64,000 nucleotides of DNA, from positions 151,675,001-151,739,000 of the forward strand of contig NC_133026.1 in NCBI RefSeq assembly GCF_048771995.1. The letters run 5' to 3'. Position 1 is the stretch's first letter. Each line of letters starts with the position of its first letter. This document shows, piece by piece, positions 1-64,000 of the stretch. The position numbers were made by a program, and so were the translations under genes. This DNA is from Taeniopygia guttata (lineage: Eukaryota; Chordata; Aves; Passeriformes; Estrildidae). Below the pieces are notes generated by a model. That model saw only the letters and a list, made by a program, of their open reading frames with translations, made no database searches and was not told the origin of the DNA.

Positions 1-47
1 AACCCAGGGAACCCCAACCCCAGCATCTGCCTGGTGGCCGTGGCCGT
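1..47 (+). CDS. BOP1: possible 3' end of the preceding BOP1 exon, or one of its tandem copies
   Basis: The segment reads NPNPSICLVAVAV and is followed by a good donor (GTGAGT at 48-53), with a phase-2 end that joins correctly to the exon at 1147 (GT+G = Val, then Asp-Glu-Gln). It matches the family's WNPxPxxCLVA segment. Two further copies with donors at 149 and 231 follow, and the bases just upstream of this copy do not give the expected Trp. The authentic exon end may therefore lie left of the window, with this being a decoy copy. Confidence 0.35.
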
Positions 48-236
48 GTGAGTGTCCCGGGATCATTCCCAGGGATCATTCCCAGATTTCCCGGGAATCC
101 CAACCCCTGGAACCCCAACCCCTCCCTCTGCCTGGTGGCCGTGGCCGTGTGAGTGTCCCGGGATCATTCCCAGATTTCCCGGGAATCCCAACCCCTGGAA
201 TTCCAACCCCGGCATCTGCCTGGTGACTGTGTGAGT
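1..236 (+). repeat. tandem copies of a BOP1 exon end with donor site
   Basis: Three diverged ~90-bp units, each with CTGCCTGGTG... and a GTGAGT donor at 48, 149 and 231. The third has lost the GCCGTGGCC segment. See the first findings. Confidence 0.8.
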
Positions 237-1146
237 CCCCTGGGATCATCCCCGTGGATCGTTCCCAGGGATCATTCCCAGATTTCCCTGATCCCAGAGG
301 ATTCCCTGATCCCAGATTTCCCATTTCCCAGGGAAGAGCAGCTGCTTTTGGGGGGAATTCCCTGATCCCAAAGGATTCCCTGATCCCCCTGATCCCGGAC
401 TCCCCCTGATCCCGGATCCCCCCTGATCCCGGATTTCCCCTGATCCCGGATTCCCCCTGATCCCGGATTTTCCATTCCCCAGGGATGAGCAGCTGCTTTT
501 GGGGGGAATTCCCTGATCCCAAAGGATTCCCTGATCCCAAAGGATTCCCTGATCCCGGACTCCCCCTGATCCCAAAGGATTCCCTGATCCCGGACTCCCC
601 CTGATCCCAGATTTCCCATTCCCAGGGAAGAGCAGCTGCTTTTGGGGGGAATTCCCTGATCCCAAAGGATTCCCTGATCCCAGATTTCCCCTGATCCCGG
701 ATTCCCCCTGATCCCAGATTCCCCCTGATCCCGGATTTTCTGTTCCCCAGGGATGAGCAGCTGCTTTTGGGGGGAATTCCCTGATCCCAAAGGATTCCCT
801 GATCCTGGATTTCCCCTGATCCCGGATTTCCCTGATCCCGGATTTTCCATTCCCCAGGGATGAGCAGCTGTTTTTGGGGGGAATTCCCTGATCCCAAAGG
901 ATTCCCTTATCCCAGATTTCCCCTGATCCCAAATTCCCCCTGATCCTGGATTTCCTGTGATCCCAGATGCCCCCTGATCCTGGATCCCCCCACCCCGATC
1001 CCAGATTTCCCATTCCCCAGGGAAGAGCAGCTGCTTTTGGGGGGAATTCCCTGATCCCAAAGGATTCCCTGATCCCAAGGGATTCCCTGATCCCGGATTT
1101 CCGCTGATCCCAGATTCCCCCTGATCCCGGATTTTCCATTCCCCAG
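237..1146 (+). repeat. BOP1 intron array, TGATCCC units with six decoy acceptors
   Basis: Short TGATCCCGGATTTCCCC units interrupted by six ~30-bp copies of the 5' edge of the exon at 1147. Acceptor AGs lie at 330, 481, 624, 749, 856 and 1019, each followed by GGRAGAGCAGCTGC or GGATGAGCAGCTGC. Confidence 0.9.
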
Positions 1147-1327
1147 GGATGAGCAGGTGCTCCTGGTGAATCCGGGCCTCGGGGACCGGCTGCTGGTGGC
1201 GGCCACGGATCAGCTCCTGGATTCCTGGGAAGCTCCGGAGGAGGAGCGGATCCAGCCGGTGCGCTGGATCCCGGCCAGCCCCGAGGAGCGCGGGAAGGGG
1301 ATCCGGCTGCTGGTGCAGCACGACAAG
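1147..1327 (+). CDS. BOP1: BOP1 exon (first complete one in window)
   Basis: 181 nt, acceptor CCCCAG at 1141-1146, donor GTGGGA at 1328. One base completes a codon, then 60 codons: [16 protein letters not shown]... to ...[10 protein letters not shown], ending in phase 0. It encodes the strand-turn region of an inner propeller blade and the acidic EAPEEER linker. The intron to the left carries six degenerate copies of this exon's first ~25 bases. Confidence 0.95.
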
Positions 1328-4300
1328 GTGGGATCGGCGTTCCCGGGATCCGGATGGGATCGGCGATCCCGGGATCTGGATGGGATTGGTGTTTTCGGGA
1401 TCTGGCTGGGATCAGCATTCCTGGGATCCGGCTGGGATCAGCGTTCCTGGGATCCGGATGGGATCAGCGTTCCCAGGATCTGGCTGGGATTGGCATTCCC
1501 AGGATCCGGCTGGGATTGGTGTTCCCGGGATCGGGTGGGATTGGTGTTCCCGGAATCTGGGTGGGATCGGCATTCCCGGGATCCAGCTGGGATCAGCATT
1601 CCCGGGATCAGGTGGGATCTGCGTTCCTGGGATCCGGCTGGGATTGGCATTCCCAGGATTGGGTGGGATCGGCATTCCCGGGATCCGGGTGGGATCGGTG
1701 TTCCCAGGATTGGGTGGGATCGGCATTCCCGGGATCTGGCTGGGATCGGTGTTCCCGGGATCCAGCTGGGATCGACATTCCCAGGGTTTGGGTGGGAATA
1801 ACAATCCTGGGATCCAGGTGGGATCAGAATTCCCAGGATCCTGGTGGGATCGGCATTCCGGGGATTTGGGGTTTTGTGGCTCAATCCCAGCTCCGGGATC
1901 CAGGGAGGGGCTTTGTTCCCACATCTGCAATTCCAAGAGGATCCTTGTTCCCAGCTCCACGTCCCGAGGGATCCCTTCCCATTCCCAGGAATCCTGGGAA
2001 GTGCTGGAGCCTTTCCCAGCAGGGGGATCCTCCCCATCCCTGTTTTCTGGGAACATTTCCCGGAGCCGCAGGAATTCCAGCTGGGATCAGCTTCTCCCGG
2101 GAATCCTCGGCCTCAGTCCCTGCCCTGCTTCCCGAGGCCCCAAATCCCGGAATTCCAGCCCTTTCCAGGGGAATATTCCCAAAAATCCCAACCCGAAGCC
2201 ATTCCCTAGGTCCTGTCCATGTTTTCCATGGGAGCAGATCCCGCCCTGGATCCCCCTGGATCCCCTCAATCCCGCTTTTCTCCGGGATGAGCCCCAACAG
2301 ATCCCTCAGCTTCCGGGAATTCCCCCATTCCCAACCCCATTCCCAACCCCATTCCCAATCCCATTCCCATCTCTGGCCCCACCAACCAAACCCTTACCCC
2401 TTCCCTGATCCCGCTATTCCCACCCCGAGGAGCTCTGGGACATTCCAGAGGGTCGGGATTTTGGGATCTCACCTGGATCCTGATCCCAATTCATTCCCAT
2501 TCCCAATCCCATTCCCATTCCCGTTCCCAGCCGGTGACGCAGGTGACGTGGCACGGCCGGGGCGATTCCCAGGCCTCAGTGGTGATCCATAGGGTCGGGA
2601 TTTCGGGATCCCATTCCCATTCCCAATCCCATTCCCCTTCCCAGCCGGTGACGCAGGTGACATGGCATGGCCGGGGCGATTCCCATTCCATAGGTGGTGA
2701 TCCATAGGGTCGGGATTTCGGGATCCCATTCCCAATCCCATTCCTGTTCCCATTCCCAATCCCATTTCCGTTCCCATTCCCGTTCCCAGCCGGTGACACA
2801 GGTGACGTGGCACGGCCGGGGCGATTACTGGGCCTCGGTGGTGATCCATAGGGTCGGGATTTCGGGATCCCATTCCCGTTCCCATTCCCATTCCCGTTCC
2901 CAGCCGGTGACGCAGGTGACGTGGCACGGCAAGGGCGATTCCCAGGCCTCAGTGGTGATCCATAGGGTCGGGATTTTGGGATTTCACCCGGATCCTGATC
3001 CCAATCCCATTCCCATTCCCGATCGGTGGTGATCCATAGGGTCGGGATTTCGGGATCCCATTCCCATTCCATAGGTGGTGATCCATAGTGTCGGGATTTC
3101 GGGATCCCAATCCCATTCCCAATCCCATTCCCATTCCCAATCCCATTCCCGTTCCCAGCCGGTGACACAGGTGACGTGGCACGGCCGGGGCGATTCCCAG
3201 GCCTCGGTGGTGATCCATAGGGTCGGGATTTCGGGATCCCATTCCCAATCCCGATCCCAATCCCGTTCCCGTCCCCAGCCGGTGACACAGGTGACGTGGC
3301 ACGGCCGGGGCGATTACTGGGCCTCGGTGGTGATCCATAGGGTCGGGATTTCAGGATCCCATTCCCATTCCTGATCCCATTCCCATTCCCGTTCCCAGCC
3401 GGTGACGCAGGTGACGTGGCACGGCCGGGGTGATTCCCAGGCCTCGGTGGTGATCCATAGGGTCGGGATTTTGGGATCTCATCTGGATCCCATTCCCATT
3501 CCCGTTCCCAGCCGGTGACGCCGGTGACGTGGCCCGATCCCATTCCCAATCCCATTCCCATTCCCGTTCCCGTTCCCAATCCCATTCCCATTCCCATTCC
3601 CGTTCCCAGCCAGTGACGCAGGTGACGTGGCCCGATCCCATTCCCATTCCCAATCCCATTCCCATTCCCGTTCCCGTTCCCAGCCGGTGACACAGGTGAC
3701 GTGGCACGGCCGGGGCGATTACTGGGCCTCGGTGGTGATCCATAGGGTCGGGATTTCGGGATCCCATTCCCATTCCATAGGTGGTGATCCATAGGGTCGG
3801 GATTTCGGGATCCCATTCCCATTCCCGTTCCCGTTCCCGTTCCCAGCCGGTGACGCAGGTGACCTGGCACGGCCGGGGCGATTCCCAGGCCTCGGTGGTG
3901 ATCCATAGGGTTGGGATTTTGGGATCCCATTCCCATTCCATAGGTGGTGATCCATAGGGTTGGGATTTCAGGATCTCACCCTGATCCTGATCCCAATCCC
4001 ATTCCCAATCCCAATCCCATTCCCATTCCCGTTCCCGTTCCCAGCCGGTGACACAGGTGACGTGGCACGGCCGGGGCGATTACTGGGCCTCGGTGGTGAT
4101 CCATAGGGTCGGGATTTTGGGATCCCATTCCCATTCCATAGGTGGTGATCCATAGGGTCGGGATTTCAGGATCCCATTCCCATTCCATAGGTGGTGATCC
4201 ATAGGGTCGGGATTTCGGGATCCCATTCCCATTCCATAGGTGGTGATCCATAGGGTCGGGATTTCGGGATCCCAATCCCAATCCCGATCCCAATCCCGAT

Positions 4301-7300
4301 CCCGTTCCCAGCTGGTGACGCAGGTGACCTGGCACGGCCGGGGCGATTCCCAGGCCTCGGTGGTGATCCATAGGGTCGGGATTTCGGGATCTCACTTGGA
4401 TCCCAATGCCATTCCCATCCCAAGGAGCTCTGGGATGATCCAGAGGATCAGGATCTCAGGATCTCACCTGGATCCCATTCCCAATCCCATTCCCATTCCC
4501 GTTCCCAGCCGGTGACACAGGTGACGTGGCACGGCTGGGGCGATTACTGGGCCTCGGTGGTGATCCATAGGGTCGGGATTTCGGGATCCCATTCCCAATC
4601 CCAATCCCGTTCCCATTCCCAGCCAGTGACGCAGGTGATGTGGCCCAATCCCATTCCCAATCCCAATCCCGATCCCATTCCCATTCCCAGCCGGTGACGC
4701 AGGTGACGTGGCACAGCCGGGGCGATTCCCGGGCCTCGGTGGTGATTCATAGGGTCGGGATTTCGGGATCCCATTCCCATTCCCGATCCCAATCCCATTC
4801 CCAATCCCATTCCTGTTCCCAATCCCATTCCCATTCCCATTCCCGTTCCCAGCCGGTGACGCAGGTGACGTGGCACAGCCGGGGCGATTACTGGGCCTCG
4901 GTGGTGATCCATAGGGTCGGGATTTTGGGATCTCACCCGGATCCTGATCCCATTCCTATCCTGAGGAGCTCTGGGATGATCCAGAGGATCAGGATCTCAG
5001 GATCTCACCTGGATCCCATTCCCATTCCCATTCCCATTCCCGTTCCCAGCCGGTGACACAGGTGACGTGGCACGGCCGGGGCGATTACTGGGCCTCGGTG
5101 GTGATCCATAGGGTCGGGATTTCGGGATCCCATTCCCAATCCTGATCCCAATCCCGTTCCCGTTCCCAGCCGGTGACGCAGGTGACGTGGCACGGCAAGG
5201 GCGATTACTGGGCCTCGGTGGTGCGGAACCCCGGCGGGCGGCAGGTGCTGATCCACCAGAGCAGCCGGCGCTGGAGCCAGAACCCGTTCCGGAAAAGCCC
5301 GGGAATGATCCAGTGCGTGCGCTTCCACCCGCTCCGGCCCTACTTCCTGGTGGCCTCCCAGCGCTCCGTGCGCATCTACAACCTCCTGCGCCAGGAGCTC
5401 ACCAAGAAGCTCCAGAGCAACTGCCAGTGGATCTCCAGCATGGCCGTGCACCCCGGAGGTGCGGGATAGATCCGGGAGTGCCGGGATCCCTGCGGGGAAT
5501 CCGGGTTTTTTCCCTGATTCCCGGTTTTTTCCCTAGGGGACAACGTGATCTGCGGGAGCTACGACAGCAAGCTGGCCTGGTTCGACCTGGACCTGTCCAC
5601 GCGGCCCTACCGGCTGCTGCGGTGAGCGCCGGCGGTGTTCCGATGCTTACTGGGATCCGACGGGATCCGTTGGGATCCACCGGGGTCGTCCCAGCAATGT
5701 TCCTGGTGTCCCGGCTCTCCCTGGATTCCCGGGATCCACCGGGGTCATCCCAGCGGCATTCCCGGTGTCCCAACTCTCCCTGGCTTCCCGGGATCCCCCA
5801 GAATCCGCCGGGATCCGCTGGGGTTGTCCTGGCGGCATTCCCAGTATTCTGGCTCTCCCTAGCTTCCCGGGATCTGCCAGGATCCACCGGGATCATCCCG
5901 GTGGTGTTCCCGGTGTCCCGGCTCTCCCTGGCTTCCCGGGATCCACCAGGCTCTGCCGGGGTCATTCTGGCACCGTTCCTGGTGTCCCGGCTCTCCCTGG
6001 ATTCCCGGGATCCGCTGGGATCATCCCGGCGGCATTCCCGGTGTCCCGGCTCTCCCTGGATTCCCCTCTGTTTTCCTGGCGCTGACTCCCATTTTTCCCT
6101 GGTGTTTTCCCGGTGTTCCCCAATGTTTTCCCGGTGTTTCCCCCGGTGTTTCCCCTGGTGTTTTTCCCAGTGTTTTCCCAGTGTTTTTCCTGGTGTTTTC
6201 CTGGTGTTTTCCCAGACTCGTGACTCCCATTTTTCCCGGTGTTTTCCCCAGTGTTTTTCCCAGTGTTTTCCTGGTGTTTTCCCAGACTCTGTCACCTGTT
6301 TTTCCCAGTGTTTTCCCGGCTCTGACTCCCATTTTTCCTGGTGTTTTCCCGGTGTTTTTCCCAGTGTTTCCCCTGGTGTTTTTCCCAGTGTTTTCCCAGT
6401 GTTTTTCCTGGTGTTTTCCTGGTGTTTTCCCAGACTCGTGACTCCCATTTTTCCCGGTGTTTTCCCCAGTGTTTACCCAGTATTTTTCCCAGTGTTTTTC
6501 CCAGTGTTTTCCCAGACTCTGACACCCGTTTTTCCCGCTGTTTTCCCGGCTCTGACTCCCATTTTTCCTGGTGTTTTCCCTGTTTTTTTTCCCAGTGTTT
6601 TTCCTAGTGTTTTCCCGGTGTTTTCCTGGTGTTTTCCCAGTGTTTTTCCCGGTGTTTTCCTGGCTCTGACTCCTATTTTTCCTGGTGTTTCTCCGGTGTT
6701 TTTCCCAATGTTTTCTTGGTGTTTTTCCCGGTGTTTTCCCGGCACTGACTCCCATTTTTCCCAGGGTTTCCCAGTGTTTTCCCGGTGTTTTCTCAGGCTC
6801 TGATTCCCATTTTTCCCTGGTGTTTTCTCGGTGTTTCCCCAATGTTTTTCCCAGTGTTTTCCTGGTGTTTCCCCGCTGTTTCCCCGCTGTTTTCCCGGTG
6901 TTTCCCGGCGCTGACTCCCATTTTTCCTGGGCTCTGATTCCCATTTTTCCCGCTGTTTCCCCGCTGTTTCCCCGGTATTTCCCCGCTGTTTTCCCGGTGT
7001 TTCCCCGCTGTTTCCCCACTGTTTCCCGCTGTTTCCGGGCGCTGACTCCGGCTGTCCCGCAGGCACCACGGCCGCGCCGTGCGCTCGGTGGCGTTCCACC
7101 GGCGGTATCCGCTCTTCGCCTCTGGCTCCGACGACGGCTCCGTCATCGTCTGCCACGGAATGGTCTACAAGTACGGGAATATCCCGGGAATTCCGGGTGG
7201 GATCTGTGGGTGGGATTCGTGGGATCCATGGGAATCCCGGGATTTATCGATGGGATTGTCAGATTTATGGGATTCATGGCAAGTACGGGATTTATTTATG

Positions 7301-9215
7301 GGATTTATGGATTTATTTATGGAATTTATGGATTTATTTATGGGATTTATGGATTTATTTATGGGAATTACGGGATTTATTTGTGGGAATTATGGGAATT
7401 ACGGGATTTATTTCTGAGATTTGCAGGATTCACGGGAATTCTGGGATTTATTTGTGGGATTTCTGGGATTCACGGGAATTCCGGGATCTATTTATGGGAT
7501 TTACAGGATTTATGGGTAATTTCAGGATTTATTTATGGGATTTCTGGGATTAACAGGAATTCCCATTCCCAGTGTCAGAATTGCTGTTCTTACACCTGGA
7601 GTTCCCATTCCTGGTGTCGGAATTCCCATTCCCAGTGTCAGAATTCCCATTCCCACTGTGAGAATTCCTATTCCTGGTGTCAGAATTCCCATTCCCAGTG
7701 TCAGAATTCCCATTCCTGGAGTGGAGCTCCCACTCCCGGTGCGGCATTCCCATTGTTCCGGGTGGGAATTCCCACTGCTGGTGTCGGAATTCCCATCGTT
7801 CCGGGCGGGAATTCTCGCTGTGGGTGTCGGAATTCCCATCGTTCCGGGCGGGAATTCCGGCTGCGGGTGGGAATTCCAGCTCCAGGTGAGGAGTTCAGGT
7901 CGTTCCGGGTGTTAAATTCCCATCATTCCGGGTGGGAATTCCGGCTGTGGGTGGGAATTTCAGCTCCGGGTGTGGTGTTCCCGTTGTTTTGGGCGGGAAT
8001 TCCTGCTCTGGGTGTCGGAATTCCCTCTGTGGGTGTCGGAATTCCCGTTGTTTTGGGTGGGAATTCCCATCTTTCCGGGTGGGAATTCCCACTGCGGGTG
8101 TTGGAATGCTCATCGTTCTGGGCAGGAATTCCTGCTCCCGGTGCGGGGTTCCTGTCGTTCCAGGTGGGAATTCCCACTGCGGGTGTTGGAATTCCCATCA
8201 TTCCAGGCGGGAATTCCCGCTGTGGGTGTCGGAATTCCCATCGTTCTGGGTGGGAATTCCCGCTCCCGGTGCGGGGTTCCTGTCATTCTGGGTGGGAATT
8301 CCTGCTGCGGGTGTTGGAATTCCCGTCGTTCCGGGTGGGAATTCCGGCTCTGGGTGTGGGGTTCCCGTCGTTCCGGGTGGGAATTCCCACTGTGGGTGTC
8401 GGAATTCCCGTTGTTCCGGGTGGGAATTCCTGCTGCGGGTGGGAATTCCGGCTCTGGGTGTGGGGTTCCCATCGTTCTGGGTGGGAATTCCTGCTGCAGG
8501 TGTCGGAATTCCATCTCTGGGTGCGGGGTTCCCGTTGTTCTGGGTGGGAGTTCCCATCATTCCGGGTGGGAATTTTCGTTCTGGGTGGGAATTCCGGCTC
8601 TGGGTGTGGGGTTCCCATCGTTCTGGCTGGGAATTCCTGCTGCGGGTGTCGGAATTCCCGTTGTTCCCGGTGGGAATTCTGGCTCTGGGTGCAGGGTTCC
8701 CATCATTCTGGGTGGGAGTTTCCATAATTCCAGGTGGGAATTCTGGCTGTGGGTGGGAATTTCGGCTCTGGGTGCAGGGTTCCCACCATTCCGGCTGGGA
8801 ATTCCCACTGCAGATGGGAATTCCAGCTCCAGGTGTGGGGTTCCCATCATTCCGGGTGGGAATTTTCGTTCTGGGTGGGAATTCCGGCTCTGGGTGTGGG
8901 ATTCCTGTCATTCTGGGTGGGAATTATGGCTGTGGGTGGGAATTCTGGCTCTGGGCGGGAATTCCTGCTCCGGGTGTCAGAATTCCCATCGTTCTGGGTG
9001 GGAATTCCGGCTGTGGGGTGGTAATTCCATGGATTCCGGTGTGAATTCCGTGTGTCCGCAGTGACCTGCTGCAGAACGCGCTGCTGGTGCCGCTGAAGGT
9101 GCTGAAGGGCCACAGCCCCCGCCTGGAGCTCGGCGTCCTCGACGTCGCCTTCCACCCCCAGCAGCCCTGGCTCTTCTCCGCCGGCGCCGACGGCACCCTG
9201 CGCCTCTACACCTGA
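1147..9215 (+). CDS. BOP1: BOP1 ribosome biogenesis factor, C-terminal WD40 part (5 exons, 5' end outside window)
   Basis: Joined exons 1147-1327, 5170-5458, 5537-5621, 7063-7170 and 9062-9215 give 271 codons plus TGA after one leading base that completes a codon. All borders are GT..AG and all phases agree. The product is recognisable as the C-terminal beta-propeller of BOP1: LNPxLGDRLL-like start, [74 protein letters not shown] at the end. Human BOP1 has about 746 residues, so roughly the last third is here. By family knowledge BOP1 acts in the nucleolus in the PES1-BOP1-WDR12 (PeBoW) complex for 5.8S/28S rRNA maturation and 60S assembly. It is convergent with MROH1, as in human. The real exons are intact. 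The oddity is in the introns, which are packed with tandem arrays carrying copies of the exon borders. The upstream exons lie outside the window. Confidence 0.96.
1328..1890 (+). repeat. BOP1 intron ~27-bp minisatellite beginning at the donor
   Basis: Units of the type GGGATCGGCATTCCCGGGATCC. The first unit starts at the authentic donor (GTGGGATCGGCGTTCCC). Confidence 0.85.
1960..2340 (+). repeat. dispersed repeat, + copy (partner inverted at ~25960-26330)
   Basis: About 370 bp resembling the reverse complement of 25960-26330 almost throughout, including shared blocks around CATTTCCCGGAGCCGCAGGA and CTTCCCGAGGCCCCAAATCC. The family was not recognised. Confidence 0.8.
2341..5169 (+). repeat. 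BOP1 intron array with 18 decoy acceptor/exon copies
   Basis: CCCATTCCCAATCCC spacer alternates with ~95-bp units holding CAG|CCGGTGACGCAGGTGACG and about 54 bases of exon sequence, then GTGATCCATAGGGTCGGG. Copies begin near 2527, 2641, 2790, 2899, 3157, 3281, 3399, 3511, 3609, 3681, 3845, 4050, 4311, 4506, 4620, 4690, 4850 and 5048. The true exon at 5170 is the last unit. Confidence 0.93.
5170..5458 (+). CDS. BOP1: BOP1 exon with VTWHGKGDY blade
   Basis: 289 nt, acceptor TTCCCAG ending 5169, donor GTGCGG at 5459. It starts in phase 0 with [18 protein letters not shown] and ends HPGG split after one base. It carries the highly conserved [20 protein letters not shown] segment. The first 54 bases are the template of the upstream decoy array, and divergence begins exactly after the codons for SVV. 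Confidence 0.97.
5537..5621 (+). CDS. BOP1: BOP1 exon, [11 protein letters not shown] blade
   Basis: 85 nt, acceptor CCCTAG ending 5536, donor GTGAGC at 5622. It encodes [20 protein letters not shown] and STRPYRLLR, nearly invariant in vertebrate BOP1. The preceding intron is only 78 bp, the single BOP1 intron here without an array. Confidence 0.97.
5622..6085 (+). repeat. BOP1 intron ~60-bp minisatellite
   Basis: About seven units of GTGTCCCGGCTCTCCCTGG... CGGGATCC... Confidence 0.8.
6086..7050 (+). repeat. BOP1 intron GTTTTCCC minisatellite
   Basis: Units of 15-20 bp, GTTTTCCCGGTG/GTTTTTCCCA, interrupted by CTCTGACTCCCATTTTTCC blocks. Pyrimidine-rich right up to the acceptor. Confidence 0.85.
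7063..7170 (+). CDS. BOP1: BOP1 exon, [16 protein letters not shown]
   Basis: 108 nt, acceptor CCGCAG ending 7062, donor GTACGG at 7171. It encodes [20 protein letters not shown] and [15 protein letters not shown], a WD-type blade with the SGSDDGSV turn. It ends in phase 2 and joins to the last exon as Asn-Asp-Leu-Leu-Gln. Confidence 0.97.
7175..7560 (+). repeat. BOP1 intron GGGATTTATTTATG array
   Basis: 14-28-bp AT-richer units. The first contains a second CAAGTACGGGA like the authentic donor at 7169. Confidence 0.8.
7561..9045 (+). repeat. BOP1 intron ~42-bp GGGTGGGAATTCC minisatellite
   Basis: About 35 units of GGGTGGGAATTCCCGCTGCG followed by GGTGTCGGAATTCCCATCG-type sequence. Confidence 0.88.
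9062..9215 (+). CDS. BOP1: BOP1 last coding exon with stop
   Basis: 154 nt, acceptor CCGCAG ending 9061. It reads [17 protein letters not shown] and then [27 protein letters not shown] followed by TGA at 9213-9215. This is the closing WD40 blade of BOP1, with the family's short tail after the last Thr. An AATAAA follows 95 bases downstream. Confidence 0.97.
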
Positions 9216-9310
9216 GCCCCGATCCCACGGGATCCGCCGGGATCCGGAGGGATCCACCCCGATCCGGAGGGATCCGCAGGGATCCGCCGCCTCAGGAACG
9301 CACCGCGCTC

Positions 9311-9316
9311 AATAAA
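9311..9316 (+). terminator. BOP1 proximal poly(A) signal AATAAA
   Basis: First canonical AATAAA after the BOP1 stop codon, 95 bases downstream, followed by a T-rich run. It is the most likely cleavage signal of BOP1; the later copies are alternatives. Confidence 0.85.
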
Positions 9317-9639
9317 GGCTTTTTTTGGATGTAATTCCCGGCTCTTTGCGTCCCGAATTCCCCAATATTCCCAGTCCCATCCCCACATTTCCTACCCCTG
9401 ACGTTCCCCGTGGGAATCTGCTGGGATCCAGCGGGATCCGCAGGGATCCGCCGCCTCAGGAAGGCACTGCGCTCAATTAAGGCGTTTTTTGGATACGATC
9501 CCGGGATCTTCACGTCCCAAATTCCCCAATGTTCCCAGTCCCACATCCCTCAGTGTTCTCATTCCCACATTCCCTACCCCTGACATTCCCATGGGAATCT
9601 GCCGGGATCCAGCGGGATCCAGTGGGATTCACTGCGCTC

Positions 9640-9645
9640 AATAAA
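9640..9645 (+). terminator. duplicate poly(A) signal AATAAA (module 3)
   Basis: Canonical hexamer in the third copy of the 3' UTR module. The second copy (9475-9480) is mutated to AATTAA. Confidence 0.6.
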
Positions 9646-9823
9646 GGTTCATTTTGGATACGATCCCGGGATCTTCGTGTCCCGAATTCCCCAATATTCC
9701 CATTCCCACATCCCTCAGTGTTCCCAGTCCCATTCCCACATTCCTGGCACCTGACATTCCCGGGATCCAGAGGGATCCGGAGGGATCCAGAGGGATCCGC
9801 CGCCTGTGGAATTCACCACGCTC

Positions 9824-9829
9824 AATAAA
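9824..9829 (+). terminator. duplicate poly(A) signal AATAAA (module 4)
   Basis: Canonical hexamer followed by GGCTTTTTTGGG, as in module 1. It is the last possible BOP1 end before the intergenic array. Confidence 0.6.
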
Positions 9830-9880
9830 GGCTTTTTTGGGATGTCATTCCCGGGATCTTCGTGTCCCGAATTCCCCAAA

Positions 9881-11360
9881 GCACCTGGGAACCCCAAATT
9901 CACCCTTGGAACCCCCAAATTTATACCCAGGAACCCCAAATTCACACCTGGGAACCCCAAATCTGCACCCAGAACCCCAAATTCACACCTGGGAACCAAA
10001 ATTCACACCTGGAACCCCAAATTCACACCTGGGAGCCCCAAATCCGCACCCAGAACCCCAAATTCACACCGGGAACTCCAAATTTACACCTGGAACCCCA
10101 AATTTACACCCGGAACCCCAAATTTACATCTTGGAACCCAAATTCACACCTGAGAACCCCAAATTTACATCTGAGAGCCCCAAATTCACACCTGGGCACC
10201 CCAAATTCACACCCCAAACCCCCAAATTCACACCTTGAACCCCAAATTCACACCTGGGAACCCCAAATTCACACCTGGGACCCCAAATTTACACCTGGGA
10301 ACCCCAAATTCACACCAGGAACCCCAAATTTACACCTGGGAACCCAAATTCACACCTGGAACCCCAAATTCACACCTGGAACCCCAAATTCACACCTGGA
10401 ACCCCAAATTTACACCTGGAACCCCAAATTCACACCTGGGCACCCCAAATTTACACCTGGAACCGCAAATTTGCACCTGGGAACCCAAATTCACACCTGG
10501 GAACCCCAAATTTACACCTGGGAACCCCAAATTCACACCTGGAACCCCAAATTCACACCTGAGAACCCCAAATTCACACCTGGGAACCCCAAATCCGCAC
10601 CAGGAACCCCAAATTCACACCTGGGAACCCCAAATTCACACCCGGAACCCCAAATTGCCACCTGGGAACCCCAAATCTGCCCCTGGAACCCCAAATTCAC
10701 ACCTGGGAACCCCAAATTCACACCTGGAACCCCAAATTTACACCTGGGAACCCCAAATCCGCACCTGGGAACCCCAAATTTACACCCAGAACCCCAAATT
10801 CACACCCAAAACCCCCAAATTCACTCCTGGGAACCCCAAATTCACACCTGAAAATCCCAAATCCGCCCTGGGGAACCCCAAATTTACACCCAGAAGCCCA
10901 AATTCACACCTGGGAACCCCAAATTTACACCCAAAACCCCCCAATTTACACCTGGAACTCCAAATTCACACCCAGAACCCCAAATTCACACCTGGGAACC
11001 CCAAATTTACACCCAGAAGCCCAAATTCACACGTGGAACCCCAAATTCACACCTGGAACCCCAAATTCACACCTGGGAGCCCCAAATCCACACCTGGGAA
11101 CCCCAAATTCACACCTGGAACCCCAAATTCACACCTGGAACCCCAAATTCACACCGAGAACCCCCAAATTCACACCTTGAACCCCAAATTCACACCTGGG
11201 ACGCCAAATTCACAGCTGGGAACCCCAAATCCGCACCTGGAACCCCAAATCTGCACCTGAACCCCAAATTTACACCTGAAAACCCCAAAATCACACCCGG
11301 AACCCCAAATTCACACCTGGGAACCCCAAATCTGCACCTGAGAACCCCAAATTCACACCT
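9881..11360. repeat. intergenic ~20-bp minisatellite between BOP1 and MROH1
   Basis: About 70 units of CCCCAAATTCACACCTGGGA with CCGCA/CTGCA/TTTACA variants. It separates the two convergent 3' ends; no gene seen. Confidence 0.92.
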
Positions 11361-11520
11361 GGGAATTGGGTCTGGAATGGGATCTGGACCGGGATCTGGA
11401 ACGGGATCTGGGATGAGATCTGGGATAGGATCTGGAATTGGGTCTGGAATGGGATCTGGGATCAGGATTGGGATCTGGGATGAGATTTGGGATAGGATCC
11501 GGAATTGGGTCTGGACCGGG
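11361..11520. repeat. GGGATCTGG short array
   Basis: GGGATCTGGAATGGGATCTG-type units downstream of the MROH1 poly(A) signal. Confidence 0.7.
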
Positions 11521-11714
11521 ATCCCAAAGAAAAACCCAAAGGTGGGACAGGAACGGGGCAGGACCAGCCAGGAAATTCCAGGATTTTCCCTCCGGATCAG
11601 AGGCCGGGAAGGACTCCTGGATCCTCCCCATGGAGGCACCGGTGGGATCCCCCCTCCCAAACCCCAAATCCCGAGGAATCCCGGAATTCCGGAGCGGGAT
11701 CGGGAGCCGAAAGC

Positions 11715-11720
11715 TTTATT
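11715..11720 (-). terminator. MROH1 poly(A) signal AATAAA
   Basis: TTTATT on the + strand is AATAAA on the - strand, about 560 bases past the MROH1 stop and flanked by AT-rich sequence in an otherwise GC-rich stretch. No other canonical hexamer was noticed between the stop and this point. Confidence 0.75.
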
Positions 11721-12281
11721 TACAAATCGGGATCTGTACAGGGGCGGTTCCGGGTGGGAATTTTGGGAACGGATCCCGTTTCCCACCGGGAAGCAGCAGA
11801 GTTGGGATGGGGGGTGGAAGGGTGGGAATGGATCCATCGGATCCTCGGGAAGCAGCTGGAGGGGCGGGATCGGATTCCATCGGATCCCATCCCAAATTCC
11901 GGCCGTTTTCCCGATTTTTTTGCCCCGGGAAGGCGCCGGCGTTCCCGGCATTCCCGAGGGTGAAGGTGCAGGAAGACTTTTCCCATGGATTGGGATCCCT
12001 CGGGATGGGATCGGGATCCCTCGGGGTATTGCTGAGCGGAGCCGGGAATTCCGGGAATTCCGGGATTCAGAAGAGGTGAATGAGGTGTCCCAGGGTCCCA
12101 GAACTGGGAATCTCAGGAATTCCGGGAATTCTGGGATTCAGAGGAGGCAGATGAGTTGTCCCAGGGTCTCAGAGCTGGGAATTCCTGGGAATTCCGGGAA
12201 TTTTGGGATTCAGAGGATGCGGACGAGCCGTCCCAGGGTCTCAGAGCTGGGAATTCCCGGGAATTTCAGGAATTCCGGGAT
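11721..12281 (-). other. MROH1 3' UTR
   Basis: Mostly non-repetitive except 12066-12281, which holds three further copies of the stop-codon end of the last exon in a ~72-bp tandem. Confidence 0.7.
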
Positions 12282-12320
12282 TCAGAGGATGCGGACGAGC
12301 CGTCCCAGGGTCTCGGCCGC
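12066..12320 (-). repeat. four-copy ~72-bp tandem of the MROH1 stop-codon end
   Basis: Copies begin near 12066, 12136, 12208 and 12281 (the real one). Each holds TCAGAGGATGCGGACGAGCC-type sequence followed by a TCCCAGGGTCTC-like block. The copy at 12208 matches the real exon end almost exactly. Confidence 0.9.
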
Positions 12321-12367
12321 TTTGATCCGCACGTCCGGGGCCGGATCCTTCAGCAGCAGCTGCAGGG
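12282..12367 (-). CDS. MROH1: MROH1 terminal coding exon with stop
   Basis: 86 nt: two bases, 27 codons, TGA at 12284-12282. Acceptor CGTTCCAG. It reads [20 protein letters not shown] then LGRLVRIL and stop, matching the family C-terminus (LLKDPAPEVRTRAAE in mammals). The stop-codon end of this exon is duplicated in the 3' UTR. Confidence 0.96.
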
Positions 12368-15300
12368 CTGGAACGGCACAGCAGGGACGGGTCAGCGCCG
12401 GGATCGGGATCGGGATCGGGATCGGGATCGGGATCGGGATCGGGGTCGGGGTCGGGGTCGGGATCGGGGTCGGGGTCGGGATCGGGATCGGGATCAGGAT
12501 CGGGATCGGGATCGGGATCGGGGTCGGGATCGGGATCGGGATCGGGATCAGGATCGGGATCGGGATCGGGATCGGGGTCGGGATCGGGATCGGGATCGGG
12601 AACAGGATCGGGGTGGGGTCAGCGCAGGGATCGAGATCGGGATGGGGTCAGGATGGGGTCAGGATCGGGATCGGGATCGGGTCAGGATGGGGTCAGGATC
12701 GGATCGGGATCGGGATCGGGTCAGGATGGGGTCAGGATCGGGATCGGGATCGGGATCGGGTCAGGATGGGGTCAGGATCGGGATTGGGATCGGGTCAGGA
12801 TGGGGTCAGGATCGGGATTGGGATCGGGATTGGGTCAGGATGGGGTCAGGATCGGGATCGGGATGGGGTCAGCGCCAGGATCGGGATCGGGATCGGGATC
12901 GGGATCGGGATCGGGATCGGGATCGGGTCAGAATGGGGTCAGGATCAGGATCGGGATCGGGGTGGGGTCAGCATCAGATCGGGATCGGGATTGGGATGGG
13001 GTCAGCACCGGGATTGGGATCAGGTCAGGATGGGGTCAGCATCGGGATCGGGATCAGGATCAGGATTGGGATGAGGATCAGGATCAGGATTAGTATCAAG
13101 ATTGGAATTGGGATCAGGATCGGGATCAGGACTAGAATCAGAATCAGGATTAGGATCAGGATCAGGATCAGAATTGGGATCAGGATAGGGATCAGGGTCA
13201 GGATTAGGATCAGGATCGGGATTGGGATTGGGATTGGGATTGGGATCAGGATCAGGATCAGGATCAGGATCAGGATCAGGATCAGGAACAGAAGCAGGAC
13301 TGGGATCAGGATGAGGGTCAGGATCAAGATCAGGATCAGGATCAGGATCAGGATGGGATCAAGATCAGGATCGTGATTGGAATCAGGATTGGGATCGGGA
13401 TCGGGGTGGGGTCAGCACCGGGATCGGGATCGGGATCGGGATTGGGTCAGAATCAGGATTGGGATCGGGATCAGGATTGAGATCAGAATTGGGATCAGGA
13501 TTGGGATCAGGATTGGAACTGGGATCAGAATTGGGACCAGGATTGGGATCAGGATCAGGATCGGGATCGGGATCGGGATCAGGATCAGGATCAGGATCAG
13601 GATCAGAATTGGGATCAGAATTGGGATCAGGATTGGGATCAGAATTGGGATCAGGATCAGGATTGGGATCAGGATTGGGATTGGGATCAGGACCAGGACC
13701 AGGATTGGGAACAGGACCGGGATCGGGATCAGGATCAGGATCAGGATGAGGATGAGGATGGGGATCAGGATCAGGATGGGGATCCCCTGGCCCAGGATAT
13801 GGCACTGGAAACTCCGGGAATTCCCAGGGATTCCCACCACATTCCCATCTCATTCCTGCTTTTTTTCCCCACTGGAATTCCGCTGCATCCCCCTGGAGCA
13901 GTTCCCAGCTCCGGGAGCCGCTCCAGGATTTGGGAACGGGCGCCGGGAAAATCCCCTGGGATCCACTCCGGGAGATTCCCATCCCCCATCCCGGAATTCC
14001 CAGTCCTGACGGATTTCCCGGATCCGGGGCAATTTTTATGGATTGTTTTCCCAAAAAAACCCGAGGATTTCATTCCTATCATTTTCCAGGATTCAAGGAC
14101 TGACAGGGAAAGATTCCGGTGGCAGAAAAGTGGGATAAAAAGGGAGGAAAATTCGGGATTTTCCCAGCTCGGCTCCTTCTTTCTCCCTGTTTGTCCCAGG
14201 AATTTATTTTTTTTTCCAGTGGGAAGAGCAAAAATTGGAATGAAACGAAATTGGAATGAAAGGCTCGGGATGAGCCAAAAAAATCAAAAATAAAGGCTTG
14301 GGATGATCCCAAAATATTCAAATTAAAGACACAGCATGATCCAAAAAAAAAAAAATTAGGGAATATTCACGATGATCCCAAATAAATCAAAAGTAGAGGC
14401 TCGGGATAATCCCAAAAACCTTAAAATTACAGGTGTGGGATGATCCCAAAAAATTAAAATTAAATGTTTGTAATGATCCAAAAAAAACCCCTAAAAATAA
14501 AAGAAAAAGCTCGGGATGATCCCAAAAAATTTAAAAGAGAGGTTCAGGATGATCCCAAAAAATTAAAAGTAAAAGCTTGGGATGATCCCAAAACCCCTAA
14601 AATAACAGGTGCGGGACGATCCTAAAAAATTAAAATTAAATGTTTGCGATGATCCCAAAAATCCCTAAAAATAAAAGGCTTGGGATGATCCCAAAAAATT
14701 TAAAGGAGAGGCTCGGGATGATCCCAAAAAATTAAAAATATAAGTTTGGGATAATCCCAAAAACCCTAAAATTACAGGTGCGGGATGATCCTAAAAAATT
14801 AAAATTAAATGTTTGCGATGATCCCAAAAGACCCTAAAAATAAAAGAAAAGTCTCGGGAAGATCCCAAAAAATTGAAAGGAGAGGCTCAGGATGATCCCA
14901 AAAACTCTAAAATTAAAATGAAAGGTTCAGGATGATCCCAAAAAATTAAAAGTAAAAACTTGGGATGATAAAAAAAAAAATTAAAAGTAAAAGCTTGGGA
15001 TGATCCCAAAGAATTAAAATTGGAATTAAACCTCGGTCCCCTTTGATCCGGGAATTTGGGGCTGGATTGGGAACGAATCCTGCGGGATTTTCCCGGCCAA
15101 GCCCTTCCCAACCCCCATTCCCAAATCCTGGATCGCATCCAGGGATTTTTTTATTCCCAATTTTTTTCCTTGTTTATCCCCCATTCCTGGGGATTTTCCC
15201 TCATTCCTGTCGGGATCGGAGCCCCTCCCAAGATCCCCAAAATTCCCCGAATTCCGGGCGAATTCCGGGTGAAAATTCCGCCTCCCCCTTTTCTCCCGGC

Positions 15301-18300
15301 AGGGCCCTCGGAGCCGACGGAAAAGCGACTTTTTCCCTTTTTTAGAGTTTTTTGCGGCTCCCTTGGAACGCTCGGGAATTTTCCGGGCTCGGCTCCACGG
15401 GATGAGGTCAGCGGCGAGAGGGAAAAAATCCCTGAAATCCAAAAAAGTGACTTCACCCCGCCGGGAGCCAGGAGGGCCCTTCCCGGGAGGCTCGGGGCCC
15501 TCCGGACACCAAAACCGGGGATTCCACCCCAAAATCCTAAAAGCCAAAAAAAATGAGGCATTTTGGCCTGAAAAATGGGGTTTTTTACTCTAAAAATGGG
15601 ATTTTTTTCCTCTAAAAATGGGATTTTTTTTCCTCTAAAAATGAGGAATTACAGCCTGAAAAATGGGATTTTTTACTCTAAAAATGGGATTTTTTTCCTT
15701 AAAAATGGGATTTTTTTTCCCTTAAAATGGGAAATTTTTTTTACCCTAAAAATGGGATATATTTTCCCCTAAAAATGGGATTTTTTTTTCCTCTAAAAAT
15801 GAGGAATTATGGCCTGAAAAATGGGATTTTTTTCCCTTAAAATGGGATTTTTTTTTTACCCTAAAAATGAGCAACTCTGACCTGAAAAATGGGATTTTTC
15901 CCTAAAAGTGGGATTTTTTTTCCTAAAAATGGGATTTTTTAACCCTAAAAATGAGGAATTGTGGCCTGGAAAATGGGATTTTTTTTCCCCAAAAATGGGA
16001 TTTTTTTACCCTAAAATCGAGCAATTCTGGCCTGAAAAATAGAACTTTTCCCTAAAAATGGGACTTTTTACCTAAAAATGGGATTTTTTTCCCCAAAAAT
16101 GAGGACTTTTGGCCTGAAAAATGGGATTTCTTTTCCCCTAAAAATGGGATTTTTTTTTCCCCTAAAAATGATGAGTTTTGGCATGAAAAATAGTATATTT
16201 TTTTCCTGAAAATGGGAATTTTTTTTTCCTCTAAGAATGAGACATTTTGGCCTGAAAAATGGGATTTTTTTTTTCCCTAAAAATGGGATTTTTTTTTTTC
16301 CCCTGAAATGTGGGGGTTTTTCCCTAAAAATGGGGTATTTGGCCCAAAAAATGGGGGATTTAGCCCTAAAAACATGGGCTTTTCCCAGAAATGAAGAGTT
16401 TAGATCACAAGAATGGGATTTTTGCTGACAAAAATGAGGAATTTGGCCCTAAAAATGTGGAATTTCTCCAAAAAATGAAAGTTTAGAAAACTTTCCAAAG
16501 TTTTCTCACCTGAAAAGTTGCATTTGGCCCTAAAAAAAATGAAGTTTAAATTGTAAAAATGGAAAATTTGCCCTAAAAATGTGGTATTTTCCAAAAAAAT
16601 CGATGTTCATATCCTAAAAAATGGAATTTTGCCCTAAAACGGAGGAATTTGGCCCTAGAAATTGAAGTTTAGATCCTAAAAATGGTATTTTTTGCCTAAA
16701 AATGGGATTTTTTTCCCCTAAAAATGAGGAATTCAGCCCTAAAAATGCAAAATTTTCCCTAAAATTGAAGTTCAGATCCTATAAAATGTTGCTTTTTTTT
16801 CCTTAAAAGTTGGGAATTCCCAAAAAAAAAGATTTTGGGGAATTGGCACTCACCAGAGATGAGCTGGTCCAGGTCCACCTGCTGGCCTTGCTCCTCGTCC
16901 ACGTGGAGCACCAGGAATCCTGGAGGGAATTTCGGGATCAGGGATGGGGATGGGAATATTCCCTAAAAACCCCCAAATTATCCCCAAAAAACCCCATCAA
17001 AATAGCCCAAAACCTTCAAAATTACCCCCGAAAATCATCAAAAATCACCAAAACTAACAAAAAATCCCTTGGGGACCTCCAGACCTGATGTCACCTCCTG
17101 GTGACAAAAGCCACCACTGGGACCCCAGGAGGTGACAGGACCTGAGTCCACCTGGGGACAAGTTTGGGGTCACCAGAGACCCCAAAACCTTCAAAATTAC
17201 CCCAAAAATCATCAAAAATGCTCCCAAAATGCCCTAAAACCACCCAAAACCAGCCCAAAGAAACCCTTGGGGACCTTCAGGGCTGATGTCACCTCCAGGT
17301 GACAAAAGCCACCACTGGGACCCCAGAAGGTGACCGGACCTGAGTCCACCTGGGGACCAGTTTGGGGTCACCAGAGACCCCAAAACCTTCAAAATTACCC
17401 CAAAAATCATCAAAAATCCCCCAAAATAACAAAACCCCACCAAAAATCCCTTGGGGACCTCCAGGGCCGATGTCACCTCCTGGTGACAAAAGCCACCACT
17501 GTGACCCCAGGAGGTGACAGGACCTGAGTCCACCTGGGGACAGGTTTGGGGTCACCAGAGGCCCCAAAACCTTCAAAATTACCCCAAAAATCAACAAAAA
17601 TCCCCCAAAATGCCCTAAAACCACCCAAAACCAGCCCAAAGAAACCCTTGGGGACCTCCAGACCTGATGTCACCTCCTGGTGACAAAAGCCACCAGCGTG
17701 ACCCCAGGAGGTGACAGGGCCTGAGTCCACCTGGGGACAAGTCTGGGGTCACCAGGGACCTCAAAACCTTCAAAATTACCCCAAAAATCATTAAAAAATC
17801 ACCCCAAAACCTTCAAAATTATCTCAAAAATCACCCAAAACAACAATACCCCACCAAAAATCCCTTGGGGACCTCCAGACCTGATGTCACCTCCTGGTGA
17901 CAAAAGCCACCACTGGGACCCCAGAAGGTGACAGGACCTGAGTCCACCTGGGGATAAGTTTGGGGTCTCCAGGGACCCCAAAATCCCCCCAAAATGCCCT
18001 AAAACCACCCAAAACCAACCCAAATAAACCCTTGGGGACCTCCAGGGCTGATGTCACCTCCTGGTGACAAAAGCCACCAGCGTGACCCCATGAGGTGACA
18101 GAACCAAGGGACAAAACTGGGGTCACCAGAGACCCCAAAATCTTTACAATTACCCCAGAAATCAACAAAAATCCCCCAAAATAACAAAACCCCACAAAAA
18201 AATCCCTTGGGGACCTTCAGGACTGATGTCACCTCCAGGTGACAAAAGCCACCAGTGGGACCCCAGAAGGTGACAGGACCTGAGTCCACCTGGGGATAAG

Positions 18301-21300
18301 TTTGGGGTCACCAGGGACCCCAAAATCCCCCCAAAACGCCCTAAAAGCACCCAAAACCAACCCAAAAACCCTTGGGGACCTCCAGGGCTGATGTCACCCC
18401 TTGGTGACCAAAGCCACCAGCGGGACCCCACGAGGTGACAGAACCAGGGGACAAAACTGGGGTCACCAGAGGCCCCAAAATCTTCAAAATTACCCCAAAA
18501 ATCATCAAAAATTCCCCAAAAAAACAAAACCGCTCAAAAAATCCCTTGGGGACCTCCAGACCTGATGTCACCTCCTGGTGACAAAAGCCACCAGTGGGAC
18601 CCCAGAAGGTGACAGGACCTGAGTCCACCTGGGGACAAGTTTGGGGTCACCAGAGATTCCAAAAACTTCAAAATTACCCCAAAAATCATGAAAAATCCCC
18701 CAAAATAACAAAACCCCACCAAAAATCCCTTGGGGACCTCCAGGGCTGATGTCACCTCCTGGTGACAAAAGCCACCACTGGGACCCCAGGAGGTGACAGG
18801 ACCTGAGCCCACCTGGGGATAAGTTTGGGGTCACCAGGGACCCCCAAATCCCCCCAAAATGCCCTAAAACCGCCCAAAACCAGCCCAACAAACCCCTGGG
18901 GACCTCCAAGATCGATGTCACCCCTTGGTGACAAAAGGCACCACTGGGACCCCAGAAGGTGACAGGACCTGAGTCCACCTGGGGACAAATTTGGGGTCAC
19001 CAGAGACCCCAAAATCCCCCCAAAACGCCCTAAAACCACCCAAAACCAACCCAAAAACCCTTGGGGACCTCCAGGGCTGATGCCACCCCTTGGTGACAAA
19101 AGCCACCACTGGGACCCCATGAGGTGACAGGACCTGAGTCCACCTGGGGACAAGTTTGAAATCACCAGGGACCCCAAAACCTTCAAAATTACCCCAAAAA
19201 TCATCAAAAATCCCCCAAAATAACAAAACCCCACCAAAAATCCCTTGGGGACCTCCAGGGCTGATGTCACCTCCTGGTGACAAAAGCCACCAGCGTGACC
19301 CCACGAGGTGACAGAATCAAGGTACAAATCTGGGGTCACCAGAGACCCCAAAATGTTCTAAATGACCCCCAAAAATCACCCAAAATCACCCAGAGCCAGC
19401 CCCAAAGGCCTCGGGGAGCCCGCGGCGGATGGTGGCCCCGGTGACAAAGGCCACCGCGTTGTCCCCGTCCCTCACCGACGGACATGGCCGCCGCCGCCCG
19501 CAGCTCCCGCCAGGGGCTCTTGAAGTAGAAGAGGTTGGTGGAGATGAGGCGGCCCAGCAGCGCGGGGCGGCTGCGCATCTGCGGGGACATTGGGGACATT
19601 GGGGACATTGGGGACATTGGGGACATTGGGGGGATTGGGGGGATGTTGGGGACATTGGGGGGATGTTGGGGACATTGGGGACATTGGGGACATTGGGGAC
19701 ATTGGGGGCATTGGGGACATTGGGGACATTGGGGGGATGTTGGGGACATTGGGGGGATTGGGGACATTGGGGGCATTGGGGACATTGGGGGGATTGGGGG
19801 GATGTTGGGGACATTGGGGGGATGTTGGGGACATTGGGGACATTGGGGACATTGGGGGGACATTGGGGGGATGTTGGGGACATTGGGGACATTGGGGATA
19901 TTGGGGGCATTGGGGACATTGGGGGGATTGGGGGGATGTTGGGGACATTGGGGGGATGTTGGGGACATTGGGGACATTGGGGACATTGGGGACATTGGGG
20001 ACATTGGGGACATTGGGGGGATTGGGGGGATGTTGGGGACATTGGGGGGATGTTGGGGACATTGGGGACATTGGGGACATTGGGGACATTGGGGGGATTG
20101 GGGACATTGGGGGGATGTTGGGGACATTGGGGACATTGGGGACGTTGGGGACATTGGGGACATTGGGGACACTGGGGGGACATTGGGGACATTGGGGACA
20201 TTGGGGACATTGGGGACATTGGGGGCACGTTGGGATATGGGACATGGGGACACTCCGGACACGCAGGGAAATGGGAGAACTCAGTCCCCATCCCAATCCC
20301 AATCCCCACATTCCCAATCCCAATCCCATTGTCCAAATCGCAATGTCCTAATGTCCCAAAATCCCGATATCCCAAAATCCCAATGTCCCAATATCCCAAT
20401 GTCCCAATATCCCAATATCCCAATGTCCCAATATCCCAATGTCCCAAAATCCCAATATCCAAATATCCCAATATCCCAATGCCCCAATATCCCAATGCCC
20501 CAATATCCCAATGTCCCAATGTCCCAATGTCCCAATGTCCCAATATCCCAATGTCCCAAAATCCCAATGTCCCAATATCCCAATGTCCCAAAATCCCAAT
20601 ATCCCAATGTCCCAATATCCCAATGTCCCAATATCCCAATATCCCAACATTCCAATATCCCAATATCCCAATATCCCAATATCCCAAAATCCCAATATCC
20701 CAATATCCCAATATCCCAACGATATCCCGACGATATCCCGACGAATTCCCAGGGATGATGTCCCACCAGGAACTTGCAGACGTCGTTGAGGAACTGCCCG
20801 TAGTGCAGCCCCCGCACATCCCCAAATCCCAAAATCCCAAAATCCCAACATCCCAACGTCCCAAAATCCCAACCTCCCAACATCCCGATATCCCAATATC
20901 CCAATATATCAAAATTCCGATGATATCCCTATGATATCCCGACGATATCCTGAGGACATCTCAGGGATGTCCCACCAGGAACTTGCAGACGTTGTCGATG
21001 AACTCCCCGTAGTGCAGCCCCCACACATCCTCAAATCCCAACATCCCAAAATCCCGATATCCCAAAATCCCAACATCCCAAAATCCCAACATCCCAACGT
21101 CCCGATATCCCAAAATCCCAAAATCCCGACGATATCCCGACGAATTCCCAGGGATGTCCCACCAGGAACTTGCAGACGTCGTTGATGAACTCCCCGTAGT
21201 GCAGCCCCCACACATCCCCAAATCCCAATATCCCAAAATCCCAACATCCCAACATCCCAACATCCCAACATCCCAATATCCCAACATCCCAATATCCCGA

Positions 21301-24300
21301 TATCCTGACAATATCCCGACGAATTCCCAGGGATGTCCCACCAGGAACTTGCAGATGTCATTGAGGAACTCCCCGTAGTGCAAACCCCGCACATCCCCAA
21401 ATCCCAGTATCCCAAAATCCCATTATCCCAAAATCCCGATATCCCAACGTCCCAACATCCCGATATCCCAAAATTCCGATGATATCCCGACGATATCCCG
21501 AGGAATTCCCAGGGATGTCCCACCAGGAACTTGCAGACGTCGTTGAGGAACTCCCCGTAGTGCAGCCCCCGCTCTTCCCGCAGGTGATTCCCGAACATTT
21601 CCCGGAGCTCCTCGCAGCCCAGGCTGGGCCCGCACATCCGCAGCGCGAACTTGCACGCCTGGAAAAGCGGGAACGCCGCCGATTCGGGATTTGGGATCCC
21701 CCCAATCGCCGGGAATCCGCCGGGAATTCCCGGGAATCCCACCTTGACCACGTCGGGCTGCGGGTCCTGCAGGTGCAGCAGCAGCGTCACCAGCCCGTTG
21801 AGGATCTGCTCCGAGAAAACCTCGGAGTCGGCGCGGCCGAAGTGGGAAAGATTCCCGAAAAGGACGATGGACGAGTGCCGGAGCGCCGCGTGTTCCTGGG
21901 AAACCGGGAAAACGGGAATAACGGCGGGGAAATCCCATAGATCCCACTCTGGGATCCCAAAATCCCCGTCCTGTCATCCCAAAATCTCCATCCTCTGATC
22001 CCACCGTTCCCATCCCGTGATCGAGATCCTGTCCCCTGATCCTAAAATTCCCATCCTGGGATCCTACCATTTCCATCCCATGATCGAGATCCCAAAATTC
22101 CCATACTGGGATCCCAAAATCCCCGTCCTGCGATTGAGATCCTGTCCTCTGATCCCAAAATTCCCAACCTGGATCTCAAAATCCCCATCCTGTGATCCCA
22201 AAATCCCTGTCCTGGGATCCCAAAATCCCCGTCCTGTGATTGAGATCCTGTCCTGTGATCCCAAAATTCCCATCCTGGATCTCAAAATCCCCATCCTGTC
22301 GTCCCAAAATTCCCATCCCATGATCCCAAAATTCCCATCCCATGATCGAGATCCCATCCCCTGATCCCAAATTTCCCATCCTGGGATCCCAAAATCCCCA
22401 TCCTGTGGTCCCAAAATTCCTGTCCTGTGATCCCAAAATTCCCATCCCATGATCGAGATCCCGTCCTGGGATCCCAAAATTCCCATTCTGGATCTCAAAA
22501 TCCCTGTCCTGGGATCCCAAAATCCCCGTCCTGTGATTGAGATCCTGTCCTGTGATCCCAAAATTCCCATCCTGGATCTCAAAATCCCCATCCTGTGGTC
22601 CCAAAATTCCCATCCCGTGATCCCAAAATTCCCATCCCATGATCGAGATCCTGTTCCCTAGTCTCAAAATTCCCATCCCGGGATCCCAAAATTCCCATCC
22701 CGTGATCGAGAAAAAACCAGGAAAACGGGAATAAATCCCATAGATCCCACTCTGGGATCCCAAAATCCCCGTCCTGTCATCCCAAAATCTCCATCCTCTG
22801 ATCCCACCGTTCCCATCCCGTGATTGAGATCCTGTTCCCTGATCCCAAAATTCCCATCCTGGGATCCTACCATTTCCATCCCATGATCGAGATCCCGTCC
22901 CCTGATCCCAAAATTCCCATCCTGGATCTCAAAATCCCCATCCTGTGGTCCCAAAATTCCCGTCCTGTGATCCCAAATTCCCATCCCATGATCGAGATCC
23001 TGTTCCCTGATCCCAAAATTCCCATACTGGGATCCCAAAATCCCCGTCCTGCGATCCCAGCATTCCATTGTCCCAAGCACCAGGGGACAATCCCAGTGGG
23101 CCAATCCCAATGGGCCAATCCAAATGGAAAAATTCCAATGGAAAAATCCGAATGGGCCAATTCCAATGGGCCAATCCCAGTGGGACAATCCAAATGGAAA
23201 AATCCCAATAGACCAATCCCAGTGGGACAATCCCAGTGGAAATTTCCAATGGAAAAATTCCAATGGGCCAATTCCAATGGGCCAATCCCAGAGGGACAAT
23301 CCCAATGGAAAAATCTCAATGACCAATCCCAATGGAAAAATCCCAATGAAAAAATCCCAATGGAAAAATCCCAATGGGCCAATCCCAATGGGACAATCCC
23401 AATGGAAAAAGCCCAATGGAAAAATCCCAATGGGCCAATCCCAGTGGCCAATCCCAATGAAAAAATTCCAATGGGCCAATCCCAATGGGCCAATCCAAAT
23501 GGAAAAATTCCAATGGAAAAATCCGAATGGGCCAATTCCAATGGGCCAATCCCAGTGGGACAATCCAAATGGAAAAATTCCAATGGAAAAATCCCAATGG
23601 AAAAATTCCAATGGGCCAATCCCAATGGGACAATTCCAATGGGCCAATTCCAATGGAAAAATCCCAATGGAAGAATTCCAATGGAAGAATTCCAATGGGC
23701 CAATCCCAGTGGGACAATCCCAATGGTAAAATTCCAATGGAAAAATCCCAATGGAAAAATTCCAGTGGGCCAATCCCAATGGAAAAATCCTAATGGACCA
23801 ATCCCAGTGGCCAATCCCAATGGAAAAATCCCAATGAAAAAATTCCAATGGGCCAATCCCAGTGGGACAATCCAAATGGAAAAATCCCAATGGGCCAATC
23901 CCAGTGGGACAATCCCAATGGAAAAATCCCAATGGACCAATCCCAGTGGCCAATCCCAATGGAAAAATCTCAATGGGCCAATCCCAATGAAAAAATTCCA
24001 ATGGGCCAATCCCAGTGGGACAATCCAAAAGGAAAAATTCCAATGAAAAAATCCCAATGGACCAATCCCAATGGAAAAATCCCAATGAAAAAATCCCAAT
24101 GGACCAATCCCAATGGAAAAATTCTAATGGAAAAATCCCAATGGACCAATCCCAATGGAAAAATCCCAATGGAAAAATCCCATTGGACCAATCCCAGTGG
24201 GACAATACCAATGGAAAAATCCCAATGGAGAAATCCCAATGCACCAATCCCAATGGAAAAATTCTAATGGAAAAATCCCAATGGACCAATCCCAATGGAA

Positions 24301-27300
24301 AAATCCCAATGGAAAAATCCCATTGGACCAATCCCAGTGGGACAATACCAATGGAAAAATCCCAATGGAGAAATCCCAATGCACCAATCCCAATTGAAAA
24401 ATCCCAATTAAAATATTGCAATGGGCCAATCCCAGTGGGACAATCCCAATGGAAAAATCCCAATGGACCAATCCCGGTGGCCAATCCCAATGGAAAAATC
24501 CCAATGAAAAAATTCCAATGGGCCAATCCCAATGGGCCAATCCCAGTGGGACAATTTCAATGGAAAAATCCCAATGGAAAAATCCCAGTGGGAGCCTCAG
24601 CCCAGCACAGGAGCAGGGATGAGGATCCAGGAGAAATCCCAGCCCGAGGGGGAAATCTGGGATGGGAAAACCCCCGGAGACGGGACCAACCACAACCCAA
24701 GCCCATTCCCAACTCCGGGAATTCCGGGCTGGCCGCTCACGCTGTCGAAGAAGGGCCGGATGCGGATGGCGATGTGGAGCAGCATGGATTGCACGTCCCG
24801 CTCCTCCAGGTGATCCAGGATTTTGGAGAGGCTGGACATGGCCTCCAGCGCCAGCAGATTGTTGGGATCGTCCTTGTCGTCCATGCCCTGGAGCATGGAG
24901 GCCAGCAGCTGCGCCCCGTGCCGACGGATCTGCCGGAAAAACGGGATCGCGGCTGGAAAACCGGGATACGGAGCCCCGGAGGGAGCTGGGGGGGCTCATC
25001 CCGGAGAAAAGTGGGATTGAGGGGATCCAGGGGAATCTGGGATCTGCTCCCATGGAAAAAGGGATGGGGAAAGAGGGAACGGATCCAGGTTGGGATTTTT
25101 GGGAATATTCCCCTGGAATTGAGGGCAAACAGGGATTTGGTGCATCCATGGTTGGGATGGGAATGGGGGAATTCCTGGGAATGGCTGAGGGATCCTGGGG
25201 GGTTCATTCCAGAGAAAAGCGGGATTGAGGGGATCCAGGGGAATCTGGGATCTGCTCCGTGGGAAAAGGGATGGGGAAAGAGGGGATGGATCCAGGTTGG
25301 GATTTTTGGGAATATTCCCGTGGAATCGAGGGCAAACAGGGATTTGGTGGGTCCATGGTTGGGAATTCCCGGGAATGGCTGAGGGATCTTGGGGGGCTCA
25401 TCCTGGAGAAAAGTGGGATTGAGGAGATCCAGGGGGAGTTTGGGATCCGCTCCCAGGGAAAAAGGGATGGGGAAAGAGGGAACAGCTCCAAACTGGGATT
25501 TTTGGGAATATTCCCGTGGAATTGACGGCAAACAGGGATTTGGTGGGTCCATGGTTGGGAATTCCCGGGAATGGCTGAGGGATCTTGGGGGGCTCATCCT
25601 GGAGAAAAGCGGGATTGAGGGGATCCAGGGGAAGTTTGGGATCTGCTCCATGGAAAAAAGGGATGGGGAAAGACGGAACGGCTCCAAATTGGGATTTTTG
25701 GGAATATTCCCCTGGAATTGAAGGCAAACAGGGATTTGGTGGGTCCATGGTTGGGATGGGAATGGGGGAATTCCCGGGAGTGGCTGAGGGATCTTGGGGG
25801 GCTCATCCCGGAGAAAAGTGGGATTGAGGAGATCCAGGGGAATTTTGGGATCTGCTCCGTGGGAAAAAGGGATGGGGAAAGAGGCAATGGATCCAAATTG
25901 GGATTTTTGGGAATATTCCCCTGGAATCGAGGGCAAACAGGGATTTGGTGGGTCCATGGTTGGGATGGGAATGGGGGAATTCCCGGGAACAGCTGAGGGA
26001 TCTTGGGGGGCTCATCCCACAGAAAAGCGGGATTGAGGAGATCCAGGGGGAGTTTGGGATCTGCTCCCATGGAAAAAGGGATGGGGAAAGAGGGAACAGC
26101 TCCAAATTGAGATTTTTGGGAATATTCCCCTGGAAAGGGCTGGAATTCCGGGATTTGGGGCCTCGGGAAGCAGGGCAGGGACTGAGGCTGAGGATTCCCG
26201 GGAGAAGCTGATCCCAGCTGGAATTCCTGCGGCTCCGGGAAATGTTCCCGGAAAACGGGGCTGGGGAGGATCCCCCTGCTGGGAAAGGCTCCGGCACTTC
26301 CCAGGATTCCTGGGAATGGCTCTGGAAAATCGGGATTTTTAGGATTCGGAGCCTCCCGGCGCATCCCAATCCCTGGAGCTCCCTCCCCATCCCACAAAAC
26401 CTCATCCCGATATTTTGGAGGCAATTCCAACCCTCCCCTGTGGAAATGGGAATCCATTCCCCGCGTCTCCAAATCCCAAATCCCAAATAATCCCCGGAGC
26501 TGCTCCCACCTTTTCCGGGGATCCCGAGGCCACGTTCCCGAGCCCCCGGAGCGCCAGGACCCGGACCAGGAGGCAGGAATCCTTCTCCAGAGCCGTCAGC
26601 GCCTCCAGGATCGGCTCCAGCAGCACCAGGTCGTTCACCACCTTGTGGCTGAGCAGCTGGAAAAGGGAAAAAATTCGGGATACGCCGGGAAAAACCCCCC
26701 GGATTGATGAGCGGGGAGCTGGAATTCCCGGGAAGAGCCGCGGTTGGAAAACTCTGGGATAATCCACAGGAAAACTCAGCCCAGGGCGGGATTTGGGGGG
26801 CCTGGAATGGAAAATGAGGCAGGATTGGGGAAATTTGGGAATTTTTGGGAAGATTCGCACTCCAGAGAGACACGCTGGGCCTGGAATTTCCCCTCATCCT
26901 GCGGATCCGCCGGAATTCTCTTCTCCTTCTCCTCAGCTCCGGCTGGAATTTGAAACGCTCCAAGATCAGAGCACGCTTCGGATCCCGGGATGGGCTCCAG
27001 GAGCAGCGGGAATTTGGGATGGGGTTTGGATGGAGGATGGATCCATGGATCCATGGATGGATGGATGGATTCATGGATGGATAATTGATCCATGGATGGA
27101 TGGATAATTGATCCATGAATGGATGGATGGGTTCATTGAGGGATTCATGGATGGATCCATGGATGGATCCATGGACAGATCCATGGATGAATGGATCCAT
27201 GGATAGATCCATGGATGTATGGATGGGTGGATGGATCCATGGACAGATCCATGAATCAATGGATCCATGGATGGATGGATGGATGGATGGATCAATGGAT

Positions 27301-30300
27301 GTATCCATGGATAGATCCATGGATGGATGGATGGATGGATGGATGGATCCATGGTTGGATCCATGGATAGATCCCTGGATGGATGGATGGATGGGTGGAT
27401 GGATCCATGGACAGATCCATGGATGAATGGATCCATGGATAGATCCATGGATGGATCCATGGATAGATTCCTGGATGGATGATGGATGATGGGTGGATGC
27501 ATGGATTCATGGATCCATGGATGGATTGATGGATGGGTGGATCCATGGATGGATAATTGATCCATGGATGGATTCATGGAGGGATTAATGGATGGATCCA
27601 TGGATGGATGGATGGATGGATCTATGGGTGGATTCATGGAGGGATGGATCTGTGGACAGATCTGTGGGATTGGAGACACCAGGAATTCCGCACTGGGATC
27701 AGTGACACTGGAATTCCACAGGGCATTGGAGACATTGGGAATTCCACACTGGGATTGGAGACTCTGGGAATTCTGCACTTGGATCACAGACACCGCGAAT
27801 TCCACAGGGGATTGGAGATATATGGATCCATGGATAGATCCATGGATGTATGGATGGGTGAATGGATGGATGGATGGATGGATGGATGGACGGATGGATC
27901 CATGGATCAATGGATCCATGGATGGATCCATGGATGGATGGATATGTAGATGGATGATGGATCCATGGATGGATGATGAGTGGATGCATGGATGGATGGA
28001 TGGAGGGACAGATGGATGGATAATGGATGGATCCATGGATGGATTGATGGATGGATGGATCCATGGATGGATAATTGATCCATGGATGGATTCATGGAGT
28101 GATTAATGGATGGATCCATGGATGGATGGATGGATGGATCCATGGATGGATGATGAGGGGATGCATGGATTTATGGATGGATGGATGGATGGATGGATCC
28201 ATGGACAGATTCATGGATAGATCCATGGATCCATGGATGGATTGATGGATGGATCCATGGACGGATGGATGGATCCATGGATGGATAATTGATCCGTGGA
28301 TCCATGGATGGACTGATGGATGGATCCATGGATGAATTGATGGATGGGTGGATAGGTGGATGGATGATGGATCCATGGATGGATGATGAGTGGATGCATG
28401 GATTCATGGATGGATGGATGGATGGATGGATGAATGGATGGATGGATCCATGGATCCATGGATGGATGGGTGGATCCATGGATGGATCCACAGACGGATC
28501 CATGGATGGATAATTGATCCCTGGATGGATAATTGATCCCTGGATGGATAATTGATCCATGGATGGATAATTGATCCATGGATCCATGGACGGACATTCC
28601 CACATTTCCCACTCACCTCGGCCAGGAAGGCGCTGCTGGTCACCCTCTGGCATTCCAAGGCGCTTCCCAGCACCGGGATCAGGCTCCGGACGATCGGCGG
28701 CAGCCGGGGCCCGCAGAGCCGAGCCATGGCCCTGGGCGGGAACAGCGCTCGGAATCCCGGGAATCCCGGGAATCCCGGAATCCCTGTGCCCGGGACAGAC
28801 CCACAGGGAAGGATCTGGAGCATCCCGGACGCCCCATCCGGGTTTTCTTCGGGATGAGCTCCCCAAAAGTTGGATAATCCCAATGCCAACCCGGCGGTTA
28901 TTCCCGGATGTTTTGGGATGGGGTCCTGGCGATTTCCCGGGAATGTTGGGATGGGATGCACCAGGATACTCCGGGAATCCCAGGGATGCAGCAGGAAAAG
29001 GGAGTTTTCCATAGGGACCTTTGGAAGGGGATCTTTTCCATGGGATCCCATGGAAGTGGGGCAGGAATGGGAAACGATGGGAAACGCGGGATGGGTGGGA
29101 AATTGTGGGATTGGAGACACTGGGAATTCCGCAGTGGGATTGGAAACACTGGGAATTCCACAGTGGGATTGGAGACAACAGGAATTCCGAACCAGGATTG
29201 GAAACTCTGGGAATTTCACACTGGGATTGGAGACATCAGGAATTCTGCAGTAGGATTGGAGATTCTGGAATTCCACAGTGGGATTGGAGACACCAGGAAT
29301 TCCGCACTGGGATCAGTGACACTGGAATTCCACAGGGGATTGGAGACATCAGGAATTCCACACTGGGATTGGAGACACTGGGAATTCCACACTGGGATTG
29401 GAGACATCAGGAATTCCACAAGGGATTGGAGACTCTGGGAATTCCGCAGTGGGATTGGAAACATTGGGAATTCCACACTGGGATTGGAAACATCGGGAAT
29501 TCCGCAGTGGGATTACAGACATTGGGAATTCCACATTGGGATTGGAGACTCTGGGAATTCCGCAGTGGGATTAGAGACACTGGGAATTCCGCAGTGGGAT
29601 TGGAGACACCAGGAATTCCACACCGGGATTGGAAACATTGGGAATTCTGCACTGGGATTACAGACATTGGGAATTCCACACTGGGATTGGAAACATTGGG
29701 AATTTCACACTGGGATTGGAGACATCAGGAATTCTGCAGTAGGATTGGAGATTCTGGAATTCCACAGGGGATTGGAGACTCTGGAATTCCACACTGGGAT
29801 TGGAGAGACTTGGAATTCCACACTGAGATTAGAGACATCGGGAATTCCACACTGGGATTGGAAACATTGGGAATTCCACAGTGGGACTATAGACATTGGG
29901 AATTCCACATTGGGATTGGAGACTCTGGAATTCCGCACTGGGATTGGAAACATCAGGAATTCCGCAGTGGGATTGGAAACATTGGGAATTCCACAGTGGG
30001 ATTACAGACATTGGGAATTCCACAGTGGGATTGGAAACATTGGGAATTCTGCAGTGGGATTGGAGACACCAGGAATTCCGCACTGGGACTGGAAACACTG
30101 GGAATTCCGCACTGGGATTGGAGACATCAGGAATTCCACACTGGGATGGGTGACACTGGAATTCCACACTGGGATCAGTTACACTGGGAATCCCATTTTG
30201 GGATCAGAGACACTGGGAATTCCATACTGGGATGGGTGACACCGGGAATTCCATACTGGGATGAATGACACCGGGAATCCCAGTTTGGGATGGGTGACAC

Positions 30301-33300
30301 TGGGAATTCCATACTGGGATGAATGACACCGGGAATCCCATTTTGGGATGAGAGACACCGGGAATTCCATACTGGGATAAATGACACCGGGAATCCCATT
30401 TTGGGATCAGAGACACTGGGAATGCCATACTGGGATGGGTCAGGAATCCCATTTTGGGATGGGAGACACCAGGAATTCCATTTTGGGATGGGTGACACTG
30501 GGAATTCCATACTGGGATGGGTGACACTGGGAATCCCATTTTGGGATGGGTGACACTGGGAATTCCATACTGGGATGGGTGACACTGGGAATTCCATACT
30601 GGGATTGGAAACACTGGGAATTCCATTTTGGGATGGGAGACACGGGGAATTCCATACTGGGATAAATGACACCGGGAATCCCAGTTTGGGATCAGAGACA
30701 CTGGGAATTCCATACTGGGATCCAAGACACTGGGAATTCCATACTGGGATCTGAGACACCGGGAATCCCAGTTTGGGATGGGTGACACCGGGAATTCCAT
30801 TTTGGGATCAGTGACACTGGAATTCCACACTGGGATGGGAGACACCGGGAATCCCATTTTGGGATGGGTGACACTGGGAATTCCATACTGGGATGGGTGA
30901 CACCGGGAATCCCAGTTTGGGATCAGAGACACCGGGAATCCCATTTTGGGATGGGTGACACCGGGAATCCCAGTTTGGGATGGGGGACACCGGGAATCCC
31001 ATTTTGGGATGGGTGACACCGGGAATTCCATACTGGGATGGGTGACACCGGGAATCCCAGTTTGGGATGGGGGACACCGGGAATCCCATTTTGGGATGGG
31101 TGACACCGGGAATTCCATACTGGGATGGGTGACACCGGGAATTCCACACTGGGATCAGTTACACCGGGAATCCCAGTTTGGGACCAGAGACACTGGGAAT
31201 CCCATTTTGGGATGGGTGACACCGGGAATCCCATTTTGGGATGGGTGACACCGGGAATTCCATTTTGGGATCAGAGACACCGGGAATTCCATACTGGGAT
31301 CCAAGACACCAGGAATTCCACAGCGGTACCAACTTCCAGCTCCGGCTGCATCCCCCCCTCCACATTCCCGGGAACAAAATGATCCCACCTCACCCAAAAC
31401 CCCTGGAATTCCCTGGAAGCGCCCCCGGAATTCCCTACCCGGCCAGGAGGGCGATTCCGTCGTGGTGCCGCTCGGGAATTTCCATCAGTTCCCAGCCCCC
31501 GGCGCTTCCCACGTCCCGGACGACGTCGTCGTTCCCGGCGCGCGCCAGCACCGCCTTCATCGTCTGCACCGCACAGCTGGAAAATTCGGGATCGGGATTG
31601 GGATCGGGATCGGGATGGGATCTGGGGTGCATTCGGGATTGGGGTCAAGATTGGGTCTGGAATTGGATCTGGGATTGGATCCAGATTCAGTTCGGGATTG
31701 GGTTTGGGACTGGATTCGGGATTTGGAATTGGGATTGGATCTGGGGTTGGATTTGGGATTGGATCCGGGGTTGGATTTGGGATTGGGATTGAATCTGGGA
31801 TTTGGGTTTGGGTTTGGGATTGGATTTGGGATTAGGTTTGGGACTGGATTTGGGACTTGGATCTGGGGTTGGATTTGGGTTTGGGATTGAATTTGGGATC
31901 GGATCTGGGGATGGATTTGGGATTGGATCCGGAGTTGGATTTGGGGTTGGATTTGGGATTGGGTTTGGGAATGGATTTGGAATTGGATCGGTGATTGGGT
32001 TTGGAACTGGATTGAGGATTGGATCTGGGGTTGGATTTGGGTTTGGGATTGAATTTGGGTTTGCGATTGGATTTGGGATTGGATCTGGGGTTGGATTTGG
32101 GATTAGATCTGGGGTTGGATCCAAGGTTGGATTTGGGATTGGGATTGGATCTGGAATTCGATTTGGGATGAGGTTTGGGATTGGATCTGGAATTGGGATT
32201 GGATTTGGGATTGGATTTGCGATTGGGATTGGATCCAGATTCAGTTTGGGATTGGGTTTGGGACTGGATTCGGGATTTGGAATTGGGATTGGATCTGCGG
32301 TTGGATTTGGGATTAGATCTGGGATTGGCTCTGGGGTTGGATTTGGGTTTGGGATTGAATTTGGGTTTGTGATTGGATTTGGGATTGGATCTGGGGTTGG
32401 ATTTGGGAATTGGGATCGGATCTGGAATTGGTTTTGGGATGAGGTTTGGGATTGGATCTGGAATTGGGATTGGATTCGGGATTGGATTTGGGATTAGGAT
32501 TGGATCTGGGATTTGGGTTTGGGATTGGATTTGGGACTGGATTTGGGACTTGGATCTGGGGTTGGATTTGGGTTTGGGATTGAATTTGGGATTGGATCTG
32601 GGATTGGATTTGGGATTGGGTTTGGGACTGGATTGAGGATCGGATCTGGGGTTGGATTTGGGATTGGGATCGGATCTGGAATTGGATTTGGGATGAGTTT
32701 TGGGATTGAATTTGGGTTTGGGATTGGATCTGGAATTGGATCCTGAATGAGTTTAGGACTGGATCTGGGACTGGGTTTGGGATTGGCTACAGGATTGGAT
32801 TTGGGATTAGGTTGACTGGATTTGGGATTAGGTTTGGGATTGAATTTGGGATTGAATTTGGGTTGGATTCGGGACTGGATTCGGGACTGGATTCAGGATT
32901 TGGGATTGGATCTGGAACTGGATTCTGAATGAGTTTAGGACTGGATCTGGGACTGGGATGAGGATTGGATTTGGGATTAGATTTATTTGATTTAGGATTA
33001 GGTTTGGGCTTGGATTTGGGACTGTGTTTGGGACTGGATTTGGGATTGGGTTCGGGATTGGATCTGGGGTTGGATTTGGATTCAGGACTGGATTTGGGAT
33101 TAGGTTTGGGCTTGGATTTGGGACTGTGTTTGGGATTGGATTTGGGATTAGGTTTGGGCTTGGATTTGGGACTGTGTTTGGGACTGGATTTGGGATTGGG
33201 TTTGGGATTGGATCTGGGGTTGGATTTGGATTCGGGATTGGATTCCGGACTGGATCTGGGCCTGGGTTTCGAATTGGATTCGGTTTGGCTCTGGCTCCAT

Positions 33301-36300
33301 CCAGGATATCCCGAGGGAATTCCGTGCCGGGGCACGCCGGGAATGCCGGAGTCGGAGCCATCCCAGTGCACCGGGAACGGCATCCAAGACAAAAAAACCG
33401 GGAAGGGGAAAAAACTCCGGAGCTACTTGAAGGAATTTTTTTTTCCTGGAACGAACGATTTATGGGGTTGGGATTGTTTTGCCGCGGAGCAACATCTGGA
33501 AAAGATCCGTTATCCCGTCAAAACACCGGGAAGGGGAGCCAGGGATAAATCCCGGCTGTCGGAACGGGGATCCCACACACGACGGAAATCCGGGATTCGG
33601 GATTGGAGCCGCTGTCCCACATCCCCCCATCGGGATTTGTCCCATTCCCCCGGAATTTGTGGGGTGGGAGAACCCCAAGGATTCCAGGACAGCCTCTGGA
33701 ATGCTGGAAATTTGGGAATAACGAGGGAAAACGGATCCCAAACACGGGAGTTGCTCTGGAAAACATTCCCGGGAATCTGGAGCATCCTTGGATTTCCACT
33801 TGGATGGGATGGGACCATCCCAGAGGTTTTCCAACCTCGGCCGTTCCGTGATTCCGAAGGAAATCCCACGGGGAAAACCCAAGGAAGAGGCCCAAAGGTG
33901 GATTCCCGACAGAAAATCCGGGAGTTTTCCCAAAAAAAATCCCCCAGAGGAGCTGGAAAGATCCCGGTGGAGCTTTCCCTGTTTTGGATGGGCCAGGGAA
34001 AAGTGGGACAAGGAATGGGAAGGGCAGAATTCCGGGAAAAAAAACAAAACCTGGAGTGCCGGAGAGGCCTCGGAGCCTCCGGGATTAATTAAAGATTAAT
34101 TAAGGAAATCCCGGAATGCGGGAATGGGGCGGGAATTAAGGATGATCCCATTCCCCACGGGACAATTCCAGGAATGTCCATGGAATTCCCAACTGGTTTG
34201 GGATGGAGGGAATTTTGGGATCAGCCCATTCCCAATTTTTCCATGGGATGCTTCCCGCTATTCCAGGACGGGACAATTCCCCTCGGTTTCCCTGGAATTC
34301 ACTCTCCCACTCCTCCCACAGAATTCCCACTTTTCCCACAGAATTCCCCTTTTCCCCCCAGAATTCCCCGTTTTCCCCACAGATATCCTTTTTCCCCCCA
34401 GAATTCCCACTTTTCCCCAGGGAATTCCCACACTTTCCTCACAAAATTCCCACAAAATTCCTCCTTTTCTCCACAGAATTCCCACTTTCCCCCAGGGAAT
34501 TCCTCTTTTCCCCATAAAATCCCGCTTTCCCCCCCACAATTCCCATTTTCCCCACAGAATTCCCCCTTTTCCCCCAGAATTCCCATTTCCCCCCTACAAT
34601 TCCCACTTTTCCCCGCACAATTTCCTTTTTCCCCCAGAATTCCCACTTTTCCCCACACAATTCCCCATTTCCCCCCCACAATTCCCAGTTTCCCCCCCCG
34701 AATTCCCACTTTTCCCCATGGAAATCCCACTTTTCCCCACACAATTCCCACTTTTCCCCACACAATTTCCTTTTTCCCCCCAGAATTCCCACTTTTCACT
34801 GCAGAATTTCCACTTTTCCCCACACAATTCCCCCTTTTCCCCCCCCAGTTCCCCATTTCCCCCCACAATTTCCCATTTCCCCCCAGAATTCCCCCTTTTC
34901 ACCCCACAATTCCCTTTTCCCCCCAGAATTCCCATTTCCCCCCCAATTCCCACTTTCCCCCCCACAATTTCCCATTTTCCCCCAGAATTCCCACTTTTCC
35001 CCCCAGAATTCCCATTTTCCCCCCACAATTCCCCATTCCCCCCCCAGAATTCCCACTTTTCCCCACACAATTCCCGCTTTTCCCCACACAATTTCCTTTT
35101 TCCCCCCAGAATTCCCACTTTTCACTGCAGAATTCCCACTTTTCCCCACACAATTCCCCATTTCCCCTCCACAATTCCCAATTTTCCCCCCAGAATTCCC
35201 ATTCCCTCCAGAATTCCCACTTTTCCCCCCAGAATTCCCATTTTCCCACAGAATTCCCCCTTTTCCCCCTGGAATTCCCCATTTTCCCCTCACAATTCCC
35301 TTTTCCCCACAGAATTCCCAATTTCCCCCCCCACAATTCCCATTTTCCCCCCCCAATTCCCACTTTCCCCCCACAATTCCCACTTTTCCCCACACAATTT
35401 CCTTTTTCCCCCCAGAATTCCCACTTTTCACTGCAGAATTCCCATTTTCCCCCCCAAATTCCCACTTTTCCCCACACAATTCCCCCTTTTCCCCCTATAA
35501 TCCCACTTTTCCCCCTGCAATTCCCCATTTTCCCCATGGAATTCCCACTTTTCCCTTTGGATTTCCTCTTTTCTCCATAAAATCCCACTTTTCCCCACAG
35601 AATTTCCCCATTTCCCTCCAGAATTCCCACTTTTCCCCCGGAATTCCCATTTTTCCCCCGGAATTCCCACTTTTCCCCTGGAATTCCCGCTTTTCCGCAC
35701 CTGCCGGGCTGGAGCTGGTTCCTGTCCCGTCCCCGCAGGGATTTGGGGGGCCGGATCCCCACGGAGCCGCCGAGGCGCAGCAGGAGAACCTGGAAAAGCT
35801 CCGGGAATCGCTCCTGGAGCGCGGCCGCCGCCTCCGGAGCCGCCGCCAGCTCCGCCAGGGCGCGCGTGGCCTGCCCGGGAAAACGGGAATCGCCGGGAAA
35901 AGGCCGGAAAAACGGGAATTCCAGCCCCTTCCCCGCCGCAGAACCGGAATTTCCCGATGGAATTCCCAGGGATTTGGGGGTTTACTGATGGAATTCCCAT
36001 GGATTTGGGATTTTCCTGTTGGAATTCCCAGGGATTTGGGGTTTTTACTGATGGAATTCCCAGGGATTTGGGGTTTTCATTATGGAATTCCCAGGGATTT
36101 GGGATTTTCCAGATGGAATTCCCATGGATTTGGGGTTTTCTCCCATGGATTTGGGGTTCTCTCCCATGGATTTGGGGTTTTCATGTTGGAATTCCCAGAG
36201 ATTTGGGATTTTCATTATGGAATTCCCACAGATTTGGGGTTTTCTCCCACGGATTTGGGGTTTTCCCGATGGAATTCCCAGGGATTTGGGATTTTCCCAA

Positions 36301-39300
36301 TGGAATTCCCACGGATTTGGGATTTCCGTCCCTTCCCGGTGGCCGAGTTAACCCCTGCTGCAGAGCTGGATTTTCCTGATGGAATTCCCGCGGATTTGGG
36401 GTTTCCCTGATGGAATTCCCATGGATTTGGATTTTCTCCCACAGATTTGGGATTTTCCTGATGGAATTCCCATGGATTTGGATTTTCTCCCACAGATTTG
36501 GGATTTTCCTGATGGAATTCCCATGGATTTGGGATTTCGTCCCACGGATTTGGGGTTTTCCTGATGGAATTCCCATGGATTTGAGGTTTACATGATGGAA
36601 TTCCCACAGATCTGGGGTTTTTTACTGGTGGAATTCCCATGGATTTGGGATTTCTGTTCCTTTTCCCAGTCCCCAAGTTAACCCCTACAGCAGAATTGGA
36701 TTTTCCTGATGGAATTCCCAGGGATTTGGGACTTTCTCCCATGGAGTAATATTTTGGGAATTTTTTGAGGAATTTTTGGGAATTTTTTGGGGAATTTTTT
36801 TAGGAATTCCACGGGAATTTTTAAAGGAATTTGATGGGAATTCTTTGGGGAATTTTTTCAGCATTCTTTGGGAATTTTTTAGAATTTTCTGAGAAATTCC
36901 ACGGGAACTTGTGGGAATTTTTGGGAATTCCATGGGAATTTTGGGGATTTTTTTTGGGAATTCCATGGGATTTTTGGGGAATTTTGGGGAGTTTTTTGGG
37001 AATTCCATGGGAATTTTGGGGGAATTTGGGGGAGTTTTTTGGGAATTGCACGGGAATTTTGGGGTAATTTTTTGAGGACTATTTTTTGGGAATTTTGGGA
37101 TTTTTTTTGGGAATTCCATGGGAATTTTGGGGATTTTTTTGGGAATTCCGCGGGAACTTTGGGGTAATTTTTTGAGGACTATTTTTTGGGAATTCCGTGG
37201 ATTTTGGGGAACTTTGGGGCACTCACGGCCAGGGGCAGGGTGGTGGCCACGCGCCCGGCCGGGCTCTCCTGGAAGGGAATTTCGCGGCTCAGCCGCTCCA
37301 GGAGCTGCTCCAGGACCAGCGGGGTCAGCGCCGGCTCCGAGCCCAGCGCCCGCCACAGGCAGCAGCCGGGGCTGGAAAACACGGAATTAGTGTGGGAACG
37401 GGAATGCCGGCAGAGAAACGGGAGAAAAATGGGATTTCTGGGAGAAAATGGGATAAAAATGGGAATTCTGGGAGAAAAATGGGAATCAGGGGGGGAAACG
37501 GGAATGCCGGGAGAGAAACGGGATAAAAATGGGATTTCTGGGGAAATCCGGGAGGAAAATGGGAATTTCGTGAGAAAAATGGGATAAAAATGGGGATTTC
37601 TGGAATAAAAATGGGAAAAAAATGGGAATTCTGGGAGAAAAATGGGAATCAGCGCGGGAAACGGGAATTCCGGGAGAGAAACGGGATAAAAATGGGAATT
37701 CTGGGAGAAAAATGGGATAAAAATGGGGATTTCTGGGAGAAAATGGAATAAAAATGGGGATTTCTCGGAGAAAATGGGATAAAAATGGGGATTTCTGGGA
37801 GAAAATGGGAATTTCTGGGAGAAAATGGGATAAAAATGGGAATTCTGGCACAAAAATGGGATGAAAACGAGATAAAAATGGGATAAAATGGGATAAAAAT
37901 GGGAATTTCAGGGATAAAAATGGGGTAAAAATGGGATAAAAATGGGAATTTCTGGGAGAAAATGGGATAAAAATGGGATAAAAATGGGAATTTTGGGGAT
38001 GAGAAAAAGGATTCAGGATTGGGATTGGATTTGGGATTGTGAGTGGATTTGGGATTTGGGGCTAAATTTGGGATTTTGGCTGCATTTGGGATTTGAGGTT
38101 GGATTCAGGATTTGGGGCTGGATTTGGGGTTTGGGCCCGGATTTGGGATCAGGGCAGGATTTGAGGCAGGATTTGGGATTTGGGGCTGGATTTCAGGCCT
38201 GATTTGGGATTTAGGGCTGGATTTGGGATCGGGGCAGGATTTGGGATCAGGGCAAGATTTGGGATCAGGAATTCCAGGATCAGGGCAGGATTTGGGATGG
38301 GAATTCTGGGATTGGGGCTGGATTTGGGATCAGGAATTCTGGGATCAGGGCAAGATTTCGGATCAGGAATTCCAGGATCAGGGCGGATTTGGGATGGGAA
38401 TTCCGGGATTGGGGCAGGATTTGGGATCAGGGCAGGATTTAGGATGGGAATTCCGGGATCAGGGATGGATTTGGGATCAGGAATTCCGGGATCAGGAATT
38501 CCGGGATCAGGAATTCTGGGATTGGGAATTCCCACCTGTCGAGGGGCAGCCCCCGTGCCAGCAGGCAGCCCACCGTGCGCCGGGGCAGGATTTGGGATCA
38601 GGGAAGGACTTGGGATGGGAATTCCAGGATCAGGGACGGATTTGGGATCAGGAATTCTGGGATCGGGAATTCCGGGATCGGGAATTCCGGGATCATTCCC
38701 ACCTGTCGAGGGGCAGCCCCCGTGCCAGCAGGCAGCCCACCGTGCGCCGGGGCAGGCGCAGCGCCAGCAGCTGCACCGCTCGTTGCGCCGCCCGCTGCAG
38801 CTGCGGCTCCGCGTGCAGCGCCACCCGCGCATGCAGCGCCTGCAGCAGCTCCGGAACCTGCAACGGCGGGAACCGGGATTTGGGAATGACGGGAAAAGCA
38901 CGGGAAAAGAGGGATAGCCTGGGGAAAATGGGAATGAGGGGGTTTGGGAATGCAGGGAAAAGCACGGGAATGCCAGGAACAGCTTGGGAATGCCGGGAAA
39001 AGCGGGAAAAGAGGGATAACCAGGAGAAAATGGGAATGGTGGGATGCTGGGCTGGGAAAAGTCTGGGAATGCCGGGAAAAGTGGGAAAAGAGGGATAGCC
39101 TGCGGAAAATGGGAATGAGGGGGTTTGGGAATGCAGGGAAAAGTGGGAAAAGTGGGAAGGGATCCATGGGATAATCTGGGAAAAATGGGAATGACGAGCC
39201 TGGGAATAGTGGGAAAAGAGGGATGAGAGCCTTGGGATAACTTGGGAAAAATGGGAATTACGAGCCTGGGAATAGCAGGAAAAGAGGGATAGCCTGGGAA

Positions 39301-42300
39301 CAACAATGGGAATGTTGGGATTGTGGGCTGGGAAAACTTGGGAATGCCAGGAAAAGCAGGAAGGGATCCATGGGATAACCTGGGAAAATGGGAATTATGA
39401 GCCTGGGAATAGCTGGAAAAGAGGGATGGGAGCCTTGGGATAACCTGGGGAAAAGGGGAATGTTGGAATTTCTGGCTGGGAAAAGCTTGGGAATGCCAGA
39501 AAAAGGGGGAAAAGAGGGATAGCCTGGGGAAAATGGGAATGAGAGGATTTGGGAATGCTGGGAAAAGCTTGGGAATGCCGGGAAAAGTGGGAAAGAGGGA
39601 TGGGAGCCTTGGGATAGCCTGGGAAAAATGGGAATGACGAGTCCAGGAAAACTGGGAAAAGAGGTTTGGGAGCTTTGGGATAAAATGGGGAAAATGGGAA
39701 TAAAGAATCCCTGGAAAAGTGGAATAAAGAGCCCAGGAAAAATGGGAAGGGATCCATGGGATAACCTGGGAATAATGGGAATTAATTATGGGATTCCAGG
39801 CTGGGAAAAGTCTAGGAATGCCAGGAAAAGTGGGAAAAAAGGATAGCCTGGGGAAAATGGGAATGTTGGGATTCTGGGCTGGGAAAAATCTGGGAATGCC
39901 GGGAAAAGTGGGAAGGGATCCTCAGGATAACTTGGGAAAAATGGGAATTATGAACCTGGGAATAGCAGGAAAAGAGGGATGAGAGCCTTGGGATAACTTG
40001 GGAAAAATGGGAATTATGAGTCCAGGAAAACTGGGAAAAGAGGTTTGGGAGCTTTGGGATAAACTGGGGAAAATGGGAATAAAGAATCCCGGGAAAAGTG
40101 GAATAAAGAGCCCAGGAAAAGTGGGAAAGGATCCATGGGATAACCTGGGAAAAATGGGAATTAATTATGGGATTTGGGCCTGGGAAAATCTGGGAATGCC
40201 TGAAAAAGTGGGAAGGGATCCTCGGGATAACTTGGAAAAAATGGGAATTATGAGTTTGGGAATAGCGGGAAAAGAGGGATGGGAGCTTTGGGATAAACTG
40301 GGAAAATGGGAATAAAGAATCCCAGGAAAAGTGGGAAGGGATCCATGGGATAACCTGGGAAAATGGGAATTACAAGCCTGGGAATAGTGGGAAAAGAGAG
40401 ATGGGAGCCTTGGGATAACCTGGGAAAAATGGAAATCCTGGAATTTTTCGGATTTTTTTTGGAATTTATAGGATTTTTTGGGAATGTTGGGAAATAAATT
40501 TTGGGAATTCCAACCTGCTCGTGCAGGATCCCCTCTCGTTCCTGGATCAGGAATGCTGGGATTTTTTGGGAATTTATTGGGATTTTTTTTTAATATTTGG
40601 GATTTTTTGGGTATTTTTTGGAATTTTTGGTATTTTTGGTATATTTTTGTATTTTTTGGTATTTTTTTGTATTTTTGGATTTTTTTTTTATTTTTGGAAT
40701 TTTCTGGTATCTTCTGGGATTTTTTTTTAAATTTTTTGGTATTTTTTTAGATTTTTTTGGGATTTTTTGGGGGGGGATTTTTAAATTTTTGGGGGACTTT
40801 TTAGGATTTTCTTTTTTGATTTTTCCCATTGTTTGGAGAATTTTTTTTAATTTTTGTGGATTTTTTTTTTTTATTTTTTGGGATTTTTTTTAATTTTTAA
40901 GTTTTTTTTGAGATTTTTTTGGAATTAATTCCTGGGATTTTTTGGGAATGTTGTGAAATAAATTTTGGGAATTCCGACCTGCTTGTGCAGGATCTCGCCC
41001 CGTTCCCGGATCAGGAATGTTGGGAATTATTGGGAATTTGATTTTTTTTTTGGTTTTTTCAGTATTTTTTTGGGAATTTTTGGTATTTTTTGTATTTTTG
41101 GGGAATTTTTTGGAATTTTTTGGGAATGTTGGGAAATAAATTTTGGGAATTCCGACCTGTTTGTGCAGGATCTCCCCCCGTTCCCGGATCAGGAATGTTG
41201 GGAATTACTGGGAATTTATTGGGATTTTTTGGGAAATTTTTGGGGAATTTTTTGCATTTTTTTGAATTTTTCGGATTTTTTGGGTATTAAATTGTTGGAA
41301 ATTTTAGGGAATTTTGGGAATTTTGGGAATTCCGACCTGCTCGTGCAGGATCTCCCCCCGTTCCCGGATCAGGAATGTTGGGAATAATTGGGAATTTATT
41401 GGGATTTTTTAATTGCTATTTTGGTATTTTTTTGGAATTCCTGTGATTTTTTGGGAATGTTGGGAATTAAATTTTGGGAATTCCGACATGCTTGTGCAGG
41501 ATCTCCCCCCGTTTCCGGATCAGGAATGTTGGGATTTTTTGGGAATTATTTTTATTTTGTCAGGTTTTTTCGGTACTTTTTGGGAATTTTTGGTATTTTT
41601 TGTATTTTGGGGGATTTTTTTGGGATTTTTTGGAATTTTTGGTGGTTTTTTTGAGTTTTTTGGTATTTTTTGGGTATTTTTTGGCATTTTTTGGCATTTT
41701 TTAGTATTTTTTTTATTTTTGGGGAATTTTTGCAAAATTTTTTTGATTTTTAAAAATTTTTTTGAATTTTCAGAATTTTCTGGGATCTGTTGGGATTTTT
41801 TATTTTTATTTCATTTTATGGTTTTTTTTTTTGAATTTTTGGTATTTTTTCATAATTTCTTGGATTTTTTTTGTATTTTTCGGATTTTTTGGGTAATAAA
41901 TTGTTGGAAATTTTGGGAATTTCGGGAATTCCAACCTGTTCATGCAGGATCTCGCCCCGTTCCCGGATCAGGGCGTTGCCGATGGCGGCGGCGGCGCGGC
42001 TGCAATTCCGCTCGGGATCGGTCCAGGCCTCCAGCAGCGCCAGCAGCAGCCCCGGCAGCTGCTCCGGGGGGATCCTCCTGCCCAGAACCTGCAGAAAATT
42101 GGGAAAATTGGGAATTCCGGAGGGGTTGGGGGCGCTGGGGGGGAAATCCTAAAAAAACTCCACAAAAAATCGCGAAAAAAAGGGAAAAAAATCAAAAAAA
42201 CCCTAAAAAAAGGCAAAAAAATTTCCAAAAAATCCTCTAAAACCCCCCCCAAAAACCCCCAAAATATTTTAAAGATCACCCCAAAATCCACCTAAATAGG

Positions 42301-45300
42301 GAAAAAAAAAAACTTTCCAAAATTAAAAAAAGTCCCGAAAAAAAACCCCAAGAAACTCCCTAAAAATTTAAAAAAAACCCAAAATCAAAAAAAGGCCCCA
42401 AAATCCATCCGCCCAAAAAAAATCCCCAAAAAATAAAAAGAAGTCCCCAAAATCCACCCAAAAATTAAAAACATGTCCCCAAAAATAAAGAAAAAAAAAA
42501 TCCAAAGATTCCCCCCAAAAATTTCCCAAAAACATCCAAAGAAATTCCACCAAAATTTAAAAAAAAATCCCACCAAAAATGGCCTCAAAACCCCCAAAAT
42601 ATCCCCAAAAAGTCCCTAAAAAGCAACCAGAGAAACTCCCCAAAAGTAAGAAAAAAATCCCCAAATCTCCCAAAATTCTGGTGGGATTCTCCTGCCCAGA
42701 ATCTGCAGAAAATTGGGAAAATTGGGAATTCTGGAGGGGTCGGGGGTGCTGGGGAGGAAATCCTAAAAAAATTCCACAAAAAATCGCGAAAAAATGAAAA
42801 AAAACCCAAAAAAACCCATAAAATCCCCCCAAAAAATCCCAAAGAAATCCCCAAAAATTCCACCAAAATTTAAAAAAAATTCCCAAAAAATTCTCAAAGT
42901 TTCAAAAAAAAAATCCTGAAAAAATCACCCAAAAAATCCTCCCACAATCCCCAAAATTTTTCTAAAAAAATCCCCCAAAAATCCATAAACATCCACAAAA
43001 AAATTCCCAAAAAAATCCTCATAAAATCCAAAAAAAATCCCCCCAAAATCCCAAAAGATCCATAAACATCCCCCCAAAAAATCCCAAAAAATTCCCGAAG
43101 CCTCCCCCGAGTCTGGAATTCCAGAATTCCCAAATTATTCCCAAATTATTCCCGAAGAATTCCGGAATTCCCAAATTTCTCACCGCTCCCAGGCGGCTGC
43201 AGGTTTGGAAAAGGACGGAAAAATCGGGAAATTGGGAATTTTCCAGCCCCGCCTTCAGCTCCTGCAGCTCCTCCAGCAGCTCGTCCCGGTGATCCCGAGA
43301 AAACCCTGGAAAATTTGGGAAAAGAGAAAATTCTGGAATTTCGAGCTTGGAAAAATCCTTGGAATTCACCGAGTCCAATAAGAATGGGAATTCCAGAGGG
43401 AATTCAGGATTTTTTCTGATTTTTGGGGCAATTCCAGCCCTAAACTGGGGAAATTCCAAAACAATTCCCAAAATTCCCCTGGAAAATTCCAGGAAAATTC
43501 GGGAAAAGCAAAAATTCTGGAATTTTGAGATTGGAAAAATCTTTGGAAGTCATCGAGACCAACAAGAACTGGAATTCCAGAGGGAATTTGGGATTTTTTC
43601 ACTATTTTTGGGCCAATTCCAGCCCCAAACTGGGAAAAACCCCTGGAAAATTCCAGGAGAACTCGGGAAAAGAGAAAATTCTGGAATTCTGGCCCTGGAA
43701 AAATCCAAGTTCATCCAGGGCCGTCATTATCCCAGAAAAAAATCTGGGAATTTTGGACTTTTCCTGATTTTTGGGGCGAATTCTTGTGGGTGAGGCCTTG
43801 AAAATCCCAAAGTTTGGGAAAGGAGAAATTCCATGGAATTCCCTCCTTGGGATTGAACCCAAAAATTTTGGGAATTCCTTGGGAAAAGCCGGAATTTGAT
43901 GGGCTTGAACCCCAAAAATTCCCAGAATTCCATGGGAATGTTGGAATTTGGGATTGAACCCCAAAAATTCCCGGAATTCCCTGGAATTCCCTCTCCAGGT
44001 GTATCCCAAAATTCCAAAGGGAAGCAGCGCCCCCTGCTGGACAACCCGAGAACTCCAGGCTCAAAATCCTCGGGAACACCATTCCCAAAAATCCCAAAAA
44101 TTCTTGGGAAAACCACTCCCAAAAATCCCAAAAAACCTCAGGAAACCCATTCCAAAAAATCCCAAAAACCAAAAAACCCTCAGGGTCCCTTCCCAAAAAC
44201 CGCAAAATCCCAAAAAACCTTGGGAAAACCATTCCCAAAAACCCCAAAATCTCAAAAACCTTGGGATAAATATTCCCAAAAACCCCAAAAATCTTCGGGA
44301 AAACCATTCCCAAAAATCCCAAAAACCCCAAAAACCCTTTGGGACAACCATTCCCAAAAACCCTGGAAATCCCTTCCCAAAATCCCAAAAAACCTTGGGA
44401 AAACCATTCCCAAAAATCCTCGGGAAATCCCTTCCCAAAAATGGTCAGGAAACCCCTTCCCAAAAACCCCAAAATCCCAAGAAAACCCTTCCCAAAAACC
44501 CCAAAATCCCCAAAAAAACCCTCAGGAAAAACTTTCCCAAAAACCTGAAAATCCCCCAAAAAAAGCAGGAAAACCATTCCCAAAAATCCTCAGGAAGTCT
44601 CTTCCCAAAATCCAAAAAAACCTTGGGAAAACCATCTCAAAAATCCCAAAACTCTTTGGGAAAACCCTTCCCAAAAACCCCCAAACCCCACAAACCAGCC
44701 CCGAGGGTTCCCGGAAGTGTGGGAATTTTCCAGGTGGGAATTTTCCGTCCGGGAATTTCCCCTGGAATTCCGTCCCACCTTGGAAGCAGAGCTGGATGCG
44801 CAGCAGGGCCCGGACGCAATCCAGGGATCGGGAGCGGATTTCGGGAATTCCGTCGGAGCAGCGCGGAGCCAGCAGGGCCAGGAGAGCCGGGAGAGCCGGG
44901 AACGGCGTCACCGCCTGCCGGGAGAGCGGGAATTCGGGACATCGGGAATTGGGGAATTGGGGATAAAAACGGGAATGGGAACGGGAATTGGGAATGGGAA
45001 TGGGAATTGGGGATGGAAAAGCGGGAATGGGAATCAGGAATTCGGGAATTTGGGAATCGGGAATTGGGAATTGGGGATGGGAATTGGGAATTAGGATTTG
45101 GGGATAAAAACAGGAATGGGAATGGGAATCAGGAATTCGGGAATTGGGGAATTGGGGATGGGAATGGGAACGGGAACGGGAATTTGGGAATTGGGGATGG
45201 AAAAGCGGGAGTGGGAATATGAGAATGGGAATGAGAATGGGAATTTGAGATGGGAATTGGAATGGGAATTGGGAATTGGGAACGGGAATGGGAATTTGGG

Positions 45301-48300
45301 AATTGAAAAGCAGGAGTGGGAATATGGGAATGGGAATTGGGGATAAAAAGTGGGAATGGGAATGGGAATGGGGAATGGGGAATGGGAATGGGGAATGGGA
45401 ATGGGAATTTGGGAATTGGGGATGGAAAAGCGGGAGTGGGAATTTGGGAATTGGGGATAAAAAACAGGAATGGGAATTGGGAATGGGAATTTGGGATGGG
45501 AATTGGAATGGGAATTGGGAATTGGGAACGGGAATGGGAATTTGGGATGGGAATGGGAATTGGGGATAAAAACCAGGAAGGAAAACCAGGAATGGGAATG
45601 GGAATGGGAATTGGGGAATGGTGAATGGGAATTTGGGATGGGAACTGGGAATGGGAATGGGAATTGGGAACGGGAATGGAAATGGGAACAGGAATTGGGA
45701 ATTAGGAACTGGGGATGGGAAATGTGGGAATAATGGGAATGGGAATTAGGGACAGGAACTGGGGGATAAAAACAGGGAATGAAATCCAGGAATGGGAATT
45801 GGGAATGGAAACTGGGAAAGGAAATTGGGAATTGGGAATAAAAACAGGGATAAAAACAGGGAATGGAATCTGGGAATGGAAATTGGGGATGGAAACTGGA
45901 AATAAAAACTGGGAATGAAATCTGGGAATTCCCGTCTGCAGGGCTGGGAGGGAGGGTTGGGAATTCCGGGAACTCACGCGCACGTCGAGGTTTTCCAGGA
46001 AGAATTCCAGCAGGGATTTGCCGATGCCGAGGCCGCGCTCCCGCTCCGGCTCCCGCGGGGAGCGGATCCAGGGGCCTAAATGCTGGGAACGGGGGAAAAT
46101 CCTGGAATTCTGCAGGGAAATCCTGGGATTCTGGCAGGAAAAACCTGGGAATTCTGCAGGGAAAATGCTGGAATTCTGCAGGGAAAATGCTGGGGTTCTG
46201 CAGGGAAAATTCTGGGAATTCTGCAGGGAAAATTATGGGATTGTGCAGGGAAAATTCTGGGATTCTGCAGGGAATACCCTGGAATTTTACAGGAAAAATC
46301 TGGGATTCTGCAGGGAAAATTCCGGGATTGTACAGGGAAAATCCTGGAATTCTACAGGGAAAATGCTGGAACTTTACAGGGAAATTCTGGAATTCTGCAG
46401 GGAAAATCCTGGAATTCTACAGGGGAAATCTTGGAATTCAAGAGGGACAATGCCAGAAACCTGGCAGGAAAATCCTGGAATTTTACAGGAAAAATTCTGG
46501 GATTGTGCAGGGAAAATCTTGGGATTCTGCAGGGAAAATTCTGGAATTCTGGCAAGAAAATCCTGGAATTCTGCAGGGAAAATTCCCCAAACCACTCCTG
46601 GAATTCCTGAAATTCCCGAAATTACAAAACCACTCCTGGAATTCCCAAAATTCCCCAAAATTCCCAAAGTTCCCAAAACCACTCACGGAATTCCAAAATT
46701 CCCATGGAATTCCCAAAACCACTCCTGGAATTCCCAAAATTCCCAAAGTTCCTGAAATTCCCAAAATTTCCAAAATTCCCAGAACCACTCCCAGATTTCC
46801 CAAACTTCCCCAAACCATTCCCGTAATTCCCGAAATTCCTGGAATTCCCCAAACCAATCCTGGAATTCCAGAAATTCCCAAAATTCCCCAAACCAATCCT
46901 GAAATTCCCAAATTTCCCAAAACCACTCCTGGAATTTCCAAAAATCCCGGAATTCCCAAAATTCCCAAAACTACTCCTGGAATTCCAGAAATTCCCAAAA
47001 TTCCCCAAACCAGCCCCAAAATTCCCAGAATTTCCAAAATTCCCAAAACCACTCCCAGAATCCCCAAAATTCCCAAAACCACTCCAGAAATTCCCGTAAT
47101 TCCCGAAATTCCCGGAATTCCCGGCACTCACGGCAAAGATCTCCTGGAGGCCGCTGGGGCTGAGGCGACTCCGGAGGATTCCCTGGAGCAGCTCCGTGAG
47201 CGCCGCCAGCGCCTCCTGCAACAGCTCCTGGAAAAATCCCGGAAAATCCTGGAATTCTGGGCTGGGAAAAACCCCTGGAATTCCCAAACCCATCCCAGCC
47301 CATCGTTATCTCAGAAAAAAATGGGAATTTTGGGATTTTCCCTATTTTTTGAGGGGAATTCTTGCGGATGAGCTCTGGAAAATCCCAGATTGTTTGGAAA
47401 AGGAAGAAAATCCCGGAATTTTGGGCTCGGAAAAACCCCTGGAATTCCCAAATCCATTCAAGGCCATTGTTATCCCAGAAAAAAATGGGGATTTTTGGGA
47501 TTTTCCCCATTTTTTTTGATTTTTTTAAAAATTATTTTGGGGGAAAAAATGGGATGGGAATCCAGATGTTTTTTTCCTGGAATTCCTTTTTTTTCCCCAA
47601 AATCCCATTTTTTCCCCAAAATCCCATTTTTTTCTCCAAAATCCCACAGAATTCCCAGAAAATTCCAGAGCTGCCTCACTCCAGGAAGGACCCAGAATAT
47701 TAGGATCATCCCATGGGAATTGAGATGGTTTTTTCCCAGAATTCCCATTTTTTTCTCCCCCAAAAATCCCATGGAATTCCCACCTGTGCTCCGGGCTGTT
47801 CCCGGTTTTTCCCGGAATTCCCATTTTTCCCCCAAAGTCCCACAGAATTCCCAGAAATTCCAGAGCTGCCCCACCCCAGGAAGAACCCGGAGTATCGGGA
47901 TCATCCCATGGGAATGGGATGGGAATTCAGGTGTTTTTTTCCTGGAATTCCCATTTTTCCCCCCAAAATTCCCATTTTTTTTCCCCCCAAATCCCATGGA
48001 ATTCCCACCTGTGCTCCGGGCTGTTCCCATTTTTTCCTGGAATTCCCATTTTTCCCCCCAAATTCTATGGAATTCCCACCTGGGTTGTGGGCTGTTCCCA
48101 TTTTTTCCTAGAATTCCCATTTTTTCCTGGAATTCCCAATTTTCCCCCCCAAAAATCCCATGGAATTCCCACCTGTGCTCCGGGCTGTTCTCGGTTTTTC
48201 CCGGATTCCGGCGGCGGCAGCGGCAGGACGGAGCCCAGGGCGGCGTCCAGCAGCTCGGAGCGCTCGGAGTCGCTCAGCGCCGGCTCCAGGGCGCTGGAAT

Positions 48301-51300
48301 CCCGGGATAAGGGAAAATCCGGGAATGGCGGCTCCCAGCGGGGGGCAGGGAGGGAATTGTTGGGAATTATTGGGGATTAATGAGGATTTTTAGGGATTTA
48401 TTGGGGATTTATTAGGAATTATTGGGGATTAATGAGGATTATTAGGGATTTATTGGGGATTTATTAGGAATTATTGGGGATTAATGAGGATTATTAGGGA
48501 TTTATTGGGGTTTTATTAGGAATTATTGGGGATTAATGAGGATTATTAGGGATTTATTGGGGTTTTATTAGGAATTATTGGGAGTTAATTGGGAATTAAT
48601 GGGAATTATTGGGGATTAATGGGAATTATTGGGGATTATTGGGAGTTATTGGGAATTACTGGGGAATTATGGGGGATTATTGGGAGTTAATTGGGGATTA
48701 ATTAGGATTTTTAGGGATTTATTGGGGATTTTTAGGGATTTATTGGGGATTTATTAGAAAATAATGAGACTTAATGGGAATTATTAGGGATTAATGGAAT
48801 TATTGGGAGTTAATTGGGAATTAAGGAGAACAATTGGGGAATTATTGGTGATTAATGGGGACTACTGAGGATTTTTAGGGATTTATTGGGGATTTAATTG
48901 GAATTAATGGGAATGAATGGGAATTATTAGGAATTAATGGGAATTACTGGGAGTTAATTGGGAATTAATGGGAATTATTGAGGGATTAACGGGAATTATT
49001 GGGGATTATTGGGAGTTATTGGGATTTATTGGGAATTACTTGGGAATTATGGGGGATTATTGGGAGTTAATTGGGAATTAATGGGAATTATTGGGGATTA
49101 ATGAGGATTTTTAGGGATTTATTGGGGATTTATTAGGAATCAATGGGAGTTGAAGGGAATTATTAGGGATTAATGGAATTATTGGGAGTTAATTGGGAAT
49201 TAATGGGAACAATTGGGGAATTATTGGTGATTAATGGGAATTATTGGGGATTATTGGGGATTTATTGGGGATTTATTGGGGATTATTGAGAATTACTAGG
49301 GATTAACGGGAATCATTGGGAGCTGATTGGGATTTAATGGGAATTATTGGGTATTAATGGGAATTATTTGGGGTAACTGGAAATTAATGGGAATTATTGA
49401 AGATTATTGGGGATTAATGGGAATTAATGGGGTTTATTGGGGATTATTGGAAATTAATGGGAATTATTGAGAATTATTGGGGATTTATTGGGAATTATTT
49501 GGAATTAATGGGGATTTATTGGGAATTATTTGGAATTAATGGGGATTAATTGGGAATTATTGGGAATTAATGGGCTTTATTAGGGATTAATGGGAATTAG
49601 CACTGGGGGCTCCAGAATTCCCAGAATTCCCGGAATTCCCAGGATTCTGGCAATTCCCAAGGATCCAACCCTAAATCCCAGTGCCGGAATCGCCAGGAGG
49701 CTCCGGAATTCCGGAATTCCCAAGGATCCGCCCCCAAATCCCGATTCCCAGAATTCCCAAGGATCCGAACCCCGAATCCCGACCGCGGAATTCCCGGAAT
49801 TCCCGGAATTCCCGAGGATACACCAGGTGGGCGCAGGCGCTCAGCGCGTGCTGCCGCAGCCGCGTCCGCGGCGCCTCCGGAGGCTCCGCCCTCAGGAATT
49901 CCTGGGAAAAGGGGAAAAGCGGGAATGGGGACGGAACGTTCCGGAACAGCCGCTCCGGAACGTTCCACGGGGATCCAGAGGGATCCCGGATTTTCCAGGA
50001 GCCACCCCGCGTTATCCAAAGGCTCCGGGTGGGAATTCCAGGGCGGTTTCCAGGTGGGAAATTCCCGGATTTCCTCAATTCCTGGATTTCCTCAATTCCT
50101 GGATTTCCTCAATTCCCGGATTTCCTCAATTCCTGGATTTCCTCAATTCCTGGATTTCCTCAATTCCAGGATTTTCTCAATTCCCGGATTTCCTCAATTT
50201 CTGAATTCCCTGAATTCTTGAATTCCTAAATTTCCTGAATTTCCTGAATTTCCTGGGTTCCCAAATCCCCTTTAATCTTTGAATTCCTGGATTTCCTGAA
50301 TTTCCTGGATTCCCTGGATTTCCGAATTCCCGAATTCCCCTTAATCTTTGAATTCCTGGATTTCTAAATTCCTGAATTTCTCCATTTTCCTGGATTCTCG
50401 AATTCCTGAATTCCCCTTAATGGCTGAATTCCAAAATTTCCTGAATTCCTGAATTTTTGAATCCCTGAAATCCTGAATTCCCTGATCCCTGAATTCCCAC
50501 ATCCCATTCCCATGGTCATTCCCAGAAGCTCCCAGTATATCCCAGTATCCCATCCCAGTATATCCCAGTATCCACCCCAGCTCATCCCAGTATCCCATCA
50601 TCCCATCCCAGTATATCCCATTATCCATCCCAGTATATCCCATTATCCATCCCAGTATATCCCAGTATCCCATCCCAGTATATCCCATTATCCATCCCAG
50701 TATATCCCATCATCCCATCCCAGTATATCCCATTATCCATCCCAGTATATCCCATTATCCATCCCAGTATATCCCATTATCCATCCCAGTATATCCCAGT
50801 ATCCCATCCCAGTATATCCCAGTATCCCATCCCAGTATATCCCATTATCCATCCCAGTATCCCATTATCCATCCCAGTATATCCCATTATCCATCCCAGT
50901 ATATCCCATTATCCATCCCAGTATATCCCATTATCCATCCCAGTATATCCCATTATCCATCCCAGTATATCCCATTATCCCATCCCAGTATATCCCATTA
51001 TCCATCCCAGTATATCCCATTATCCATCCCAGTATATCCCATTATCCATCCCAGTATATCCCATTATCCCATCCCAGTATATCCCATTATCCATCCCAGT
51101 ATATCCCAGTATCCCATCCCAGTATATCCCATTATCCATCCCAGTATATCCCATTATCCATCCCAGTATATCCCATTATCCATCCCAGTATATCCCATTA
51201 TCCATCCCAGTATATCCCATTATCCATCCCAGTATCCCATCCCAGTATATCCCAGTATCCCATCCCAGTATCCCATTATCCATCCCAGTATATCCCATTA

Positions 51301-54300
51301 TCCCATCCCAGTATATCCCATTATCCATCCCAGTATATCCCAGTATCCATCCCAGTATATCCCATTATCCATCCCAGTATATCCCAGTATCCATCCCAGT
51401 ATATCCCAGTATCCCATCCCAGTATATCCCAATATCCATCCCAGTATATCCCAGTATCCATCCCAGTATATCCCAGTATCCCATCCCAGTATATCCCATT
51501 ATCCATCCCAGTATATCCCAGTATCCCATCCCAGTATATCCCATTATCCATCCCAGTATATCCCATTATCCATCCCAGTATATCCCATTATCCATCCCAG
51601 TATATCCCAGTATCCCATTATCCATCCCATTATCCATCCCAGTATATCCCAGTATCCATCCCAGTATATCCCAGTATCCATCCCAGTATATCCCATTATC
51701 CATCCCAGTATACCCCATTATCCATCCCAGTATATCCCATTATCCTATCCCAGTATCCCATTATCCATCCCAGTATATCCCATTATCCATCCCAGTATAT
51801 CCCAGTATCCCATCCCAGTATCCCATTATCCCATCCCAGTATATCCCATTATCCATCCCAGTATATCCCATTATCCCATCCCAGTATATCCCATTATCCA
51901 TCCCAGTATATCCCATTATCCATCCCAGTATATCCCATTATCCATCCCAGTATATCCCAGTATATCCCAGTATCCCATTATCCATCCCAGTATATCCCAT
52001 TATCCATCCCAGTATATCCCATTATCCATCCCAGTATATCCCAGTATCCCATCCCAGTATATCCCATTATCCATCCCAGTATATCCCATTATCCATCCCA
52101 GTATATCCCATTATCCATCCCAGTATATCCCAGTATCCCATCCCAGTATATCCCATTATCCATCCCAGTATCCCATTATCCATCCCAGTATATCCCAGTA
52201 TCCCATCCCAGTATATCCCATTATCCATCCCAGTATATCCCATTATCCATCCCAGTATCCCATTATCCCATCCCAGTATATCCCATTATCCATCCCAGTA
52301 TATCCCATTATCCATCCCAGTATATCCCAGTATCCATCCCAGTATATCCCATTATCCATCCCAGTATATCCCATTATCCATCCCAGTATATCCCATTATC
52401 CATCCCAGTATATCCCAGTATCCCATCCCAGTATATCCCATTATCCATCCCAGTATATCCCATTATCCATCCCAGTATATCCCAGTATCCATCCCAGTAT
52501 ATCCCAGTATATCCCATTATCCATCCCAGTATATCCCAGTATCCCATCCCAGTATATCCCAGTATCCCATCCCAGTATATCCCATTATCCATCCCAGTAT
52601 ATCCCATTATCCATCCCAGTATATCCCATTATCCATCCCAGTATATCCCATTATCCATCCCAGTATATCCCATTGTCCATCCCAATCTCTCCCAGTATCC
52701 CAATATCCCATCCCAGTATCCCAATATCCCATTATCCCAGTCCGTCCCAGTCCGTCCCAGTCTCACCACCATCAGCGCCACCAGCTCGGCCTTGTGGGCG
52801 ACGCTGCCGGAGCCGCCGGGGCCGTTCCCGGGGTAATTCCCGGGGTAATTCCCGAAATTCCCGGGGAAATTCCCGGAGCCGCCCTGGGCCAGGGCTCGGC
52901 CGACCATGGAGATGCTCCGGGCCAGGCTCAGCTTCAGCGCCGGGTCCTGCGGGACGGAGCCGGGGTCGGGAACGGGATCGGGAAATGGGATCGGGAAACG
53001 GGATTGGGAACTGGGATTGGGAACTGGGATTGGGATCGGGAATGGGAACTGGGAACCAGGATTGGGAACCGGGATTGGGAAACGGGTTTGGGATTGGGAA
53101 CCAGGATTGGGAAACGGGAACTGGGATTGGGATTGGGAACTGGGATTGGGATCGGGAACCGGGATTGGGAACCGGGATTGGGAACCGGGATTGGGATCAG
53201 GATTGGGATTGGGAACCGGGATTGCAAACCAAGATTGGGAACGGGATTGGGATTCAGAACCAGGATTGGGATTGGGAACCAGGATTGGGATCGGGAAGCG
53301 GGATTGGGATCGGGAAGCGGGATTGGGATCGGGAACTGGGATTGGGATTGGGAAACGGGATTGGGATTGGGAACAGGATTGGGAACCGGGACTGGGATTG
53401 GGAACGGGATTGGGATCGGGAATTGGGATTGGGAAACGGGTTTGAGATTGGGAACCAGGATTGGAAACGGGATTGGGATTGGGAACTGGGATTGGGATTG
53501 AGAACCGGGATCGGGATCTGGGATTGGGAACCGGGATTGAAAACCGGGATTGGGATTGGGAACCGGAATTGGGAACCGGGATTGGGATTGGGAACCGGGA
53601 TTGGGATTGGGAACCGGGATTGGGATCGGGAACGGGATCGGGAACTGGGATTGGGAACCGGGAACGGGATTGGGATCGGGAACCAGGATTGGGAACTGGG
53701 ATTGGGAACCGGGATTGGGAAATGGGAACTGGGATTGGGATTGGGATCGGGAACTGGGATTGGGATTGGGAACTGGGATTGGGATCAGCCCAGAACTGGG
53801 ATTGGGATTAGCCCAGAACTGGGATTGGGATTAGCCCGGAACTGGGATCAGCCCTAAACATAAACTGGAATAAAATAAACTTGAATAAAATAAAATAAAA
53901 TAAAATAAAATAAAATAAAATAAAATAAAATAAAATAAAATAAAATAAAATAAAATAAAATAAAATAAAATAAAATAAAATAAAATATAAAATAAACTTG
54001 TGGAAAAATCCAGGAGTCCCATCAAAACCCAAGAATTACGGAAAAATCCAGGAATTACAGAAAAATCCGGGAGTTACAGAAAAATCCGGGAGTTACAGAA
54101 AAATCCGGGAATTCTTTGCAGAAGCCGTTAGTGGCAGTGAGAGAGAGGCGTTAGTGGAGCCCAAGGAGGGAATTCCCGATGGGAAAATTCCATGGAAAAC
54201 CCGGGAATGCCGCAATCCGAGCAGGAAAATTCCACGGAATCACGGAATTCCAAGATCACGGAATTTATGGAATTGATGGAATTTTGGTATTCATGGATGG

Positions 54301-57300
54301 CAAAATTCCAGAATTATGGAATTCCAAGATCCTTGATTTATGGAACTGTGGAATTCCGGAATCAGGGAATTCTGGAATTTATGGAATTCATGGAATTTAT
54401 GGAATTCTGGGATCACAGAACTGGAATTTCGGGATCATGGAATTACAGAATGTCAGGATTCCAGAATCATGGGATTAGAGAATCCGGGAATTCCAGGATC
54501 ATGGAATTGTGGAATTTATGGAATGATGGAATTCTGGGATCATGGAATTTACGGAATCGTGGAATTGTGAAATCAGGGAATTACGGGATCGTGGAATTAT
54601 TGAATTGTGGGATCACAGAATTCCAGAGTTATGGAATCACAGAATTCCAGGATCGTGGAATTTATGGAATTCATGGAATTCTGCTATTAGCGGATGGCAA
54701 AATTCCAGAATTCTGGAATTCTGAGATCCTTGAATTATGGAACTGTGGAATTCCAGGATCAGGGAATTCTGGAATTCCGGGATCGTGGATTTGTAGAATT
54801 CTTGGATCACAGAATTCCATGATTTTGGGATCGTGGAATTCCGGGATCATCTGGGCCAGAAGCTCCAGGCCCGCCTTTCCCATCCCTTTTTCCTGCGAAT
54901 TTTCCCGGGAATTTTCCGTTGTTTTTTCGGGAAGCGCTTCCAGCCCGCAGTGAGAGGAAAAAGCGGAAAGAGGAAAAATTCCAAGGCCAATCCCAAAATT
55001 CCCTACCTTGGTCTCTACTTTTATTCCCAGAACCTGAACGGGCGGAAAAAACCAAAATTCCCATCAGGAAAATCCCAAATTCCCCTGGGAAAGAGGCAAA
55101 ATTCCAGCGGGAAAAGCAAAATTCTCTTGGAATAAACCAAATTCCATCAGGGAAAAAAAAAAAAAATAAAATTCCATTTGAAAATCTGAAATCCCAGCAG
55201 GAAAAACCCAAATTCCGTCAGGAAACGCCAAATCCCATTGGGAAAAAACAAAATTCCAATGGGAGAAAACAAAATTCCAATGGGAAAAAACAAAATTCCA
55301 ATGGGAAAAGCTGAAATTCCATTGGGAAAAAACCAAATCCCATCAGGAATAACAAAATTCCAGAGGGGAATAAACCCCGAATTCCATGGGGAAAACCCAA
55401 ATCCCATTGGAAAAAAAAGAAATTCCATTGGGAAATCCAAAACTCCCTCAGGAAAAAAAAGGAAATTCCAGTGAGAAAAAATTCCCAAATTTCATTGGCT
55501 GAAAGGCAACCTCAAAACCCTGGGAATGACACCCCCCCCCCCCCTTTTTTAATTTCATTTTTTGGGAAAACTTCCCAACAAATGCCAGAAAATTCCCAGG
55601 AAATTCATGGAAAATTCCTGGGAAATCTCAGAAAACTCCTGGAAAAATCCCATAAAAGTCCAGGAAAATTCTCAGAAAATTCCTGGAAAATTCTTGGAAA
55701 ATTGTGGAAAAATCATGGAAAGTCCTGGAAAATTCCTGGAAAATTCCTGTAAAAGTCCAAAACTATTCCCGTAAAATTCCCAGAAAATTCCTAGGAAATT
55801 TCAGAAAAATTCCTGGAAAATTCCCTAAAAATTATAGAAAATTGCAGGAAAATTCCCAGAAAATTCATGGGAAATTCTTAGAAAACTTCCAGAAAATTCC
55901 TGCAAAATTTCATAAAAATTCATGGAAAAATCCCAGAAAACCTCCGGAAAATTTCTGGAAAATTTCCTAAAAACTCTGGAAAATTTCTGGAAAATTCCCC
56001 AAATAATTCCCAGAAAATTTCTGAAAAATTAATGTAAAATTCCTAGGAAATTCCTGGGAAATACCCCAAAAAATCTCAAAAAAAATTCCCAGGGAAAAAA
56101 AAAAATCCAGAAAAATCCCCAAAAAATCCCCCAAACGTCCTGTAAAATTCCTGTAAGATTCCCCAAAAATTCCCAGAAAATCCCCAAGAATTTCTTTAAA
56201 ATTCCTGTAAAATTCCTTTAAAAATCAAAAAAAATCCTGTAAAAATAAAAAAACCACAAAAAAGTCCCATAAAATTTCCCAAAAATTCCAGAAAAATCCC
56301 CAAAAATTCCTGTAAAATTCCCGTAAAATTCCCAAAAGAATTCCATAAAATCCCTGTAAAATTAAAAAAAAAAATTCCCCCAAAATTCCTGTAAAATTCC
56401 CAAAATATTCCCAGAAAATCCCCAAAAATTCCTGTAAAATTCCCTAAAAATTCCCAAAAAAAATCCCCAAAAAAATCCCAAAAAATCCCCAAAAATTCCC
56501 ATAAAATTCCCGTACAATTCCCACATATTCCAGGATTTTCTGACCTTGCTGCGGCCGAGCTGCAGGAGGCAGCCGAGGATCCGCGGCTCCAGGCGGGAGC
56601 GCAGCAGCTCCGGGGGCGCCGCCGCCGCCACGCGGCCGAGGCAGAGCACCAGGGCCGCCCGCGGCTGCTCCGGCTCCGAATCACTCCGGTCCTGTGGGGA
56701 AAAACAGGGAAAATGTGAGAAAAATGTGTGAAAAATGTGAGAAAATGTGGGAAAATACAGAAAAATTCCAGGAAAAACAAGGGAAAAGGTGGGGAAACGC
56801 GGCCGGAGCAGAGCACCAGGGCCCCCCGCGGCTGCTCCGGCTCCGCCTCAGTCCGGTCCTGTGGGGGAAAACAAGGAAAATGTGGGAAAAATGTGGGAAA
56901 ATTGGGGAAAAATGTAGGAAAATGTGGGAAAATGTGGGAAAATGTCGGAAAAATGTGGGAAAAATATGGGAAAATACAGAAAAATTCCAGGAAAAAACAA
57001 GTGCAAAGGTGGGGAAAGGCGGCCCAGGCACAGCACCAGGGCCCCCCGCGGCTTCTCCGGTTCCGCCTCGGTCCGGTCCTGAAGAGAAAAGCAGGGAAAA
57101 ATGGAAAAATTGGGGGAAAATGTGTGAAAAAATGTGTGAAAAATGTGTGAAAAATGTGTGAAAATGTGGGAAAAATGTGGGAAAAGTATGGGAAAATACA
57201 GAAAAAAATCGAGGAAAAACCAAGGGCAAAGGTGGGGAAACGCGGCCGAGGCAGAGCACCAGGGCCCCCCGCGGCTGTTCCGGATCACCCTCAGTCCAGT

Positions 57301-60300
57301 CCTGAGGGGGAAAACAGGGAAAAATGAAAAAATTGGGGGAAAATATGGGAAAAATGAGGGGAAAATGTGGGAAAAATATGGGGAAAATGTGGGAAAATAC
57401 GGAAAAATTCCAGGAAAAACCAAGGGAATAGGTGGGGAAACGCAGTCGAGGCAGAGCCACCAGGCCCCCCCGCGGCTGCTCCGGCTCCGCCTCAGTCCGG
57501 TCCTGTGGGAGAAAACAAGGAAAATGTGTGAAAATGTGGGAAAAATGTGGGAAACGTGGGAATAATGTGGGAAAATGTGGGGAAAATGTGGGAAAATACA
57601 GAAAAAATCCGGGAAAAACCAAGGGAAAAGGTGGGGAAACGCGGCCGAGGCACAGCACCAGGGCCCCCCACGGCTGCTCTGGCTCCGCCTCAGTCCGGTC
57701 CTGTGAGGGAAAAAACAGGGAAAAATGTGGGGAAAATGTGTGAAAATGTGGGAAAATGTGTGAAAATGTGGACAAAATATGGGAAAATACAGAAAAAATC
57801 CGGGAAAAACCAAGGGCAAAGGTGGGGAAACGCGGCCGGGGCACAGCACCAGGGCAGCCCGCGGCTGCTCCGGCTCCGCCTCAGTCCGGTCCTGTGGGGG
57901 AAAACAAGGAAAATGTGGGAAAAATGTGGAGAAAATGTGGGAAAATGTGGGGAAAATGTGGGAAAATGTGGGAAAATATGGGAAAATACAGAAAAATTCC
58001 GGGAGAAAACAAGGGCAAAGGTGGGAAAATGTGGCTGGAGCAGAGCACCAGGGCCCCCCGCGGCTGCTCCGGCTCCCCCTCAGTCAGGTCCTGTGGGGAA
58101 AAACAGGGAAAATGTGGGAAAAATGTGAGAAAAATATGGGAAAATGTGGGAAAAATGTGAGAAAAATATGGGAAAATGTGGGAAAATGTGGGAAAATGTG
58201 TGAAAAAATGGGAAAAATGTGGGAAAATACAGAAAAATTCCGGGAAAAACCAAGGGCAAAGGTGGGGAAACGCGGCCGAGGCAGAGCACCAGGGCCCCCC
58301 GCGGCTGCTCCGGCTCCGCCTCAGTCCGGTCCTGTGGGGGGAAAACAGGGAAAATGTGGGAAAAATGTGTGAAAATTGGGGAAAATGTGGGAAAATGTGG
58401 GAAAATGTGGGGAAAATATGGGAAAATACAGAAAAATTCCGGGAAAAAACAAGGGAAAAGGCGGGAAAAGGCGGCCAGAGCAGAGCACCAGGGCCCCCCG
58501 CGGCTGCTCTGGCTCCGCCTCAGTCCGGTCCTGAGGGGAAAACAGGGGAAAATGGAAAAATTGGGGGAAAATATGGGAAAAATGTGGGGAAAATGTGGGA
58601 AAATGTGGGGAAAATGTGGGAAAAATGTGGGAAAATACAGAAAAATTCCAGGAAAAAACAAGGGAAAAGGTGGGGAAACGCGCCCGAGGCAGAGCACCAG
58701 GGCCCCCCGAGGGTGCTCCGGCTCCGCCTCAGTCCGGTCCTGCAGGGGAAAAACATGGGAAAATGTGGGGAAAATGGGAAAAATGTGGGAAAAATGTGGG
58801 AAAAGACGGGGAAAATGTGGGAAAATGTGGGAAAATACAGAAAAATTCCAGGAAAAAACAAGGGCAAAGGTGGGAAAAGGCGGCCGAGGCACAGCACCAG
58901 GGCCCCCCACGGCAGCTCCGGATCACCCTCCGTCCAGTCCTGAAGGGGAAAACAGGGAAAATGTGGGAAAATGTGGGAAAATAGGGGAAAATGGGAAAAA
59001 TATGGGAAAAAAATGTGGGAAAATACAGAAAAATTCCGGGAAAAACCAAGGGCAAAGGTGGGGAAACGCGGCCGAGGCACAGCACCAGGGCCCCCCGCGG
59101 CTGCTCCGGCTCTGCCTCAGTCCGGTCCTGAGGGGAAAAACAGGGAAAAATGGAAAAATTGGGGGAAAATATGGGGAAAATGTGGGGAAAATGTGGGAAA
59201 ATGTGGGAAAAATGTGGGAAGAATATGGGAAAATACAGAAAAATTCCAGGAAAAACCAAGGGCAAAGGTGGGAAAACGCGGCCAAGGCAGAGCACCAGGG
59301 CCCCCCGAGGGTGCTCTGGCTCCGCCTCAGTCCGGTCCTGTGGGGGGAAAACAGGGAAAAATGGAAAAATTGGGGGAAAATATGGGAAAAATGTGGGGAA
59401 AATGTGGGAAAATGTGGGGAAATGTGGGAAAAATGTGGGAAAATACAGAAAAATTCCAGGAAAAAACAAGGGAAAAGGTGGGGAAACGCGCCCGAGGCAG
59501 AGCACCAGGGCCCCCCGCGGCTTCTTCGGCTCTGCCTCAGTCCGGTCCTGAGGGGAAAAACAGGGAAAATGTGGGAAAAATGTGTGAAAATTGGGGAAAA
59601 TGTGTGAAAAATGTGGGAAAATGTGGGAAAAAGTGGGAAAAATATGGGAAAATACAGAAAAATTCCAGGAAAAAACAAGGGAAATGGTGGGAAAAGGCGG
59701 CCGGAGCAGAGCACCAGGGCCCCCCGCGGCTGCTTCGGCTCTGTCTCAGTCCGGTCCTGAGGGGGAAAACAGGGAAAATGTGGGGAAAATGTGTGAAAAT
59801 TGTGGAAAATGTGGGAAAAATATGTGAAAATGTGTGAAAAATACGGAAAAATTCCTGGAAAAAACAAGAGAAATGGTGGGAAAAGGTGGCCCAGGCACAG
59901 CACCAGGGCCCCCCCGCGGCTGCTCCGGCTCCGCCTCAGTCCGGTCCTGTGAGGGGAAAAAACAGAGAAAAATGTGGGGAAAATGTGTGAAAATTGGGGA
60001 AAATGTGGGAAAAATGTGGGAAAATGTGGGGAAAATGTGTGAAAAATATGGGAAAAAGTGGGAAAATACAGAAAAATTCCGGGAAAAACCAAGGGAAATG
60101 GTGGGGAAATGCAGCCGGGGCAGAGCACCAGGGCCCCCCACGGCTGCTCCGGCTCCGCCTCAGTCCGGTCCTGTGGGGGAAAGCAGGGAAAATATGGGAA
60201 AAATGTGGGAAAATGTGGGAAAAAGTGGGAAAAATATGGGAAAATACAGAAAAATTCCAGGAAAAAACAAAGGAAAAGGTGGGAAAAGGCGGCCGGAGGA

Positions 60301-62198
60301 GAGCACCAGGGCCCGCCGCGGCTGCTCTGGCTCCGCCTCAGTCCGGTCCTGAGGGGAAAAACAGGGAAAATGGAAAAATTGGGGGAAAATATGGGGAAAA
60401 TGTGGGAAAAATGTGGGAAAATGTGGGAGAAATGTGGGAAAAATATGGGAAAATACAGAAAAATTCCAGGAAAAACCAAGGGAAAAGGTGGGAAAAGGCG
60501 GCCGGAGCAGAGCACCAGGCCCCCCGCGGCTGCTCCGGCTTTGCCTCAGTCCGGTCCTGAGGGGAAAAACAGGGAAAAATGGAAAAATTGGGGGAAAATA
60601 TGGGGAAAATGTGGGGAAAATGTGTGAAAAAATGGGAAAAATGTGAGAAAATACAGAAAAATTCCAGGAAAAAACAAGGGAAAAGGTGGGAAACGCGGCC
60701 GAGGCAGAGCACCAGGGCCCCCCGCGGCTGCTCTGGCTCCGCCTCAGTCCGGTCCTGTGAGGGCAAAAACAGGGAAAAATGTGGGAAAAATGGGAAAATA
60801 TGGGAAAAATGGGGAAAAAATGGGAAAAATGTGGGAAAATATAGAAAAATTCCAGGAAAAACCAAGGGCAAAGGTGGGAAAAGGCGGCCGAGGCACAGCA
60901 CCAGGGCAGCCCGCGGCTGCTCCGGCTCTGCCTCAGTCCGGTCCTGAGGGGGAAAAAGAGGGAAAATGTGGGAAAATTGGGGGAAAATATGGGAAAAATG
61001 TGGGAAAAATGTGGGAAAATGTGGGAAAATGTGGGAAAATCTGGGAAAATACAGAAAAATTCCGGGAAAAACCAATGGAAAAGGTGGGAAAAGGCGGCCA
61101 GAGCAGAGCACCAGGGCCCCCCATGGCTGCTCCAGCTCTGCCTCAGTTCGGTCCTGTGGGGAAAAACAGGGAAAATATTTGAAAAGTATGGGAAAATTTG
61201 TGGGAAAGTGTGGGAAAAACATGGGAAAAATATGGAAAAATGGGGGGAAATGGGTAAAAACATGGAAAAACCCAGGGAAAAATGTGAGAAAAGCATGGGA
61301 AAAATGGGGGAAAATATCAGAAAAGGTGGGAACACACAGGGGAAACAGTGGGAAAATGGGGGGAAAATAGGGAAAAATTGGAGGAAAAACGGGGGAAAAT
61401 TGGGAAAAATGGGGAAAATATGGGAAAATGGGGGAAATGGGTAAAATAATGGAAAATCCCATGGAAAAACCCAGGGAAAAGGCGGCCAGAGCAGAGCACC
61501 AGGGCCCCCCACAGCTGCTCCGGCTCAGTCCGGTCCTGAGGGAAAACAGGGAAAATGTGGGAAAAATGTGGGAAAAATATGGGAAAACATAGGGGAAAAG
61601 GTGGGAAAACAGGGAAAGTGGGTGAAAACATGGAAAAACATGGAAAATATGGAAAAAGCTTGGAAAAATATGGGAAAGACGTGGGAACGCCATGGGAAAA
61701 AATGGAAAAAATATGGGGAAAAAACCCATGGAAAACAAGGGAAAAAATACAGAAAAAACATGGAAAAACATGGAGAAAACTGAATTCCAGATCCGTGGAA
61801 TTGATGGAATTTCTGGAATTTTGGGATCATGGAATTCCAGATTCACGGATCTCCGGATTCATGGAATTGTGGAATTCCAGGATGGTGGAATTCGTGGAAT
61901 GCTGGAATTTTGGGATCATGGAATTCCCAATACGAGAACAGAATTCTAAGGGAACCCTGTTAAAAATCCTCCTGAAATCCTGGAATTACACAGAACGGAT
62001 GGAATATTCCCAAAAAAATCCCCTCCCCGTTCCCGTTTTTCCCATTTTTCCTGAAAATCCATTGGGAATTCCCACCTTGAAGATGCTGAACAAGCCCTGG
62101 GATTTCCTGCAGACGTCGGATTTCTCAAATTCCTCCAATTTTTCCAAAGTTTCTTCCAGGTGATTCCGGGCGCAGATCCCGAAGCAGGAAGCCAGACC
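12282..62198 (-). CDS. MROH1: MROH1 maestro HEAT-like repeat protein 1, C-terminal part (22 exons, 5' end outside window)
   Basis: Exons joined from high to low coordinates total 2865 nt, i.e. 954 codons plus TGA. All 22 have AG..GT borders on the - strand and every phase fits, which is strong internal proof. Recognisable MROH1 segments in order: [248 protein letters not shown]. Human MROH1 has about 1640 residues, so about 60% is here. The protein is a large alpha-helical HEAT solenoid; HPO-27/MROH1 has been described as a RAB7-recruited lysosome fission factor. Convergence with BOP1 matches human synteny. Introns are nearly all tandem repeat. Confidence 0.95.
12395..13790. repeat. MROH1 last intron: hexanucleotide (GGGATC)n / (GGATCA)n array
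   Basis: Long runs of GGGATCGGGATC, shifting into GGATCAGGATCA and GGGATTGGGATC variants, with GGTCAGGATGGGGTCAGG insertions. It reaches within ~30 bp of the last acceptor. Confidence 0.93.
13791..14254. other. non-repetitive intron stretch
   Basis: About 460 bp of ordinary-looking intron sequence; no exon fitting MROH1 phases was found in it. Confidence 0.5.
14255..15030. repeat. MROH1 intron ~65-bp A-rich array
   Basis: About a dozen units of GGGATGATCCCAAAAAATT plus AAAATTAAA. Confidence 0.85.
15031..15550. other. non-repetitive intron stretch with an imperfect foldback
   Basis: No MROH1 exon found. 15299-15338 and the complement of 15429-15488 resemble each other (CCCGGCAGGGCCCTC against CCCGGGAAGGGCCCTC, both running into a T-rich end). 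Confidence 0.4.
15551..16810. repeat. MROH1 intron AAAAATGGGATTTTTT array
   Basis: 20-30-bp units of CCCTAAAAATGGGATTTTTT, with occasional ATGAGGAATT variants; degenerate to the right. Confidence 0.85.
16854..16919 (-). CDS. MROH1: MROH1 penultimate exon, [10 protein letters not shown]
   Basis: 66 nt: two bases, 21 codons, one base. Acceptor CCTCCAG, donor GTGAGT. It reads [20 protein letters not shown] then S, isolated by a 2.6-kb array on one side and a 4.5-kb intron on the other. Confidence 0.96.
16920..19475. repeat. MROH1 intron ~180-bp array templated next to a donor
   Basis: Thirteen copies, each with CCTTGGGGACCTCCAGGGCT and CACCTCCTGGTGACAAAAGC. Anchors lie near 17090, 17285, 17470, 17665, 17885, 18050, 18228, 18388, 18566, 18748, 18914, 19078 and 19262. 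The intron just past the donor (19390-19470, GGCCCCGGTGACAAAGGCCA) looks like the founding unit. Confidence 0.88.
19476..19578 (-). CDS. MROH1: MROH1 exon, [17 protein letters not shown]
   Basis: 103 nt: 34 codons plus one base. Acceptor CCCCGCAG sits directly against the GGGGACATT array; donor GTGAGG. It reads [20 protein letters not shown], then [14 protein letters not shown]. The Met is internal, not a start. Confidence 0.96.
19582..20230. repeat. (GGGGACATT)n array
   Basis: About 65 units of 9 bp, GGGGACATT with GGGGGGATTGG and GGGGATGTT variants, abutting the acceptor of the exon at 19476. Potential G-quadruplex on the + strand. Confidence 0.95.
20335..20740. repeat. 8-bp CCCAATAT/CCCAATGT array
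   Basis: About 50 units of CCCAATRT with occasional CCCAAAAT. Confidence 0.92.
20741..21523 (-). repeat. MROH1 intron array with four decoy exon ends and donors
   Basis: ~185-bp units with ~46 bases of the end of the exon at 21524 plus the donor (TCCCACCAGGAACTTGCAGA on +) at about 20761, 20969, 21147 and 21337. Units are separated by CCCGATATCCCAACATCCC filler. Confidence 0.92.
21524..21658 (-). CDS. MROH1: MROH1 exon, [18 protein letters not shown]
   Basis: 135 nt, 45 codons, phase 0. Acceptor TTTTCCAG, donor GTGGGACATCC. It reads [20 protein letters not shown], then ..[15 protein letters not shown]. The last ~46 bases plus donor recur four times downstream. Confidence 0.97.
21743..21895 (-). 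CDS. MROH1: MROH1 exon, [14 protein letters not shown]
   Basis: 153 nt, 51 codons, phase 0. Acceptor TTTCCCAG, donor GTGGGA. It reads [20 protein letters not shown], then ..[17 protein letters not shown]. Only an 84-bp intron separates it from the next exon. Confidence 0.96.
21940..23065. repeat. MROH1 intron GATCCCAAAATTCCCATCC array with higher-order duplication
   Basis: ~30-bp units. In addition the block at ~21938-22090 recurs nearly intact at ~22736-22890 (around CCATAGATCCCACTCTGGGA), an ~800-bp higher-order repeat. Confidence 0.88.
23070..24600. repeat. MROH1 intron ~15-bp AATGGAAAAATCCC array
   Basis: About 100 units alternating AATGGAAAAATCCC, AATGGGCCAATCCC and AGTGGGACAATCCC. Confidence 0.92.
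24741..24929 (-). CDS. MROH1: MROH1 exon, [10 protein letters not shown]
   Basis: 189 nt, 63 codons, phase 0. Acceptor CCGGCAG, donor GTGAGC. It reads [20 protein letters not shown], then ..[24 protein letters not shown] is identical in human MROH1. Confidence 0.97.
24960..26110. repeat. MROH1 intron ~200-bp array (six units) grown from the dispersed repeat
   Basis: Units with GGGGGGCTCATCC, GGATTGAGGGGATCCAGGGG, GGATGGGGAAAGAGGGA and GGCAAACAGGGATTTGGTGG. The last unit continues into the dispersed repeat at 26110-26330, so part of that element was tandemly amplified. Confidence 0.88.
25960..26330 (-). repeat. dispersed repeat, inverted copy of 1960-2340
   Basis: Reverse complement closely matches the BOP1 intron element 24 kb away, including GGAAAGGGCTGGAATTCCGG and the TTCCTGCGGCTCCGGGAAAT block. 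Confidence 0.8.
26510..26656 (-). CDS. MROH1: MROH1 exon, [14 protein letters not shown]
   Basis: 147 nt, 49 codons, phase 0. Acceptor TTTTCCAG, donor GTGGGA. It reads [20 protein letters not shown], then ..[16 protein letters not shown], a canonical HEAT helix pair. Confidence 0.95.
26660..27030. other. non-repetitive intron stretch
   Basis: About 370 bp without tandem structure. Open frames exist but none matches MROH1 or fits its phases. Confidence 0.4.
27031..28590. repeat. (GGAT)n / GGATGGATCCAT array with an embedded foreign block
   Basis: Tetranucleotide-based units GGATGGATCCATGGAT over 1.5 kb. Positions 27660-27835 hold instead ATTGGAGACACCAGGAATTC units identical in type to 29095-30180. 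Confidence 0.93.
28617..28731 (-). CDS. MROH1: MROH1 exon, VTSSAFLAE
   Basis: 115 nt: one base plus 38 codons, phase 0 end. Acceptor CCGCCCAG, donor GTGAGT. It reads [20 protein letters not shown], then ..[11 protein letters not shown]. It lies between the GGAT array and the 30-bp GGAATTCC array. Confidence 0.94.
28740..29090. other. non-repetitive intron stretch
   Basis: About 350 bp of plain intron upstream of the exon at 28617; nothing further recognised. Confidence 0.4.
29095..31320. repeat. MROH1 intron ~30-bp GGGAATTCC(A/G)CACTGGGA array, two subfamilies
   Basis: 29095-30180 uses GGGATTGGAGACACTGGGAA; 30180-31320 uses GGGATGGGTGACACCGGGAA alternating ATTCCATACT and TCCCATTTTG. Over 70 units. 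Confidence 0.93.
31439..31576 (-). CDS. MROH1: MROH1 exon, [10 protein letters not shown]
   Basis: 138 nt: one base, 45 codons, two bases. Acceptor TTTTCCAG, donor GTAGGG. It reads [20 protein letters not shown], then ..[20 protein letters not shown]. The GGWEL motif is conserved. Confidence 0.94.
31590..33285. repeat. MROH1 intron GGATTGGATTTGGGATT array
   Basis: 6-12-bp units GGATTT/GGGATT/GGATCTGG over 1.7 kb, with higher-order recurrence of ~140-bp blocks (e.g. TTTGGGCTTGGATTTGGGAC at 33005 and again after ~100 bp). Confidence 0.9.
33286..34290. other. non-repetitive intron stretch (~1 kb)
   Basis: The longest array-free part of any MROH1 intron here. No exon fits the phase-2 gap between flanking exons, and no transposon family was recognised. 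Confidence 0.4.
34300..35695. repeat. MROH1 intron ~22-bp CAGAATTCCCACTTTTCCCC array
   Basis: About 60 units; ends against the donor of the exon at 35701. Confidence 0.92.
35701..35870 (-). CDS. MROH1: MROH1 exon, [15 protein letters not shown]
   Basis: 170 nt: 56 codons plus two bases. Acceptor CCGGGCAG, donor GTGCGG. It reads [20 protein letters not shown], then ..[20 protein letters not shown]. It corresponds to the ELFVxLLLRVSCTVGVQLP block of mammalian MROH1. Confidence 0.95.
35945..37205. repeat. MROH1 intron GATGGAATTCCCATGGATTT array, then GGGAATTTTGGGG array
   Basis: 35945-36740: ~33-bp units with GGAATTCCC and GGATTTGGGGTTTTC. A ~60-bp block with GAGTTAACCCCT recurs at ~36330 and ~36670. 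36740-37205: GGGAATTCCATGGGAATTTT units. Confidence 0.9.
37227..37371 (-). CDS. MROH1: MROH1 exon, [16 protein letters not shown]
   Basis: 145 nt: one base plus 48 codons, phase 0 end. Acceptor TTTTCCAG, donor GTGAGT. It reads [20 protein letters not shown], then ..[17 protein letters not shown], a hallmark MROH1 stretch. Confidence 0.95.
37385..38696. repeat. MROH1 intron GGGATAAAAATGGGAATT array then GGATCAGGGCAGGATTTG array
   Basis: 37385-38000: ~30-bp units with GGGAGAAAAATGGGA. 38010-38696: ~25-bp units GGGATCAGGAATTCCGGGAT. One decoy copy of an exon end plus donor lies at 38537-38586. Confidence 0.88.
38703..38857 (-). CDS. MROH1: MROH1 exon, [12 protein letters not shown]
   Basis: 155 nt: 51 codons plus two bases. 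Acceptor CGTTGCAG, donor GTGGGA. It reads [20 protein letters not shown], ending ..[10 protein letters not shown] and a split Ser. Ala/Leu/Arg-rich and very GC-rich. One partial copy of its 3' edge plus donor lies at 38537-38586. Confidence 0.93.
38875..40440. repeat. MROH1 intron ~50-bp GGGAAAAGTGGGAAAAGAGG array
   Basis: Units with GGGATAGCCTGGGAAAATGG and GGGAATGCCGGGAAAAG; about 30 units. Confidence 0.88.
40450..41935 (-). repeat. MROH1 intron T-rich array with five decoy exon ends and donors
   Basis: GGAATTTTTTGGGATTTTT filler plus five copies of ~44 bases of the 3' edge of the exon at 41936 with a donor-like GTCGGAATTCC or GTTGGAATTCC, near 40508, 40967, 41144, 41322 and 41476. On + they read CCTGCTCGTGCAGGATCTCC. 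Confidence 0.92.
41936..42088 (-). CDS. MROH1: MROH1 exon, [17 protein letters not shown]
   Basis: 153 nt, 51 codons, phase 0. Acceptor TTTCTGCAG, donor GTTGGAATTCC. It reads [20 protein letters not shown] to ..[13 protein letters not shown]. Its 3' edge with donor is copied five times downstream in the intron, and its 5' edge with acceptor once upstream (~42670-42800). Confidence 0.94.
42089..43100. repeat. MROH1 intron A-rich array with a ~120-bp duplication of the exon 5' edge
   Basis: CCCCAAAAATCC filler. 42672-42800 repeats 42070-42190, including the end of exon 41936-42088, the acceptor (CTGCAGAAAATTGGG on +) and intron. Confidence 0.85.
43184..43305 (-). CDS. MROH1: MROH1 exon, [14 protein letters not shown]
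   Basis: 122 nt: two bases plus 40 codons. Acceptor TTTTCCAG, donor GTGAGA. It reads [20 protein letters not shown], then ..[16 protein letters not shown], a conserved HEAT pair. Confidence 0.94.
43310..43800. repeat. MROH1 intron ~170-bp units, three copies
   Basis: Units with GGAATTCCAGAGGGAATT and TTTTTGGGGCAATTCCAGCC. The third (43680-43800) resembles 47240-47370 and 47405-47520. Confidence 0.8.
44025..44041 (-). promoter_or_regulatory. CTCF-type core motif
   Basis: On the - strand TCCAGCAGGGGGCGCTG. Positions CCAGCAGGGGGCG fit the vertebrate CTCF core CCASYAGRKGGCR at all 13 positions. It lies in an ordinary, non-array piece of intron between the exons at 43184 and 44779. Occupancy cannot be judged from sequence. 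Confidence 0.6.
44050..44690. repeat. MROH1 intron CCCAAAAATCCCAAAAACC array
   Basis: 25-40-bp units with GGGAAAACCATTCCCAAAAA. Confidence 0.88.
44779..44914 (-). CDS. MROH1: MROH1 exon, [19 protein letters not shown]
   Basis: 136 nt: 45 codons plus one base. Acceptor TCCCGGCAG, donor GTGGGA. It reads [20 protein letters not shown] and ends LLRIQLCFQ. It joins to [10 protein letters not shown] in the next exon, as in other vertebrates. Confidence 0.94.
44940..45940. repeat. MROH1 intron GGGAATGGGAATTGGGG array
   Basis: 6-bp-based GGGAAT/GGGAATT units with GGGGATGGAAAAGCGGG and GGGGATAAAAACAGGAAT insertions. Confidence 0.9.
45978..46082 (-). CDS. MROH1: MROH1 exon, [11 protein letters not shown]
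   Basis: 105 nt, 35 codons, phase 0. Acceptor GTTCCCAG just before CATTTAGGC, donor GTGAGT. It reads [20 protein letters not shown] and ends FFLENLDVR. The AG inside CATTTAG was rejected as acceptor because it breaks the frame and loses the conserved His-Leu-Gly. Confidence 0.94.
46090..47120. repeat. MROH1 intron TGCAGGGAAAATTCTGGAAT array, then CCAAAATTCCC array
   Basis: 46090-46590: ~27-bp units. 46590-47120: units with CCCAAAACCACTCCTGGAAT. Confidence 0.9.
47132..47227 (-). CDS. MROH1: MROH1 exon, [16 protein letters not shown]
   Basis: 96 nt, 32 codons, phase 0 at both ends. Acceptor TTTTTCCAG, donor GTGAGT. It reads [20 protein letters not shown] and ends SGLQEIFA. One HEAT helix pair. 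Confidence 0.93.
47230..48167. repeat. MROH1 intron: two ~165-bp units, then array with three decoy exon ends
   Basis: 47230-47520 holds two copies of a unit with CCAGAAAAAAATGGG. 47560-48167 holds TTTTCCCCCAAAATCCCA filler plus copies of the end of the exon at 48173 with its GTGGGAATTCC donor at ~47778, ~48004 and ~48075. Confidence 0.88.
48173..48293 (-). CDS. MROH1: MROH1 exon, [11 protein letters not shown]
   Basis: 121 nt: one base, then 40 codons, ending in phase 0. Acceptor GGATTCCAG, donor GTGGGAATTCC. It reads [20 protein letters not shown] to ..NREQPGAQ. The last ~25 bases plus donor are repeated three times in the downstream intron. Confidence 0.92.
48345..49600. repeat. MROH1 intron TTATTGGGGATTAATGGGAA array
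   Basis: AT-rich 14-25-bp units GGGATTTATTGGGGATTTAT and GGGAATTATTGGG over 1.25 kb. Confidence 0.92.
49601..49815. repeat. MROH1 intron GGAATTCCCAAGGATCC short array
   Basis: Four or five ~55-bp units with CCCAAGGATCC immediately after the donor of the exon at 49822. Confidence 0.7.
49822..49901 (-). CDS. MROH1: MROH1 exon, [10 protein letters not shown]
   Basis: 80 nt: 26 codons plus two bases. Acceptor TTTTCCCAG. It reads [26 protein letters not shown]. The donor is inferred as GTATCC, leaving GT to pair with the C of the next exon (Val-Ala-Leu-Glu-Pro-Ala-Leu), which matches the family. GTGTAT two bases earlier would break the frame. The exact 3' border is less certain than for other exons. 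Confidence 0.85.
50060..50500. repeat. MROH1 intron CCTCAATTCCTGGATTT array
   Basis: 17-bp TTCCTGGATTTCCTCAA units, degenerating rightwards. Confidence 0.88.
50520..52690. repeat. MROH1 intron 22-bp CATTATCCATCCCAGTATAT array
   Basis: About 100 highly homogeneous units, alternating CATTATCCATCCCAGTATAT and CAGTATCCCATCCCAGTATA types. Open in all three + frames, so it yields a spurious 774-codon frame. Confidence 0.95.
52767..52946 (-). CDS. MROH1: MROH1 exon with Gly/Asn/Pro-rich insertion
   Basis: 180 nt, 60 codons, phase 0. Acceptor GTCCCGCAG, donor GTGAGA. It starts [20 protein letters not shown] and ends [12 protein letters not shown], both conserved. Between them residues 22-48 hold [20 protein letters not shown] and PGGSGS, absent from the mammalian protein at this point. 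Its DNA is tandem GGGAATTncCC-like repeat, so the coding region has absorbed minisatellite sequence in frame. Confidence 0.93.
52960..53870. repeat. MROH1 intron GGGATTGGGAACC array
   Basis: 6-13-bp GGGATT/GGGAACC/GGGATC units directly before the acceptor of the exon at 52767. Confidence 0.9.
53878..53996. repeat. (TAAAA)n pentanucleotide microsatellite
   Basis: About 22 nearly perfect AAAAT/TAAAA units, the only simple AT-only repeat in the window. Confidence 0.95.
54000..54840. repeat. MROH1 intron GGAATTCCGGGATCATGG array
   Basis: 54000-54120 is CCGGGAGTTACAGAAAAAT units. 54235-54840 is 8-30-bp units of TGGAATT and GGGATCATGGAATT. Confidence 0.85.
54841..55020. other. non-repetitive intron stretch
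   Basis: About 180 bp without clear repeats; no exon expected by phase between the flanking exons. Confidence 0.4.
55025..56525. repeat. MROH1 intron A-rich arrays (GGGAAAAACAAAATTCC, then AAAATTCCTGG)
   Basis: 55025-55490: ~25-bp units. 55530-55550 is a C-run followed by T-run. 55570-56525: CCTGGAAAATTCCCAGAAAA units. Confidence 0.88.
56545..56691 (-). CDS. MROH1: MROH1 exon, template of the 23-copy decoy array
   Basis: 147 nt, 49 codons, phase 0. Acceptor CCCCACAG, weak donor GTCAGA. It begins [20 protein letters not shown] and ends [10 protein letters not shown]. The first ~58 bases and the acceptor recur 23 times in the upstream intron (56692-61560). The repeat copies read [20 protein letters not shown], more like one another than like the exon. 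Confidence 0.93.
56692..61560 (-). repeat. MROH1 intron ~210-bp array with 23 decoy acceptor/exon copies
   Basis: Each unit carries, on the - strand, a CCC(C)CACAG-like or CCTCAG-like acceptor and ~58 bases of the exon at 56545-56691 (GACCGGACTGAGGCGGAGCC). A-rich filler GGGAAAATGTGGGAAAAATG follows on +. Anchors on + lie near 56846, 57066, 57290, 57490, 57690, 57880, 58078, 58320, 58520, 58730, 58926, 59120, 59320, 59540, 59745, 59940, 60160, 60335, 60545, 60745, 60925, 61140 and 61525. Confidence 0.95.
61561..61960. repeat. MROH1 intron GGAAAAACATGG tail then TGGAATTC units
   Basis: Degenerate end of the 210-bp array, then 61780-61960 with TGGAATTCCAGGAT-type units. Confidence 0.7.
62076..62198 (-). 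CDS. MROH1: MROH1 exon (most 5' in window)
   Basis: 123 nt, 41 codons, phase 0 at both ends. Acceptor CTCTGCAG and donor GTGGGAATTCC on the - strand. It reads [20 protein letters not shown], then LEEFEKSD.. to ..GLFSIFK, a helical HEAT segment that joins to [10 protein letters not shown] in the next exon. Confidence 0.93.
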
Positions 62199-62229
62199 CT
62201 GCAGAGAATTCCCGAATTTTTTTCCCAAG

Positions 62230-64000
62230 GTTCATTCCCAACTCCTGGGCTGTGCCAAGGGAATTCCCACTTGGAATTCCAGGATTTTTTGGCAGGAATT
62301 CCTGCCTAGGAAGGGCTGGGATGGAATTCCCAAGGAATTTTGGCAGCATTCCATGGAATTCCAGTATTTTTGTTGGAATTCCCACAGAATTCCAGGATTT
62401 TAGAAGAGGATCCATGGAATTCCATTTTTTTTTAGTGGGAATTCCATGGAATTCCAGGATTTGAGCTGGAATTCCAAGATTTTAGTCTGAGTTCCTTGGA
62501 ATTCCAGGATTTTTATCAGGGATCCCACGGAATTACAGGATTTTAGAGAGATTCCTTGGAATTCCACTAGTTTAATTGTGATCCCAAAGAATTCCAGGAT
62601 TTTATGTGGGATTCCAGGATTTTATTTGGGGTTCCAGGATTTTAGTCAGGATTCCTTGAAATTCCAGGATTTTAGTAGGGATTCCCCAGAATTCCAGAAC
62701 TTTAGTAAGAATTCCCTTGGAATTCCAGGATTTTATCCACCATTTCTCCGGAATTCCATTCTTATATCCACAATTTCCCTGGAATTCCATTACTTTATCC
62801 ACAATTTCCCTGGAATTCCATAATTTTATCCACCATTTCACCAGAATTCCATAATTTTATCCACCATTTCCCTGGAATTCCAGGATTTTATCCACCATTT
62901 CACCAGAATTCCATAATTTTATCTGCCACCATTTCCCTGGAATTCCATTCTTTTATCCACAATTTCCCTGGAATTCCATTCTTTTATCCACCATTTCCCT
63001 GGAATTCCAGGATTTTATCCACCATTTCCCCGGAATTCCATTATTTTATCCACCATTTCCCCGGAATTCCATAATTTTATCCACGATTTCCCCTGGAATT
63101 CCATTATTTTATCCACCATTTCCCCAGAATTCCATTCTTTTATCCATCATTTCCCTGGAATTCCAGGATTTTATCCACCATTTCCCCAGAATTCCATTCT
63201 TTTATCCACCATTTCCCTGGAATTCCAGGATTTTATCCACCATTTCCCCAGAATTCCATAATTTTATCCACAATTTCCCTGGAATTCCATTATTTTATCC
63301 ACCATTTCCTCATAATTCCATAATTTTATCCACAATTTCCCCAGAATTCCAGGATTTTATCCACAATTTCCCCGGAATTCCATGATTTTATCCACTATTT
63401 CCCTTGGAATTCCATGATTTTATCCACCATTTCCCGTAATTCCATTATTTTATCCACCATTTCACCAGAATTCCATTCTTTTACCCACCATTTCCCTGGA
63501 ATTCCATAATTTTATCCATGATTCCTTGGAATTCCATTATTTTATCCACCATTTCCTCATAATTCCATAATTTTATCCACAATTTCCCCAGAATTCCAGG
63601 ATTTTATCCACAATTTCCCCGGAATTCCATGATTTTATCCACTATTTCCCTTGGAATTCCATGATTTTATCCACCATTTCCCGTAATTCCATTATTTTAT
63701 CCACCATTTCACCAGAATTCCATTCTTTTACCCACCATTTCCCTGGAATTCCATAATTTTATCCATGATTCCTTAGAATTCCATTATTTTATCCACCATT
63801 TCCCTGGAATTCCATTATTTTATCCACCATTTCACCGGAATTCCATAATTTTATCCACCATTTCCCTGGAATTCCATAATTTTATCCACCATTTCCCCGG
63901 AATTCCATAATTTTATCCACCATTTCCCTGGAATTCCAGGATTTTATCCACAATTTCCCTGGAATTCCATAATTTTATCCACCATTTCCCCAGAATTCCA
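62230..64000. repeat. MROH1 intron ~30-bp GGAATTCCATAATTTTATCC array to window end
   Basis: About 50 units with TTTTATCCACCATTTCCC and GGAATTCCAT. The ~240-bp block from ~63300 recurs at ~63540, a higher-order duplication. It continues past the window. Confidence 0.92.

What the first reader, a model, noticed from the sequence alone, without database searches (positions are those of the whole stretch)
1..62000. Tandem intron arrays templated on exon borders: the real splice site is the end unit of a row of decoys
In both genes, independent arrays contain a short exon edge plus its authentic splice site, repeated on the intron side and terminating at the real exon. Cases: BOP1 acceptors at 1147 and 5170; MROH1 acceptors at 56691 and 42088; MROH1 donors at 21524, 38703, 41936 and 48173; plus the stop-codon end of MROH1 and the BOP1 poly(A) module. 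Ordinary minisatellites do not repeatedly capture exon edges. This suggests a recurrent duplication process that starts or stops at splice junctions, or selection that tolerates decoy-rich introns. I know of no named system matching it.
Basis: partly seen in the sequence, partly recalled or inferred. Interest (0 to 1): 0.88.

Follow-up and report, generated by a model that had tools for sequence, protein, structure and literature searches.

The report
Exon-edge tandem repeats in songbird introns
Introns of two neighbouring genes in a zebra-finch-like bird are filled with tandem copies of the nearest exon edge and its splice site; this is real, is best explained by ordinary local tandem duplication that coding selection filters, and is a further case of a phenomenon named "exon stuttering" in chicken in 2026.

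Summary
I modelled 28 exons of BOP1 (+) and MROH1 (-). Exon-edge tiles are copied into the adjacent intron at 8 of 56 edges, never on the wrong side (0 of 56); exon interiors never (0 of 768 tiles). All 57 decoy splice sites tabulated keep AG or GT.

The reading that duplication starts or stops at splice junctions fails. Of 66 alignments with exon sequence, 65 run on into the intron and none stops at the border. Arrays end 15-62 nt inside the exon. A stop codon and a poly(A) site are captured the same way. A tandem duplication spanning a border must carry the border.

"No named system" is wrong: Hron et al. 2026 describe "exon stuttering", mostly on chicken dot chromosomes; amphioxus "mirages" and human CBS are older parallels.

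What may be added: this is a songbird; MROH1 sits on 148-166 Mb contigs in 5 of 8 other songbird records, so probably not on a dot chromosome; and songbird MROH1 is 59-67% identical to ostrich where 15 other birds are 82-95%, with changes biased to GC-coded residues.

The parts
1..9215 (+). BOP1, 3' part: exons B1 1147-1327, B2 5170-5458, B3 5537-5621, B4 7063-7170, B5 9062-9215 (stop)
   Evidence: spliced ORF open, all GT-AG; PDB BOP1 8fkp_SS E=1.5e-133; bird BOP1 proteins
12282..62198 (-). MROH1, 3' part: 23 exons from 62198-62076 to 12367-12282 (stop), including a 27-nt micro-exon
   Evidence: spliced ORF 2892 nt, one terminal stop; Pfam HEAT_Maestro families; 946 of 963 aa identical to the Taeniopygia guttata protein P0121, no gap
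1..260 (+). three partial copies of the donor edge of the preceding BOP1 exon; the real donor cannot be told because the window begins here
   Evidence: sequence, tblastn hits at 10-48 and 108-149; a snowfinch BOP1 model (P0009) begins in what looks by eye like the same unit
276..1161 (+). acceptor array of B1: six decoys, 13-15 exonic nt, ending at the real acceptor 1147
2470..5223 (+). acceptor array of B2: 18 decoys, median spacing 120 nt, 54 exonic nt in 14 of 18 copies, ending at the real acceptor 5170; array limits approximate
   Evidence: similar units in a Passer montanus BOP1 model
9215..9870 (+). four tandem copies of the BOP1 3'-end module (AATAAA at 9311, 9640, 9824; AATTAA at 9475)
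12042..12314 (-). 72-nt array at the end of the MROH1 CDS: last 31-33 coding nt with the stop codon plus 3' flank
20600..21579 (-). donor array of M19: four decoys, 55-56 exonic nt in 4 of 5 alignments, spacing 179-209 nt; real donor after 21524
38411..38756 (-). one extra copy of the M11 donor edge (54 exonic nt, 100% identical); real donor after 38703
40400..41972 (-). donor array of M10: five decoys, 37 exonic nt; real donor after 41936; lower limit approximate
42063..42850 (-). single upstream copy (42702) of the M10 acceptor edge (26 exonic nt); real acceptor 42088
47760..48209 (-). donor array of M5: three decoys, 29-37 exonic nt; real donor after 48173
56630..61700 (-). acceptor array of M2: 23 decoys, median spacing 201 nt, 60 or 62 exonic nt in 21 of 23, ending at the real acceptor 56691; upper limit approximate
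52816..52876 (-). in-frame expansion inside coding exon M3 ([18 protein letters not shown]), varying in length among songbird models, absent in the five non-songbirds aligned
   Evidence: TRF period 12 x 5.3; alignment

Best explanation
This is exon stuttering: local tandem duplication and amplification of genomic DNA in an unstable locus. Units of about 70-200 nt are duplicated head to tail. When a unit happens to span an exon-intron border, the first duplication yields [edge + intron][edge + intron], and the protein survives as long as the splice site still joined to the whole exon is used; the other copies become intronic decoys and amplify further by slippage, unequal exchange or conversion. 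Duplications inside coding sequence or of whole exons are mostly removed by selection, in-frame ones sometimes not. Shown: the geometry, exon-side ends shared within an array, intact decoy sites, and a gene model at the exon-joined sites that matches an annotated zebra finch protein. Indicated by a gene model only: sharing of the BOP1 array with a sparrow. Inferred: the duplication mechanism, the role of selection, and how the spliceosome chooses the exon-joined site (exon definition, plus decay of wrong products).
For: Edges only and correct side only: 8 of 56 edge tiles, 0 of 56 wrong side, 0 of 768 interior tiles. Units run through the border: 65 of 66 alignments, 0 stop at it. Shared exon-side end per array: 54 nt in 14 of 18 B2 copies, 60 or 62 nt in 21 of 23 M2 copies, 37 nt in 5 of 5 M10 copies, 15 nt in 5 of 6 B1 copies. 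Capture does not need a splice site: stop codon and poly(A) module. The process is general: 82% of intron bases lie in TRF arrays, 83% in the median intron, and one exon carries an in-frame expansion. Chance suffices: random 120-nt duplications would cross a border by 15 nt or more in 12-27% of cases for introns of 1500-600 nt and 48-76% for 300-150 nt (model); 8-10 edges are captured in a window with 50 TRF clusters of period 40 or more, 4 of which TRF itself runs into an exon. Decoys would not serve as exon extensions: of 54 tested (41 of 44 acceptors, 13 of 13 donors) one gives an open in-frame extension. The T. guttata protein P0121 has the exon-joined sites: 946 of 963 identical, no gap.
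Against: Taking the median spacing as unit length, the exonic share of the unit is below half in 9 of 9 captured edges (0.04-0.46, B1 and B2/M2 shares by hand); uniform breakpoints would give that with probability about 0.002. One M5 spacing alone gives 0.52. Needing enough intron to keep the real site working may explain it, but I did not test that. Array ends pile up at the border (23 of 45 between -20 and +9), so exons act as barriers more strongly than in a pure random model. Lack of partner sites as the reason for decoy silence fits donors (0 of 13 have a partner acceptor) and most M2 decoys (6 of 23 have a partner donor) but not B2 (16 of 18) or the M10 acceptor copy (1 of 1). Two short M. 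guttata-type models and others in the databases skip or misplace exons here, so annotation is weak support for splicing. No RNA, reads or second assembly were examined.
Confidence: 0.85

Rival explanations
1. A junction-directed process: duplication is started or stopped by splice sites, for example through co-transcriptional R-loops, spliceosome pausing or copying from spliced RNA.
For: Every captured segment is at an exon edge; the border columns are among the least variable in the M2 array (2 of 236 six-column windows as invariant); array ends cluster near borders (23 of 45 between -20 and +9).
Confidence: 0.05
2. Decoys are kept because they do something in splicing, for example as stepping stones or sinks.
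For: AG intact in 44 of 44 tabulated acceptor decoys and GT in 13 of 13 donor decoys; 16 of 23 M2 decoys score at least as well as the real site and 12 of 13 donor decoys at least equal theirs; naive chance of no change in the two AG columns 0.03 (M2) and 0.016 (B2).
Against: In 14 full B2 copies 41 of 42 non-CpG exonic columns are invariant, so the border is not special, and 12 of 93 windows are as invariant; B2 decoys all score below the real site (0 of 18); copies share ancestry, so columns are not independent trials.
Confidence: 0.05
3. Assembly artefact: collapsed or falsely expanded repeats.
For: Repetitive sequence; 1310 different 60-mers occur more than once, longest exact repeat 248 nt at 63280 and 63527. 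No reads were available.
Against: The M2 copies diverge: no two of the 24 exon-part 60-mers (23 decoys and the real one) are identical and neighbours are hardly more alike than distant ones (0.82 against 0.81 ungapped identity); both ORFs are intact; a sparrow BOP1 model holds similar units; in chicken the repeats of one gene, PHF8, were checked with raw nanopore data (PMC12954441, section 7).
Confidence: 0.05

Closest known systems
Exon stuttering / sequence stuttering, chicken (Hron et al. 2026, PMC12954441; abstract and sections 7, 9, 16 read in full, other passages by search)
   Same: A lateral part of an exon with its splice site repeated through the adjacent intron in imperfect tandems; exon parts 20-187 nt, median 36; 1-44 copies; more than 90% of sources within 1 base of the border; introns full of simple repeats.
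   Different: Screened in chicken, 190 of 236 introns on dot chromosomes, 10 on other micro- and 36 on macrochromosomes; here a songbird locus whose relatives sit on chromosome-sized contigs in 5 of 8 records. BOP1 and MROH1 are not named in its main text (0 occurrences); its supplementary gene list was not open to me. It reports no case of repeats crossing into exons; here one coding exon carries an in-frame expansion and a stop codon and poly(A) site are captured.
Mirage minisatellites of amphioxus (Adh3, globins, PGBD5; PMC3087553 and PMC3902484, passages read; Canestro et al. 2002 seen only as a reference)
   Different: Reported for a few genes of an invertebrate, with 3 and 6 units in the globin case described; here up to 23 decoys and about ten edges in two adjacent genes.
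Human CBS 31-bp VNTR, c.1444_1467+7 with 16-21 units (PMC2630376, passages read)
   Same: By its coordinates the unit is 24 exonic plus 7 intronic nt, so a minisatellite straddling a donor site.
   Different: One site, short unit, polymorphic within humans; its effect on splicing was not read here.
Intron gain from tandem duplication (Rogers 1989; Zhuo et al. 2007; seen only as references cited in PMC3087553)
   Same: Duplication carrying splice sites.
   Different: There the duplicates create new introns; none is seen in the two gene models here.

Membership tests
exon stuttering (Hron et al. [quoted passage not shown]
exon stuttering (Hron et al. 2026) | hits above the 42.1-bit threshold in proximal, not distal, introns | tested here: met
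   47 proximal, 0 distal at 42.1 bits or more, 27 exons
exon stuttering (Hron et al. 2026) | source within 1 base of the exon border (more than 90% in chicken) | tested here: inconclusive
   33 of 49 short-BLAST hits of 36 bits or more lie within 1 base (67%); with flanks included 65 of 66 alignments span the border
exon stuttering (Hron et al. 2026) | introns heavily covered by simple tandem repeats | tested here: met
   median intron 83%
exon stuttering (Hron et al. 2026) | intron length variation between individuals | not testable with these tools
   one haplotype only
exon stuttering (Hron et al. 2026) | dot chromosome location (typical, not obligatory) | tested here: inconclusive
   MROH1 on contigs of 148-166 Mb in 5 of 8 other songbird records with a contig length, 3 on contigs under 0.37 Mb; the window's own chromosome is unknown
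[quoted passage not shown]
mirage minisatellites | regular splicing not disturbed | tested here: inconclusive
   annotated T. guttata protein uses the exon-joined sites; no RNA examined
mirage minisatellites | length instability | not testable with these tools
   no second haplotype

The most novel reading that the evidence does not exclude
In songbirds a macrochromosomal block holding BOP1 and MROH1 has turned dot-like: GC-biased conversion, a burst of protein divergence and exon stuttering began together in that lineage. The same genes in other birds would then be a matched control, so the cause of stuttering could be tested within one locus. Exon edges and their decoys there would record older exon sequence.
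Probability: 0.45. Interest if true: 0.65.

Novelty: new member of a known kind. Interest (0 to 1): 0.45.

Why it matters
The arrays are a natural splice-choice experiment: up to 23 near-identical copies of a splice site in a row, of which an annotated protein uses only the one joined to the exon. They suggest that stuttering is not confined to chicken, and probably not to dot chromosomes. Because songbird MROH1 diverged sharply while other birds' did not, this locus could test whether GC-biased conversion, instability and fast protein change share one cause. For annotation, decoys mislead gene predictors: a sparrow BOP1 model contains what look like two decoy copies.

Tried and rejected
Selection on decoy splice sites: AG and GT are intact in all 57 tabulated decoys, but the border columns are not clearly more conserved than other CpG-free columns. 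Decoys as in-frame exon extensions: 0 of 41 acceptors tested (the B1 and M10 acceptor copies were not tested), 1 of 13 donors. Lack of partner sites as a general reason for decoy silence: holds for donors and most M2 decoys, fails for B2 and the M10 acceptor copy. Capture at B1's donor (1327; 74.9% identity): probably a shared low-complexity motif, not listed as a case though it is one of the 10 edges. Own-genome search: not completed. ORF listing of the whole window was too long and was replaced by the gene model. Repeated motifs in public MROH1 models as a sign of decoy use: searched with nine patterns in 240 proteins; only the BOP1 model P0012 had one.

Counts were made with 27 exons before the 27-nt micro-exon was found; one search repeats the tile and flank tests with 28. 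The border of one M2 decoy (61535) was set by hand 6 nt from the BLAST estimate because of an indel. One search leaves out four truncated B2 copies.

Full report
What the window is. BOP1 lies on the + strand and MROH1 on the - strand, convergent. tblastn with proteins recalled from memory located exons; borders were then set from GT-AG sites and open frames. A 27-nt micro-exon (55033-55007, VLGIKVETK) was found later, giving 23 MROH1 exons with a 2892-nt open frame and 5 BOP1 exons. Identity was confirmed by tools: PDB BOP1 (8fkp, E=1.5e-133), Pfam HEAT_Maestro families, and the Taeniopygia guttata MROH1 protein P0121 (946 of 963 identical, no gap). The window is therefore probably zebra finch or a very close relative; the species itself is not proven.

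The observation. A tile test on 56 exon edges and 768 interior tiles gave 8 edges copied on their own side (M2, M10 and B2 acceptors; M5, M10, M11 and M19 donors; M22 stop end), 0 of 56 on the wrong side and 0 of 768 interiors in the flanking introns; 12 of 768 interior tiles matched other introns of the same gene. B1's acceptor (1147) shares only 13-15 exonic nt and needs the flank alignment. With the published screen settings there were 47 proximal and 0 distal hits at 42.1 bits or more, from 27 exons; 33 of 49 hits of 36 bits or more begin within 1 base of the border, less than the 90% reported for chicken.

No junction is targeted. Aligning up to 150 nt on both sides of each edge to its own intron gave 66 alignments with at least 10 exonic nt; 65 also hold at least 10 intronic nt and none ends at the border. 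Within an array most copies share one exon-side end: 54 nt in 14 of 18 (B2), 60 or 62 nt in 21 of 23 (M2), 37 nt in 5 of 5 (M10), 15 nt in 5 of 6 (B1), 55-56 nt in 4 of 5 (M19; the fifth alignment reaches 119). That is what one founding duplication followed by amplification would leave. A stop codon (72-nt unit) and a poly(A) module are repeated in the same way, without a splice site at the captured point.

Why edges. A head-to-tail duplication with one end in an exon and the other in the intron must contain the edge; interior-only copies in an intron need a different process. Duplications within an exon change the protein. One such change survives in frame, the [13 protein letters not shown] stretch of M3: songbird models with this exon have it at varying length (shortest in Corvus), four songbird models lack the exon or the stretch, and five non-songbirds aligned lack the stretch. 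A simple model gives 12-27% of random 120-nt duplications crossing a border by 15 nt for introns of 1500-600 nt and 48-76% for 300-150 nt. There are 8-10 captured edges and 50 long-unit TRF clusters in the window, of which TRF itself runs 4 into exons; the comparison is rough, because edges and clusters are different units and ancestral intron lengths are unknown. Against the simplest model: array ends pile up at borders (23 of 45 between -20 and +9; 10 enter the exon by 10 nt or more) and, at median spacing, the exonic share is below half in 9 of 9 captured edges (partly by hand).

Decoys. AG is intact in 44 of 44 tabulated acceptor decoys (M2 23, B2 18, B1 2, M10 1) and GT in 13 of 13 donors. 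In M2 the six columns around the border are invariant in 23 copies, matched by 2 of 236 windows, its own included; in B2 by 12 of 93, where 41 of 42 non-CpG exonic columns of 14 full copies do not vary. I see no firm sign of selection. By a small position matrix made from this window's own sites, 16 of 23 M2 decoys score at least as high as the real site; of 13 donor decoys 9 equal it, 3 exceed it and 1 is lower; B2 decoys are all weaker (0 of 18), as is the M10 acceptor copy (0 of 1). Using a decoy would keep an open frame in 0 of 41 acceptor and 1 of 13 donor cases. A partner site within 20-300 nt is missing for 13 of 13 donor decoys and 17 of 23 M2 decoys but present for 16 of 18 B2 decoys and the M10 acceptor copy. 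Exon definition and removal of wrong products are my inference.

Comparison with other birds. A Passer montanus BOP1 model (P0012) contains two extra QVTWH units; both run through the same exon-intron joint as the B2 units of this window (VV-I-R here and VV-IQR or AM-IQR there), and the second goes on as [13 protein letters not shown]. So this array is probably older than the split of the two families; it rests on one gene model. A snowfinch model (P0009) begins in what looks by eye like the unit seen at 1-260. In the M2 array the majority of decoys encode [16 protein letters not shown]; the zebra finch exon encodes [17 protein letters not shown] at position 4 (23 of 23 decoys) and A at 5 (18 of 23) occur in crow and blackbird models, G at 12 (19 of 23) in Vidua, while Q-P at 9-10 is shared only by decoys and zebra finch among those aligned. 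I read the decoys as partly preserving an older exon state, in an array formed late on the zebra finch line. Against this, D at position 4 is also the state of the five non-songbirds, so the zebra finch exon would have to have gone back; and the taxa are few.

A burst of change in songbirds. I aligned 24 MROH1 proteins chosen from the 120 listed, over the part in this window. Fifteen non-songbird birds are 82-95% identical to ostrich, and these with ostrich 73-85% to a turtle; six songbirds are 59-67% to ostrich and 56-63% to the turtle. At 544 sites invariant in 16 other birds and the turtle, 127 differ here, with G, A, R, P gained 53 and lost 15 times and F, Y, M, I, N, K gained 15 and lost 45 times; third-position GC is 0.88 (MROH1) and 0.95 (BOP1). 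That is the direction GC-biased conversion would give. BOP1 shows it less clearly: this window is 75-76% identical to two non-songbird birds (71% to a third, partial model) that are 79-88% identical to each other, and 70% to a snake to which those birds are 71-76%. No conserved second copy of MROH1 appeared by name among the 120 best of 831 relatives of duck MROH1. Contig lengths place MROH1 on 148-166 Mb contigs in 5 of 8 other songbird records with a length, the rest on contigs under 0.37 Mb, so the locus is probably not on a dot chromosome. Protein models of repeat-rich genes contain errors, so identities are approximate. Whether other birds lack the arrays was not tested: no avian DNA other than the window was available.

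What is known. Hron et al. 2026 (PMC12954441; abstract and sections 7, 9, 16 read, passages elsewhere) name exon stuttering in chicken: 236 introns in 115 genes, 190 on dot chromosomes, 36 on macrochromosomes, mechanism open. A search for the term found only that paper. Amphioxus mirages (PMC3087553, PMC3902484; passages) and the human CBS repeat (PMC2630376; passages) are older parallels. In the listings I saw no paper on stuttering in songbird BOP1 or MROH1; the library holds open-licence papers only, and the chicken supplement was not open to me. The finding is a new member of a known kind; the songbird shift is the part that may be new.

Noticed in passing
MROH1 CDS, 12282-62198 (-): Six songbird MROH1 proteins are 59-67% identical to ostrich, where 15 other birds are 82-95%, with a bias to GC-coded residues; BOP1 shows the same less clearly.
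   Followed up: partly
52816-52876 (-): In-frame GNFPGNF-type expansion in exon M3, at different lengths in songbird models and absent in the five non-songbirds aligned.
   Followed up: partly
55007-55033 (-): 27-nt micro-exon VLGIKVETK, identical to the human peptide as recalled, in an intron otherwise rich in repeats.
   Followed up: yes
9215-9870 (+): Four tandem copies of the BOP1 poly(A) module, three with AATAAA.
   Followed up: partly
whole MROH1: 17 amino-acid differences in 963 between the window and the T. guttata protein record, high for one species; subspecies, haplotype or a close relative.
   Followed up: no
introns of both genes: Strong strand asymmetry (sense GC skew from -0.78 to +0.61) and many G4-like motifs on one strand or the other, changing from intron to intron.
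   Followed up: no
P0012, P0009, P0132 (sparrow, snowfinch and Lonchura protein records): Public gene models that seem to take in decoy or intron sequence at these borders.
   Followed up: partly
63280 and 63527: Longest exact repeat of the window, 248 nt, just outside the modelled exons.
   Followed up: no
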